NCBI RefSeq assembly: GCF_907164915.1
Contig: NC_061870.1
Location: 4,864,273 to 4,928,272 of the forward strand
Length of the DNA: 64,000 bases
Reading direction: 5' to 3'
Source: Impatiens glandulifera
Taxonomy: Eukaryota; Streptophyta; Magnoliopsida; Ericales; Balsaminaceae
Below the pieces are notes generated by a model, which was given only the letters and a program-made list of their open reading frames with translations, did no database searches and was not told where the DNA came from. A program made the position numbers and the translations under genes. Position 1 is the first letter of the stretch, and each line of letters starts with the position of its first letter. Below, piece after piece: positions 1-64,000 of the stretch.

Positions 1-1
1 T

Positions 2-1303
2 TTTGAAGAATCATTTGCTCCTGTAGCTAGACTTGAGGCCATTAAAATATTTTTAGCATTTGTGGCTTTCAAAAATTTCAAAGTTTTTCAAATGGATGTT
101 AAAAGCGCTTTTCTAAATGGTAAAATAAATGAAGAGGTGTATGTTGATCAACCTCCAGGTTTTAAAAATCCAGAACACGTAAATTATGTTTACCGGCTAA
201 ACAAAGCCCTTTACAGTTTGAAATAGGCTCCAAGAGCCTGGTATGATACATTAACCGCATTTTTATTTGATCACAAGTTTACAATAGGTTTAGTTGATAA
301 AACCCTCTTCAAATTTGAGAAAAAGGAACACATATTACTAGTTCAAATTTATGTTGATGATATCATTTTCGGGTCAACCGATCCAAAATTATGTCATAAA
401 TTTTCGAAAATGATGACTGACAAATTTCAAATGAGTATGATGGGAGAATTAAGTTTCTTCCTAGGTCTTCAGGTTAAGCAGATCGAAACCAAAACCTTAA
501 TAAGCGAGACAAAATACACAGCTGAATTGTTGAAGAAATTTGGAATGGACACATGTGCCGAGGCGGCTACACCAATGAGTTCATCCGTAAAGTTAGACAA
601 AGATGAGGAAGTACAAACAGTTGACATTACAGCATATCGAGGAATCATCGGTTCACTACTTTACCTAACAGCCAGCCGACCGGACATCCTGTTCGCAGTC
701 GGAGTATGAAAGAGATTTCAAGCCAACCCAAAACAATCATATTATATCGCGGCTAAAAGGATTCTAAAATAATTGAAAGGAACTCAAGATGTGGGACTTT
801 GGTACCCAAAAGACTCAAGCTTCAATCTAATAAGCTACTCGGATGCAGACTATGCAAGTTGCAAAATCGATCGAAAGAGTACAAGTGAGACTTGCCAGTT
901 TCTGGGAGACCGACTTGTATTATGGAATAGCAAAAAGCAAATCTCAGTTGCAACATCAACCGCAGAGGCAGAATACCTAGCAGCCGGAAGTTGTTGTGCA
1001 CAACTCCTCTGGATCCAACAACAACTAAGGGACTTTGGTGTGACCGCTGAAGAGTCGCCAATATTTTGTGACACCAGTGCAATAGCGATCACATATAATC
1101 CGGTGTTGCACTCAAGAACAAAGCATATTGACATAAGACATCATTTCATCCGGGAGTATGTGAAACAGAAATACATCTGGCTGGAGTATGTCTCAACCGA
1201 ACAGCAAGTGGTTGATATCTTCACCAAACCGATACAGGAAGCTAAGTTTTCTTATTTCAAAAACATCTTAGGACTTACTGATAGCAAGAAACTCATGCCA
1301 TAA
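2..1303 (+). pseudogene. Sirevirus-like Ty1/copia pol 3' part (reverse transcriptase and RNase H), broken
   Basis: One reading frame runs from the window edge to the TAA at 1301-1303. It encodes the C-terminal half of a copia polyprotein. The RT palm signature YVDD is near 350-361, the [10 protein letters not shown] block near 92-121, and RNase H blocks are YSDADYA (about 835) and STAEAEYLAA (about 956). The terminal block is VVDIFTKP (about 1208). Three in-frame stops break it: TAG at 224-226, where the family normally has Gln in the LKQAP block, TGA at 707-709 and TAA at 770-772. No frameshift is needed, so decay is by point mutation only. The end of the protein and the ORFs that follow suggest the Sirevirus (Maximus/SIRE) group. 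Protease, integrase and gag lie outside the window. It would have copied element RNA into cDNA; this copy cannot. Confidence 0.93.
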
Positions 1304-1928
1304 TCATTAATGCATGTTTTCAAGCTTACATCATCATGAAAAACCGAGGTATATGTTCAAGGAGAAGCTTTCGCTTCTCAAACCGTACCTCAATAGGAGA
1401 TTAAACATTCAAGGTGCTAACCGGAAGGAAGTCTTCAGTTATGCCTGACAAATTCATATTACCAAATCACATGTATATATATTGAGCGGTTCAAATGACT
1501 TGGTAAAACAGATAGTTTAATCCAAAGCTGAACAAATGTCGATCTGGTTCGACATTTCTTCACACCGGAATAAGCTATCTCGATAAAACCGGTCATGGAA
1601 AACCAACCAATAAAATGCATCATGGTTTCGGTAAATTGAAATTTTCCGGTTAAATTGGGACGGTTAACCGTGTTTCCATGCACACCTTGAAAATGGAACC
1701 TATGAATCATAAACAGTTTACCTCAATCGAGATGACGACACGTGTCCATCATCAAGAGAGGAAGACTAACATTTTGTCCATATATTTATTTTCATCATGA
1801 AAATCTTTAGTCATCATTACTATTGCATTGGAACTAAACATTGTACATTTTAACAAGTTAACTTCCTATTAATTATCCGATGACATCACTAAGCACGCTT
1901 ATACTTCTAACCTAGCCGAACCCTTGGC
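1304..1928 (+). other. Post-pol spacer and putative promoter of aORF copy 1
   Basis: No open frame of note. A hairpin lies 43 bp after the pol stop: GAGAAGC TTTC GCTTCTC at about 1362-1379, with an outer GAGGTA/TACCTC pair at 1346 and 1386. A perfect 10-bp palindrome GACACGTGTC (G-box core CACGTG at 1739-1744) lies 190 bp upstream of the TATA box. There is no recognisable polypurine tract or LTR start between pol and the next ORF, so that ORF appears to belong to the element. Confidence 0.5.
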
Positions 1929-1936
1929 TATATAAA
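1929..1936 (+). promoter_or_regulatory. TATA box of aORF copy 1
   Basis: TATATAAA, 82 bp before the ATG at 2011. It is followed by a short leader without an upstream ATG. Two more copies of the same octamer precede aORF copies 2 and 3 at similar distances. Confidence 0.55.
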
Positions 1937-2010
1937 CAACCCTCCAACCTTCAAAACATCTCACAAGATCATTATCAACAAAACATTTGAACTAAGCTTA
2001 TCACAAGAAC

Positions 2011-2722
2011 ATGAACTCCTCTCCTCTTTCTAAAAAGATCATTTTAGCCGATTTCGACTCAATCTACCAGTACGAAGATCACGACATTAAGGAAATGTTT
2101 CTTGCCCTTGAATGAACCGGGCTAAGAAAGTTCTTGGAGAATTGCTTTATCATCGACTACTTAGTAGTCGATGAATTCTTTAAAACAGCTAAAGAAGTGC
2201 ACCGGGACATCATCCTGGCGCAAGTCTATAGTCAATCCTTTCTATTCAGCGATACGGATTTCGCTGAATACTGCGGTTTCCCACTAAAGGGGTAACCGAT
2301 CTCACATACTCTCCGGTGACCATTGAAGAAATGAGTCACCTATTCTCAAGCTCTAACATCCCAGTTAAAACCTAGGGTGCTAAGAGCCAACTCTCTCACA
2401 AGTACCAGATTCTCAGCGAGATTCTAGGAAAACCGTTATGGGTAGAGAAAAGAGCTACTACTATACCCAACAAATGTTTGAAATGATGATTTCCATCACG
2501 GTTGGGACATCGGTCAACTGGTCCTAGATCATCTTCAAAAATTTGAAGAAGATGATCACTTCAAACAAAACCGGCTACGCTCCCCAACTGAGCGGTTTTT
2601 GTGCAAGTCTTGACATCCACTCCGGACCATTCGTCACTCTCCACCCGAAGCATGTGCTGACCAAGGAGAGAATCCAAGAGATGATCGACCGATGGAAAAA
2701 GGCAAGGACTAAGAAGACTTGA
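2011..2722 (+). pseudogene. aORF copy 1: short-form gag-like post-pol ORF, broken
   Basis: ATG at 2011 is the first after the TATA box. The N-terminal domain has the family pattern: DFDSIYQYEDHDIKEMF, then TGLRKFL, then VVDEFFKT, with a FPLKG block near residue 94. TGA at 2113-2115 breaks it early. A one-base frameshift near 2295 and TAG codons in the middle follow. The conserved NWS..IFKNLKKM block is near 2517, with a TAG inside it. The frame ends with a basic stretch, IDRWKKARTKKT, and TGA at 2720-2722. At about 237 codons it lacks the lysine-rich and Gly-rich tails of the long copies. Function unknown; a structural or Env-position protein of the retroelement is possible. Confidence 0.7.
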
Positions 2723-3112
2723 ACCGTTGGGTCATCCAACGTCTAATCTCTTTATGTCTTTTCTATAACCGAACCATCTCATTCTCTTACTTTACTGAAC
2801 CGGTAATTTTGTTGTACTACCGGTTCGGTACATCCATTAATGAAAACCATTTTTTTCCTCTTCTAGCCAAACGTTGAGAAAATAAAAACATTAATGCTCT
2901 GAAATATTCTACATCAAACAACTCAAATCAACCTTGGAAACAGAAATATTCACTTCCCAAAAGTCCTTCCTAGTCTGGATAGACTAGACAGCCTACAAAG
3001 CACCTTTCCCAAACAGATTATTCTCTTGAAAAGACATCAAGAATTTATGACTATAAATGAACGGTCTAATTTTTCAAAATATTCTCATTAAATGCACCTC
3101 AACCGCATGCAC
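2723..3112. other. Spacer between aORF copies 1 and 2
   Basis: AT-rich, with no coding potential seen. It contains CCGGTT-type motifs typical of the surrounding element (ACCGGTAATTTTG and ACCGGTTCGG near 2800-2830). No LTR boundary recognised. Confidence 0.4.
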
Positions 3113-3120
3113 TATATAAA
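3113..3120 (+). promoter_or_regulatory. TATA box of aORF copy 2
   Basis: TATATAAA in the context CACTATATAAAGAC, 111 bp before the ATG at 3224. A CT-rich leader (TCTCTCTCTC near 3161-3172) follows, as expected for a plant 5' UTR. Confidence 0.55.
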
Positions 3121-3223
3121 GACACCATCTGTTCTCAAACAAATCACACTTCAGAAATATCTCTCTCTCTCTATATTTTGAATCTTCAAACTTCAATCTC
3201 CGTTTCTTAATCTGTTCTTCAAA

Positions 3224-3981
3224 ATGAATGTTGAACTTCGAAACACCATCATTGTCAATTTTGATGATGTTCTGAACTCCAGATTCGATGGTGTTCTTTT
3301 CCAACCTCTACTCGAATCCGGCTTACGAAGATTCCTTGAAAAGGATCGGACACCATCCTCGAAGAGGATGTGCACGAGTTCTTCAATAACGGATATCTAA
3401 GGAACGATGGCAGCATCGGTACCATCATTGATGGTTCATTACATTAGCTCACTGAAGAGTCATTCACAAACTTTTTCCACCTTCCATCCGAAGGATTTTC
3501 GGATTTTCCAACACCCTTCTTTCCAGCAAAAGAAGACTATTCATTCATCTTCTCCGGCACCGCCAATTCGGTTGAAGACCATGGTCTAAAAGATGACCTT
3601 GCTCCTCATTTTCAAGTCCTTCAAGTTTTGTTCCAGCGGTCCATTCTGGGCCGAATGTCAAATCAAAACTATTCTCGGGAGGTGTTTGACCTAATGATTT
3701 CAATACTTAGACCCTCTCCCATAAATTGGGCCTCATACATTTTCAATAACCTGAAGAAGCTCGTTAGAGCTCCAAGAGGAAGAATTGGCTTTTCTCATCA
3801 AATAAGCCGATACATGCGTATCAACTTCTCCAACCTTGGACCAGAAGTCCCGATAGGACCGGCCAACACTCTGACCAACCACATGATGGAAAGCTAGATC
3901 GGAAGAATTGAGAACCGGACCGGTAACACCGTGGAGGAATGGATCGAGAGAATGAGAGAAGGAGACTACTTTCATTTTTAA
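3224..3981 (+). pseudogene. aORF copy 2: short-form gag-like post-pol ORF, broken
   Basis: Starts MNVELRNTIIVNFDDVL. The conserved block LLESGLRRFLE is near residues 37-47, then a one-base frameshift falls at about 3340-3350. The next frame reads TILEEDVHEFFNNG, LTEESFTNFFHLPSEGFSD, then INWASYIFNNLKKLVRAP (about 3722-3775) and a GFSHQISRYM block. It ends EEWIERMREGDYFHF with TAA at 3979-3981. In-frame TAG codons are at about 3446 and 3895. The length (about 252 codons) and basic/acidic C-terminus match copy 1, so these two are one size class. It is diverged from copy 1, which implies old tandem duplication. Function unknown. Confidence 0.7.
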
Positions 3982-4424
3982 AATCTTTATTGTTTCCGGT
4001 TATTTCGGTCATTTTGTTGTACGAACGAGTAACCATATGTGTCATCATTCCTCCGATTTAATTTATAAAAAATTTCAAATTTTTGTTCTTCCGGCTTACT
4101 ACCCAACTTCATCTCCGGTTTGACAAATTTTCAAACTTAATATCATCTCTCCGGTTTACCAAACTTCCGTTAAACATTAAGATCTTCCTGTTAACCAAAA
4201 CTTCCGGTTTAAGCAATGTATCTCAAACATTTATCATTCGGCTAAACTTCAAATTAACTGCCAACAGTTTACCGCCCCTAGATTACCGCCCATATTTATC
4301 GCCCATGTTAAACTTCCTTATTTACCGCCAAAAGTTACTGTAGTAACTTTTGGAGGGAAAATTGGCGCCAAAACCGAGAATGAAGCAACGGTTCGATTCC
4401 TTAACCGTCAAGTAATCGTCCACC
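3982..4424. other. Spacer with perfect 11-bp hairpin upstream of aORF copy 3
   Basis: Non-coding, rich in CCGGTTTA-type motifs and short T/A runs. A perfect inverted repeat, CCAAAAGTTAC / GTAACTTTTGG with loop TGTA, occupies 4328-4353. A palindrome TTGGCGCCAA follows at about 4362-4371. Both are 55-100 bp upstream of the TATA box. Confidence 0.45.
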
Positions 4425-4432
4425 TATATAAA
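4425..4432 (+). promoter_or_regulatory. TATA box of aORF copy 3
   Basis: TATATAAA, 116 bp before the ATG at 4541. The leader is TC-rich (TTTCTCTCTCT and repeated ATCTTC), resembling a plant 5' UTR. Confidence 0.55.
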
Positions 4433-4540
4433 TCAGAAACCACTCATTATTCAACCAAGCTTTCTCTCTCTAAAAATCTTCAAAAATCTTTTCATCCATA
4501 TCTCTCAAGATCTTCATCTTCTTCATCACATCGAATCATC

Positions 4541-5805
4541 ATGGGATCAGATAACACACTATTCAACTACATCTTGCAGGTTGATTTCAAGGATATCGAG
4601 CAACACGGAACAAGCGAGTACAAAGCTGTGATCCAATCCTTGAAGGAATCTGGGCTGGAGACTTATCTATCGGGTCCGTTCATCCTCCACCAGGAGGAAG
4701 TCATGGAGTTCTTCAGCACGGCAATCCTGACAAAGAGAACCATCTCTGTCACCGTGTGCGGCAAAGCCTTTGAAATAACTGAAGAAATATTTGCTGAAGT
4801 TCTCGGTTTGCATAACACCGGGAGAGATTTCCGAACAAGCCTACCGGAAGCTGATTCTGAAGCAATCCGACAGGCAATCTCAAAAGATGCAGCGGATCTA
4901 GTGACTCACTCTAGCCGGAAGCTTAAGCTCAAACCGGAATTCAAATGGCTAATGGATATTATCTCCAAATCCCTTCAAGGAAAAGGAGGTAATTTCGACA
5001 ACATGACCCGTCTCAAGATGGAGATGATGATGTGTATTGTCCGCGGTGACAAGATTGACTAGGGAAGTGTCCTCTTCGAGCAACTTTGCGAGGTAATTGC
5101 TAAAATGAACGGTCGGGTGCAAGCTTATGCCATACCGATCGGAAAAATTCTGCGTTTTCTACAAGTAGGAATCAGCGAAGGTACACCCCTCTCCACCTCA
5201 AAAATAATGAACGCTGAAAATGTGAACACCAGGGTGGTTAAACCGGCCAAACCGAGATCTCCAAGAGCCAAAGTCTCAAAGGAAGCTGAACCGGCTGCTC
5301 CGGTTGGCGAAGGTTCCAAAGAAACCGAACCGAATTGTAAGGCCAAGCAAGCTGAAGTCCCAAAGAAGAGGAAAAGAGTCAAGAGCTTGGCCAAGAAAGC
5401 CGCAAAGAAACCGACAAACAAACCTCAAGACTTTGAGAAAATTCTATCTTCAGATCAATCCCCTCGGCTATCCGATCCGATGCTCCACCCTACACCTCTA
5501 AGAGTTGACGTTCCAGTTCAGGTTTCCTCTACCCTTATTCCGAAAAAGGGACGGATTCAGCCGGATCGGTTCCATCTTCAAGGCAAACCGAATCTTCGGG
5601 GAGCCATGTCGTTCTATCTAAGCTGAAGAAGAAACCGACCAAGGAGGTTAGTACTCATTCTAAGCACTCTAAATCCCCCTCCAAAAATGTTAACGATGTG
5701 ATAAAGGATATCGGGCTGAGAACCTCAGAGATAATAGAGAACATCTCTGAACTAGCGTGGCTTCAGATAACCAATCCAACAGAGAGAGAAAAATGTGACT
5801 ATTAG
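4541..5805 (+). pseudogene. aORF copy 3: long-form gag-like post-pol ORF, nearly intact
   Basis: ATG at 4541. The N-terminal domain has VDFKDIEQHG, LKESGLETYLSGPFILH and VMEFFST, then ITEEIFAEVLGL. The frame is open to TAG at 5060-5062. The stop sits exactly where the family has Trp in its NWxS block (ID-stop-GSVLFEQL), as expected from one TGG-to-TAG change. The same frame goes on through VQAYAIPIGKILRFLQVG to a Lys/Pro/Ala-rich region (about residues 228-300, for example KKRKRVKSLAKKAAKK). A frameshift near 5560 is needed to reach VVLSKLKKKPTKEVS, and the frame ends at TAG 5803-5805. The basic tail suggests nucleic-acid binding or nuclear targeting. Function unproven. It runs directly into a truncated LTR. 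Confidence 0.7.
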
Positions 5806-6488
5806 GATATCCTTCACTATAAAAGGAAGACGAAGGGTCTTCATTAAATGCAGTTTTTACAGTTTTTCTGAATTATCAAGAGAAAGAATTGAACATCCAT
5901 CAGTAAAAGGAAATCTTACGCGTGACTCTAAATCGTAGTTGAAATCCTTGAAAGCGTTGTTGTTGTTTTGAGTTATTGTATTACATCAGAGTGAGTGGTG
6001 TAACCGACGAGTAGCGATTAAGACTCGTTCGACATTGTGTGAGTGTTGTAACATTCAAGTTAGTGAAAATCCTTCTCATCATCTGAGAAGAAGGGGTGAC
6101 GTAGGAGAGTTTGCTCCGAACATCCATAAAAAATCTTGTCTCGTATTATTTTCTTTATTTTCGGCTTACTCACTTTAAACCGAACTATCACTTACTTCAA
6201 ACCAAACTGAAACATAAACCTCTACCTTAACCGAACAGATCTATCTATCCTCTCTAACTGATTCCTTATAAATATCATCCAAATCAAACTTTGAGTGTTG
6301 CTTCAAGCTGAAATAGACATTTCTACCCTTGAACCCGGTTCAAGAGTCTGTGACAGCTTGTGTAGTGTTAAGAAACGGTTTTAGTCTCTAACCGGACTAT
6401 CACCAATCAGTGTGTGTATTATTGTTGTTAAGCGTTCTCCCTTAGAAACCGGAACCCCGGTTCTCCAAGGGCGATCCCGATCCTAACA
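5771..6488 (+). mobile_element. Truncated copia LTR, 3' part
   Basis: Contains CCAAT (5771), TATAAAAG (5818-5825) and the block GGGGTGACGTAGGAG followed by CCGAACATCCATAAA (about 6093-6130). It ends GATCCTAACA at 6488. The same order and the same terminus occur in the solo LTR at 62309-63626, so this is the same LTR family. The 5' part of the LTR is missing or fused into aORF copy 3. No primer-binding site follows 6488. Confidence 0.65.
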
Positions 6489-7735
6489 ATAATTTTCAAG
6501 CATAAAACACCATAAACAACAATCATACAAGATTATTTAATTTGAAATATAAAAATTTCAAATTCAAACTGTAAATATGTATTAGAGGGTGATTGGAACC
6601 TTACCATGAATTGAAGAACACTTCTTGATCCTTAGGGAAGTTTTTCAGATACTCAGATCCAAGATTTAAGGCCTCTAAAAGAAAATTAAAAAATCCAAAA
6701 GTTTGAAGCTTTAATGGCAGATTTTTTATTTTCTTCAATTTAAAGGTGGAGAGTCGATTTGTTTTTTGGAATGATTGAGGAGATGTATTTATAACATCTT
6801 TGACTCGGTGGAGGCTTCAAGTGGATTGAATCAACCAAAAACTATTAATGGTGTTATGTCTCTTCTTCCGACCACTTGATGATATAGGGATGAATTATCA
6901 TCGAAGTAGGGTGATCATTTCAGATTTTGAATTCGCCAAAAATGTGGACTATCGAATGAGTTCCAATTTGCAAAATCAAAGACGATTATTCATCCTTATC
7001 CTCGCGATGTCACGATGAGGAAGACGATCAGAGGCTAAAACGTCATTTGCATTCCCTCAGCGATCCATCAAGGCGTCGTTGCGCTTGGGCGTTCCGTTAG
7101 CGACGTGGCTAACGGGCGTTGGCCAATCACCTACTCCCCGGACGTGCGCGTCTTCATTTGTAGGGGGCTACACGAACTACTTCTCGGCATTTCATGAAGA
7201 TCCGATGCTCATCCAGTGGACGCGATTTCTACTGTTGCCATGCCACAGGATTTCGGCTACACCCGATAATGAATTTTATTTTTTATTTAAAACTTTAAGG
7301 GATTGTTTAAAATTGATTTTTCATTCACCATTTTGGCTTTAATTTTGATTTTTTTTAATATACAAAATATTAAAAAAAAGGCAATTATTTTACCAATTTT
7401 TTTTTTATTTTTTTATTTTTAGGGTTAAATAAATAATTATGGTGATGAAATGAGTATCTCATTTTATCCTAAATTATTTATTTTAATCTCTAATTTCTTT
7501 TAAAAATTATTTAAAGATAAATGAGTAAACATTTATTCCAAATAATTTTATTTTTAATATTTTGACCATTTTCCTTAATTAATTAGGCTTTAATTATCAC
7601 AATAATTAGTCTAATTCATTATTTTAATTGGGTTTTAGTGATGAGATTAATTATTTTAATTTTATTTATTCAAAATTATATAAAAATAATTATTTTAATT
7701 TTATAAATTGGTGTGTAGAATTTTAGTGCTTACAG
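6489..7735 (-). mobile_element. Tat/Ogre-like gypsy LTR on the minus strand
   Basis: The reverse complement corresponds to the plus-strand region 32870-34100. Both have the same AT-rich start (AATTTATAAAATTAAAAATAA type), followed by a GC-richer block near 6960-7260. A promoter-like TTATAAATA reads leftward at about 6786-6796, matching GGCTATAAATAGCC at 33833. No open frame. The boundary is approximate. Confidence 0.5.
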
Positions 7736-8490
7736 AGTTCCCCTCTCGAATCGAGTTTGAATACAACAAACTGGTTTTGAAAACGTTGATTCGAGTATGA
7801 CATCTAACACTTTGTTATCTAGTTCAATTTATACTGAGGGGGTTTACAAAATATGGAACCAATGGCGTGTTGATTATTGGAGTGACCTGGTGATGTTGTA
7901 TATAACAACTCGTCAAGGTGCTTCCAAGCGTTGCTATAGGGATCTTTCTTTGATGATTATCCTAACAAGGATAATTGTTGGGAATTATATTTTACAGAAC
8001 TTAATAATGTACCCGTAAAATCTATGGGGTAACGATAATCATTGTTTATTGAAACATCAATCCCTTTGTAACTTAAATATCAATAGATTATTCAAGGTAG
8101 TCATATATAAATGGCTATTGGTTTATGTCATGAGATATGCAAAGAACAAGAAAGTTTTAATAACGTTTCATGTGGGTTACTAACAAGTAACGCTTAGGGT
8201 GATCATAATCATATGATCATGAAACCATCAACATATGAGTCTTGGTGAGGAAGCTAATAAACTTTCCTATGGGGGCTTACTAAGTAATGCATTGTGTGAT
8301 CATGTATATATATAATCATGGTACTATCCATAGATAGATTTACCGTGAGATTTAACAAACTTTCAAGGAAGACCACTCACAAGCGAGGTAGAAAACGATC
8401 ACATATAAATGATCGTGGTGCTATCAACATATAGACTTTCGTGGATTAATAAGATAAGATCTATCAGAAACTTAGGATTTCATCAAAGTA
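7736..8490 (-). other. 3' untranslated segment of the Tat-like relic
   Basis: Non-coding. It is the inverted counterpart of 39960-40640; for example, CTCTCGAATCGAGTTTGA at 7745 matches the complement of the segment near 40605. It carries repeated GTGATCATGxxATCATGGT dyads. It connects the LTR to the repeat array. Confidence 0.5.
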
Positions 8491-10820
8491 CCTATCAAGA
8501 GATATAGTTTTCTTGAGTATCTTATTAGAAGGTATGGTTTGGTTACCTATCAAGTTATAGGGTTTTGTTTGAGGACCTATTGAGTGATAGGGTTTTGAAG
8601 TACATGTTCGAGTGACAAGGTTTTGGTACCTATTTGGATGATAGGGCTTTTCTTTTGAGATATTTGGTCTTAGTGATGTTGGGAGAGGTGATACCTATTA
8701 AGAGATAGGATTTTAGCAAAATTGTATATAAAAGATGTCTCGATCTACTAACAAATAGGGTTTTCAAACGGAATTGTGTACGAATGATTAACTCACCTAT
8801 CAACAGATAGAATTTGTAACCGAACCATATATAAATGATGTCTTGACCTATTTATAGATAGGGTTAAGTCATAGAGATGTGTACTAATGATGTCTCGACC
8901 TATTAACAAATAGAATTTATTCCTGAAGTCATGTACGAACGACGCCTCACCTATTAAAAACATAGGATTAAGTCACGGAGTCGTGTACAAAAAACGTCTC
9001 GACCTATTAACAAATATGATTTAGTCATGGAGTCATGTACAAACGACGTATCGACTTATTAATAAATAGGATTTAGTCATAGAGATGTGTACGAACGACG
9101 TCTCGACTTATTAACAAATAGGATTTAGTCACGGAGATGTGTACGAATGACGCCTAAACCTATTAACTAATAGGATTTTGTCATAGACTCGTGTATGAAC
9201 AATAGTCTCGACCTATTAACAAATAGGATTTAGTCAGAGTCCTGTACAAACGACATCTCGACCTATTAACAAATAGGATTTAGTCACAGAGTCGTGTTCG
9301 AGCGACGTCTCGACCTATTAACAAATACTATTTAGTCACGGAGTCGTGTATAAATGATGTCGTGATCTATTGACAGATGGGATTTCTAACGGAATCATAT
9401 ACAAATGATGTCTCAACCTATTAACAAATAGAATTTATTCTTGAAGTCATGTACGAACGACGCCTCACCTATTAAAAACATAGGATTAAGTCACGGAGTC
9501 GTGTACAAAAAACGTCTCGACCTATTAACAAATATGATTTAGTCATGGAGTCGTGTACAAACGACGTATCGACTTATTAATAAATAGGATTTAGTCATAG
9601 AGATGTGTACGAACGACGTCTCGACTTATTAACAAATAGGATTTAGTCACGGAGATGTGTACGAATGACGTCTAGACCTATTAACAAATAGGATTTTGTC
9701 ATAGACTCGTGTATGAACAATAATCTCGACCTATTAACAAATAGGATTTAGTCACGGAGTCCTGTACAAACGACATCTCGACCTATTAACAAATAGGATT
9801 TAGTCACAGAGTCGTGTTCGAGTGACGTCTCGACCTATTAACAAATACTATTTAGTCACGGAGTCGTGTATAAATGATGTTGTGATCTATTGACAGATGG
9901 GATTTCTAACGGAATCATATACAAATGATGTCTCAACCTATCGACATATAGGGTTTTAACTAGATCATGCATGTATGATTTTAGGTCTTGTCAACTAACA
10001 AGATTGTTAACAAATCATCTTAAAATGATCTTTATGCTTGTTAACAAACAAGGCTTGAAACGGAGTTGTGTACAAACGATTTCTCGTACCTATCGACAGA
10101 TAGAGTTTCTAACGGAATCATATACAAATGATGTCTCGACATATTGACAAATAGGGTTTTTATTGGATCATGTACGTATGATCTCAGGTCTTATCAATAG
10201 ACAAGATTGTTAACTGATCATCTTACAAATGATCTCTATGCTTATTAACAAACAAGGCTTACAACGGAATCGTGTACGAATGATTTCTCGTACTTATCAA
10301 CTGATATAATTTAGGATACCTAACTACAATTAGGACTTTGGTACCTAATGACAATTACAGTTTTAGTAGAATCCTATAAAAAACGATCTATCACACCTAT
10401 CAATAGATAGAGTTTTGAGTACCTAACTACAATTAAGGTTTGGAACGGGATAATGTACGAACGAACTCACGTACCTATCAATAGATAGGGTTTAGATAAC
10501 TAATAACAACTAGGGTTTTTTGTGGAATCTTATAAAAATGATTTATTGCACCTATCAACATATAGGGTTTTGGGTACTTTACTATAATTAGGGTTTGAAA
10601 TGGAATCGTGTACGAACGATCTCACGTACCTATCAACATATAGAGTTTAGATACCAACTAGGTTTATTAGTATAATCGTATAAAAATGGTCTATCTCAAC
10701 TATTAACAAATAGGGTTTGGGATACTCATTTACAAATAGGATTCTAAAACGGGATCGTGTACGAACGATCTTATGTACCTATCTACAGATAGGGTTTGGG
10801 AGACTCAGTTTTTACTTATT
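8490..10820. repeat. Tandem array of about 52-bp monomers with 518-bp higher-order repeat
   Basis: Monomers follow the pattern CCTATTAACAAATAGG, then ATTTAGTCACGGAG, TCGTGTAC and AACGACGTCTC, about 52 bp each. Each has a short dyad, CCTATT-aaca-AATAGG. A block of about ten monomers is duplicated with a 518-bp offset (TAGAATTTATTC at 8911 and at 9429). Toward 10.0-10.8 kb the monomers grade into a longer, less regular form. Plant Tat/Ogre elements are known to carry such hypervariable tandem repeats between integrase and the 3' LTR, and the position here fits. Confidence 0.85.
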
Positions 10821-12480
10821 TTGCTTTTGCAATAACGGTCATGGCTCTATGCCTTTTAAGGAAATAATTTAACAAAATTCTTATTTCCCTTTTTTCGCAC
10901 ATCTAGTTGAAATCTATTAGTTGGCGGTTTCAAGCTTTATTTATGGACAAATGAGTTATGTTTTGGATAAAGAAACATTTTTGTTCCCCCAATTCCCATC
11001 CTTGTTTATCTTTTTTCTTTTTTGATATTGGAATGAACCATAATCCTTTGGAATGAATCATGACGTTTTCGGATTCGAAGCATATTCGGGGTAGGCTTTT
11101 AACATCTTTTATGTCCTTTGTGATGATTTTACTTTCATCAAGGAATAAGATTTATTTTTCCCCAACTTTCGAGATATTAGCTATAAATTCGATCTTGTAT
11201 ACAAACGAGTATCCATGATTATAACCCTGGAGGAATGTGGTCAACATTTAGACATTTTGAAAAAAGAATGCAACTTATTTTTAGTTGCTCGGCCCTGAAC
11301 CATATTACTTAAAAGTTCAACTCATCGTAAAAACATTTGGGAGATGTTTTCCGACTTTCTACTTTGGGTTTTCATTTGCCAATTTTCTCTCTTTTTTTTT
11401 CTTTTGTTGGCTCACGGGTATATCTAGTAGAATCGGTACATCCTTTCCTTGCCGTAGCAATCAAGACTTGAGTCTGAGTAGGGAATAAATGGTTATTTCA
11501 ATACCTCAACCACTTAAGTTGTTTTCTTTTTTTGTTCCCGGTGTATATCTGGTAGAATCAATACATTCTGCTCTTACCGTATCAATTATGACTACAGTCT
11601 AAGTGAGCATGAATGTTGATTTCAATACCTCAACCAACACAGGAATATTTTAATTTTTTAAGATATTTTCAGGGTTTATTCCGGGTCTCTTTTTGGCATT
11701 TTCATCTTCTTGGTTTTTTCCCAAAGCATGACTTTCAAAACCTCTCCTTATCTAACAAAAGTAACAATGTGGTGTCCTTTCTCAATTTGGGGCTTTAAGC
11801 CTCGCTTTTATGGGTTTATTCGGGTTCTTTTCTTCAAAAACCTTCGATGGAGGATTACTCTCAGGATAATCGCCTATAAACGAAAAAATGATTTTGACCA
11901 ATATCTATTTGAATCGGAATTATTGTGAAATCCTCGTTTTTGTTTATGAGAATATCACTCGAAAAGAAACGATGCTCTTACCTTTGCCTTTACTTGTTTC
12001 CTAAATCCGACACATCGACTCTTGGATGAAATCAATGTTTTCTTCCTTTCTAAAAATATTTGGTTTCTCTTGAGGAAGGGACTAGGGGGTTTTATTTATG
12101 TAAGTGAGATCGGGCCCGCAAACATGCAGGTTGCCTACGTATCTTCTCTCCTTTATTTTTTTGCATTAAGAAAAATCAGGTCTCCGTAGTTCAAACATGA
12201 GTCCTATGTCCATGTTGCAAGTTAAACAAAACTTGGGGTTCTATTATGTTAAAGTAAGAATCTTGTAAGGTTGAGCTTTAAACCGTTCTGCGTATGTTTG
12301 ATATTATACAAAAAAATATTTTAAGAGCATAGAGATTATTTAGCGCAATGAACTATTGAAGGGTCCTTCTCATTGGGGTCGAAACTCTCCCATGAGGTTT
12401 AGGAGTTTTCAGGTTCGTTTGAGAATTAGATCACCTTCCTAAGGTTTCTAGATTTTACCTTCCTATTGAAGATATCTAAC
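10821..12480 (-). other. Non-coding region between repeat array and integrase of the Tat-like relic
   Basis: No gene seen. Two similar segments near 11400-11500 and 11535-11640 share GTATATCT.GTAGAATC, TACATTC and CAATACCTCAACCA. GGTTGCCTACGTATCTTCTC at about 12130, followed by AATCAGG and CGTAGTTC, resembles a motif I recall from plant Tat/Ogre non-coding sequence. Confidence 0.4.
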
Positions 12481-13560
12481 ATGAGTTTTTGGTAAGCTTG
12501 AGTTTTACATAAAGCATGTAACCTCTTGTCTTCCATTAACATTAGTTGGACGTATCGAGATTTGAGTCATTCTTCTTCAATAACGTGTCTTTCTAAGTGT
12601 ATTCTTAGGGTTGTAATCTCGATTTCGATGGGTTGTACATCGTCCATGTCGTAAACCAAAGAGTAGGGAGTTTCATCCGTCGATGTTTGAGCAGTTGTAC
12701 GATATCCCCATAAGGCGTATGGCAACTTCTCATGTCAGTCCTTATACGTGTTGGTCATCTTCTTGATAATTCTAATCACGTTTGTGTTTTCCTCTTTGAC
12801 CGCACCATTGGTTTGTGGTCTATAAGGCGATGACTTATGACTTATGATGCTCAATCTTGAGTTCGTCGAGAAATTGTAACACTTTTTCTTGGAAGTGTCG
12901 ATCATTGTCTGAAATTAGAGTGTGAGGAACTCCATATCTAGTGATGATGCTAGTTCGGATGAACTTTGCCACTTGAGATGAATTCAATACCTTATGAGAG
13001 GCTACTTCAACCTATTTGCTTAAGTAGTGTACAATAACGAGTATGAACTCGTGTCCATTTGACGCGTGGGGATAGATTTTCCTAATAACATTGATTCCCA
13101 TGTAGAAAAGGGACAAGGAGATGTCATGCTGTAAAGGAGAGAGGCTGGTGTATGCTTCAAGTTAGCATAGATTTGGTACGCATGATAGCTCTTTACTTAG
13201 CTCACACATTCTTGTTCGAATTTTCGCCAATAATATCCTAAGCGGAGTATTTTCTTGGCTAAAGCCATTTTATTCATGTGTGGGTTGCATGTCCCTTCAT
13301 GTACTTCTTCCATGATCCTCTTGGATTCAGTATTATCTAAAAGAGCATGTTTTGACCATTGAAAGATCGACGGTAAAACATGTTGGCAATCCAAGCGTAA
13401 TTTGTGGAATACTAGTGCAAAGCACGACGTTCCCTAGCTCAGAAGTGGGAAGAATATTCTCCATACTCAATGTACTTCTAGAGAGTATCATACTAGGTTG
13501 TAGTAACATTCTCATAGGAAGTGACTGCTCCTAATTCAAAAGCAGGTCATTGATTTTGTC
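12480..13560 (-). pseudogene. Tat/Ogre-like gypsy integrase fragment
   Basis: Read on the minus strand. An H2C2 zinc-binding segment lies at 13394-13197 (EEVHEGTCNPHMN, then LAKKILRLGYYW). Next comes the integrase core with INVIRKIYPHASNGHEFI (about 13090), then HTLISDNDRHF (about 12925), and a degraded segment with IEHHKS. The order zinc finger then core is the gypsy order. Many stops and frameshifts follow beyond about 12840, so only relics of the C-terminal part can be followed to about 12480. RT, RNase H and gag are absent upstream, where unrelated repeat sequence begins at 13560. Confidence 0.8.
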
Positions 13561-14340
13561 GGATTTAAATATTGTTGTTACAATATTAAATACGCAAAAA
13601 ACATGTGCATGCCTCGGACCCGATGATTAATTGGTTAAAATAAAACGTGATACAACTAATTTTTTAAAAAAGCCAAGATTTTATAAAGTAGAGACCATTT
13701 TAAACGAGTGCGGAGGATGAAACGCGAAAACTCTTTCTCAAGTATCACCAAACTATGAGCCAAAATGAAACTCTAGTTAAAAATACATTTGTATATATAT
13801 CCCTTTTTATTGATTTTAAATTGAAAATAAATTGGCGACTCTTTATCAAATAAATAATCTTTTAAATTAATTAATTTAAATAAAGATTTCTTTAATCAAA
13901 TTTTTATTTGATTATTTCAAATCTAAAAGATTATTTAAAATTTAGTCAGATATTAATTATGATTATAATTAATTTTAAACTGTCAGGACTCATAAATCTT
14001 TTAAAATGATGTTTTATTTAAAAATAATCCTTACACGCAAACCAAGGTTGAAATATTTAGAACCTCGGACTTTTACCGAGACAAGAGTTTTCCAAGGGTT
14101 ACAATTAATTGGCGGCTCTATTCAGAATTAAATTGTTTAACTCAAAAATATAAACTTGGCTTTTGAAAAACGTGTGTATCACGTTTTCAAATTAATAGGT
14201 ACATTCCAAAGGGTACAACACCTAAAGGATGCATAAACTTTATGTTAATAAATGCATGATCCTACAAAGGGTACATAACCCTAACATTGCTTTTAGAAGT
14301 GCACGATTGGAGTTGGTACTTCTACAAATTATGTGCAAAT
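13560..14340 (+). mobile_element. Tat-like LTR/leader segment, plus orientation
   Basis: Shares long stretches with 34980-35540 and, in part, 36000-36400: GAATTGG-type AATTGGTTAAA, GAGACCATTTTAAA, GAGGATGAAACGCGAAA, GAGTATCACCAAA and TTGGCGACTC. It lies in plus orientation beside a minus-strand integrase, so it is a separate nested or rearranged piece. No coding potential. Confidence 0.5.
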
Positions 14341-15440
14341 ATTGTTGATGAAGAACGACAAATTGTTAAAAAATGAGTGATGTTGCGAGAGGAAAAACTA
14401 GAATGCATGGGATCGACGACATCCTTTAGCGATGAGTCATCCGATAGGACGTAGGCATTGTGGAGGTGAGAAATTTTCAAGTGAGTTGATATTCCCTAGT
14501 TTATGGCAGTGGTTTACCCCCTCCACTATCAATGAATGATACTCTCTTATGATTCCTCTTAGCACAAAAAACATAGATACTCTCTCCAAGCTGGTTGTTT
14601 GTCGTTCCCAAACAACTAAACCTCGTCACTACAACCCTTACGAAACTAATATATATATATATATGTATTATGTGTATGCATCTATAATCTAAGTGAACAT
14701 CTAAAATATGTTCCTTCTTCAAAACAAACACATTTTTGTAAATGTTTTGAATTTTAAATGTCAAACGATGTTCTTGCTAAAGGATATCGCCATAATCTCA
14801 TGGATCGATAGATTTCCACGAAAACGAGTGGAACCATTGGATCTATGGACTAACCCTCGTCATGAGGTTCATAAACTTCAAGATAAACAAATCCAATGTG
14901 AAAATATTGTCGACGAGGAACAATAACTTGTTACAAAATGAGTGATTTTGCGAGAGAAAAAACTAGAATGCAATGGATTGACCCCACCTTTTGGCAATAA
15001 GCCATGTAATAGGATGTAGACATTGTGGAGGTGGGAGAAAATTCTCAATTGAGTCATGGCGGTGGTTTACCCCTTCCACTATCGGTGAATGATACTCTCT
15101 TATGATTTCCCTTAGCACAAAAACCTATATACTCTCTCCAAGACAGTTGTTTGTCGTGCTCAAAAAATTAAACCTCGTCACTATAACCCTTATGTGACTA
15201 CTATATATGTCGTATGTGTATTCATCTATATTGTAAAAAAACATCTCAAGAATGTTTTATCTTCAAAACAAACACATTTTTTGTAAAATGTATTGAATTT
15301 CTAATCTCAAACGATGTCCATGCTAAGTGATGTCGCCATGATATTTTGGATTGACAACTTCCACGAGAAAGAGTGGAACCAAGGAGTCTATGGATGAACT
15401 CCCATCATGAGGTTTATTTACTTCAAAATAAACAAAACCT
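14341..15440. repeat. Two-copy tandem duplication of about 563 bp, unknown sequence
   Basis: Unit 1 at 14341-14903 and unit 2 at 14904-15440 share ATTGT.GA.GA.GAAC, TGATACTCTCTTATGATT, CTCTCCAAG, AACCTCGTCACTA and CATGAGGTT. They are moderately diverged. A short (TA)n tract lies at 14649-14662 in unit 1. In the plus frame, unit 1 encodes a 72-residue stretch (14708-14926) with no recognised domain. I cannot assign the sequence to a known element. Confidence 0.7.
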
Positions 15441-15857
15441 TCATGATGAAAATACAAAGAAGGTGGAGCTTTGCATGCTGAGTATACTTTATGGGAGAAA
15501 TTTTTGGAATCAATGTCTGTGAAAAAACTCTTACATAAGGAATATAAGTGGTATCCAACAACCAACAAGTGGTATCCAACCAAAAAAAGAAAAACAAACG
15601 AACCATAGAAGTAGCCTGATGTCCAGGGAAAAATCAGGTAAAAAGATAAAAAGATCCTTCATCATGGGTAAAGGTGGATAAGAAAGACCTAGTCTAGGAA
15701 AGACCCAAACTTTTGTTGCTCATGGGAAATCTTTACTAAAATGTAAAATCGAACCTTTCCTGATTTTTTCTAATATATAAACTTTTGTTACCCATGGATA
15801 CATTCTTTTTCTGATCTTTCAACTAAGTTTTAACATCATCAAAAAGGGGGAAATTAT
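15440..15857 (+). mobile_element. 3' internal end of a Sirevirus-like element with polypurine tract
   Basis: Non-coding and degraded. The last 35 bases (TTTTAACATCATC, then AAAAAGGGGGAAATTA at 15841-15856) match the ends of the internal regions before the LTRs at 24098 and 29520. So the LTR that follows is the 3' LTR of a now-truncated upstream copy, as well as the 5' LTR of the next. Confidence 0.6.
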
Positions 15858-17761
15858 TGTTGAGTCAAATTAAATTAACTAAAATAAACTAAGGAAATAA
15901 GTTTATTCAATGCCTACATTATTTTGATGACTTATGTTAACCTTAGTTGTGATAAAACTGAGCTGTCTATTTGTTTTATGCATGCACAAATCTAAAAGAC
16001 TTTGCTACTTTAGACGCGGTTTGAAGAAAGTTTTCTTAGACATCTTACGTAGTTACATGAGGTAGTATAACTCCTTTAGACGCATCTAAAGGGAAGCGTA
16101 GTTAGACGAAGATGTCTAACTCTTTTAGATGCGGTCTAAAGGGAATCGTAGTTAGACGAGGACGTCTAACTCCTTTAGACGCAGTCTAAAGGGAAGCGTA
16201 GTTAGACGAGGAAGTCTAACTCCTTTAGACGCGGTCTAAAGGGAAGCGTAGTTAGACGAGTTAGTCTAACTCCTTTATATGCGGTCTAAAAGGAAGCGTA
16301 GTTAAACGATGATGTCTAACTCACTTAGACGCGGTCTAAAGGGAAGCGTAGTTAGACAAGGACGTTTAACTCCTTTAGACGCTGTCTAAAGGGAAGCGTA
16401 GTTAGAAGAGGACGTCTAACTTCTTTAGACACGTTCTAAAGGGAAGTGTAGTTATACGAGGACGTCTAACTCCTTCAGACACGGTCTAAAGGGAAGCGTA
16501 GTTAGACGAGGACGTCTAACTTCTTTAGAAGCGATCTAAAGGAAAGCATAGTTAGATGAGCACGTCTAAGTCCTTTAGACGCGGTCTAAAGGGAAGCATA
16601 GATAGACGAGGACATCTAACTCCTTTAGACGTGGTCTAAAGGGATGCGTAGTTAGACGAGGGCATCTAACTCCTTTAAATGCGATCTAAAGGGATGCATA
16701 GTTAGACGAGGACGTTTAACTCCTTTAAACGCATTCTAGAGGGATGCGTAGTTAGACGAGGACGTCTAACTCCTTTAGACGTGGTCTAAAGGGATGTGTA
16801 ATTAGACGAGGACGTCTAACTCCTTTAGACGCGATCTAAAGGGATGCGTAGTTAGAAGAGGATGTCTAACTCCTTTAGACACGGTCTAAAAGAAAACGTC
16901 TGATGCCTTGCTTTAGCGGCCGTTTGAAGATAGCATCCGTCTAACCACGTTCACTTTACTGTCTACTTGTCTTCCATAGTCTAACAAGTCAGCTAATTCT
17001 ATTAAATGAATGAATGCCACGTACGCGGATATCTTTCAAATATATTCCCAGTACAAGACAAGATCAGTTGATACTCGGTACACTACCTATTCGGTATGGC
17101 CACGATCCAAATACTCAAAGTTTGTTATACTCTCATACTATAGGAGACTGTCCAACAGACACATGCCACGTGTCCACAAAGAATATTCGACCATTGGTGT
17201 ACTTCAACCATAAATAGAAGCTCAAGGACAACGGTTGAACCATGCAAATTATTGAATAACTGATTGACTATATATCTGATCGAAATTCATAGTGATAACA
17301 AAACGAACAACTGCTCAACATACATAAGAATCTTTTAATGTCTGTCTAGTTGTGATCATATTGTAATTGCATATTATTTTCTCTTTAACAAACCTCAAGT
17401 GTTGTAAGTTGAACATATGTTGTTCTGTTCAATAGAGAGTTAGCTAACTTAGTGAGTTGTATCTGATTTAAAGTCTTTAGTGGATATCCTTCTGGTTGTG
17501 GAAGAAGGGGTGACATAGGAGTTTTATCTCCGAACATCCATAAAATTCCTTGTGTTCTCTACTTTCTATCATTTGCATTCAGTTGTCTAAAGCTTCAAAT
17601 CCAACAAACAGTTCTGCATTTGAATTCGTTTAAAGAGTTTGGAGGATTTGCAAAGAATAGAAATAGATACTAATCCCTCACAAGATTATTATCGAATCGT
17701 TTATCGTAAGTTGTTCATAATATTCAGACCCCAGTCTCTATTGGTAACATCGATCCCAACA
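15858..17761 (+). mobile_element. LTR 1 of the Sirevirus-like chain (about 1.9 kb)
   Basis: Starts TGTTGAG after a polypurine tract. It ends CGATCCCAACA at 17761, two bases before a primer-binding site. Inside are a 50-bp tandem array (about 16000-16895), a G-box CCACGTGTCC near 17167, and a TATA-like CATAAATAG at 17209-17217. The block GGGGTGACATAGGAG, followed by CCGAACATCCATAAA, lies near 17505-17545 and is shared with the LTRs at 5771 and 62309. Confidence 0.85.
16000..16895. repeat. 50-bp minisatellite in LTR 1, double-palindrome monomer
   Basis: About 16 monomers of 50 bp. Each contains two inverted repeats: TTAGACG-agga-CGTCTAA and CTTTAGAC-gcg-GTCTAAAG, joined by GGAAGCGTAG. Point variants exist but the period is constant. 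The same array occurs in the LTRs at 24098 and 29520. Confidence 0.92.
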
Positions 17762-17763
17762 AG

Positions 17764-17775
17764 TGGTATCAAAGC
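17764..17775 (+). promoter_or_regulatory. Primer-binding site (initiator tRNA-Met type)
   Basis: TGGTATCAAAGC directly after the LTR CA end. It differs at one base from the exact tRNA-Met(i) complement TGGTATCAGAGC seen in the two young elements. Confidence 0.85.
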
Positions 17776-17814
17776 CTCGTTTTTTATTCTCAAGAACCAA
17801 CAAGAATTTGAATC

Positions 17815-19600
17815 ATGTCTATGTCTATCACCAACATGGTTCCCATGTTCTCAAAGGAAAACTATGTCGTGTGGAAGGCGATATTCCACCCTCATCTAGC
17901 TGCCATTGATGATGACATGTGGTTTGTCATCACCGAAAATCCGATAAAGATTGAGAAGGACAGATTTGAATGGACCATTGAAGACAAGAGGAAGATCAAC
18001 CTTGACAACTTGGCAAAAGATATTTTGTACAAAAATTTGGATGACAACATGTTCTACTGCATCATATCATGCAACTCTGCCAAAGAAATTTGGGAGAGGT
18101 TGACTCAACTCTGTGAAGGAACGAGTAAACCAAAGAGAACAAACTAATGGATGCCACACAATAGTTTGATAACATTAAGATGCGTCCTTAAGAGATGATG
18201 TCTGAATTCGATGGGAGATTCTGCAAGATTATCATCACTATTTCCACCTTAGAAGAGACTTACATCAATAGAAAGGTTGCAATCAAAGTCATGCGTGCTC
18301 TGCCCAAGGAGTGGGATATCAAGACGAGGCATTGAGGGAGTCTAAAGATCTCAACAAGATGGAGCTCTTTGACTTTCTAGTCGATCTGAAGGCCTATGAG
18401 TTTGAGATAAACTCTAGGAATGAAGAGGGGTTTTCCAAATCAGCTATCGCAACCAAGGCGTTGGTGATTGTTGAGGAGCCACCTACTGCCACTAATGTGA
18501 AGACTGTAGTATAGCAAATCAGCAGCGATGCCATGACTCTCTTCGTGAAGAAATTAGGCAAATTCATGAAGAAGAGAAATTCTAACTCAAGCTCTTCAAA
18601 TAATAACAATGATGATAAGAATAACTACAAAGCTAACTTAAAGTGTTTGAACTGTGATAAACTAGGACAATTCAATTTGGAGTGCAGGAAGCCAAAGCGA
18701 GATGAGAAGAAGAAGGACAACTAGAAAGAGTTGAAGGCTCTCAAGGCGGCTGGCAACAAATGCATGTTGGACAAAAGCGACTCAAATGATTCATCATCCA
18801 GCGATAGTGATGATGAAGAGGTCACATGCTTCAAGGCAGAAGAAGAAAAAAATCTGAGGTATTTGACTTCTCTTCTGAAGAATTTACAAGAGATGAATGA
18901 ACTGCTACACTTAATGACATGGTCATTGAGTACAAGAAGTTATCAGACTCTTTTAATGAAATAATATTGAAATATGAAACTGATAACTCTTCTTAATCTC
19001 AAACTTCTGAATCAAAAGTTTTTGAAAATAAAGTGGTTGAGCTCTCATCTAAGAATGATAAGCTCAAGGAAAAGGTCCAAACATTGTTTTATGAAAACCA
19101 ACAGTTGACATATGTGGTCAGTTCCTGGACAAGGTCTAGAGACGAAGTTAGACATCAGATAAGTATGTTGAGGCCTTCCCGATGCAAATCCGGTTTAGGA
19201 TTTGACAATGTTATTCTAGACCAGTCTTCAAAGAAGTTAAACCCAGTGGAAGACAAACTTAAGACTATAAACTTTGTCAGGGTTGTTTAACTGATAAAGG
19301 GACTGATCCAAGTTGTGAGGACTTAACCTTAAAAGATGAGATTATTTATGTCAAGACAACTGTAAACTGGATGAAACCTAGGAAGGAAGCAACCAACAAG
19401 TCTGGCAAAACAAAACCTGACAAGAAGTCAAGGAGTTTTAATAAAAAACCATCCTCTAAGGTTAACAGTTCAGCTGCTAACAAGAAGACGTCTACTAAGC
19501 CTAAGTCTTATATATTAATCACAACACAACATGGGAAATTCATCAGCTCAAATATGGATTCCTAAGGGATTGATTGACCGGGGACCCAAGTAAATGTGGG
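17815..19600 (+). pseudogene. Sirevirus-like copia gag, broken
   Basis: ATG at 17815, 40 bp after the primer-binding site. The N-terminal capsid-like part reads FSKENYVVWKAIFHPHL, then LAKDILYKNLDDNMFYCI and SAKEIWERLTQLCEG. Frameshifts near 18133 and 18328 and TAG codons near 18512 and 18722 break it. A CCHC zinc knuckle follows at about 18645-18690 (CLNCDKLGQFNLEC). Gln (CAA) replaces the His ligand. A Ser/Asp-rich linker (SDSNDSSSSDSDDEE) and a coiled-coil segment (ELSSKNDKLKEKVQTL, about 19036) follow, which is the usual long Sirevirus gag layout. It ends in a Lys-rich stretch and an IWIPKG gag/pol-junction motif near 19560. It would have formed the virus-like particle; this copy is dead. 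Confidence 0.85.
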
Positions 19601-19695
19601 TACTAAGAAGTTATAAATATGCATTTTTGTAGGTACACAGATCAGCTGCATAAAGGAACTCGGAAGCATACTCTTCTTAAAATATGCTCTAACAA

Positions 19696-19818
19696 GATCA
19701 ACAAGTGGAAGACGTGTTCACGAAACCACTCCTCAGACTAACTTTTCTTCCCTTAAAATGTTTTTGGTCTTGTAGACCTCAAAATTATTTAGTTTTTAAA
19801 ACATGCACAAATTGAAGG
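19696..19818 (+). pseudogene. Last codons of copia pol after a large deletion
   Basis: The frame starting at 19696 reads DQQVEDVFTKPLLRLTF and stops at TGA (about 19816). DVFTKP is the conserved block at the very end of copia RNase H, as at 1208 in the first element. Only about 100 bp separate it from the end of gag, so protease, integrase and RT (normally over 3 kb) are deleted. Confidence 0.8.
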
Positions 19819-20429
19819 GAAAATTGTTGATGTTTAAAATAATCAGATAGACGTATGAAGATGGAGGTCTCAATTGGTCTAATTAGAGTAGTCGTCTAAA
19901 GGATCTATGTACTTAGACGAATATTTGCTTAAGCAACTTGCAAATTAAGTCTAATTAGACGTCTACTTGTTAGACAAACGTCTAAAGCGCATGTAAATAC
20001 GCGTAGTTAGACGCCGTCTAAACAGATGCATGTTAGACGCCTGTAGACGCGCATAGTTAGACACCGTGTAAATTAGATGTCTACCCAACTTAGATTCAAG
20101 GTATGCGGATGGCATGTTAAAGGTCTAACTACGTGTGCCTTTGGACGTCTCATCCTCGGACCAATAAAAGATATCTATCACTTTAATATGCGCTGTCATT
20201 CAATTTTCTCGCTCAGTCATATTCTAAACTCGAATAACTTGAAGACACGTGTCTTTCAATGTTAAGAATATGACTAATATATCCCTCAGTTAATTACTTC
20301 ACAAAATTGCAGTTACTAAGAATTTGGTAAAATACAGTTATTGATGACTACTTTTGGGAAAAGGTCTTTTAAATAAATGACGGCTTTTAATTCAAATGAT
20401 GTCTTTTGAACTCGTGAGTATTCATTCTC
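19819..20429 (+). promoter_or_regulatory. Post-pol promoter-like region of aORF copy 4
   Basis: Begins with a polypurine-like GAAGGGAAAATTG then TGTTGATG, which could be a diverged LTR start at 19825. It carries irregular TTAGACG/CGTCTAA motifs like those in the LTR minisatellite (19910-20080). A perfect 12-bp palindrome AGACACGTGTCT (G-box) lies at 20243-20254, about 184 bp before the TATA-like box. No coding sequence. Confidence 0.5.
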
Positions 20430-20436
20430 TATTTAA
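20430..20436 (+). promoter_or_regulatory. TATA-like box of aORF copy 4
   Basis: TATTTAA in the context CTCTATTTAAGGAC, 123 bp before the ATG at 20553. It is followed by a leader with TTCTCTCTT. Weaker than the TATATAAA boxes of copies 1-3. Confidence 0.45.
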
Positions 20437-20552
20437 GGACACCTGCATGCCAAAAGGGTTTTACGCTATTTACAATCTTAAAACCCTAGTTTGATCTCTT
20501 CCTTCTCTCTTAAAGAAATCCTAATCTTGTTCGTTAACTCCCATTCTCAAGA

Positions 20553-23500
20553 ATGTCTGCTAAGAAAATTATCTCTCTCTCTCACAATATCATGGAGGTA
20601 GATTTTGATTTGGTCTATGCTTTAGAACAAAAAGATATTGTGGAGATGTTCAAATCTCTAGAGGCCTCTGGCCTCAGAAGATTTCTCAGTGGTCCTTTTA
20701 TTCTATATGAAGAAGTATTTCGTGAGTTCTTCAAAACAAGGAAAGTGGTTGTAGATTCTATCCAGGAAATGGTGAACGACGCAAATATCTCCTTCTCTAA
20801 ATTTATTTTCGTAGAGTTCTTCGAACTTCCTTCTGAGGGTCATACCTTTGACGTTGCGATTAGAGCCGAGATCATCTTAGAAATGCTGATCGTTTTATCG
20901 AACACCGACAGTCCAATCAACATCAATGGGAAGAAGAAAGCCTTGAAATCCCATTTCTGCCTTCTGAATGACATTTTCGCGAAGTCGCATCAGGGCAGGG
21001 CAAGGTCCTTCGATCTTTACACCCAAGAAAATTTTGAATACATGTTGTCAATAAATTGGGCTTCCTCTCTGTTTTCAACCCTTTGCCTAATGATTTCTCC
21101 ATCGAACAAGTAGAGTGCGGGCTTCTCTGTCCAACTCGGCTGGCTCTTGGAGCATCTAGGAGTGCATATGGGTAGGAATGCAATTTTTAACCCCTACATA
21201 ATATTTACTAACATCTCAGTAAAGGGCTCCTTGGAAAGGATAAAACTCACTAAGGAGTTGAATCCTTAATCCTTCGGTCAATAGACGAGTGGTCAATCGA
21301 TCACTCGGTCCAATCATCCAACTATTTCTAGCCACAAGACGACTTTAAAGAGGGCCAAATCTTTAGTCATGGAGTCTGTTGCGAGTTCTAATAGCCAAAA
21401 GAGGGCACCTATTAGGGACTTAGGAGAAGTTGACTCCATTCCTAAAAAGGAGAGACAAGAGAAAATACCCTTTGTCGATGTCCTCTATCATCTTTCTCAC
21501 CATCACCATAAGCCAGCCTAATGAAGAGGTGGGTTGAGTCGTCTGTTCATGTTGCTAATCAGACAAAGGTGTCTAAAGTCGCCAAAATATCATTTAAGGT
21601 AACCTCTTCTACTCTTATGGTCGTAGTGGCAAATATCATTGTTCCAATGGTAGAACAAGCTGGAAGACCAACTATTGAGCCAGTTGGTCAAAATGATGAA
21701 TGTATTAACAGGGAAAATACGTTTGCTTTCCTTGATGAAATAATAGATGTAGATGTTGTTGGTAATAATAACACTACAATTGAAACATAGTAGGTAGTAG
21801 TTCCTCGTCTACTGCTATTGTTACTAACGAACAAGCACTCATTTAGACGGATGTTGCAATGTTCATTGCTGAGATAATCAAAGAATCGCCTGTTCTGAAA
21901 GCAACTAGAACTGTAACTGAGTTTCCAGAAGGTGTGTTTCAAAAATTTCCCTCTCCATTCGAAATATTAAGAGCAGTCAGAGGGGCTCCAGGAATTTCTT
22001 TTTAGAGAACTAGTGTCTACTCCCAAACCAGCCGAAGCTCCAAGAAAAGGAAAAGATAATGTTGAGGATGTTTCAGAAAACCTATATGAAGCCAACTTAA
22101 TCTTAGACCTCATCATGAAGAATGTTGAGGTAAAAGCTGCTGAAAAGATCGAAGCTTTCGACACCTGGAAGAGTCACAAACTCTTTTCACAATACGATGA
22201 AACCATCTCCAGAAAGAAGATTGTAAGAGAATGGAAATAACTGGTTAGAATAGAGGAGCGCATTCTCAAATGGGTAAAAACAACAAGTGTCCACGAAGTG
22301 CTTAAAAGGAGAGAATTCATTGTGGAAAATGTGATGGGGCGTGCTCTTTTTCCTATGATCGAGGCAAGGAAAGAAAACTTCAACCCCCTTGACAAGGATG
22401 TTAATTCAGAGAAAAAGGTTCTTAAACGCCTCGACTTGCTCATGGAGGCCTATTGCTCTACTGTCCTCAAGTACATTCACGGTACAAGGTCGTCTAGATT
22501 TGATATCTTCCGACCCAAATCATCTGGAGAAGAAACCAACTACCAAGATGAGGAGGAACCAATCATTTTCTTTGATGACATTCTATATCCCTAGGGTGAA
22601 CGTCGTCCTTTATCCAAAGTTGAGCAAACACCGTTGTCTTCTGAAGTTAATTTAGACTCTCCAATCCTCAAAGAAGAGGAAATAATTGCCTTTGAAACTG
22701 AGCAGACGTCTGTCACTAAAACAAATGTCCGAAGTTCCCCCAACGTCTGAACAAAGGAAGTCGTAATCTGTTGAGGGGGAACCCTCAAAGCCTTCCGAAT
22801 AGGAACCGACTTCACTAGTTGAGGGGGAACCCTTGAAGCCGTCTGATCAAGAGTAGACTCCGTTTGCTGAGGGGGAACGTTATCGTTCTCAAAGAGTTAC
22901 AGAATCTAAAAAGGCTAAGTCCTCTTCCTCATCCGAAGAAAGACTATCCACTCCTCCAATCACTCGTCACTTATCTCCTGTGAGGATAGCCGGTTATCTT
23001 CATGAATATTTTCTTGAAGTTCCTCTTCAAATTGGGGACATTTCAGGTTTTGTCAATCAGTTGGATGGTGAGTCTCAAGATGTCATAAATGACTATAGGA
23101 CTATGAATGCTCCCATAGAACCCATCCAGGATAAGGAACCAAAGCAATAAATACAGGTAAATCTGAATGTCAATCATATTCGCTCTGTTCTAACGCACTC
23201 GCATGATGTATCCTCTACTCCTCCTTCGTCTAAGGAAGCTTCTCTAAAAGATTCATGTTTTTGCACTACCATTATGGATGCGTTGGGTGCTATGCAGTAG
23301 AAAATAAAGGATATGTCATCCAGACTGCAAAACCTTGAAAAAAGATCCGCAACGAATAAAGAAGTTGTCTCTTCCATGGTTGCTGCTCAAAAAGTCACAG
23401 ACAATAATCTGATGAGAAATACATATGAAGTAAATCTTCTTCACACTCAATACAAGAAGCTATAAAAGAATCTGCACAAACAGTATTCTAATTTTCACGC

Positions 23501-23961
23501 TGAATCGAAGAACTTCAATCTAGATCTGCACCACGAGACAAGGTCCTTGATTGAACATGTTCACAATCAAGTATTGGAGGTTGCCAACGCGCTAAGAAGT
23601 GCAGAAGTCGAACGATTATAGCAAGTAGAGACTGTTGCAAGGCGTTTCCAGGCTGATGAGGATGTTGAAGCTGCAACTGTAAAAAAAAGAGCTCTTATTG
23701 TCGCCAACCCTGATAATGTTAAAGGGGGGGGGGGAAGGAAGCAATATAGAGGGGTCAAGCTCTTCTCGTGGTACTTGATCCAAAAGAAAACCCACTCAAG
23801 ATGATATAGGCAGATGTTAATCTGATAGAGATGGCCACGGTCGTGGAGGAAATAAAGGTGAAGGGAGCGGTGGTCGAAAAATGGCTCAGCTACAAAACGT
23901 TCTAACTGGAGAATCGATTCTTCAAAGTCTAGATCCAATAGTTAAAAGGGAAGGATCTTAA
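20553..23961 (+). pseudogene. aORF copy 4: full-length long-form gag-like post-pol ORF, broken
   Basis: ATG at 20553, then open for 186 codons. Residues 10-70 read MEVDFDLVYALEQKDIVEMF, SLEASGLRRFLSGPFILY and REFFKT. FFELPSEG is near residue 93 and INWASSLFSTL near 167. TAG at 21111-21113 interrupts it, and the same frame continues with GFSVQLGWLLEHLGVHMG. Broken basic and linker segments follow. Then come LYEANLILDLIMKNVEVKAAEKIEAFD (coiled-coil-like, about 22085), three VEGEP-type acidic repeats (22770-22875) and a helical 3' part. The tail is Gly-rich and ends DPIVKREGS with TAA at 23959-23961. An 11-G run at 23724-23734 adds a likely slip. Total reading length is about 1130 codons. The polypurine tract and LTR follow within 140 bp, so it occupies the position of env-like genes in Sireviruses. 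Function unknown. Confidence 0.72.
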
Positions 23962-24082
23962 ATCTAGTATCTTGTGTTATGTATTCTTAACTATGTTTGA
24001 ATACTTTGGTTAAATTACTGAGTTCGTATTCATTTTGATTTACGTTGTCAACTTAATTCATGTTGCTTCGTTTTAACATCAT

Positions 24083-24097
24083 AAAAAAGGGGGAAAT
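24083..24097 (+). promoter_or_regulatory. Polypurine tract before LTR 2
   Basis: AAAAAAGGGGGAAAT directly before TGTTGGAG at 24098. This is the usual plus-strand priming site next to a 3' LTR. Confidence 0.85.
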
Positions 24098-25767
24098 TGT
24101 TGGAGAAATTTAAAACAAATAAAAGAGAAAGTTAATCAAGAAAGAAATAGTTTAATTAACTTTAAATTAATACAAACGAATTTTATGGTTATGAACATAA
24201 TTTTGATGATGTAGTTTGATAAGACTGAGCTGTTTATTTGTTTTATGCAGGCACAAATCTAAAAGACTTTGTTACTTCAGACGCAGTCTGAAGAATGCTA
24301 TCTTAGATGTCTTACGTAGTTAGACGAGATAGTCTAGCTCCTTTAGACGCGGTTTAAAAGGAAGCGTAGTTAGACAAGGATGTCTAACTCCTTTAAACGC
24401 GGTCTAAAGGGAAGTGTAATTAGACAAGGACGTCTAACTCCTTTAGATGCGGTCTAAAGGGAAGTGTTGTTAGACGAGGAAGTCTAACTCCTTTAGACGC
24501 GGTCTAAAGGGAAACGTAGTTAGACAAGGTAGTCTAACTCCTTTACATGCGGTCTAAAGGGAAGCGTAGTTAGACAAGGACGTCTAACTCCTTTAGATGC
24601 GGTCTAAAGGGAAGTGTTGTTAGACGAGGAAGTCTAACTCCTTTAGACGCGGTCTAAAGGGAAACGTAGTTAGACAAGGTAGTCTAACTCCTTTACATGC
24701 GGTCTAAAGGGAAGCGTAGTTAGACGAGGATGTCTAACTCCCTTAGAAGTGCTCTAAAGGGAAACATAGTTAGACGAGGTAGCCTAACTCCTTTAGACGC
24801 GGTCCAAAGGGAATCGTAGTTAGACGAGCATGTCTAACTCCTTTAGACGCGATCTAAAGGAAAGCATAGTTGGACGAGGACGTTTAACTCTTTTAGACGC
24901 GTTCGAAAGGGAAGCGTAGTTAGACGAGGACGTTTAACTCCTTTAGATGCGGTCTAAAGGGAAGCGTAGTTAGACAAGGACGTCTAACTCCTTTATACGC
25001 GGTCTAAAGGAAAGTGTAGTTAGACGAGGACGTCTAACTCCTTTAGACGTGGTCTAAAGGGATGCGTAGTTAGACGAGGACGTCTAACTCCTTTAAACGT
25101 GGTTTAAAGGGATGCGTAGTTAGACAAGGACGTCTAACTCCTTTAGACGCAATCTAAAGGTAAACGTCTGATGCCTTGCTTTAGCAGCCGTCTGAAGATA
25201 ACTTACATCTAACCACGTTTTCTTTGTTGTTTGTTGCTCTTATCTTTAGCAGTCTTACAAGCAAGCTAATTCTTTCAGATGAATGAATGTCACGTACATA
25301 GATATCTTTCAAATATATTCCCAGTTCAAAACAAGATTAGAGGATACTCGGCGCACTACCTGTTCGGTACGGCCACGATCCAAATGCTCAGAGTTTGTTG
25401 TACTCTCGTACTATGGGAGGTCGTCCAACGGACACGTGTCATGTGTACTCAATGAATATTCGACTGTTGGTGTACTTTCTTCAGCAGTCTTACAAGCCAA
25501 CTAATTCTTACAAGCCAGGTAATTCTTTCAAATGAATGAACATCCATAAAACTTCTCGTGTTATTCACTTTCTGGCATTTGCATTCAGTTGTCTAAAACT
25601 TCAAATCCAACAAACAATTTCGTACTTGAATTCGTTTTAAGAGTTTGGAGAATTTGCGAAGAATAGAAATAGATATTAATCCCTCACAGAATTATTATTG
25701 AATCGTTTATCATAAACTATCCACAATAGTCAGACCCTAGTCTCTATTGGTAACACCGATCCCAACA
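24098..25767 (+). mobile_element. LTR 2 of the Sirevirus-like chain, promoter deleted
   Basis: Starts TGTTGGAG and ends CGATCCCAACA at 25767. It has the same 50-bp array and the same end as LTR 1. Compared with LTR 3, about 0.3 kb is missing between GTGTACTT (about 25478) and AACATCCATAAA (25548). That stretch includes the CATAAATAG box. The gap is filled by about 60 bp copied from upstream LTR sequence (CAGTCTTACAAGC and AATTCTTTCAAATGAATG). A GACACGTGTC palindrome remains at 25431-25440. No primer-binding site follows. Confidence 0.85.
24310..25170. repeat. 50-bp minisatellite in LTR 2
   Basis: About 17 monomers of the double-palindrome unit. A three-monomer block of 150 bp (with AAGTGTTGTTAGACGAGG, AAACGTAGTTAGACAAGG and the variant CTTTACATGCGG) is present twice in succession between about 24420 and 24720, a local higher-order repeat. 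Confidence 0.92.
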
Positions 25768-27245
25768 CATGAGGAATACGGATACACCAAAACAATATGC
25801 GAGATATCCTCAAAAAGAACGTCATTGACTTCCAAAATGGACAAAAATGAAAGTCAGAAATGGAGAAATACCCTTAACCTTGGGCTCCTTCATGATGATA
25901 GTAACGGTTTTACCAACCCACTTCTTCTTGGATCCACCAGATGACAAGCCTTCCTCCAAAATCGTGGAGGTAGCATACCACATGCATAGGGGAAACAAAG
26001 ACCCCTTGGGTATCATTCTAGTTGAGACGCGAATGGAGTTAAATGACTCATACTTAACCTCCACCATGAGCTGAAGAGGCTCACTTATAGATCTCTAAAT
26101 CTGTTAATCGATAAACTCGGATGCTTGCCACCAATATGCCCCATCGACGTTATATCCTATAATCTTCAGTACCGAAAAATGAGGAAAGTTTCACCTAAAC
26201 CTCTCGTAGAAAATGATGATGAATCAAAGAATTACTTTCGTGGTATCCCATTATAAATATGGGTTAGATGATGGATGATGAGTCAATGATCACACTCATG
26301 GGTTTAGAGTAGGTCACTTCTTATTATACTCATGCTTTGTTTAAGAAATTTGGTCGTGACTTTTTGCCTCCTTATACGGAGAATGCTATTTCCATAGACA
26401 TGCTGATTGATCATAAGACCTACGTCAGTTACTTGGAAAAGTATCACTACGCCCCCCCCCCAGTTGGGCACCCAAAGTAGCAGAATAATTAATTGCCAGT
26501 AATTCTCGAAGAATATGAGCATGTCAAAAAGAATGAAGTGAAAAACTTCTAGGGTAGGAACAAACTAGAGTAAGACGTAAAACTTATAGCCTTTGTCGTC
26601 ACTTTTTCCTATTTAGACTCTCTCTTTAAATGTAAACAAGAGAGATATGTATGTAACAAACTCAGCGGGTGTTTTGTATAATAACTTGTATGTCTTTAAC
26701 TTCTGAATCACATGGAGATGTTCATTCCCTAGGATTAATTTTACAAGCATAAGCATTGCGTTATACTTATGTTACAACTACAAACCCTCACATCTTTCTC
26801 TTCTCTACAATCCACGACTATAGCAGCCAATACGACCCATAAAAATTAAGATTCGAAAACCGGACACTTTATCCGCCATGAGATGGCCGAGGAAACAACG
26901 ACACCTGAAATGATCTCTGCAACCGAATTTAGGGAAATGAATACAGCTTAACAACATGTGACAGAACAACTTGTGTTGATCATGAGTTCTTTAGCTAATC
27001 AGTAAATACCATCCCCATCCCAAAATATTTCGGCTATGTTCACTCCCATCAATCCCCATCTTACAAGTCCTCGAACTTAAGAGGAAGTTTCTTACTATGA
27101 GGACCCCAAAAAAGATTTCGACCAGACCACACTAGCACAACACAGGACACACGAGGATGAACTCAACCCCATGAGACCACAAGAAATACATATTCCGGTG
27201 GCTAAACAACCACCATAAACGAAATATGAATGCCAAATGGCTCAA
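25768..27245. other. Right flank of LTR 2: unassigned segment with relic gag-like end
   Basis: No primer-binding site and no copia gag. A minus-strand open stretch of 81 codons (26067-25822) is conserved in unit 2 but unrecognised. A plus-strand relic near 26276-26450 reads ESMITLMGLE, then SYYTHALFKKFGRDF, with a TAG. A third relic near 26876-27120 begins MAEETTTPEMIS, then DPKKDFDQT, and looks like the N-terminus of a gypsy gag; TAA codons break it. A 10-C run lies at 26452-26461. Confidence 0.45.
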
Positions 27246-29383
27246 GTTCCTACGTCTACTACTGTTGTTACTAACGAACAAGCACTCATTCAGACGGATG
27301 TTGCGATGTTCATTGCTGAGATAATCAAAGAATCGCATGTTCAGAAAGCAACTAGAACTGTAACTGAGCTTCTAGAAGGTGCGTTTCAAAAAGCTCCCTC
27401 TCCATTCGAAATATTAAGAGCAATAAAAGGGGTTCAAGAAATTTCTTTTCAAAGAACCAGTCCCTACTCACAAACCAGCCGAAGTTCCAAGAAAGGAAAA
27501 TATGTTGCTGAGGATGTTTCGGAAAACCTAACAGAAGCCAACTTAATCTTCGACCTCATCATGGAGAATGTTGAGGTAAAAGTTGCTGAGAAGATTGAAG
27601 CTTTCGACACCTGGAAGAGTCACAAACTCTTTTCACAATAAGATGAAATCATCTCTAGAAAGAAGATTGTAACAGAATGGAAAGAATTGGTGAAAATGGA
27701 GAAGCGCATTCTCAAATGGGCAAAAACAACAAGTGTACACGAAGCGCTTAAAAGGAGAGAATCCATTGTGGCAAATGCGATGGGGGCATGCTCTTTTCCT
27801 AGGCTCGAGGCAAGGAAAGCAAACTTGAACCCCCTTGAAAAGGATGCTAATTCATAGAAAAAGGCTCTTAAACACCTCGACTTGCTCATGGAGACCTATT
27901 ACTCTATTGTCCTCTAACACGTTCACGGTACATGATCGTCTAGATTTGATAACTTTCGACACGAATCATCTGCAGAAGAGACCAACTACCAAGATGAGGA
28001 GGAGCCAATCATTTTCTTTGATGACATTTTGTATCCCTATGGTGAACGTCGTCCTTTATCCAGAGCTGAGTAGACACCGTCATCGTCTGAAGTTAAACTA
28101 AACTCTTCAATCCTCGAAGAGGAGGAAATACCTTCCTTTGACACTGAGCAGACACCTATCGCTCAAAAAGAAATGTCCGAAGTTCCCTCGACGTCTGAAC
28201 AAAGAAAGTCGCAATCAGTTGAGGGGGAACCCTCAAATCCTTCTAAACAGGAATTGACTTCACAAGTTGAGGGGGAACCCTTGACGCCGTCTGATCAAGA
28301 GAACACTACGTCTGTTGAGGGGGAACGTTTTCGTTCTCAAAGAGCTATAGAATCTGAAAAGGCTAAGTCCGCTTCCTCATCCGAAGAAAGTATGTCCTCT
28401 CCTCCAATCACTCTTCATTTATCTCATGTGAGGATAGTCGGTTCTCTTCATGAATATTTTCATGAAGTTCCTCTTCAAATTGGGGACATTTCAAGTTTTG
28501 TCAATCAGCTAGATGGTGAGTCTCAATATGTCATAAATGACTCTAGGACTATGAATGCTCCCTTAGAACCCATCTAGGATAAGGAACCAGAGCAATCAAT
28601 ACAGGTAAATTTGAATGTCAATCCTATCCGCTTCTTTCTAGCACACTCGCACGTTGTATCCTCTACTCCTCCTTCGTCGAAGGAAGCTTCTCTCGGATAT
28701 GCTAGTTTCGCACAACTATTATGGATGAGTTGGGCGCTATGCAGCATTAAATTATGGATATGTCATCCAGACTGTAAAACCTTGAAAAAGGATCCGCAAT
28801 GAATAAAGAATTTGCCTCTTCCATGGTTGCTGCTCAAAAAGTCAAAGACAATAATCTTATGAGAAATACATATGAAGTAAATTTTCTTCACACTCAATAC
28901 AAGAAGATATAAAAGAATTTGCACAAACGATATTCTAATTTTCACGTTGAATCGAAGAACATCAATCTAGAGCTTCACCACGAGACAAGGTCCTTTATTG
29001 AACATGTTCACAATCAAGTATTGGAGGTTTCTAATGCACTAAGAACTACAGAAGCCGGATGTATATAGCAAGTAGAGACTGTTACAAGGCGTTTCCAGGC
29101 TGACAAGGATGTTGAAGCTGCAACAGTAAAAGAAAGAGCTCTTATTGTCGCCAACCCTAATAATATTAAAAAAGAGGAAGGAAGAAATATAGGGGGGTCA
29201 AGCTCCGCTCATGGAACTCAAGGTGGTAGAGGCAGTTGTCAATCTGATAGAGGTGGCCACGGTCGTGGAGGAGATAAAGGCAAAGATGGCGGTAATCGAA
29301 AAAAGGATCGGATACAAAACGTTCTAACTAGGGAATCGATTCTTCAAAGTCTAGATCCAATAGTTAAAAGGGAAGGATCTTAA
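27246..29383 (+). pseudogene. aORF copy 5: 5'-truncated duplicate of copy 4
   Basis: Lacks the N-terminal domain because it starts at the duplication junction. It is open from 27237 to 27641 (TVTELLEGAFQKAPSPFEIL, then LTEANLIFDLIMENVEVKV). A stop at 27639 and a frameshift follow, then an open segment 28173-28577 with three acidic repeats: SVEGEPSNPS, QVEGEPLTPS, SVEGERF. Next comes VGSLHEYFHEVPLQIGD. The better-preserved tail near 29190-29310 is Gly/Arg-rich (GGRGSCQSDRGGHGRGG), and the end is DPIVKREGS with TAA at 29381-29383. The RGG-like tail and coiled-coil segments point to nucleic-acid or self-association, but this is inference. Confidence 0.7.
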
Positions 29384-29505
29384 ATCTATTATCTTGTGTT
29401 ATGTATCCTTAACTATGTCTGAATACTTTGGTTAAATTACTGAGTTCATAATCGTTTAGATTAGCATTCTCAACTTAATTGATGTTACTTAGTTTTAACA
29501 TCATC

Positions 29506-29519
29506 AAAAAGGGGGAAAT
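29506..29519 (+). promoter_or_regulatory. Polypurine tract before LTR 3
   Basis: AAAAAGGGGGAAAT directly before TGTTGGGAAA at 29520. Confidence 0.85.
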
Positions 29520-31246
29520 TGTTGGGAAATTTTAAAACAAAGAAAAGAAAAAATTAATCAAGAAAGAAATAGTTTAATTAACTTTAAAATAATACAAACG
29601 AATTTTATGGTTTTGAACATAGTTTTGATAATGTAGTTTGATAAGACTGAGTTGTCAATTTGTTTTATGTAGGCACAAATCTAAAAGACTTTGCAACTTC
29701 AGACACGATCTGAAGAAGGCTATCTTAGACATCTTTCGTAGTTAGACGAAGTAGTCTAACTCCTTTAGACATAGTCTAAAGGTAAGCGTAGTTAAACGAG
29801 GACGTCTAACTCCTTTAGACGCGGTCTAAAGGGAAGTGTAGTTAGACAAGGACATCTAACTACTTTAGATGCGGTGTAAAGGGAAGCGTAGTTAGACGAC
29901 GAAGTCTAACTCCTTTAGACGTGGTCTACAGGGAAACGTAGTTAGACGAGGTAGTTTAACTCCTTTAGACGCGGTCTAAAGGGAAGCGTAGTTAGACGAG
30001 GACGTCTAATTCCCTTAGAAGAGGTCTAAAGGTAAACATAGTTAGACGAGGTAGCCTAACTCCTTTAGATGCGGTCTAAAGGGAATCATAGTTAAACGAG
30101 CACATCTAACTCCTTTAGACGTGGTCTAAAGGAAAGCGTAGTTAGACGAGGACGTCTAACTTCTTTAGACGCGTTCTTAAGGGAAGCGTAGTTAGACGAG
30201 GACTTTAACTCCTTTAGAAGTAGTCTAAAGGGAAGCGTAGTTAGACGAGAACGTCTAACTCCTTTAGACGTGGTCTAAAGGGATGTGTAATTAGACGAGG
30301 ACGTCTAACTCCTTTAGACGTTGTCTAAAGGGATGCGTAGTTAGACGAGGACGTCTAATTCCTTTAGACGCGATTTAAAGGTAAACGTCTGATTCCTTCC
30401 TTTAGTAGCCGTCTGAAGATAACGTTTGTCTAACCACGTTTTGTCATTTGTTTGTTGCTCCTGTCTTCAGTAGTCTGACAAGCCATGTAATTCTATCAAA
30501 TTAATGAATGTCATGTACGCGGATATCTTTCAAATATATTCCCAATACAAGACAAGATTAGAGGATACTCGGCTCACTACCTGTTCGGTACGGCCACGAT
30601 CCAAATACTCAGAGTCTGTTGTACTCTCGTACTATAGGAGGCCGTCCAACGAACACATGCCATGTGTCTTCAAAGAATATTCGACCGTTGGTGTACTTCC
30701 ACCATAAATAGAAGCTCAAGGACAACTGTCGAACCATCCAACTGATTGAAGAACTGATTGACTATCTATCTGATCGAAATTCACACTAATAAATAAACTA
30801 ACAACTGCTCAAAATACACGAGAATCACTTACTATCTGTCTAGTTGTGATCATATTGTAATTGCATACTATTTTCTCCGTGAGAACCCTCAAGTGTTGTA
30901 AGTTGAACATAGGTTGTTCTATTCAACAAAGAGTTAGCTAGCTACGTGAGTTGTATCTGATTTAAAGTCTTTAGTGGATATCCTTTCGGTTGTGGAAGAA
31001 GGGGTGACGTAGGAGTTTATCTCCGACCATCCATAAAACTCCTCGTGTTCTTTACTTTCTTCCATTTGCATTCAGTTGTCTAAAACTTCAAATCCAATAA
31101 ACAATTCCGCACTTGATTTCGTTTCAAGAGTATTTGCGAAGAATAGAAATAGATATTAATCCCTCACAGAATTATTATCGAATCATTTATCATAAATTGT
31201 CCACAATGTCAGACCCTAGTCTTTATTGATAACACCGATCCCAACA
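29520..31246 (+). mobile_element. LTR 3 of the Sirevirus-like chain
   Basis: Starts TGTTGGG and ends CGATCCCAACA at 31246. It keeps the CATAAATAG box at 30703-30711 and the GGGGTGACGTAGGAG block near 31000, both lost from LTR 2. The flank on the right (CATGAGGAATACGG) is the same as after LTR 2, so LTR 3 is a duplicate of LTR 2 and not an independent insertion. Confidence 0.85.
29735..30395. repeat. 50-bp minisatellite in LTR 3
   Basis: About 13 monomers of the same two-palindrome unit as in LTRs 1 and 2. Fewer copies than in LTR 2 show that copy number has changed since the duplication. Confidence 0.9.
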
Positions 31247-32790
31247 CATGAGGAATACGGATACACCAAAACAACATGCGAGATATCCACAAAAAGAACG
31301 TCATTGACTTCCAAAATGGACGAAAATGAAAGTCAGAAATGGTGAAATCCCCTTAACCTTGGGCTCCTTCATGATGATAGTAACGGTTTTACTAACCCAC
31401 TTCTTCTTGGATCCACCGGATGACAAGCCTTCCTCCAAAATCATGGAGGTAGCATACCACATGCATAGGGGAAACAAAGACCCCTTGGGTATCATTCTAG
31501 TTGAGACGCTAATGGAGTTAAATGACTCATACTTAACCTCCACCATGAGCTAAAGAGGTTCACTTATAGATCTCTAAATCTGCTAAACGATAAACTCGGA
31601 TGCTTGCCGCCAATATGCCCCAGCGACGTCATATCCTCTACTCTTTAATACCGAAAAATGAGGAAAGTTGCACTTGAACCTCTCGTAGACAATGATGATG
31701 AATCAAAGAATTACTTTTGTGGTATCACATTAAAAAGATGGCTTACATGATGGATAATGAGTCAATGATCACACTCATGGGATTAGAGTGGGTCACATCT
31801 TATTACACTCACGCTTTGTTTAAGCAATTTGGTCGAGACTTTTGGCCTCCTTATACGGGGAATGCTATTTCCTTAGACATGTCGAATTATCATAAGACCT
31901 ACGTCAGTTACTTGCAAAAGTATCACTACGCCCTCCCCCCCCCCCAATTGGCCACCCAAAGTAGCGGAATAATTAATTGATATTAATTCTCGAAGAATAT
32001 GAGCATGTCAAAAAGAATGAAGAGGATAAAACTTCCAAGGTAGGAATAGGCTAGAGTAAGACTTAAAACTTATAGCCTTTGTCATCACTTTTTCCTATTT
32101 AGACTCTCTCTAAATGTAAACAAGAGAGATATGTATGTAACAAGCTCAGCGGGTGTTATAATAACTCGTATGTCTTTAACTTCTTAATCACATGGAGATG
32201 TTTATTCCCTAGGATTCATTTTACATGCATATGCATTGCATTGTACTTATGTTACAACTGCAAACCCTCACGCCTTTCTCTTCTTCACAGTCCACGACTG
32301 TAGCAGCCAATACGACCCCTAAAAAGCGAGATTCGAAAACCGTACACTTTATCCGCCATGAGATGGCCGAGGAAACAACGACACCTGAAATGATCTCTAA
32401 AACCGAATTTAGGGAAATGAAGGAAGCTCAACAACATGTGACAGAACAACTTGTGTTGATCACGAGTTTTTTAGCTAATCGGCAAATACCATCCACATCC
32501 CAAAATATGTCGGCTATGTTCACTCCCATCAATCCCCATCTTACAAGTCCTCGAACTCAGGAGGAAGTTTCTTATTATGAGGACCCCAAAGAAGATTTTG
32601 ACCAGACCTAGCACAACACGGGACACACGAGGATGAACTCAACCCCATGGGACCACAAGAAATACATATTCTGGTGACTAAACAACCACCATCAACGAAA
32701 TATGAACGCCAAATGAATCAAGTTCATGCCATGCATGCAGAAATGCAAGCACAATTGAACAAGATAGCTAAGGGCAAATGCATTGATGAG
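31247..32790 (+). pseudogene. Right flank of LTR 3 with gypsy-gag-like fragment
   Basis: Duplicate of 25768-27245, better preserved. The plus frame around 32359-32611 reads MAEETTTPEMISKTEFREMK, then EQLVLITSFLANRQIP and EEVSYYEDPKEDF. It continues past a frame break to MHAEMQAQLNKIAKGKCI (about 32735). The charged helical N-terminus followed by a short acidic YEDP motif resembles the start of Tat-type gypsy gag as I recall it. The rest of gag is missing; AT-rich LTR-like DNA begins near 32870. The minus-strand 81-codon open stretch recurs at 31546-31301. All unproven. Confidence 0.45.
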
Positions 32791-32869
32791 CATATAATTG
32801 GAAAGATGTCATGAAAACTGCTGAAAGATCAGTCATTTCACTAGGCATCAAGTTACCAACCATATCTAA

Positions 32870-35640
32870 ATACATTGGAAAAATCTACATACCCAATTTA
32901 TAAAATTAAAAATAATTATTTTGATTATTTTTGAATAAATAAATCAAAATAATTAACCTCAAGGTCAAACCTAATCAAACAATTAATTGGATTAATTATT
33001 GTAATAATTAAATCTTAAATTAATTAAAGATAATGGCCAAATAAATAAATAAAATAATTTGGGATAAATGCTGTACCCATTTTATCACAAATTAATTTTA
33101 GAAAAATCAAAAATATTGAAATAAATAATTTAATATAAATGTTGTATCCATTTTATCCCAAATAAAATATTTATTAAACCCAATAATATACAAAAATAAA
33201 ACAAATTGCAAAAATAATTGTCATATTTATTTTCAGATTTAAAAACAAAGCCAAAAGTGTGAAAAAAATAATTTCAAATAAACCCTTAAGGTTTTAAAAA
33301 AATCACAATCGGGTGTAGTCGAAATCAAGAAGGATCGCTACAACAAAACCGTGGCCTTCGGATGAGTGATGAATTCTCATCCCACGCCCATGAGCAGCAT
33401 GCGTCGCTCGTTGCAGTATAAGATGACGTGCACGCAAAGTAGTAGATCACCAAATGGCCACTCCAACGTGTCTTCCAATACAAACTGAATACCCGCGTAC
33501 TAACAAAACACTAACAGAACGTTCTGCGTCTGTTGTTCGCCAGAAAAGATATCATTTCGTCCCTAGATCGTTGTCTTCAATGCGACACCGGGAGAATAAG
33601 AGTAGTAACCATCTTTGACTTTTCAAAGATAGAACTCATTCATTTCTGGATAATTTGACTCCATTCGAAAAATGAAACAATTTCCTTACTATGGTGATAA
33701 TTTCCGCTACATCTAGGATCATGATTATGACCTATATCGGTAACTAGTCGAAAGAACAGCCAAAACACCATATGTGAATTTGGATTAATTCAAGCCAACT
33801 TTGTTGATCAACTAACTTCATGAGGCTATAAATAGCCTCCCTTGATAATTCTGAATCTAAGAGATCTCATCTCAAGCCTCAAAACGGAATTTATAAGAAA
33901 ACCACCATTGAAGATCAAAGCTTCTAGATTTTTTAAATTTTTTTCCAGACTTTAAAGCTTAGATCCATGCATCTCAAAATCTTTTCTAATGTCTAAGGAG
34001 TGATCTCCAATCCTTGATATGCTTCAAATCATCCTTTAATTCAATCTTCCAGTTTGAAATTGATATTTGTATATTTCATTTTTCATAAGTTTGCATACTG
34101 CCTGGTTGTTAGAGTTATTGATTAAAAATCGATTTAAAAATCATTTATAATCTTTCTATGAAAGCTAGAATCATTAAATCAATCTAAAACGAAAAAATTT
34201 CAAATTTGAATTTGGAAAAATCAAAAAATTATGTTTTCTGTTCTTGAGCTAATCCTCAAGAACAACATCTCAGAAAGCTTTCTAATATATCTCTAATGAA
34301 TTTGGGCACCTATTTGGATCATGTTTGATCTATCCCGATCATGTTTGATCAAAATTAAAATTTTAAAAATAAATAAAAATTTTAAGTTCTTGAATTAGTC
34401 CAAATGAAAAGTCAGTATTCATGTTTTGGTACTAATCAATCATATGAAAAGTAAGCTATTTGCAAGCTCCATACACTTCATTACAACTTAAAACCAAACA
34501 CCTAATTTTGGTCTCTAAACTATTTTAATGAAAAAAAAACATCATTCAGGTTGAACAGAATCTTGAGATGATATTCATGATGTTCTTGGGAGCTTTGTGA
34601 AGCTACCCAAGCCCTTGGCATTTACACCTCGACCGAAGGACTTTCGCACACCGACCAAGAATCCTGATCACAACTGAGGAATTCCTGATCCTAGACCGAG
34701 GGTCTTAACCCCCGACCGATGAAAACATACCTAGGATCGAGGACACCGGTCCTAGGGCCTGTTTGATTGCATTTTTCAATTTCCAAAAATAATTTTATAA
34801 TTTTATGACTTAGAACCATTTTATAAAAATCCCAAATAAATAGAAAATTATTTTTGAAATATTTTCCATAAAAATATTTTGATAGAGGCTTGCAAGGATT
34901 TATGTTTAAACCCTAATGCCTTTAAATACAGATGTTCTTCAAGTATTTTCCTCCCTAGTCAACGTCATTAGTAATATGTACTAGCATTTAAATATTTTTG
35001 TTATAATTTTTAAATATAAAGAAACATGTGCATTTCTAGGACCGAAAGAATAATTGGTTAAATAAATCGTTATACATTCAATTTTTAAAAACCAAGACTT
35101 TATAAAATAGAGACCATTTTAAAAACGGGTATAGAGGATGAAGCGCGAAAGCCCTTTCCCGAGTATCACGAAATTTTGAACTAAACAAAACTCTAGTGAA
35201 AAATATGTTTGTACACGTACACTTTTTATTGATTTTTAAAAATCAATTGGTTAATCTGTTTCAAATAAATAATCTTTTAAATTAATTTAAACACATATTT
35301 TTAAAAAATCTAATTTTAATTTGATTATAACAAATCTGAAAATTATTTAAATTTGAACCCAAATTAATTATTTTATAATTAATTTAAAGTTGTCAGAAAT
35401 TATTTAAAATATTTTAAAATAATGTTTTAGTTTAAAAAGATTCTTGACACTCAAACTGAGGTTGAAATTTCTCAAATCTCGAGCTTTTTTGAAACTTTCA
35501 TAAATAAAGTTTGAAACCACCGATTGACGTATTTCAACTAGTTGAGAAAGTTATTTTGGGAAAAGAAAGGTAAAAGGATTATGGTTAAATATTCACATAA
35601 AAGGCAAGAGCCAAGTCCGATACTACAAAATCACATAAAC
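32870..35640 (+). mobile_element. Tat/Ogre-like gypsy LTR and leader, plus strand
   Basis: Starts with AT-rich sequence (ACCCAATTTATAAAATTAAA), the same start seen at about 40650 and, inverted, at 7720. TATA-like GGCTATAAATAGCC lies at about 33831-33844. A stretch with GACCGAGG-type motifs and a CCTAGGA/TCCTAGG inverted repeat lies at 34731-34757. The block AATTGGTTAAA, then GAGACCATTTTAAA and GAGTATCACGAAA (35050-35170) is shared with 13560-14340. No open frame. Boundaries are approximate. Confidence 0.5.
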
Positions 35641-36020
35641 AAATCGAGTCACCAAAACCTTATTTTTGGATAGGTATGAAACATCGTTTTTACACGATTT
35701 TGTCAAAAATCTATATGCCGATAGGTGTCCAAACATTATCACTTGATAAGTATCAGATATCGTTTGTACATGATCCACCAAAACCCTATCTTTCGATAAG
35801 TACAAGACATCGTTTTTACATGATTCTGTTAAAACTCTATATGTCGATATCTATCCAAACCTTATCTGTTGATAAGTACTAGAGATCATTTGTGATCCAC
35901 CAAAATCTAAATGTCGATAGGTACGAGACATTTTACAAGATTCTGTTAAAACCCTATATGTCGATAGGTATCCAAACCTTATTTGTTGATGAGTACCGGA
36001 GATTATTTGTTGATGGGTAT
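35640..36020. repeat. Tandem repeats, Tat-like 3' region (first block)
   Basis: Monomers with ATATGTCGATAGGT, GATAAGTAC and ACATGATCC. They are in the orientation opposite to the array at 8490-10820. A second leader-like segment (36000-36400: GAGGATGAAGCAAGAAAG, then GAGTATCATCAAA) interrupts them before repeats resume at 36480. Confidence 0.75.
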
Positions 36021-36529
36021 AGAGGATGAAGCAAGAAAGACTTTTCTCGAGTATCATCAAATTATGAACGAAAATAAACTATGGCCAACACGTTTGTATA
36101 CGTATGTCATTTTTATTGATTTTTAAAAATCAATTGACAACTCTGTTTTAAATTAAATAATCTTTTAAATTAATTATGTTTAATTAATTCTAACGGATTT
36201 CTAAAAAATCAAATTGTATTTTGATTACCATAAATCCCGGGATTACTTAAAATTGAACCCCAAATTAATTTTTTTAATAAATTTCAAAAATTGTTAGGGA
36301 TCATTAAAAATCTTTTAAAAATAATGTTTTATTTTAAAAGAAAATTCATGACACGCAAATCGAGGTTGAAATTCTCGAATCTCGAGCTTTTCATAGAAAC
36401 CGAAACAAAAGGTTTTTTTAGGGCTTTTAGTATCCAAAAATATTTTATGTTGACATGTATCGCGATCATTTGTACATGATCTGTCAAAACCCTATCTATC
36501 AATAGGTTTACAAACCCTACCTATCAATA
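36020..36529 (+). other. Second Tat-like leader segment and short repeat block
   Basis: Related to 13690-14100 and 35110-35500 (for example CAATTGACAACTCTG, compared with TTGGCGACTC at 13833). It ends in two repeat monomers (CCCTATCTATCAATAGG) at 36480-36529. No gene. Confidence 0.5.
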
Positions 36530-36541
36530 AGTACTAGAGAT

Positions 36542-38761
36542 GACAATAAATTCTCTCATCATGAAAACAGGATCGTCATGATCGGCACGAACAGAAAGAA
36601 CGGCACGATCTATATGATATCAAGGCCGCGATTCGCTTGTTGTGGTCGCAGTTTCTAGTCTCTTAGGGTCATTTATCAAATCAAGAGTGTGTGCACGATC
36701 GGTGCAAATGACACGATATCGACTCTAATAACTAGGTCGGTCATTCATCTGCAAAGCTTGATTGAAAGGTTAGGGTTTCTAGATTACCATGTTTTGTAAT
36801 AGTTAGGGTTTATGGTGTATCCTATTTTTTATTTGATAAGCTTTGTTGTTGTGTTTTGTTCTTCAATAAAATGGGAAGAAAGAAAAACAATAAGAATAAG
36901 GACGTCAAATAATTTGTGATGGAAGGTTTAAGGGAGGCAACTAAAAATGAAATTGATAGGATTGGTAAAGAAATTATCTAGAAAAATAGGAATGCAACAA
37001 AGGTAAGGAACCAATTGCTGATAAAAATTTTGAAAAAAATGTAGTAGGAAAACAAGGAAAAAAATGAATGAATATGAAAGGTTGGGTATAATGAAATAGC
37101 AAATCTCTTAGGACTTAAAAATCAAATTAAAAAGCTACTGATGCATCCAAAGAAAGGAGAGATTGTGCTCAACAAAGAGAAAATACAGCAAATAACCGTC
37201 CAATTAAATATATACACTATCTTGAAGATTGGAACCTACTGAAGAATGAAGAGTATGAATAGATAGTAAAAATGTCAATGAAAACAATGAGAGAACTAAT
37301 AAAGTCCCCAAAATCAAATACCTATATTATCAGAAACAATTCAACTGGAAGGTAAATGAAGTTTCGAAAAATAATATAAAAAAGAAAGTAGAGGATCATG
37401 CATACAAATGTCAAATATACTTGGGTGAGTTTAAAATAAAAGTTGAGATTCTAAACTCTCCTTTTGAATTTAAATTGCCCACCGAAGTGGAGAAGAAATG
37501 CGTTAAATAATGTGAAAATGTAATTGTTGGGAACTATATATGAAAGAACTGTGTATCTTTCTCTGTCACTAAGGAATCACTAATGAAACAATTGGAGTAA
37601 AAGGGATTAGAGAAGAAAGTTTCTACAAACATTCATGACATCTATTTTTTGCAATTCAAATAGGAACAAACTTAGATGATATTATGAAAATTGAGGATAC
37701 TTATATGGTATCCAACTGTATGAAGTTGGAGAGATGGTATAAACAAATTGAGCTTTCAAAGTAAGCCAAAGGAAATAACCAAAATATGGTTCAAATTAGG
37801 AATATCCCAGCACACATATATAATGTAGAAGATCTGATTCACTTTGCTAGTTTATTGGGGAAACTATTATATATGAATCCAATTATAGAGGGAGGAGAGA
37901 ACCTTAAAGTGCATCCTCAAAGTACACTACAAAAGAACATGAAATTGTTGATAGGAAGGGAAACCCACAATCATGGAAATATCATATGAATGGAGGTAAA
38001 ATAGATTTATTTTCTACAATACTTTCCAACATACTAGTACTAAATGTGAAAAAAGCAATTGAGAAAGAGCATAAAATCCTAAATGTCTAGTAGGCGGAAA
38101 AACAGGAAAATGAAACGGAAGAATCAAGAATAGAAGAGCATATTGTGGAAGTCGATGACAATGATAAAGAAGACAAAAATAGGGAAAATGCAGATAAGAA
38201 AGCAAGAAAGAAAGAAATTAAATTGAAAAAAATAGATGATACTGAAGAAGTTCAATCTGAAGACAATGAAGAGGAACAATCAAAAGAATAAAGCAAACAA
38301 ATAACAAAGGAGAAGAGTGAGGAAGAAACTAGGGTTGTTGATTCTCAAACCTACAAAACTAAAGTAGAAAAAAGCATTAATAAAAACCTTGAAATTCTTA
38401 AAAATAATTCCTTTTATCAGATCAGTACAGTTTCATATAAAGGTAGGCATAACAATGGGAGCAGCCAAGTATCATTATCTGCTACATTTCAATCGTTTTT
38501 CGTGAAGTTTGAGCGAGGAAAGGGACGTGGAAGAAAACAACATGACCTACAAGGCGATTATGGAAATAACATGAAAGATTGGGAACGTTAATTGTAATCT
38601 TTGTTTGTATTGTTGTTTGAGTGCTACCATTTAGAAACTCTAAGGGTCGTTTGTTTGTCATCTTATAATCAAAACTAGGGTTTGTCTAGTTTTGATTCTT
38701 GACCCTCCCACTTTTTGGTCTTTTTAATGAAATGGTGATAAACCGTTTCCCAAAAAATATT
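36542..38761 (+). mobile_element. Retroposon with 12-bp target duplication inserted in the repeat array
   Basis: AGTACTAGAGAT at 36530-36541 and AGTACTAAAGAT at 38762-38773 flank a 2.2-kb segment. Removing it restores a normal monomer of the surrounding array. The segment ends TTTAATGAAATGGTGATAAACCG and a short A-rich tail (CCCAAAAAATAT), as plant LINEs do. It has a leader of about 330 bp and one broken ORF and no reverse transcriptase, so it is a deleted LINE or a non-autonomous retroposon. Confidence 0.72.
36871..38591 (+). pseudogene. LINE ORF1-like DUF4283-domain protein, broken
   Basis: ATG at 36871 starts a Lys/Asn-rich N-terminus (MGRKKNNKNKDVK) with early TAA and TAG codons. The middle (about 37420-37900) reads CENVIVGNYI, VSTNIHDIYFLQF, CMKLERWYKQIEL, then MVQIRNIPAHIYNVEDL and SLLGKLLYMNP. 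This is the layout of the DUF4283 domain found in ORF1 of plant L1-type LINEs. A long Glu/Lys/Asp-rich segment (about 38090-38330) follows, then a short basic end, GKGRGRKQHD. TAA is at 38589-38591. No CCHC knuckle or endonuclease/RT was found. ORF1 proteins bind element RNA. Many stops make it non-functional. Confidence 0.65.
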
Positions 38762-39960
38762 AGTACTAAAGATCATTTGTAAATGATTCGTCAAAACCTT
38801 ATATGTCGATAGGTATCAAATATTGTCTGTTGATAAGTACCGAGATCATTCGTACATGATCCGTTCAAACCTTATTTGTCAATAGGTATCAAACATTGCC
38901 TGTTCACAAGTACCAAAGATAATTTGTACATGATACCCCAAAATCTTATATGTGGATAGGTATTAAACCATGTCTGTTGATTAGTACCGAGATCATTCGA
39001 ACATGATCCGGTCAAACCCTATATGTCGATAGGTATGAAACCATGTTTTTTAATAAGTATCGATATCATTCATACATGATCCGCCAAAACACTATATGTC
39101 GATAAATATCAAACCTTGTTTGTTGATAAGTATAGAAATCATTAGTATAGGATCTTTTCAAACCTATATGTCCATTGGTATCAAACCTTGTATGTTAACA
39201 AGTATAGAGGTCATTTGTACATGATCTGCTAAAACTCTATCTGTCGATAGTTATCAAAACTTGTCTGTTGACAAGTACCGACATCATTCATACATGATCT
39301 AGTCAAACCCTATCTATCGATAGGTATCCAAACTTTTTGATGTCGATAGGTACCAAAATCTTATATCTTGATAGGTACCAAAATCCTATGTCTCGATAGG
39401 TACCAAAACCATATCTCTCGATAGGTACTCAAACCCTATCTCTAAATAGGTGTCAAAACCCTATCTCTCGATAGGTATCCGATATTATACGTACATGATT
39501 CATTATAATCCGATATATCTCTAGGTACCAAAACACTATCTCCTAATAGGTATTAAAACCAAATTTCTCGATAGGTAACAAAACCCTATCTATCGATGGG
39601 TGTCAAGATCCTATCTCTCGATATATATCATATATCATACGTACATGATCCAACCCAAAACCTATGTCTCGATAGGTACCAAATCCCTATCTCTCGATAG
39701 GTATTCGAGATCATACGTACATGATGAAATCCAAATCCTTTCGATAGGTACCAAAACCCTATCTCTCGATAGGTACCAAAACCATATCTCTTGATAGGTA
39801 CCCAAACCTAACTCTCGATAGGTAGGTACCCAAACTTCATCTCTCGATAGGTATATAAAACCCTATCCCTTCATAAGTATTCAATCAAAATCCTATTTTT
39901 CATTAGTTACTTTTATTAATTCACAATCACAAAGACCTATATATTGATAGTACCGCGATC
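38762..39960. repeat. Tandem repeats, Tat-like 3' region (main block, inverted relative to 8.5-10.8 kb)
   Basis: Monomers carry two short dyads: CCTATCtctcGATAGG and GATCATacgtacATGATC. They have spacers CAAACC, GGTATC and AAGTACC. Between 39350 and 39850 the unit is reduced to about 25 bp (CTCTCGATAGGTACCAAAACC). This matches the complement of the array at 8490-10820. Confidence 0.85.
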
Positions 39961-41000
39961 ATTTATATATGATCACCTTAAACATTACATGTTGGTAACC
40001 ATTGTTGCAAGTTTGTTCACTCCCACGGAAAAACCTCTCTATTGATAGTATGTTGATAAATTCTTACATGATCACTATATGTGTTACTTATTAGTAACCT
40101 TTGTGACAAGTTCACCAACTTTCACTAAAAACCAATGTTGATAGTCCTACGATCATATAAATATTATCATTCTAAGATATTACTTTTTAATAAACCATAC
40201 GAGGAATTATTAAATTTTCCATGTCCTCCTTTATGTCTCATTGAGTGACAATGACCATAATCGGTTAATATTCATACTTAATAGGAGTTGATTCTTCAAG
40301 AAATGCCTATGATTATCTCTTTATCATTATCCTATAGATTTTTTGGATACTTTGTTAAGATCTATGAAACATGATTAAAAAACTATCCTTGTTAGGATAA
40401 TTACCAAGGAAAGATCCCTGATTAATGCTTGGAAGACCTCGACGAATGCTACATACAACAACATCGGGTCACTCCAACATCATCAGACTATATGTTATCT
40501 CTTTCCATTACCCTTAATGATATAAATTAGATAAGAAAAACTTAGTGTTAGATGTCATATACTCGAAAAATCATATTTTCAAAAACGATTTGTTATAATT
40601 AAACTTGATTCGAGAGGAGCACTCGGTATGCACTAAAATTCTACGTATCCAATTTATACATTTAAAAAATAATTACTTTGATTATTTTTTAATAAATAAA
40701 ATCAAAAATATTTATTCAAAAATAAATCAAAGTAATTATTTTTTAAATGTATAAATTGAAAATATATAATTTTAGTGCTTACATATATATTTTAACTTAA
40801 AAAGTTATATGTTGAACCTATATTTTGTTTTTTGAATTTAGGAAGTTAAAATGTTGAATCGATATTTTTAATTTTAATATATAAAGTTAACACGTTGAAC
40901 CAACATTTTTTTTAATAAAAATTGTAACATAAAAAAATATTATGAACATTAAGTTATTTGTGACAAATTAATATTTAAATAAAATAAATAATATATATTA
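39960..41000 (+). mobile_element. Tat-like 3' segment and start of its 3' LTR
   Basis: 39960-40640 is the inverted counterpart of 7736-8490. From about 40650 the AT-rich LTR start (CCAATTTATACATTTAAAAA) appears, like 32870. It is then lost in AT-rich DNA, so the 3' LTR is truncated. Confidence 0.5.
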
Positions 41001-41998
41001 AAATTATTTTTTTTTTATATTTTTGTATGAACAAAAAATTGAAATTAAATTATAATTTTATAGTTTCCTAAACATATGAATTAATTATATTTTAATATCA
41101 ATTCTAATTACCCTTAAATTTTAAGGAGGTAAAGCAAAATTTATTTAAATTCTTAATTTAACTATTACAATTTTAAAATTTTAAAATTATAAAGGAATTT
41201 AACTATTTTAGTTTTTTTTTTTAAACTAGTTAAACTTTTAGAATTTTGTATTTAGAATTTTATGATATCACAAGTTTATAAATCATTTAGATTTTACAAT
41301 TTTAACAAAATAAAATAATTTTATATTATTTATATAAATAAATATTTTATGTAATTTTTGTAGGTATAATTTATTTATTATTATTTAAAAAATAAATTTT
41401 ATATAGAAATAATAGTAATATATAACTAGGAAGGCTCAATTTTAACTAGGTAGATTACATGTAATATTTCTTTTTTTAAACATACATAAATTATAAAACT
41501 AATTTTTATTTTGTTGAAATAAGTAGAACTAACGTCACACTAATATTTCTGAATCCACGTGACACTAATAGTTCTGAATCCATAATATTTTGGTTTCATA
41601 TCACTCTTTCTGAACACCTAGTGGCGGTATAAAATTAAAAAAGAATATAAAAAATATTTTCAATTTTCTTTTAAAGATGAAAAAGAATATAGAGGATATT
41701 TTAAATGTTCCTTGTAAAGTAAAATTATATATATATATATATATATAGTGATATGACACACAATTTATATTTATTTGAAATGTCAACAATTAATGTATTT
41801 CCTTAACTCATTGGAATCCTTTATGCTTTTCGGTGAATCACATGCCCAGTTTTTACTTAACTCAACTTATGTAATACGAAATAGTTCATTTGATTTTTCT
41901 GCTGCATTGCATTTTCTACAGTTATATTGTTAAAAAAATTTGTATTAACGTTTCTAATTGTGTCGCTATGTTTTTATAACTTGGATTTCAACTTGTCT
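41001..41998. other. AT-rich DNA left of the copia insertion
   Basis: No gene recognised. It has runs of A and T and a (TA)n microsatellite at 41728-41747. This should contain the missing first exon and intron of the RPL17 gene, but I cannot find the N-terminal coding sequence in it. Confidence 0.5.
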
Positions 41999-42003
41999 TG
42001 TTA

Positions 42004-42573
42004 TGTTGGATTTATTGGACTAGTAAATATAAATAATGTGTTTGGGCTACTTTTTTTATTTGGAATTCAATAAAAATAAAGTGATCATTAAGTATTTTTT
42101 ATTTTTTATTGAATAAGTCACATAATTAATATAATTAATAGTACGGAACGGTTATGTGTAGAAACCGTCAATTTATTTATTATTTATGATGGTTAAATAA
42201 TAAATAAATAAATAAATATAAAAGGGTTGTGGTTTCCCGATTCACAAGTCGTCAGTTTTCATTTTCTCATTAACCTCCATCGTAAGAGAGAAGAAGGGAG
42301 AAAACCGCTTGTAGAATCGGAAGGGAAGAGCAAACCCAAACTCAAAGATCTTCATCATGAATTCAGGTACTCAAAGATCTTCATCATGAATTCAGGTACG
42401 CTTCCGCTTGTTTAATCAACTTATGGACATAGAGAAATTTATGTATTAGGATTGTGATTCATTCATGTTAGATATTATCGATCTATAAGATTATAGATTA
42501 AAGCCTGAAAGAAAAGAAATCTAATATGTATTTGTTTAGAATCATGAATTTAGGACTAAAGAAAATTCCTACA
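42004..42573 (+). repeat. 5' LTR of the copia element
   Basis: TGTTGG to CCTACA. It has a TATA-like AAATATAAAAGGG near 42213-42225. A 29-bp direct repeat (unit contains ATCTTCATCATGAATTCAGG) lies at 42341-42399. Each repeat has an ATG followed seven bases later by a good splice donor, CAG|GTAC. Confidence 0.93.
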
Positions 42574-42575
42574 AT

Positions 42576-42587
42576 TGGTATCAGAGC
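42576..42587 (+). promoter_or_regulatory. Primer-binding site, exact initiator tRNA-Met complement
   Basis: TGGTATCAGAGC, two bases after the 5' LTR end. Confidence 0.95.
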
Positions 42588-43627
42588 CAATCTCTATGTT
42601 AGTTTGTTGATATTAAGATTTTTTTTTATAATATCATATTTTGATTAAATCATGAATTCAGATATCGTACTAAAGATGATGATTTGAAGAAGAATGATTT
42701 TTGGGGTTTGCAATTCTGGTTATTAATTTTTTTTTTAAATAAATAATAAATTAAAGATTAAGTTTTGAAAAGTTCAAAAATTTAATTATTTATTTAATAA
42801 ATAAAGATTTTATTATAAATAAATCACATCACTATAATTAAGAGGATATATATATTATTAAATATATGTAACCAATATATATATATTATTAAATATATTT
42901 ACCAATATATATTATTAAATATATTTACATAAAACTGTAACCGATATATATTATTGAATATATATAAAATAGTTAATTATTATGTTTATTATGTGATATA
43001 TATTTATTTATTTGGAACATAAAAAATTAAAGAATTATATTTTTTTTAAAGAATTATATTTAAAATATATATACGGGTTATATATCTATTTCTTTCATAA
43101 TATTATGACGTAAATAAAATAATATTAAGAAAATAATTAAGAATTTAAGGAATTAAGAATTTAATTAATAAATTCAATTAGGCTTTTGAGATTTAAGGAG
43201 TTTATTATTCTAACTAATTAATTGAAACAACATATTACCAAAGTAATCTATCTTGTGAATGTTGATTTGGTATATAGATTTTAAATGATAAGTACGTCTG
43301 TAATTCATGCGGATATTATATCGGTCCAAAGATAGATTAATATTGTCGGCCGAATTACAGAAGTACCTGTGATGATGAATATGTGACGATTATTCGGTTC
43401 CATGTGAACAGTAATTCAATCCAAAGATAGAATTATTGTTTGACAGGATTTATTGTCAGTATTTGATCATTGCACAAAATATCACTTACAAGTTAATATT
43501 TCTGTCCAAAGACTAAATATTAATGTTGTGCTAGATATATTTTTTTTTTTGATGGAAAAAATCTCAATGTGAATTTATTAATCAAGATGTGAAAAATGTG
43601 TTCATAGTATTTTTTGTTTAATTTCAG
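42588..43627 (+). other. Copia leader: AT minisatellite and three hairpins with a common loop
   Basis: An AT-rich minisatellite (ACCAATATATATATTATTAA type, three copies) lies at about 42845-42965. From 43291 to 43528 three inverted repeats follow, each with TCCAAAGA in the apical loop (43325-43332, 43420-43427, 43505-43512). The first has a stem of roughly 30 bp. The region ends TTTGTTTAATTTCAG (43627), a good splice acceptor. Confidence 0.6.
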
Positions 43628-46600
43628 TTAATACTTCCGCATCTACAATATCTGCCAATGTCAATTCTATTCCTATACTGAATGGAAATAACTTTAAGGA
43701 TTGGAAGGATAATGTTTTGATTATCCTCGGGTGTTTGGATCTAGACCTTGCGCTTCGGATTGATCGACCCATTATTACGGATCAAGGTTCCCTTGTTGAA
43801 AAACAGGACCTTGAAAAATGGGAAAGATCAAATCGCATGTGTCTAATGATCATTAAGCGAGGAATTCCAGAAACATTTAGGGGTGATATCTCTGAAGTCA
43901 CTAATGCTAAGGAATTCATTGAGGAAATTGAGAAACGTTTTGCAAAAAACGATAAGGCTGAAACAAGCACGCTTCTTGCGAGTTTGACCTCAATGAAGTA
44001 TAAGGGAAAAGGAAACATAAGGGAGTACATAATGGAAATGTCTCACCTTGCTTCAAAACTAAAAGCACTAAAGTTAGAGCTTTCTGATGAATTGCTCGTG
44101 CATTTGGTTTTGATCTCTCTTCCTGCACAATTTAATCAGTTTAAGGTCAGTTATAACTGTCAGAAGGAGAAATGGACTCTTAATGAGTTAATTTCATATT
44201 GTGTGCAAGAAGAAGAGAGATTGAAGCAAGATCGGACTGAAAGTGCTCATTTGGCTTCAGGAAGTAATTTTAGAGATAAAAAGAATAAAAGGAAGAACCC
44301 TAAAGAAGCTGCAGGTGGTCCCGTGCAATAGAAACAACAAACTAAAGAAAATGAGGAATTTAGTTGTTTCTTTTGTCGGCAATCCACACATTTGAAGAGG
44401 GACTGCACTAAATATCACGCATGGCGTGCAAAGAAAGGTGAATCTCTTACATTAGTTTGCTCTAAGGTTAATTTAACTTCAGTACCGAGTCACACTTGGT
44501 GGGTAGATTCTGGTGCTACTACTCACATTAGTGTTTCTATGCAGGGTTGCCTGAGCTGCCGAAAGCCAAGTGATGATGAAAGATTCATTTTTGTGGGCAA
44601 TGGTAAATCAGTTGAAGTTGAGGCTATTGGGAATTTTAGATTATTATTAAGATCTTGTTTTTATTTGGATTTGAAAGACACTTTTGTTGTACCGTCTTTT
44701 AGACGGAATTTGGTTTCTATTTCTGTTTTGGACAAATTTGGCTATTATTGTTCATTTGGAAATGGTCAGTTTAGTCTTTCTTTAAATTCAAATATTATTG
44801 CAAATGGTTCTTTGTCAGTTTATGATAATCTATATTTACTTGATACAATTGCCTCATATAATGAAACTTTGCATACAAGTAATCGCGGTACTAAAAGAAA
44901 ATTAACAACTGAAAATTCTGCATCAATTTGGCACAAGCGTTTAGGTCATATATCTAAACACAGAATTGAAAGGCTTGTAAATGATGGAATTCTTGATTCT
45001 CTTGATTTTTCCAATTTTGAGGTTTGTATTGGATGTATTAAGGGAAAGCAAACAAACGTAAGGAAATTGGGTGCCAACAGAACTACAGACGTCTTAGAAC
45101 TCATTCATACTGATATTTGTGGGCCATTCCCTACGGCTTCTTGGAATGGTCAACGATATTTTATTTTGTTCATAGATGATTATTCAAGATATGGCTACCT
45201 TTATCTCATTAGTGAGAAGTCCCAAGCACTGGACGTGTTTAAGGCATACAAAGCTGAAGTAGAAAATCAGCTTGGTAAAAGAATTAAAGTTATCAGATCT
45301 GACCGTGGTGGTGAATACTATGGTCGATATGATGGATCAGGAGAACAACGTCCAGGACCATTTGCTAAATTCCTAGAGGAATGTGGAATTGTACCTCAAT
45401 ACACTATGCCAGGTTCTCCTCGCATGAATGGTGTATCCGAGAGACGAAACAGAACTCTTAAAGATATGGTAAGAAGCATGATTTCTCATTCTACTTTACC
45501 GGAATCTCTCTGGGGAGAAGCAATAAAGACTGCAGCATATATTCTCAATAGAGTTCCAACTAAAGCAACAACTAAAACTCCTTATGAGCTTTGGACCGGT
45601 GAAAAGCCAGTCCTAAAGCATTTTCATATTTGGGGATGTCCAGCAGAAGCAAGGCCTTATAAGCCTCATGAAAAGAAATTGGACTCCAAAATAGTTAGTT
45701 GTTACTTTATTGGATATTCTGAGAAATCAAGGGGTTATAAGTTTTTTGTTCCCACGAACAGAACTATTTTTGAGACGGGAAATGCAGTGTTCTTTGAGGA
45801 TATTGAGTTTGAGGGGAGAAATACTAAGGAATTTGTATTTGAAGAGGAATTTGTTCAAATTCCTATAATTGCTACTGATGATAATCATGAATTTATTTAT
45901 GATATTAATCAAGAAGCAATTCCAGAACTTCAAGACAATAATACAAATCTTCCCATTGAAAATGAGGTAAACATTCCTGAAGAACAAACTCAACAACCTC
46001 AAGAACAAATGCCATTACGGAGATCCACGAGAGAAAGGAGAAATGCTATTTCGGATGACTATATTGTATTTCTCCAAGAACATGAGGATAGCGTTGAAAT
46101 GATTGAAGATGATCCTATCAACTTACATCAAGCAATGCATAGTTCTAATTCTCATAAATGGATTATTGCCATGAATGAAGAAATTAAGTCTATGGAAGAT
46201 AATGACGTTTGGGATCTAGTCTCATTACCTGAAGGTGCGAAACCTATTGGTTGTAAATGGATATTTAAAACCAAAAAGGATTCAAAGGGTGATGTAGAAA
46301 GATATAAAGCACGTCTTGTTGCAAAGGGTTTCACTCAGAGGGAAGGTACTGATTTTACAGAAACCTTTTCCCCTGTTTCGACAAAGGACTCTTTTAGGAC
46401 GATCATGGCATTAGTGGCGCATTTTGATCTTGAGCTACACCAAATGGATGTTAAGACTGCGTTTCTAAATGGAAACATTGATGAAACAATTTTTATGAAC
46501 CAACCAGAAAATTTTGTGGTGGGAGATCCAAACAAAATGGGTTGTAAACTAAAGAAATCCATATATGGTCTCAAACAAGCTTCTCGTCAATGGTATCACA

Positions 46601-48059
46601 AATTTCATGAATTTTTATCTCATTTGGTTTTGAGAGTAATTTAATTGATGATTGTGTATACCACAAATTTAGTGGGAGCAGACATATTTTTCTGATTTTA
46701 TATGTTGATGATATATTGCTCGCTAGCAATGATACAGGCTTACTGCATGAAACTAAAAGATTTCTTTCAACTAAGTTTGAAATGAAAGATCTTGGTGATG
46801 CCTCTTTTGTATTAGGAATTCAGATACATCGAGATCGTTCTCGAGGTATACTTGGATTGTCACAAAAGAGTTACATTGAAAATGTACTAAAGAGATATGG
46901 CATGCAGGATTGTAAATCAGGAAACACCCCCGTTGTTAAAGGAGACAAATTTTGTCTTCAACAATGTCCTAAGAATAATCTTGAAGTTAAAGAAATGCAG
47001 AAAATTCCTTATGCATCTGCAGTAGGAAGTTTGATGTATGCACAAGTCTGTACTCGACCAGATTTGGCATACATTGTCAGAATGTTAGGCAGATATCTGA
47101 GTAACCCTGGTATGGATCACTGGGTAGCAGTCAAGCGGGTTATGCGTTATTTGACAAGAACTAAAGACTACATGCTCACATATAAGAAATCGAACCAACT
47201 AGAGATCGTTGGATATTCAGATTCGGATTTTGCTGGATGCCAAGACAGTCGGAGATCCACTTCAGGTTATATCTTCATGCTTGCTGGAGGAGCAATCTCA
47301 TGGAAAAGTGTTAAACAAACACTCATTGCTTCTTCCACTATGGTCGCTGAATTTATAGCATGTCATGAGGCATCCAATCATGGAATGTGGCTGCGGAATT
47401 TTGTCACTGGGCTAAAGATTGTGAAAGGAATTTAAAGACCACTAAAGTTATTCTGTGACAATAAATCAGCAGTCATGTATTCGAACAACAATAGGAGTTC
47501 AACTAAGTCAAAGCACATTGACATCAAGTTCCTAGTTGTTAAAGAAAGAGTTCAGAGTGGTCATTTATATATAACATATTGGTACAAACTCTATGATTGC
47601 GGATCCGCTAACTAAGGGATTACCACCCAAGGTCTTTTTGGAGCATACTGCTCAAATGGGTGTTATGTTATTTGAAGATATTCAGATTTAGTGGGAGTTT
47701 GTTTCTATATATATGTATGTTATAAAGACTTATTGATTACTGCAGTTTATGGATAATAAAGAATTTTGTTACACTCTATTTATAGAAAATTTTGATCTCA
47801 TTAGGGACCAGTTAGAAGTTGACATGATGGATCACACTAGATGTCATTTCTATGCTACACATCCGTACTATGATCTATGTCATTTAATTATATTGATATT
47901 CGTGATCATTGATGGGTTGAATTACGAACTAATGTAATTAAACCGCTTTGGTTCAATGTTGATATGATTAATGGACGAGATTGATTTGGAGTGACTTTAA
48001 ATTATGATAGCCACATTATTTGCGCATAAAGATGAACACATGTAATTATATATATTGTC

Positions 48060-48071
48060 CAAGTGGGAGAT
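48060..48071 (+). promoter_or_regulatory. Polypurine tract of the copia element
   Basis: CAAGTGGGAGAT type tract immediately before TGTTAG at 48072. Confidence 0.75.
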
Positions 48072-48640
48072 TGTTAGATTTATTGGACTAATAAATATAA
48101 ATAATGTGTTTGGGCTACTTTTTTTATTTGGAATTCAATAAAAATAAAGTGATCATTAAGTATTTTTTATTTTTTATTGAATAAGTCACATAATTAATAT
48201 AATTAATAGTACAGAACGGTTATGTGTAGAAACCGTCAATTTATTTATTATTTATGATTGTTAAATAATAAATAAATAAATAAATAAATATAAAAGGGTT
48301 GTGGTTCCCCGATTCACAAGTCGTTAGTTTTCATTTTCTCATTAACCTCCATCGTAAGAGAGAAGAAGGGAGAAAACCGCTTGTAGAATCGGAAGAGCAA
48401 ACCCAAACTCAAAGATCTTCATCATGAATTCAGGTACTCAAAGATCTTCATCATGAATTCAAGTACGCTTCCGCTTGTTTAATCAACTTATGGACATAGA
48501 GAAATTTATGTATTAGGATTGTGATTCATTCATGTTAGATATTATCGATCTATAAGATTATAGATTAAAGCCTGAAAGAAAAGAAATCTAATATGTATTT
48601 GTTTAGAATCATGAATTTAGGACTAAAGAAAATTCCTACA
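48072..48640 (+). repeat. 3' LTR of the copia element
   Basis: TGTTAG to CCTACA. Against the 5' LTR most substitutions are G/A or C/T, plus a 4-bp gain in the AAAT run and a 5-bp loss near 48390. The second donor-like site reads CAAGTAC here, not CAGGTAC. Confidence 0.93.
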
Positions 48641-48821
48641 TGTTATTCAAACAAAACACAAGAGAGACTGCGCACGCCATAAGGAAACTACCTTTAGTCA
48701 AGGCAAAGAGATATTTGGAGGATGATCTTGTCCACAAGCAAGCGCGCCATTCCTTTCACTCGTTTCTGTAGAGGTGTTGGCCGTACTGCACAGGCTAAGA
48801 ACAGACACTCAAATGGACAGG

Positions 48822-49785
48822 TGTCACAACCTTAGTTGCTGACTCTCGGCCTGGCCAACTTGAGTGCAGGCCAGGACCGAGAGGAGGTGCCCAGAAAAGA
48901 GCCAAGTGTGGAGCTCGGGCACCAGACCGGAGATACCAAGGCACGCGTGTGGGGGCCTTGGCATAGGTGCGGAAAAGTGTGCAAGAAGGAGCAGGGACCG
49001 AGAGAAGGTAGCCTGGCTGAAGTAGGGACCGAGAGAAGGTAGCCTGGCCGACGCATCCGACCGAGGGAAAGAGAAGACCGAGGACCGAAGCGTTTCAGCA
49101 TGGGCCAGATCATTGTGCATGGATCAGGCCTCGACCAGGGATTGGGCCTTGGGCCAGTCTTGGACCGTTAAAGTCCCGATCCACTGGGCGACCGAAGAAA
49201 GGCACAGCGTTAAGTCAAAGACGGAAGAAGTCTTGGCCGAGACCGAGTATTTCGGGAAGGCCCGGTCAAAGTCTTGGCCGAGACCGAGTATTTCGGGAAG
49301 GTCCGGTCAAAGTCCCTATATTTTCGGAAGACTAAGTCTTAGATGATTTATTCAGCGTAGACTTAGGCAAAGTTGGTTGTACACGTTTTCTATCCTATTT
49401 ATATCTCTAGAGGAGGCGACCCTAAGGCATTCAATCAAGAAATCGATCAAGTCATCAATTAAGAACTAGAGAGATATTCTTGAGCCTGGGGATTGTGCCT
49501 ACCCGTGGGTTCCTTGTAAACTTCTTTGGTTGAGTGTGAATCAATAGTAAGATACAGGGTTGGCTTCGGCCGTAATTGTGTTGCCTCTTTGCTGTTTTCT
49601 ATCTTTGTTTTATTCTGTTCGTTCTTGAGAAAATATCTTTGCTGGGAAGTTGTTTACTTAGGCGAAGTCTTAAGTAAGGAGTTGGCTGATCAGGTGCTTG
49701 CGAGGAGGACCTGAGCCGGACAAAGGGTTAACCAAAGTTTCGAATTTTGGTGAGTTTTTCCGCATTAGACAGACCCTTCGTTACA
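48822..49785 (+). repeat. 5' LTR of the gypsy element
   Basis: TGTCACAACC to CGTTACA. It includes repeated GACCGAG motifs and a direct repeat of a roughly 43-bp unit (TCTTGGCCGAGACCGAGTAT, then TTTCGGGAAGG) at about 49232-49315. CTATTTATATCTC near 49394 could be the TATA region. Confidence 0.93.
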
Positions 49786-49787
49786 AG

Positions 49788-49799
49788 TGGTATCAGAGC
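49788..49799 (+). promoter_or_regulatory. Primer-binding site of the gypsy element
   Basis: TGGTATCAGAGC, the exact initiator tRNA-Met complement, two bases after the LTR. Confidence 0.95.
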
Positions 49800-49831
49800 A
49801 CAGCGACGTATATTTTGGGCGAAATAAAATA

Positions 49832-52800
49832 ATGAAGAAGACTAGTAGCAGCAGCCGTGCGGTCCAAGAAGATTTCGAAGCAGAAACGGACACGCGGCTG
49901 ACCGAGCTCGAGGAGCTCGTAGGCATGCCTGCAGAGGAAAACGAGCCCTCCCTGTTCGGACAGGTGGGCGAGTTGAAGGCGCAATGGGATACTGCTCAGA
50001 AGAACATTGGGCGTTTGAGCGACATGTTAGAGCAGAAGCAGATTACTAGGCAGAACGCACTCATCTCACGGATAGAAGAGCTGGAGATCGTGGTGCGATT
50101 GCTTAGGCACGCGGCTGGTTCGGATGCCCCGAACGCAGCAGCTCCATCGACGAAATTCAAGGTACCCGAGCCCTGTTCTTTCGAAGGAGCCAGGAGCGCC
50201 AAGGAGATAGAGAATTTCCTTTGGGATATGGAAGTCTATTTCGAGACCTCCAAGATCCCTGAAGATAAGAAGGTGTCGGTCACCAGCATGTATCTTGTAG
50301 GCGATGCCAAGCTTTGGTGGAGAGCCCGCCTTTCAGATGATGCTAGTGCGATGCGAGACAAGATCGACACCTGGGATGTGATGAAGCGAGAACTGAAGGA
50401 GCAATTCCTCCCGGGGAATGCTTCGTGGCTAGCCCGCGAGTCCCTCCGCCGTCTACGCCATACTGGTTCTACAAGAGAATATGTAAAGAGCTTCAGTTCC
50501 CTTATGCTGGACATTCGGGATATGTCAGAGCAGGATAAGCTGTTCAACTTTCTAGCCGGACTGCAACCATGGGCCTAGACCGAGCTACGAAGATTGGATG
50601 TGAAGGACCTACCGTCGGCCATAGCTGGGGCCGATCGGTTGGCCGATTATAGAACTATTGGCGCAGTCAGCGCCGAGCCAAGTAAGCCCTCCGCCAGAGA
50701 CAAGGGGAAGGCTAAAGTCCAAGGTAGAGACCGAGGACCAGGGGGAAAGACAAGTCATAACCGAGGCAAGAGTGCCGGTCATGACCGAAAGAAAACAGAG
50801 TCGGACCGAGGGAGTAAAACCGGTCCGGCCCGAAGATAAGCTGGATGCTACCTGTGCAACGGTGATCACCTGATGTGGGAATGCCCGCAGCGCGGCAGAG
50901 TTAGTGCGATCCAGGGTCAAGAGGAGGAACAAGAGGATGTGCCTTCTAGGGTGAACCCGCTGCAGATGTTAGGCGCAATGCAGGCCGGCGCCCATGTGCC
51001 ACATAAAGCCCGGGGTCTGATGTATGTGAAGATCAAGATCAACGGGAAGGAAGTTATGGCTATGGTTGACACCGGTGCAACCCATAACTTTGTTGCTGAT
51101 AGAGAGATCAGCAAGCTTGGGCTAGAGATTGCTCAACACCGCTCGAAGATGAAGGCGGTGAATTCGGAAGCTCAGTCAGTCAAGGGGCAGGCCACGGCGG
51201 AGCTACAAATTGGGTCTTGGAAGGGCCGGGTGGAATTCATGGCCATCCCCCTTGATGACTTCGACGTCATCCTAGGAATCGAATTTCTAGTCGCGGCCCA
51301 TGTGGCGGTTATGCCACACTTAGGAGGGATTTTCATTGCGGCGCCAGAGAATCCATCCTTCATAGCCGGGCGCTATGAGGCAGCCAAGGAGAAGAAGGCG
51401 GCCATGCTATCTGCCATGCAGCTCAAGAAGGGCTTGAGGCGTGGAGAGCGCACCTACGTGGCGACATTAGTGGAGATGAAGCCCGACGTTTACTCGGATG
51501 TGCCGAGTAGAGTTGCAGATTTGATGGGGCAGTATGAAGATATCATGCCGCCCAAGTTACCGAAGGTGTTGCCTCCGAAGAGGAACATCGACCACATAAT
51601 CGAGCTGGAGCCCGGGGCAGTGATACCGGCGAAAGCTCCCTATCGGATGGGTCCATCAGAGTTGGTGGAGTTGAGGAAGCAGCTCACCGAGCTGTTGGAA
51701 GGTGGGCTGATCAGACCCAGCAAAGCGCCATATGGGTCTCCCATTTTGTTCCAAAAGAAGCAGGACGGCTCCTTACGTATGTGCGTGGATTACCGCGCCC
51801 TCAACAAGGTAACAGTCAAAAATAAATACCCGATCCCTAATGTGTTGGATTTATTTGATAAACTAGCACAGGCGCGGGTCTATTCAAAGATAGACTTGAG
51901 ATCAGGGTACTGGCAGGTTAGGGTGGCACCGAAGATGTGGCCAAGACTACGTGTGTGACTCGCTATGGGTCATATGAGTTCCTAGTCATGCCTTTCGGCC
52001 TAACCAATGCGCCTGCTACGTTCTGCAACCTGATGAATGATGTCTTGTATGAAAGGCTAGACCGAAGCGTTGTGGTCTACCTGGATGACATCTTCGTCTA
52101 TAGTGCCTAGGCCGAGGAGCACTATAGGCACTTGGAGTGGGTGTTTGAGAAGCTGCGAGAGCACCACCTCTACATAAACAAGGGCAAATGCGAGTTCTGT
52201 TTGGAGCAAATCAATTTTCTGGGGCATATTGTTGGACATGGTGAAATTAGAATGGATCCAGCCAAGGTTATTGCTATCGAGAAGTGGCCACGACCGAGCC
52301 GAGCGACCGAGCTGCGGTCCTTCCTCGGTCTTGCCAACTATTATCGCAGGTTCATTAAAGATTATTCCAAGAAGACCGGGCCCCTTACAGATTTGCTAAA
52401 GAAGGACCGAGAGTGGGTCTGGTCAGACAGATGTGAAGACGCATTTACAGCCCTGAAGCACGTGGTCGCGACCGAGCCCGTGTTGCAACTGCCACACTTT
52501 GACAGGCCTTTTGAAGTACATACCGACGCATCCGACCGAGCGTTGGGTGGGGTTCTGATGCAGGAGAGGCATCCGGTTGCATTCGAAAGCAGGAAGTTCA
52601 AAGATGTTGAGACTCGATATTCAACTCATGAGAAAGAGATGGTGGCGGTTGTGCATTGCCTTGAGGCATGGCGCCACTATCTTTTGGGCACCAAGTTTGT
52701 GGTGGTCACCGACAACGTGGCTAACACTTATTTCAAGACTCAGAAGAAGTTGTCCCCTAAGCAAGCGAGGTGGCAAGAATTTCTCAGCGAGTTTGATTTC

Positions 52801-54423
52801 GAATGGCTGCACCGGCCCGGGAAGAGTAATGAAGTGGCCGATGCATTGAGCCGCCAGACGACCGAGGAATATGTGGCAGCCTTGACACTGGTGGAGGCAG
52901 GGTTCATGGATGAGATCCGCGAAGCTGCCAAGAATGATGCTGCTTACCAAGCGTCGGTGAAGCAGGTGCTTGCGGGAGAAAGCACGAAATATTGGCTTGA
53001 AGATGGTCTGCTTTTTGCCAAAGGAGGGCGCGCGGTCGTTCCAACCGGGCCCTTGCGTCAGAAACTACTCAGAGAGACCCATGATCCACAATGGGCCGGT
53101 CATCCTGGAGTAGGCCGAATGATGGCGCTTCTTTCACGGTCCTACACCTGGAGCAAGATGTTGGAGGACGTGGAATTCTATGTCAAGACGTGTCTGGTGT
53201 GTCAACTAGACAAGACCGAGAAGAGGAGACAAGCGGGCTTGCTGCAGCCCCTGCCCATACATGATCGACCGTGGTAGTCGATTTCCTTAGACTTTATTCT
53301 CGGTTTTCCCAAGGTGGAGGGGAAGACCTCGGTCCTAGTTGTGGTGGACAAGTTTTCGAAGTATGCGGTCTTCATACCGGTGCCCAAGGTGTGTTCAGCC
53401 GAGACCGCAGCTGACTTATTGTTCCGGAATGTTGTGAAAAATTTCGGAGTGCCGGAGGACATTGTGAGCGACCGGGACGCTCGGTTCACAGGCAGGTTCT
53501 GGACTTCTCTTTTTAATATGATGGGGTCAGAACTCAAATTCTCTACGGCCAATCACCCGCAGACCGATGGCCAGACGGAGAGGATCAACCAAGTGCTCGA
53601 GGAGTACTTGCGGCATTATGTGACAAGCAGCCAAGAGAATTGGCTCGGCTTGCTAGACGTTGCACAGTTCAGTTACAACTTGCATCGGTCTTCATCAACG
53701 GGCCAGAGTCCGTTTGAGATAGTATTGGGGGTCCAGCCCAATACCCCGCACACAGTAGCTTCAAGGAACGGTGGGGGTGATTGTCCTGCTTCATACCGCT
53801 TCGCCAAGCTTAAGCAAGAGATGTTAGACTTGGCTCGGGAGAGCATAGAGAAGGCTCAGAGGCGTATGAAGAAGTATGCTGATGCGGGTAGAAGAGAAGT
53901 GGAATTCCAGGTCGAAGAACAGGTCTTGTTGAAGCTGACTCCACAGATTTGGAAGCGGATTAGTGCTAAGAGTCGGCAGCGAGCACTAATTCCTAAGTAT
54001 GACGGGCCTTTTGAGGTGTTGAAAAGGGTCGGTCGGGTGGCCTATCGGTTGTCTCTTCCAGACCGGTTGAAGATCCACCCTACATTCCACGTGAGCTATT
54101 TGAAGAAGTTTCACGAGGACATGGCCGATGGTACCAGGGTGCAGGCTAGGCGAGCCCCACCCGTGGTGCAGTTTGAGACCGAAAAAGAAGTGGCCCAGAT
54201 TCTGGATCACAGGACAGCCGGTCATAGTGTCAAGAATAGGCGCACGAACTTCTTAGTCCAATGGCACGGAGAGAGCCGGGAGGATGCTACATGGGTACGT
54301 AATACTAACCTGTGGCAGTTTGCGGATAAGGTGCAGGCGTACTTGACGAGTAAGGGTCTGGTGGAGAACCCCTCAACGCGGACGTTGAGTCCGGTGGGTG
54401 GGGCTGGTTTGTCACAACCCTAG
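49832..54423 (+). pseudogene. Gypsy gag-pol polyprotein with chromodomain, broken
   Basis: The first ATG after the primer-binding site is 49832. Gag: coiled-coil N-terminus, then FKVPEPCSFEGARSAKEIEN and the capsid region to FLAGLQPWA; CCHC-type knuckle CYLCNGDHLMWEC (about 50845). Protease MVDTGATHNF (about 51063). [12 protein letters not shown] and YLDD (52078-52089). RNase [15 protein letters not shown] (about 52518). Integrase zinc segment HPGVGRMM to CLVCQ, core with LDFILGF, SDRDARF and TDGQTERINQ. C-terminal chromodomain-like part with FLVQWHGESREDATW (about 54250). It ends at TAG in the 3' LTR. Breaks: TAG 50576, TAA 50837, one-base loss near 51933, TAG 52108, TAG 53275. All but the frameshift are single-codon changes. 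Chromodomains direct integration to particular chromatin; this one nevertheless sits in an exon. Confidence 0.92.
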
Positions 54424-55373
54424 TTGCTGACTCTCGGCCTGGCCAACTTGAGTGCAGGCCAGGACCGAGAGGAGGTGCCCAGAAAAGAGCCAAGTGTGGA
54501 GCTCGGGCACCAGACCGGAGATACCAAGGCACGCGTGTGGGGGCCTTGGCATAGGTGCGGAAAAGTGTGCAGGAAGGAGCAGGGACCGAGAGAAGGTAGC
54601 CTGGCTGAAGTAGGGACCGAGAGAAGGTAGCCTGGCCGACGCATCCGACCGAGGGAAAGAGAAGACCGAGGACCGAAGCGTTTCAGCATCGGCCAAATCA
54701 TTGTGCATGGATCAGGCCTCGACCAAGGATTGGGCCTTGGGCCAGTCTTGGACCGTTAAAGTCCCGATCCACTGGGCGACCGAAGAAAGGCGCAGCGTTA
54801 AGTCAAAGACGGAAGAAGTCTTGGCCGAGACCGAGTATTTCGGGAAGGCCCGGTCAAAGTCTTGGCCGAGACCGAGTATTTCGGGAAGGTCCGGTCAAAG
54901 TCCCTATATTTTCGGAAGACTAAGTCTTAGATGATTTATTCAGCGTAGACTTAGGCAAAGTTGGTTGTACACGTTTTCTATCCTATTTATATCTCTAGAG
55001 GAGGCGACCCTAAGGCATTCAATCAAGAAATCGATCAAGTCATCAATTAAGAAATAGAGAGATATTCTTGAGCCTGGGGATTGTGCCTACCCGTGGGTTC
55101 CTTGTAAACTTCTTTGGTTGAGTGTGAATCAATAGTAAGACACAGGGTTGGCTTCGGCCGTAATTGTGTTGCCTCTTTGCTGTTTTCTATCTTTGTTTTA
55201 TTCTGTTCGTTCTTGAGAAAATATCTTTGCTGGGAAGTTGTTTACTTAGGCGAAGTCTTAAGTAAGGAGTTGGCTGATCAGGTGCTTGCGAGGAGGACCT
55301 GAGCCGGACAAAGGGTTAACCAAAGTTTCGAATTTTGGTGAGTTTTTCCGCATTAGACAGACCCTTCGTTACA
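54410..55373 (+). repeat. 3' LTR of the gypsy element
   Basis: TGTCACAACC to CGTTACA, 964 bp, same length as the 5' LTR. A purine-rich GGTGGGTGGGGCTGG tract precedes it (54392-54406) and overlaps the last pol codons. Confidence 0.93.
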
Positions 55374-55661
55374 ACAGGGACGCTGGCCTGTTAAATCTGC
55401 AGGATTCATTCTTGATTTGCTCAAGAATGCTGAAAGTAATGCCGAGGTACTCCTCTAAATTGTTGTTGACCTTTACTCAAATCTTTTGATAATTCTGAAA
55501 TTTTTTATTCTACATTATTTAATTATACAGGTTAAAGGTTTGGATGTGGATGCACTTTACATTTCACACATGCAGGTGAATCAGGCCCAGAAGCAGAGAC
55601 GCCGCACTTATCGTGCCCATGGAAGAATCAACCGTATGATTGTTATTTATACAAAAACTAG

Positions 55662-55811
<150 letters not shown>

Positions 55812-56547
55812 TGATTATTTAGATCTAAATTTGTATGTTTTTTTACAAAATTCAATTATCTATAAAATAATATGGATTATGATCTAGTTAAAGTAAAATT
55901 CCCACAATAATTTGAATAAAACCTAAATCTCACTATAACTTTGAAACTATGATTTAGTCACAATCACTCTCTCTTTTGGAAATTGCAAAAGTTCAAATTG
56001 AAATTGTTTTCTTTTTTTGTCTTGCTATAAGATTTTTTGTATTATGATCAAATTATTTTTAAATAATAATTTAAATTATAGTGTGATATTGGTTGAATCT
56101 TGTTGATTCATTTTATATTCAAATTATCTCAAGTTTAGATCATGATTCAAATTTTCTTGTAATTTTAATCAAATTGTTTCTTGAATCATGATTGAGTAAT
56201 TTTTTAGGTCAACATTTGAATAATTTTCTGGCTCATTTTGATTATTGTAATTTCTTACATTTTATTTTAGAAATGTAACTAGTTGTTTTCTTAATTAAAA
56301 AAGGTTCATACTTTTCTCCAAAAACCCAAAAAAATCTAATTTTATTAATCTTTTATAAATATAAGATTAATCAAAGATTAATTTTAACTGTTATAACAAA
56401 TTTTAGTTTTGTTAATTTCTATTGAAATCTAGTTGTATCAAATTATTCAAGATCTTTTATTTATGTCCATAATGTTTTCAGCCTGATAGCCAATTGGCCA
56501 CCAAATCTAAGAAATCTCAGCCCTTGAGGACTGGGGCATCTTCTTAA

Positions 56548-57779
56548 GTGTGTGACCTCGTGGAAAGCTTTTGTAGTTGCTTTATTTAAGTTTCCCATTT
56601 ATTTGTTATTAGTCATTGAGTTATATTTAATTCTGCTGTGGAATTGAATTTTTTCAGATTTTCTTTGATATTTTATTTTATTAATTATTGGTTTGAATTG
56701 TATCCATTTGATTGTTGTTTGTGTGTGTTCTTAGATATATGAAGTAGGAATTTTCTTACAAACTTTCGGAAACTCAATTCAAATTTACTTTTATCCAATA
56801 CCAAATTTATGGGTTATAACAAATATATGTAAATTATATTAAATTGTTTTGATTGATTAAATTAAAATCTTAATTATTTAAAATTATTTGTTAATCACTT
56901 TGGATCATGATACAAATTAAAATTATATTAGAATTTTAATTTCACTTCAAATCTTATGTTTATAAAATTTTAGTTTTTGAAAAATTTATAATTTCTATGT
57001 TTTTTTTAAATTATAATATAAATAATTTGAATATATATATTTTATATTCATTAGATATTGATGCTTTTATATATATTTATATTATATTATATATATATAT
57101 ATATATATATTGTATATATATGTTGATACGACACAAGTCAAGGAGTTTATTTTATCTTTATTAAGTTTTTATTAAGAAATTGATACGACACAACTTTGAT
57201 ATATATATACTAATAAAATATTGGTACGACACAAGTTAATAAAATATAAAATATTGGTACGACACAAGTTAGAGGATTTAAGTGTTAAGATTTGTATCAA
57301 TTATTAAAAAAATAACAAATTCAACCTGTTAATTAACTTCCTAAATTAGAAAAAAATAAATATTGATTTCCTAAATTAGAAAAAATAAATATCGATTCAA
57401 CCCATTATATTATTGTCTAAACTAGCTAAAACTAGTAATATTAGATTAAAATTTTATGAAAATTTTCTGTTTATAGTTGTATTTTAGAGGATTCAAAAGA
57501 AAATAAAAACTTATGAATATTACAATTTAGTCAAAAACATGTACGCGCTTGAAATTTTAGGTTACATATATTGTCCTAAATATTTTTACTAATTAAAAAA
57601 TTGTTACACAGAAGACTAGAACATTTCCTCTCCTGTACAATGTGACATTTGTTCAATTCAAAGCTTAAAATATTACTTTAACTCAAAATTTCAATGACTA
57701 ATCATTTTTTGAAATTGTGCAATTTATGAGTATGTGTAAAAAAATAATTCAGATTTTCTGCTATCGATTCCCGTGTTCC
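56548..57779. other. AT-rich DNA downstream of RPL17
   Basis: Presumed 3' UTR of RPL17 then AT-rich spacer. It has a (TA)n tract near 57090-57112. The motif TACGACACAA occurs four times between 57120 and 57275, in contexts TTGATACGACACAA and TTGGTACGACACAA. No gene seen. Confidence 0.5.
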
Positions 57780-58040
57780 CCTGTTGCAGACCAATGAAAT
57801 TGCAGCATTATTATTATATTAATAAATCAATCTGGGTAGGAGACGGAGGGAGGGAGAATCCGGAATCCGGGTTTCATTCCGGGTTCACACCAGACGCCGT
57901 TAACGGAAGAGCCTATTAACGCCAGGAAATAATATAATATTCATATAATCCGGATAAAATATCTTCGCTCCGGGCACCGTGTCAGAGGGAAGGGTGAGAA
58001 GCGAAGGGAGCAATGATCTCCACGCCCAGGAGCCCTGACC
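57780..58040. other. Unassigned segment before the tandem repeats
   Basis: Contains a GC-rich stretch (GGAGACGGAGGGAGGGAG, CCGGAATCCGGGTTT) and two GCGAAG/CTTCGC motifs. No open frame. Confidence 0.4.
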
Positions 58041-58900
58041 CTCATGTAAACCCCCATACCCACCCATGAGAAGACCGCTTGCCTTTCATGTAAATACACT
58101 TACTCGTCTATGTAATTACCAAAATTACAAGGATTTTATATTTACGTTAATTAAATATTAATTCAATTTATTAAAAATGACATGCAGCGAACTAATATTC
58201 GCTTTAATTAATTCATTCTTAATTTTTTTGTTTTTTTTTATTAAATTTTTTTGCGGGGAGACGCTCAGGAGCGAAGACTTATTCGCTTCAATTAATTTTA
58301 ATTAAAACTTCATGTAAACCCCCCAACCCACCCATGAGAAGACCGCTTGCCAGCCATGTAAAGACACTTACCCGTGTATGTAAAGACCAAAATTAACATT
58401 ATTTTTATATTTTCATTTTTTAAATATTAATTCAATTTATTAAAAATAACATGCATCAACCGAACAAATCTTCGCTTCAATTACTTCACTATTTTTTTTA
58501 ATTTTATATTTCCGTTTATAAAATATTAATTCAATTAATTAAAAATGACATGCAGGAAACGAACAAATATTCGCTTTAATTACTTCACTCTATTTTTTTT
58601 TACGAGGAGACGATTGAAACCGAAGATTTATTCGTTTCAATTATTTTTAACCTGACGTTCATGTAAAACCCCCTTCCCTCCCATGAGAAAACCGCTTGCC
58701 TGTCATGTAAATACACTTACCCGTGTATGTAAATACCAAAATTAACATGGATTTTATATTTTCAGTTATTAAATATTAATTCAATTTATTAGAAATAACA
58801 TGCAGCAACCGAACAAATCTTCGCTTCAATTACTTCACTAATTTTTTATTTTAGTAATATTTTTGGCGGGGAGACGCTCAGGAGCGAAGACTTATTCGTT
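58041..58900. repeat. Three tandem repeats of about 270-350 bp
   Basis: Units begin TCATGTAAACCCCC at 58042, 58310 and 58659. Each holds CATGAGAA.ACCGCTTGCC, CATGTAAATACACTTACC, an AT-rich part with ACATGCA, and a GCGAAGACTTATTCG-type dyad (most clearly 58271 and 58881). The middle unit carries an extra internal copy of its AT-rich part. Confidence 0.85.
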
Positions 58901-58919
58901 TCAATTATTTGATTTCCAT

Positions 58920-59112
58920 ATAGAATACCCCTTCGCCCAGATTCAATGGAATGAATAGACGCTTTGTGAGAGAATATTTGTTCGCCTAGACCATGTTCCA
59001 TGTAAAATGGATTGAATAGTCGCTTTTCGAGAGAATACTTATTCGCCCCTGGTCCAGGTGTCATGTGAAATGGAATGAATAGTCGCTTTTCGAGAGAAGA
59101 CATGTTCGCCCA
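58920..59112. repeat. Short tandem repeats upstream of the BRCT gene
   Basis: Three units of about 60 bp with CATGTxAAATGGA, TGAATAGTCGCTTTTCGAGA and GAATACTTATTCGCCC. They end 10 bp before the TATA box. Confidence 0.8.
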
Positions 59113-59123
59113 AGTTCCATGAG

Positions 59124-59132
59124 TATATATAC
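59124..59132 (+). promoter_or_regulatory. TATA box of the BRCT gene
   Basis: TATATATAC, 137 bp before the start codon. A CT-rich leader (ATCTCTCTCTCTTCC at 59172) follows. Confidence 0.55.
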
Positions 59133-59260
59133 ACCTTAATATGATTATTTTATAATCATTTCCGCCCGATTCATCTCTCTCTCTTCCTGCCTCCTTTCAC
59201 GGCGATTCGCAACCGGCTCCCCGTCGACCAGACCAGAAGCAACATCTTCACGTCTCCACA

Positions 59261-60437
59261 ATGGTACGTACTCCTAAATAGTAACTTTTCATATTTAGGA
59301 TTATGAAACCACTAAACCCTAGATTATGTTATGTGATGTCGTTGTCTCGTTAATCTTTAGGAAACCCTACTCTCAAAATGTCACGTTGAATGAAAATCCA
59401 TCTTATTTAGGAAAACTTACCTAGTGTTAGGGTTTAGGATATTATTTCCATGAAACCTTAGTAAATACTAACAAAGACTGTGTTTTTTTCATGCATGTGC
59501 AGCCAACCGCTAATGCATCCGTCCAAAACTTTGGCAAAGACTGGATTTTATGCCCAAATCAATTAACAAATGAAGATATAGTACTATTCTTGACATGTAT
59601 CCCTTTTTTTCCATATTGTTTAAGTTTTCATCCTGTTTATCTAAAATATTTATGATTGTTCTTAAACAGCACTTGATGCAACAATAAGCTAACACATGTG
59701 GTGCCACAGTGACAATGAGGTGGCGAGACGATGTGACCCACGTCATAGCATCCACCGATGCTAATGGTGGATGCGGTCGCACTATCAAAGTATTGAAGGC
59801 AATATTGAACGGGAGTTGGGTCCTTACCATTGATTGTGAGACTCTGTTATTCTTAACTCTTAACTGTTAACTCAATATTCATTTTCACATCTATGAAACT
59901 AAAAATACCCATTGCTTTTGTACAGGGATAAAATCATCAATCAGATCTAAATGTTACGTCGACGAGGAACCGTACGAGGTGCAGCGAGATAATCATGGGA
60001 CTGTGGGCGGTCCAAGAGCTGGAAGAATGCAGTATTTGAACAATGTAAGTTTTGTCTTATTCCTACTCCTCCTCCATATGATATTCAATTCTCCATGATT
60101 ACTAAAAATGTTTTGTATTTTCTTTCAGCTGCCGAAACTGTTCGACAGTTACAACTTTATATTTGCAGGGAAATTCATCCCGGCTTACAAACTGGATCTT
60201 ATGGGGTTTGTAATTGCTGGAGGAGGTACGACTAAAGAAATGGAGAATCCATTTGTTGAGCCCGAGGATGACAAAACTATAGTTGTATACGATAAGTCTC
60301 GGCACGATGTTGATGAACTTGTTTGGGTATTTGAGGTAGTGAATCCTTTGACGACATATTTGGATGTATTTGGTGTTCCTCACACAAGTTTGCTTGAATC
60401 AATTGCTGCTTGTGATTTGCAGCCTTTGTTTACATAG
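59261..60437 (+). CDS. Tandem-BRCT protein, BRCA1/BARD1 C-terminus-like, 223 residues, five exons
   Basis: Exons 59261-59263 (ATG only), 59503-59596, 59689-59835, 59926-60044 and 60129-60437 join to 224 codons without a stop. BRCT 1: GKDWILCPNQL, TCGATVTMRWRDDVTHVIAS, GRTIKVLKAILNGSWVLTID and W. Linker: VDEEPYEVQRDNHG. BRCT 2: LPKLFDSYNFIFAGKF, GFVIAGGG, ending TSLLESIAACDLQ. This matches the C-terminal repeat pair of plant BRCA1/BARD1, which binds phosphoproteins in DNA repair. RING, PHD and other upstream domains are absent, and a promoter-like region precedes the ATG, so this is a stand-alone gene. The exon 3 acceptor (AATAAG) is weak. The stronger one at 59669 would give a stop in all frames. 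Either a short functional gene or a truncated duplicate. Confidence 0.75.
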
Positions 60438-60890
60438 ACATGTGTTGGTTGAATTTGTTACTGAATATTGGAATATTTTGCATTCTTGAATTTGTTAATG
60501 TTATTTTTTATTTCAGATTTCTCTTTTTTGTTCTTAGAATTGTATTTTTGTTAAAACAGCAGCATTATATTAAACGAAATCTTGAAACATGAAATAATTT
60601 ATAACTTGAAGTATAAATTTTTATTCATTTATTAATACATAGTAATCTATGTAACTTAATCGCCCCTAATGTGATAAATAATTAATATGTTTTAAAACAA
60701 TTGTCAAAATAATATTTCTAAAACAATTGTCAAAATAATATTGTGAATCAATCTTCGCTTTCTGATTGATTGAATGATTTAGTAATATTAATTCATAATA
60801 ATTTTAGTCATTTAATTATTAAAATGAAATATATTTTTTATCAAGTCACCTCACCGCCACCTAACACCCCACCTTTTCATTAAATGTTGC
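60438..60890. other. AT-rich intergenic DNA
   Basis: Presumed 3' UTR of the BRCT gene, then AT-rich spacer. ACAATTGTCAAAATAATATT is repeated twice near 60697-60741. An ATCTTCGCTTTC motif near 60752 is like those at 57.9-59 kb. Confidence 0.45.
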
Positions 60891-62308
60891 ATGGAAGCAA
60901 GCCATGCTGCTAAGCCAGACAAAATTTGTACTGTTTTCTCTCTCACCTGTACGAGAAGCATTCGACCATTTCTTCGCCGGAGTGATACTCCATTGTCTAC
61001 CATCGACATCTCCTTCGCCGGAGAGTTCCTTATAATATCAACCCATCTTCCTAAATTAAAATGGTATGTTTTTGAATGTCATCTACCTTCTATACTTTTC
61101 GTCACAACATTTTTTTATGTTTTTTGAATACTGGACATGAAATGTTGTGTTCTTGTTGATTATCAGGAAGAAATACACATGAGCGAGAATGATATGAACG
61201 AAAATGATATTAATGATTTAAGGTATATTACTTAACTTATCTATTTTTTTGGTTCATATGTAAGCGAAGAGATCTGCGCTTATAGGATTTTTGATAATAG
61301 CTTATAAAGAGAAGCTCTCTTCGCCTCATATTACAATGTGATTAATGTTGAAGTGAAGCGCTCTTCGCTTATATTGCCTTCATTTTACAATCATCTACAA
61401 GTTTTGGTTAGTTGAAGATTTATTTTCCACGTGTTCTCAAATTGAACAGCGAATCTGCTAGTTTTCGTCGCCAATTGAATTTCGATGGAACCGGCCAACC
61501 TTTGGAGGACATCGAAGCCAACTTAATTCCACATTTAGGTAGGGAATTTGAGAAGAAGGCTACGTATTCTACTTAGCCTACGCTAAACTAATATGATTTG
61601 GTATAAGGCGCAGTTCAAAACATGTTGACAACGATGGTAAAATACTGGATAGAGTTTTTTGTTGTAGTGCAGAGGGGGAACGGGTAAAAGACAAACGTGA
61701 TGTCTATGTCAGACGTAGACGTTCTTTGATGAGGTTCGGTTGTGAAGCGAAATTGAGGATAAAGAGGGCAGATAATGGAAAGTTCCAAGTGGTAAATTGT
61801 ATTAGTGAGCATTGTCATCCTCTTGCAAGTCCAAAGAAAACTCACCTGTATAGATGCCATAGGAATATTTCTGCAATTGCAGGCTTACATATCGAGATGG
61901 CCACTAACGTGGGAATTCCTCCTAAGGCATCACATGCTCTAATATCTAAACAAATCGGTGGAAGGGAGAATCTATGTTTTCTTCCTGAGGATTACAAAAA
62001 TTACCTGCGAACGAAAAGAACCAGAGAATGTAATTTTGGGGAAATAGGGGGTGTATTAGAGTATTTGCAGAAAAAACAATCAAATGATCCTGGTTTTTAA
62101 AATGCTTTTCAACTTGACGCGGACGATTTGATAACGAATATTTTTTGGTGTGATTCCAACATGCGTTCTGATTATTCATACTTCGGAGACGTTGTCAGTT
62201 TTGACACCACCTACAAGAAGAATAAGGAAGGTCGTCCAGTTGCGCTTTTTCTAGGTGTGAATCATCACAAACAATAAATTATTTTTGGTGCAGCTCTATT
62301 ATACGATG

Positions 62309-63626
62309 TGTTAGATAAAATTAGACCGGTTCACATAAACCTAACTTAAATAAATCTTCCATGCAGGAACAAGGAACCGGACCGGACAAACAAAAGAACC
62401 GGCGAAAGAAAGCTAGCCGGTCAAGTCATTAAACCGACCAGGAACACTTGGAACATGACCGCACAAAGAAAGGAACGGCCAAAGCTTAAAACCGGAAACA
62501 TCAGACAGCCGATCAGCCACAAGGCAGAGGAATAACCGGAAGAAGTCCGGTTACATCACTCACACCAGAAGCCATCCGGTTAAGTTGAATGACTGACCAA
62601 GTACAACAAGACAATTCGGGTATCTGATAAGAATGATACCAAAGGAACAGACTGAACACTTCCATATCCATACAAGTCTGAGGAAAGCCTGCAGGTTGCA
62701 GAAGACAGTCCTACAGGATCTTTCCACTTCGGGATAAGTCAGAAAGGAGATCTCCCAAGTACAGACAACTGTCTAACAGACAGTGTCCACATTGAGTAAA
62801 AGACAAACCTAGCAGGTTTGCCTTACACACCGGAAGAACAGACCGCCAGGTCTGAGATAGACCGCCAGGTCTGAGGTTGACCGCCAGGTCTGAAAAGATG
62901 ACCGCAGGATCTGAATCACTGAATCACTGAACCTCTGCACCTCTGCTCAGCCAATCAGATTCAAGGAAGTGAAATATGACCGTTGGCATATTTCACCTAT
63001 AAAAGAGGCAGTTGAAGAAGAGTAAATGTGGGACAAGTGAGATACAGTGAGACAAGTAAGAAATTCTAAGAGCATTTACTCTACAAGTGATAAGACTGTG
63101 TTGTTTTAGAAAGCCTAAGTGCTAAAGTTAAAGTGTGTGTTTTACAATTTCGGTGTAAATTGTAAGAGTGTTATCGAGCAGGAAATAAGTCTCGATCGGA
63201 TTTTACTTGTATTCCTTAGTGAATATCCTTCTCGCGGTTTCGAGAGGAAGGGGTGACGTAGGAGTTTTATCTCCGAACATCCATAAAATATGTTCTGTCA
63301 TTTACTTTCTGCCGGTTCCATTATCTAACCGATCCGTACCACTATAACCGACTTAATTCTATCCAAGCCGAATCACCAGGTTACCGAAACCGACCCATCA
63401 ATCTTTTAAATCCTCATTATCCGAAACCGGTTCTGCCTATCATATAAGTGTGCCGCTTCAACCTGAAAGCAAACCTCTTCCGCGCTTGAACCTAGTTCAA
63501 GGGTTTGTGACAGGTTGTGTAGTATTGAAACCCCAGTGTTAATCTCTAACCGGATTAACCACCCTTCGAGTGAGAACCACTAACCGGTCCAACCCCGGTC
63601 CTCTAGCGGCTACCTAGATCCTAACA
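62309..63626 (+). mobile_element. Solo LTR, 1318 bp, in the FAR1-like gene
   Basis: TGTTAGATAAAA to GATCCTAACA, with a perfect 5-bp target duplication CGATG (62304-62308 and 63627-63631). The FAR1 frame is continuous across the site. It has CCAAT at 62951, TATAAAAG at 62998-63005, GGGGTGACGTAGGAG near 63251, and an about 19-bp minisatellite with CAGACC-gcca-GGTCTG at 62839-62915. Same family as the truncated LTR at 5771-6488. The internal region was lost by LTR-LTR recombination. Confidence 0.93.
62839..62915. repeat. 19-20 bp palindromic minisatellite inside the solo LTR
   Basis: Four units at about 62839, 62859, 62879 and 62898. Core AGACCGCCAGGTCTGA in the first three, decayed (GACCGCAGGATCTGA) in the fourth. 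Each core is an inverted repeat AGACC/GGTCT around GCCA. Confidence 0.9.
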
Positions 63627-64000
63627 CGATGAAACTACAATGACTTTTGAATGGTTGTTTGATACTTTCACCAATGCTATGCGTGGGAAAAAACCAAAAA
63701 CCATTCTTACAAATCAAAATGCAGCCATGGCTAAGGCCTTGTCGTCTACATGGCCCGAAACAAATCATCGTCTATGTATTTGGCACATATTTCAAAATGC
63801 AGCCATACATCTTAGCTCCGTGTTCCATAATTTCAGAGAATTTTCGAAGGATTTTTCTTCGTGTATATATGATTTTGAAGAAGAGATAGAGTTTGTTGAA
63901 GCTTGGAATTAAATGTTGACAAACTACGGGCTTAAAAACAATGACTGGTTGAAACGCATGTTTAGCATTAGGCGAAAGTGGGCATTAGTCTATGGACGAC

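Follow-up and report, generated by a model that had tools for sequence, protein, structure and literature searches.

The env-like genes of the Sirevirus/SIRE copia elements, also termed eORF-3′F (Neumann et al. 2019, PMC6317226; Bousios et al. 2010, PMC2829016), are the nearest kind of gene to the one described here. An extra ORF in this slot is reported in 74% of SIRE elements, and PMC2829016 contains the idea of a Sirevirus internal promoter, together with LTR boxes upstream of the env-like gene. In Ty3/gypsy elements, a Transposase_32 domain is found in the 3′ ORF of sunflower Athila 14 (PMC11728184); this domain family (PF20167) is related to Athila ORF-1 (PF03078). Extra ORFs with a plant mobile domain occur in 57% of Ogre elements (PMC6317226) and have MAIN/MAIL1 as host kin (PMC5418596). 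The VANC proteins of the VANDAL transposons have been shown to bind DNA and to act in demethylation (PMC5735166).

The window analysed is a stretch of 64,000 nucleotides of Impatiens glandulifera (contig NC_061870.1, positions 4,864,273 to 4,928,272). It holds two old copia-type elements in which a fast-evolving extra gene, the aORF, lies 3′ of the replication genes. All features given below are on the plus strand. Element I starts with the 3′ part of copia pol, from the reverse transcriptase onward (2..1303; RVT_2 at E 2.9e-23 on 227-706), and continues with three diverged aORF copies in a row, with a promoter-like region ahead of each. The interval between pol and aORF1 (1304..2010) contains 3 AACCGG/CCGGTT boxes and a TATATAA at 1929 (-82), that between aORF1 and aORF2 (2720..3223) 2 boxes and a TATATAA at 3113 (-111), and that between aORF2 and aORF3 (3979..4540) 4 boxes, a TATATAA at 4425 (-116) and a CpG observed/expected ratio of 1.42. 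The copies aORF1 (2011..2719) and aORF2 (3224..3978), identified by search, profile and shuffle tests, are short forms made of the domain only. The third, aORF3 (4541..5803), is a long form in which the domain (PF20167, E 3.5e-8) is followed by a Lys-rich tail that includes KKRKR, an NLS-like run. All three are broken. The element closes with an LTR remnant (5804..6487), which matches LTR A of element II (71% over 141 columns, E 6e-15) and a solo LTR of the element I type (66.8% over 373 columns, E 1e-35). This solo LTR (62309..63626) is bordered on both sides by the 5-bp repeat CGATG. No polypurine tract (PPT) was found before the LTR remnant, and the 3′ end of element I is therefore taken as damaged.

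Element II opens with LTR A (15858..17761), which contains an array of 50-bp repeats, and proceeds through the start of gag (17812..18144; PF14223, E 1.4e-7) to the end of pol (19693..19812), a frame recognised by eye, most of pol being missing. The interval that follows (19813..20552) carries 10 LTR-type boxes TAGACG/CGTCTA and the palindrome TTAGACGCCGTCTAA at 20007-20021. Next comes aORF4 (20553..23958), a broken long form whose longest open piece is 20553-21113; its domain is interrupted by a stop in the last part, and its tail by frameshifts. A PPT, AGGGGGAA, with the AT of the 3′ attachment site (24088..24097) and LTR B (24098..25767) lie downstream, as the sequence-only reading had noted. 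That reading also placed the ORFs directly after pol; the slot between pol and LTR holds, but a gap of 0.7 kb separates the end of pol from copy 1, and likewise from copy 4 at the other locus. The fifth copy that it listed at 27246 is not an independent one. The segment 27245..29380 is a duplicate of the aORF4 tail, Gly/Arg-rich end included, that begins after the core domain and sits in a tandem segmental duplication, in which 27245-32725 repeats 21799-27244 with a shift of about 5446 (5.4 kb), with GTTC common at the junction. LTR C (29520..31246) lies within the same duplication.

The family itself is real and comprises four homologous copies, starting at 2011, 3224, 4541 and 20553, at two loci. 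Searched against the six-frame translation of the window, copy 4 retrieves copy 3 (E 8e-17) and copy 1 (2e-12), and copy 2 retrieves copy 1 (E 7e-11). All six copy pairs outscore every codon shuffle (200 each), and every shuffle is again outscored by the five pairs set against 1000 residue shuffles. A family profile run over 1480 six-frame pieces returns these four loci, with the next best piece at E 0.96; as the profile was built from the same four copies, the scores that these obtain prove nothing. The proposed common motifs DFD, SGLRxFL, EFF and NWxSxxF are visible in the copies, with the exceptions that copy 3 lacks NWxS and copy 1 reads TGLRKFL. Stops or frameshifts are present in all four copies, which are all pseudogenes now. 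The database search for homologues yielded a single relative overall, the protein P0001 of Impatiens glandulifera, which aligns to aORF3 at 5132-5290 and 5533-5748. For copy 4 no relative was returned; because the look-up depends on 5-residue words in common and on a range of lengths, this negative is weak evidence of absence. In the window's other copia element and in its Ty3 element, the stretch from pol to LTR contains no plus-strand ORF of 120 codons, and neither element has a family-profile match below E 0.96. An Rfam scan of 1-33000 gave no match at gathering score.

The aORF is very probably the 3′ accessory gene (eORF-3′F, traditionally called env-like) of Sirevirus/SIRE copia elements. 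At both loci sense ORFs, although broken, lie between pol and the 3′ LTR, which bears out the earlier proposal of an extra ORF family in a Sirevirus-type slot of two elements. Sireviruses are marked by the PPT AGGGGGAG followed by the AT/TG of the 3′ LTR, and in element II AGGGGGAA-AT-TG is found at 24088 and at 29510, the latter being the duplicate. This A variant of the Sirevirus PPT has been published for ToRTL1 and Tnd-1. A palindromic repeat that occurs both in the LTR and ahead of the env-like gene, as given in PMC2829016, is present as well. Element II has TTAGACG-N-CGTCTAA in place of the usual CGG-CCG core of the Sireviruses, and the AACCGG/CCGGTT boxes of element I have a CCGG core, compared as boxes and not as full palindromes. 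The Sirevirus junction CA/A(T or G)TGG/TATCAGAGC has its match in element II as CAAGTGGTATCAAAGC at 17760; CA/AGTGG/TATCA(A/G)AGC was dropped as a marker since all three window elements fit it, the copia and Ty3 elements included, and it does not discriminate. As with eORF-3′F, then, there are lineage signals (in element II), the same slot, the sense strand, high divergence and LTR boxes upstream. Unlike eORF-3′F as described, the aORF domain has no clear membrane segment and resembles Transposase_32, and one element here carries three diverged copies with a TATA at each. The family may be one of the 19 SIRE protein groups published by Neumann et al. No description of the family, of its triple row or of its likely kinship to the gene of another element class was found in the searchable literature.

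Each copy is preceded by the very boxes that populate the LTRs of its element family. Before aORF4, the TAGACG/CGTCTA hexamers number 10 against 0.38 expected, a count reached by none of 500 shuffles, and of the 12 occurrences of the element II palindrome in the window, 11 lie in LTR arrays and the remaining one ahead of aORF4, with a chance mean of 0.00. Before copies 1-3 there are 9 AACCGG/CCGGTT boxes against 0.52 expected, and in the solo LTR 12 against 0.45; none was counted in element I pol or before aORF4. The boxes are also raised inside the genes (AACCGG in aORF1-3, 7 against 0.80; element II hexamers in aORF4, 5 against 0.78), and so they are not confined to promoters. All three element I copies have TATATAA 82-116 bp upstream, where TATAWAW is in that range for about 10% of positions; no strict TATA box was found before copy 4. 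The LTR-type boxes and the TATATAA upstream support the published internal-promoter idea, and an internal promoter of its own is predicted for the accessory gene with good probability. From such a promoter, built of LTR-type regulatory repeats, the aORF would be transcribed separately from gag-pol.

The domain offers a second line of comparison. In the only sizeable Pfam relation of the family, copy 3 matches Transposase_32 (E 3.5e-8; residues 51-182 on profile positions 17-148 of 177) with 34 bits, below the gathering cut-off of 45 bits; no match to it was found by Pfam in the other copies. Kinship of the aORF domain to Transposase_32 is likely on this evidence, and membership is not claimed. 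A fold model of the copy 3 domain is mixed alpha/beta, with three-strand and two-strand beta blocks, at moderate confidence (pLDDT 62); a second model failed, with a pLDDT of 46. The best hit of the PDB profile search is at E 0.09. Several weak Pfam matches were set aside as due to chance or composition (GCR1_C 0.022, MIP-T3 0.081, GEMIN8 0.12, SRP54_N 0.22), as were DUF4287 (9e-4) on copy 2, which spans its stop, and OrfB_IS605 (0.097) on P0001. With the Athila 3′ ORF the aORF shares the position after pol, the domain match of copy 3, an NLS-like run and the mixed helix/beta blocks of the published model. Athila is Ty3/gypsy, however, whereas the elements here are Ty1/copia and the match lies below the Pfam cut-off in one of four copies. 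The plant mobile domain ORFs of Ty3/gypsy elements are likewise an extra ORF family of plant retrotransposons, but they belong to a different Pfam family, to which the aORFs give no match.

The sequence-only reading had taken the family for gag-like, and it rightly saw a basic stretch or a Gly/Arg-rich tail in the long copies. Such tails, for which an RNA-binding role is possible, would suit a structural protein that packages or chaperones the element RNA. On the other hand, the true gag stands separately at 17812, no piece of any copy matches a gag or capsid Pfam model or a zinc knuckle, and two of the four copies lack a tail altogether. The missing gag match and the mixed, not all-helical, fold of the copy 3 model led to the rejection of the gag-like reading, and a structural RNA-binding role is considered unlikely. 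An envelope-like or cell-to-cell movement protein is suggested by the name of the slot, which is that of the described env-like genes, and the earlier statement that no obvious membrane segment is present needs one amendment: in a hydropathy test of 11 segments, which left parts of the copy 4 tail outside, a 19-residue stretch in the middle part of copy 4 (frame 21512-21787) reaches 1.77. The other ten segments do not exceed 1.56, copy 3 has its NLS-like run, and no relation to Env was found in Pfam or PDB. This explanation is considered very unlikely.

It can also be asked whether the copies are functionless, as a captured host gene family carried as passenger or, in element I, as a set joined by inter-element recombination. 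At 44%, copy 1 is nearer to the other element's copy 4 than to its own neighbour, copy 3 (31%), and Sireviruses with captured host sequence are reported in PMC13317346. The direct test of selection also failed its control: the third codon position is the least conserved in all five pairs examined (chi-square p 0.0065 to 1.4e-5), but in the control on six pairs the excess is just as large in codon shuffles aligned under protein guidance, with 50 to 134 of 200 attaining the observed value, and the codon-position test was therefore dropped as evidence. Against this explanation, two elements that differ in LTRs and boxes both have the gene in this slot, accompanied by regulatory boxes that match, and the protein similarity persists where third codon positions are near random. 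These positions agree at 0.28-0.40, where composition alone predicts 0.25-0.26, and the protein scores between copies are 90-182, with shuffles at most 53. Taken together, these values point indirectly to past selection on the aORF protein, and a functionless set is considered unlikely.

The preferred reading is that of a SIRE accessory gene with its own promoter, a Transposase_32-type domain and a nuclear role, which as a whole is somewhat favoured. The product would be an alpha/beta domain of compact build, probably related at a distance to the Transposase_32/Athila ORF-1 type, and in the long forms the basic tail would likely target it to the nucleus or bring it to nucleic acid. Its most likely part in the element would be that of an accessory for regulation or nucleic-acid binding, not that of a capsid or an envelope; a nuclear regulatory role in particular is put forward tentatively. 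A bolder and doubtful extension, by analogy with VANC, makes the Sirevirus 3′ gene a sequence-specific nuclear factor acting on its own LTR and promoter boxes, and not an envelope. In both systems an extra gene is encoded by the element, element-specific repeats lie in non-coding regions, including upstream of genes, and gene and repeats both differ between related families. VANDAL is a DNA transposon, unlike the LTR elements here, and the likeness is in the repeat arrangement only. In the box array, C-to-T/G-to-A differences amount to 0.148 at CpG against 0.072 at other C/G sites, counted on 27 of 46 repeat units, since array A lost 15 of its 16 units through a slip in register and array C 4 of its 13; if anything, this count goes against hypomethylated arrays and the VANC-like idea. 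If that idea were true, the product would relieve silencing or activate transcription, box and protein would co-evolve in each family (TTAGACG-N-CGTCTAA in II, AACCGG/CCGGTT in I), and a related domain would serve both Athila (Ty3) and SIRE (Ty1).

The presence of own-LTR boxes before the gene in two families, with a TATA at a suitable distance from three of the four copies, makes the internal-promoter hypothesis directly testable, and the paired boxes provide a concrete DNA target for testing function. The likely link to Transposase_32 suggests a possible common origin for the 3′ genes of SIRE (copia) and Athila (gypsy) elements.

The window was read in six frames, the copies of the additional ORF were aligned to each other and to the window, and the repeats were mapped. 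Element I, a copia element of Sirevirus type, has a pol (RVT_2) that ends at 1303 and is followed by three ORFs. aORF1 (2011-2719) and aORF2 (3224-3978) are short forms that end just past the domain, and aORF3 (4541-5803) has a long tail. The fourth copy, aORF4 (20553-23958), is also of the long-tailed form and belongs to a second such element, element II. In searches of the window, copy 4 retrieved copy 3 at E 8e-17 and copy 1 at E 2e-12, and copy 2 retrieved copy 1 at E 7e-11. The aligned pieces share 25-44% identity. All six copy pairs score 90-182, against at most 53 in 200 codon shuffles, and five of them also exceed all of 1000 residue shuffles. A profile derived from the copies identified the four loci among 1480 six-frame pieces, with no other match below E 0.96. 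The DNA of the copies is hardly alignable (blastn: 95 columns, E 0.001, for copies 1 and 2; 89 columns, E 0.007, for copies 3 and 4). Copy 1 shares 44% identity with copy 4, which belongs to the other element, against 31% with the adjoining copy 3. The ORF may therefore have been duplicated before the two families of elements diverged, or recombination may have mixed them.

The third codon position is the least conserved in five of five pairs. This codon-position test was dropped as evidence of selection, since codon shuffles put through the same alignment procedure give an equal excess, because an alignment guided by the protein is biased towards agreement at the first two codon positions. 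Third-position agreement between copies is 0.28-0.40, where composition predicts 0.25-0.26, and silent change is therefore close to saturated. Past selection on the protein is likely, given that the proteins are similar far beyond chance despite this near-saturation.

Element II starts with LTR A (15858-17761) and a gag at 17812 (PF14223). Most of its pol is missing; the end of pol is found at 19693-19812, and the ORF follows. On the 3' side of the ORF lies the PPT junction AGGGGGAA-AT-TG, and then LTR B (24098-25767). This junction matches the Sirevirus consensus in the available text of PMC2829016, with a one-letter variant that is also published. The PBS junction matches the same source, but so do the other copia and Ty3 elements of the window, and it is thus no proof of Sirevirus membership. 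A PPT-like site is also present upstream of LTR A. Downstream of both LTR B and LTR C (from 29520) lies one and the same non-PBS sequence, and the element II locus is therefore a rearranged array. The LTRs contain arrays of a 50-bp repeat in 13-17 copies (16048-16890, 24315-25167 and 29737-30388), the unit of which includes the palindrome TTAGACGAGGACGTCTAA.

The sequence of 21799-27244 recurs at 27245-32725, offset by about 5446; the 2272 aligned columns, which run from the tail of the ORF to the LTR, have 11.6% mismatches. GTTC is common to the breakpoints of this 5.4-kb tandem segmental duplication, whose junction is at 27245. The second stretch is a local duplication and no separate insertion. 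The sequence-only reading had counted five copies within 1304..29383; four loci do carry the domain, whereas the supposed fifth, at 27246, is the tail of copy 4, duplicated from a point downstream of the core domain. The sequence at 25768-27244, which follows LTR B and recurs behind LTR C, holds worn ORFs that may be the remains of another element; a piece of it (25829-26071) has no Pfam match.

The LTR remnant of element I (5804-6487) resembles LTR A (71% identity, 141 columns) and a solo LTR of the same family at 62309-63626 (66.8% over 373 columns). No PPT was found before the remnant. The solo LTR is flanked on both sides by CGATG and, by eye, apparently lies within a FAR1-type gene, with a FAR1 domain at 61597-62097. 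Two further elements, a young Ty3 element at 48822-55374 (965-bp LTRs, 99.2% identical; integrase with chromodomain) and a copia element at 42004-48640 (569-bp LTRs, 97.2% identical; gag and RT recognisable), lack any additional ORF of 120 codons in the pol-LTR interval. Outside the elements, tandem repeat fields with periods between 25 and about 200 bp (8737-10797 and 35650-39824) show a recurring CGATAGGTA-like motif.

Copy 3 matches Transposase_32 (PF20167) at E 9.9e-7 when cut at its stop and at 3.5e-8 reading through it, with 34 bits where the cut-off is 45. Among the 24 sequences scanned, some overlapping, only these two cuts of copy 3 gave this match. The copy 3 model, built from an alignment of six rows (pLDDT 62, pTM 0.57), is the best of five, the remaining four being poorer (37-51). 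It predicts helices, a three-strand block (62-80), a two-strand block (120-129) and further helices. The copy 4 model failed, with a pLDDT of 46 only, though it places three strands at the corresponding position. The Lys-rich tail of copy 3 contains a KKRKR run, and the duplicated tail of copy 4 three RGG/GRG-type triplets. Protein-database searches gave one relative, an uncharacterised Impatiens glandulifera protein (74% over 53 columns of the copy 3 tail).

According to PMC2829016, in its available text, Sirevirus LTRs bear palindromic repeated motifs, and Sireviruses with an env-like gene have additional copies, 77 of 79 upstream of that gene. Both element families show this pattern here, each with different boxes, which like the TATA motifs were selected after inspection of the sequence. 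LTR A has 28 copies of the element II box, TAGACG/CGTCTA, and the 740 bp upstream of aORF4 have 10 (0.38 expected; none of 500 shuffles reaches 10); the gag-pol remnant has one and the flank none. TTAGACG-N-CGTCTAA is found 12 times in 64 kb, once before aORF4 and 11 times in the LTR arrays (including LTR C, a duplicate of LTR B), and never in 100 shuffles. The solo LTR has 12 copies of the element I box, AACCGG/CCGGTT (0.45 expected), and the intervals preceding copies 1, 2 and 3 together have 9 (0.52 expected); the box is absent from the element I pol and from the region before copy 4, and the 55 kb separating element I from the solo LTR hold 9. The boxes are not limited to promoter regions, being found also inside aORF1-3 (7, 0.80 expected) and aORF4 (5, 0.78 expected). 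TATATAA lies at -82, -111 and -116 of copies 1, 2 and 3, against a background in which 10% of positions have TATAWAW 60-140 bp upstream; before copy 4, only CTATTTAAG is TATA-like by eye. The regions before the ORFs are candidate internal promoters. This idea predates PMC2829016, whose authors, in the text available, found no conclusive promoter.

The slot of the ORF and its divergence are already known from published surveys and reviews. In a plant LTR-element survey (PMC6317226), an ORF in sense orientation is reported downstream of pol in 74% of SIRE elements; these ORFs form 19 groups that hardly resemble each other, if at all. The survey gives 16% of Athila elements as carrying Athila ORF-1. 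MASiVEdb (PMC3414828) calls the role of the env-like gene controversial and regards its function as not proven, and a review of additional ORFs (PMC7264820) also regards Env function as controversial. Word searches of open-access papers, as far as their text was available, retrieved no report of a Transposase_32-like domain in a Sirevirus, of several 3' ORFs with own promoters in one Sirevirus, or of a DNA-binding or anti-silencing role of Sirevirus 3' ORFs.

A possible parallel is VANC of the VANDAL elements, which, as described in the available text of PMC5735166, binds repeated motifs in the non-coding regions of its own element and removes methylation, targets and proteins changing in concert. 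The likeness to the present ORFs would be in arrangement only. Against it, boxes are also reported (PMC2829016, available text) in the LTRs of the env-like-free Sireviruses OPIE-2, PREM-2, Osr8 and Tnd-1. In addition, C-to-T/G-to-A differences among the element II repeat units are about twice as common at CpG as at other C/G (27 of 46 units), which does not point to lasting protection in these dead copies. From the anatomy of the two elements, the most likely course is that the ORF would be transcribed from its own promoter of boxes and TATA, that translation would give a compact domain, either alone or followed by a basic tail, and that the protein would act in the nucleus for its element.
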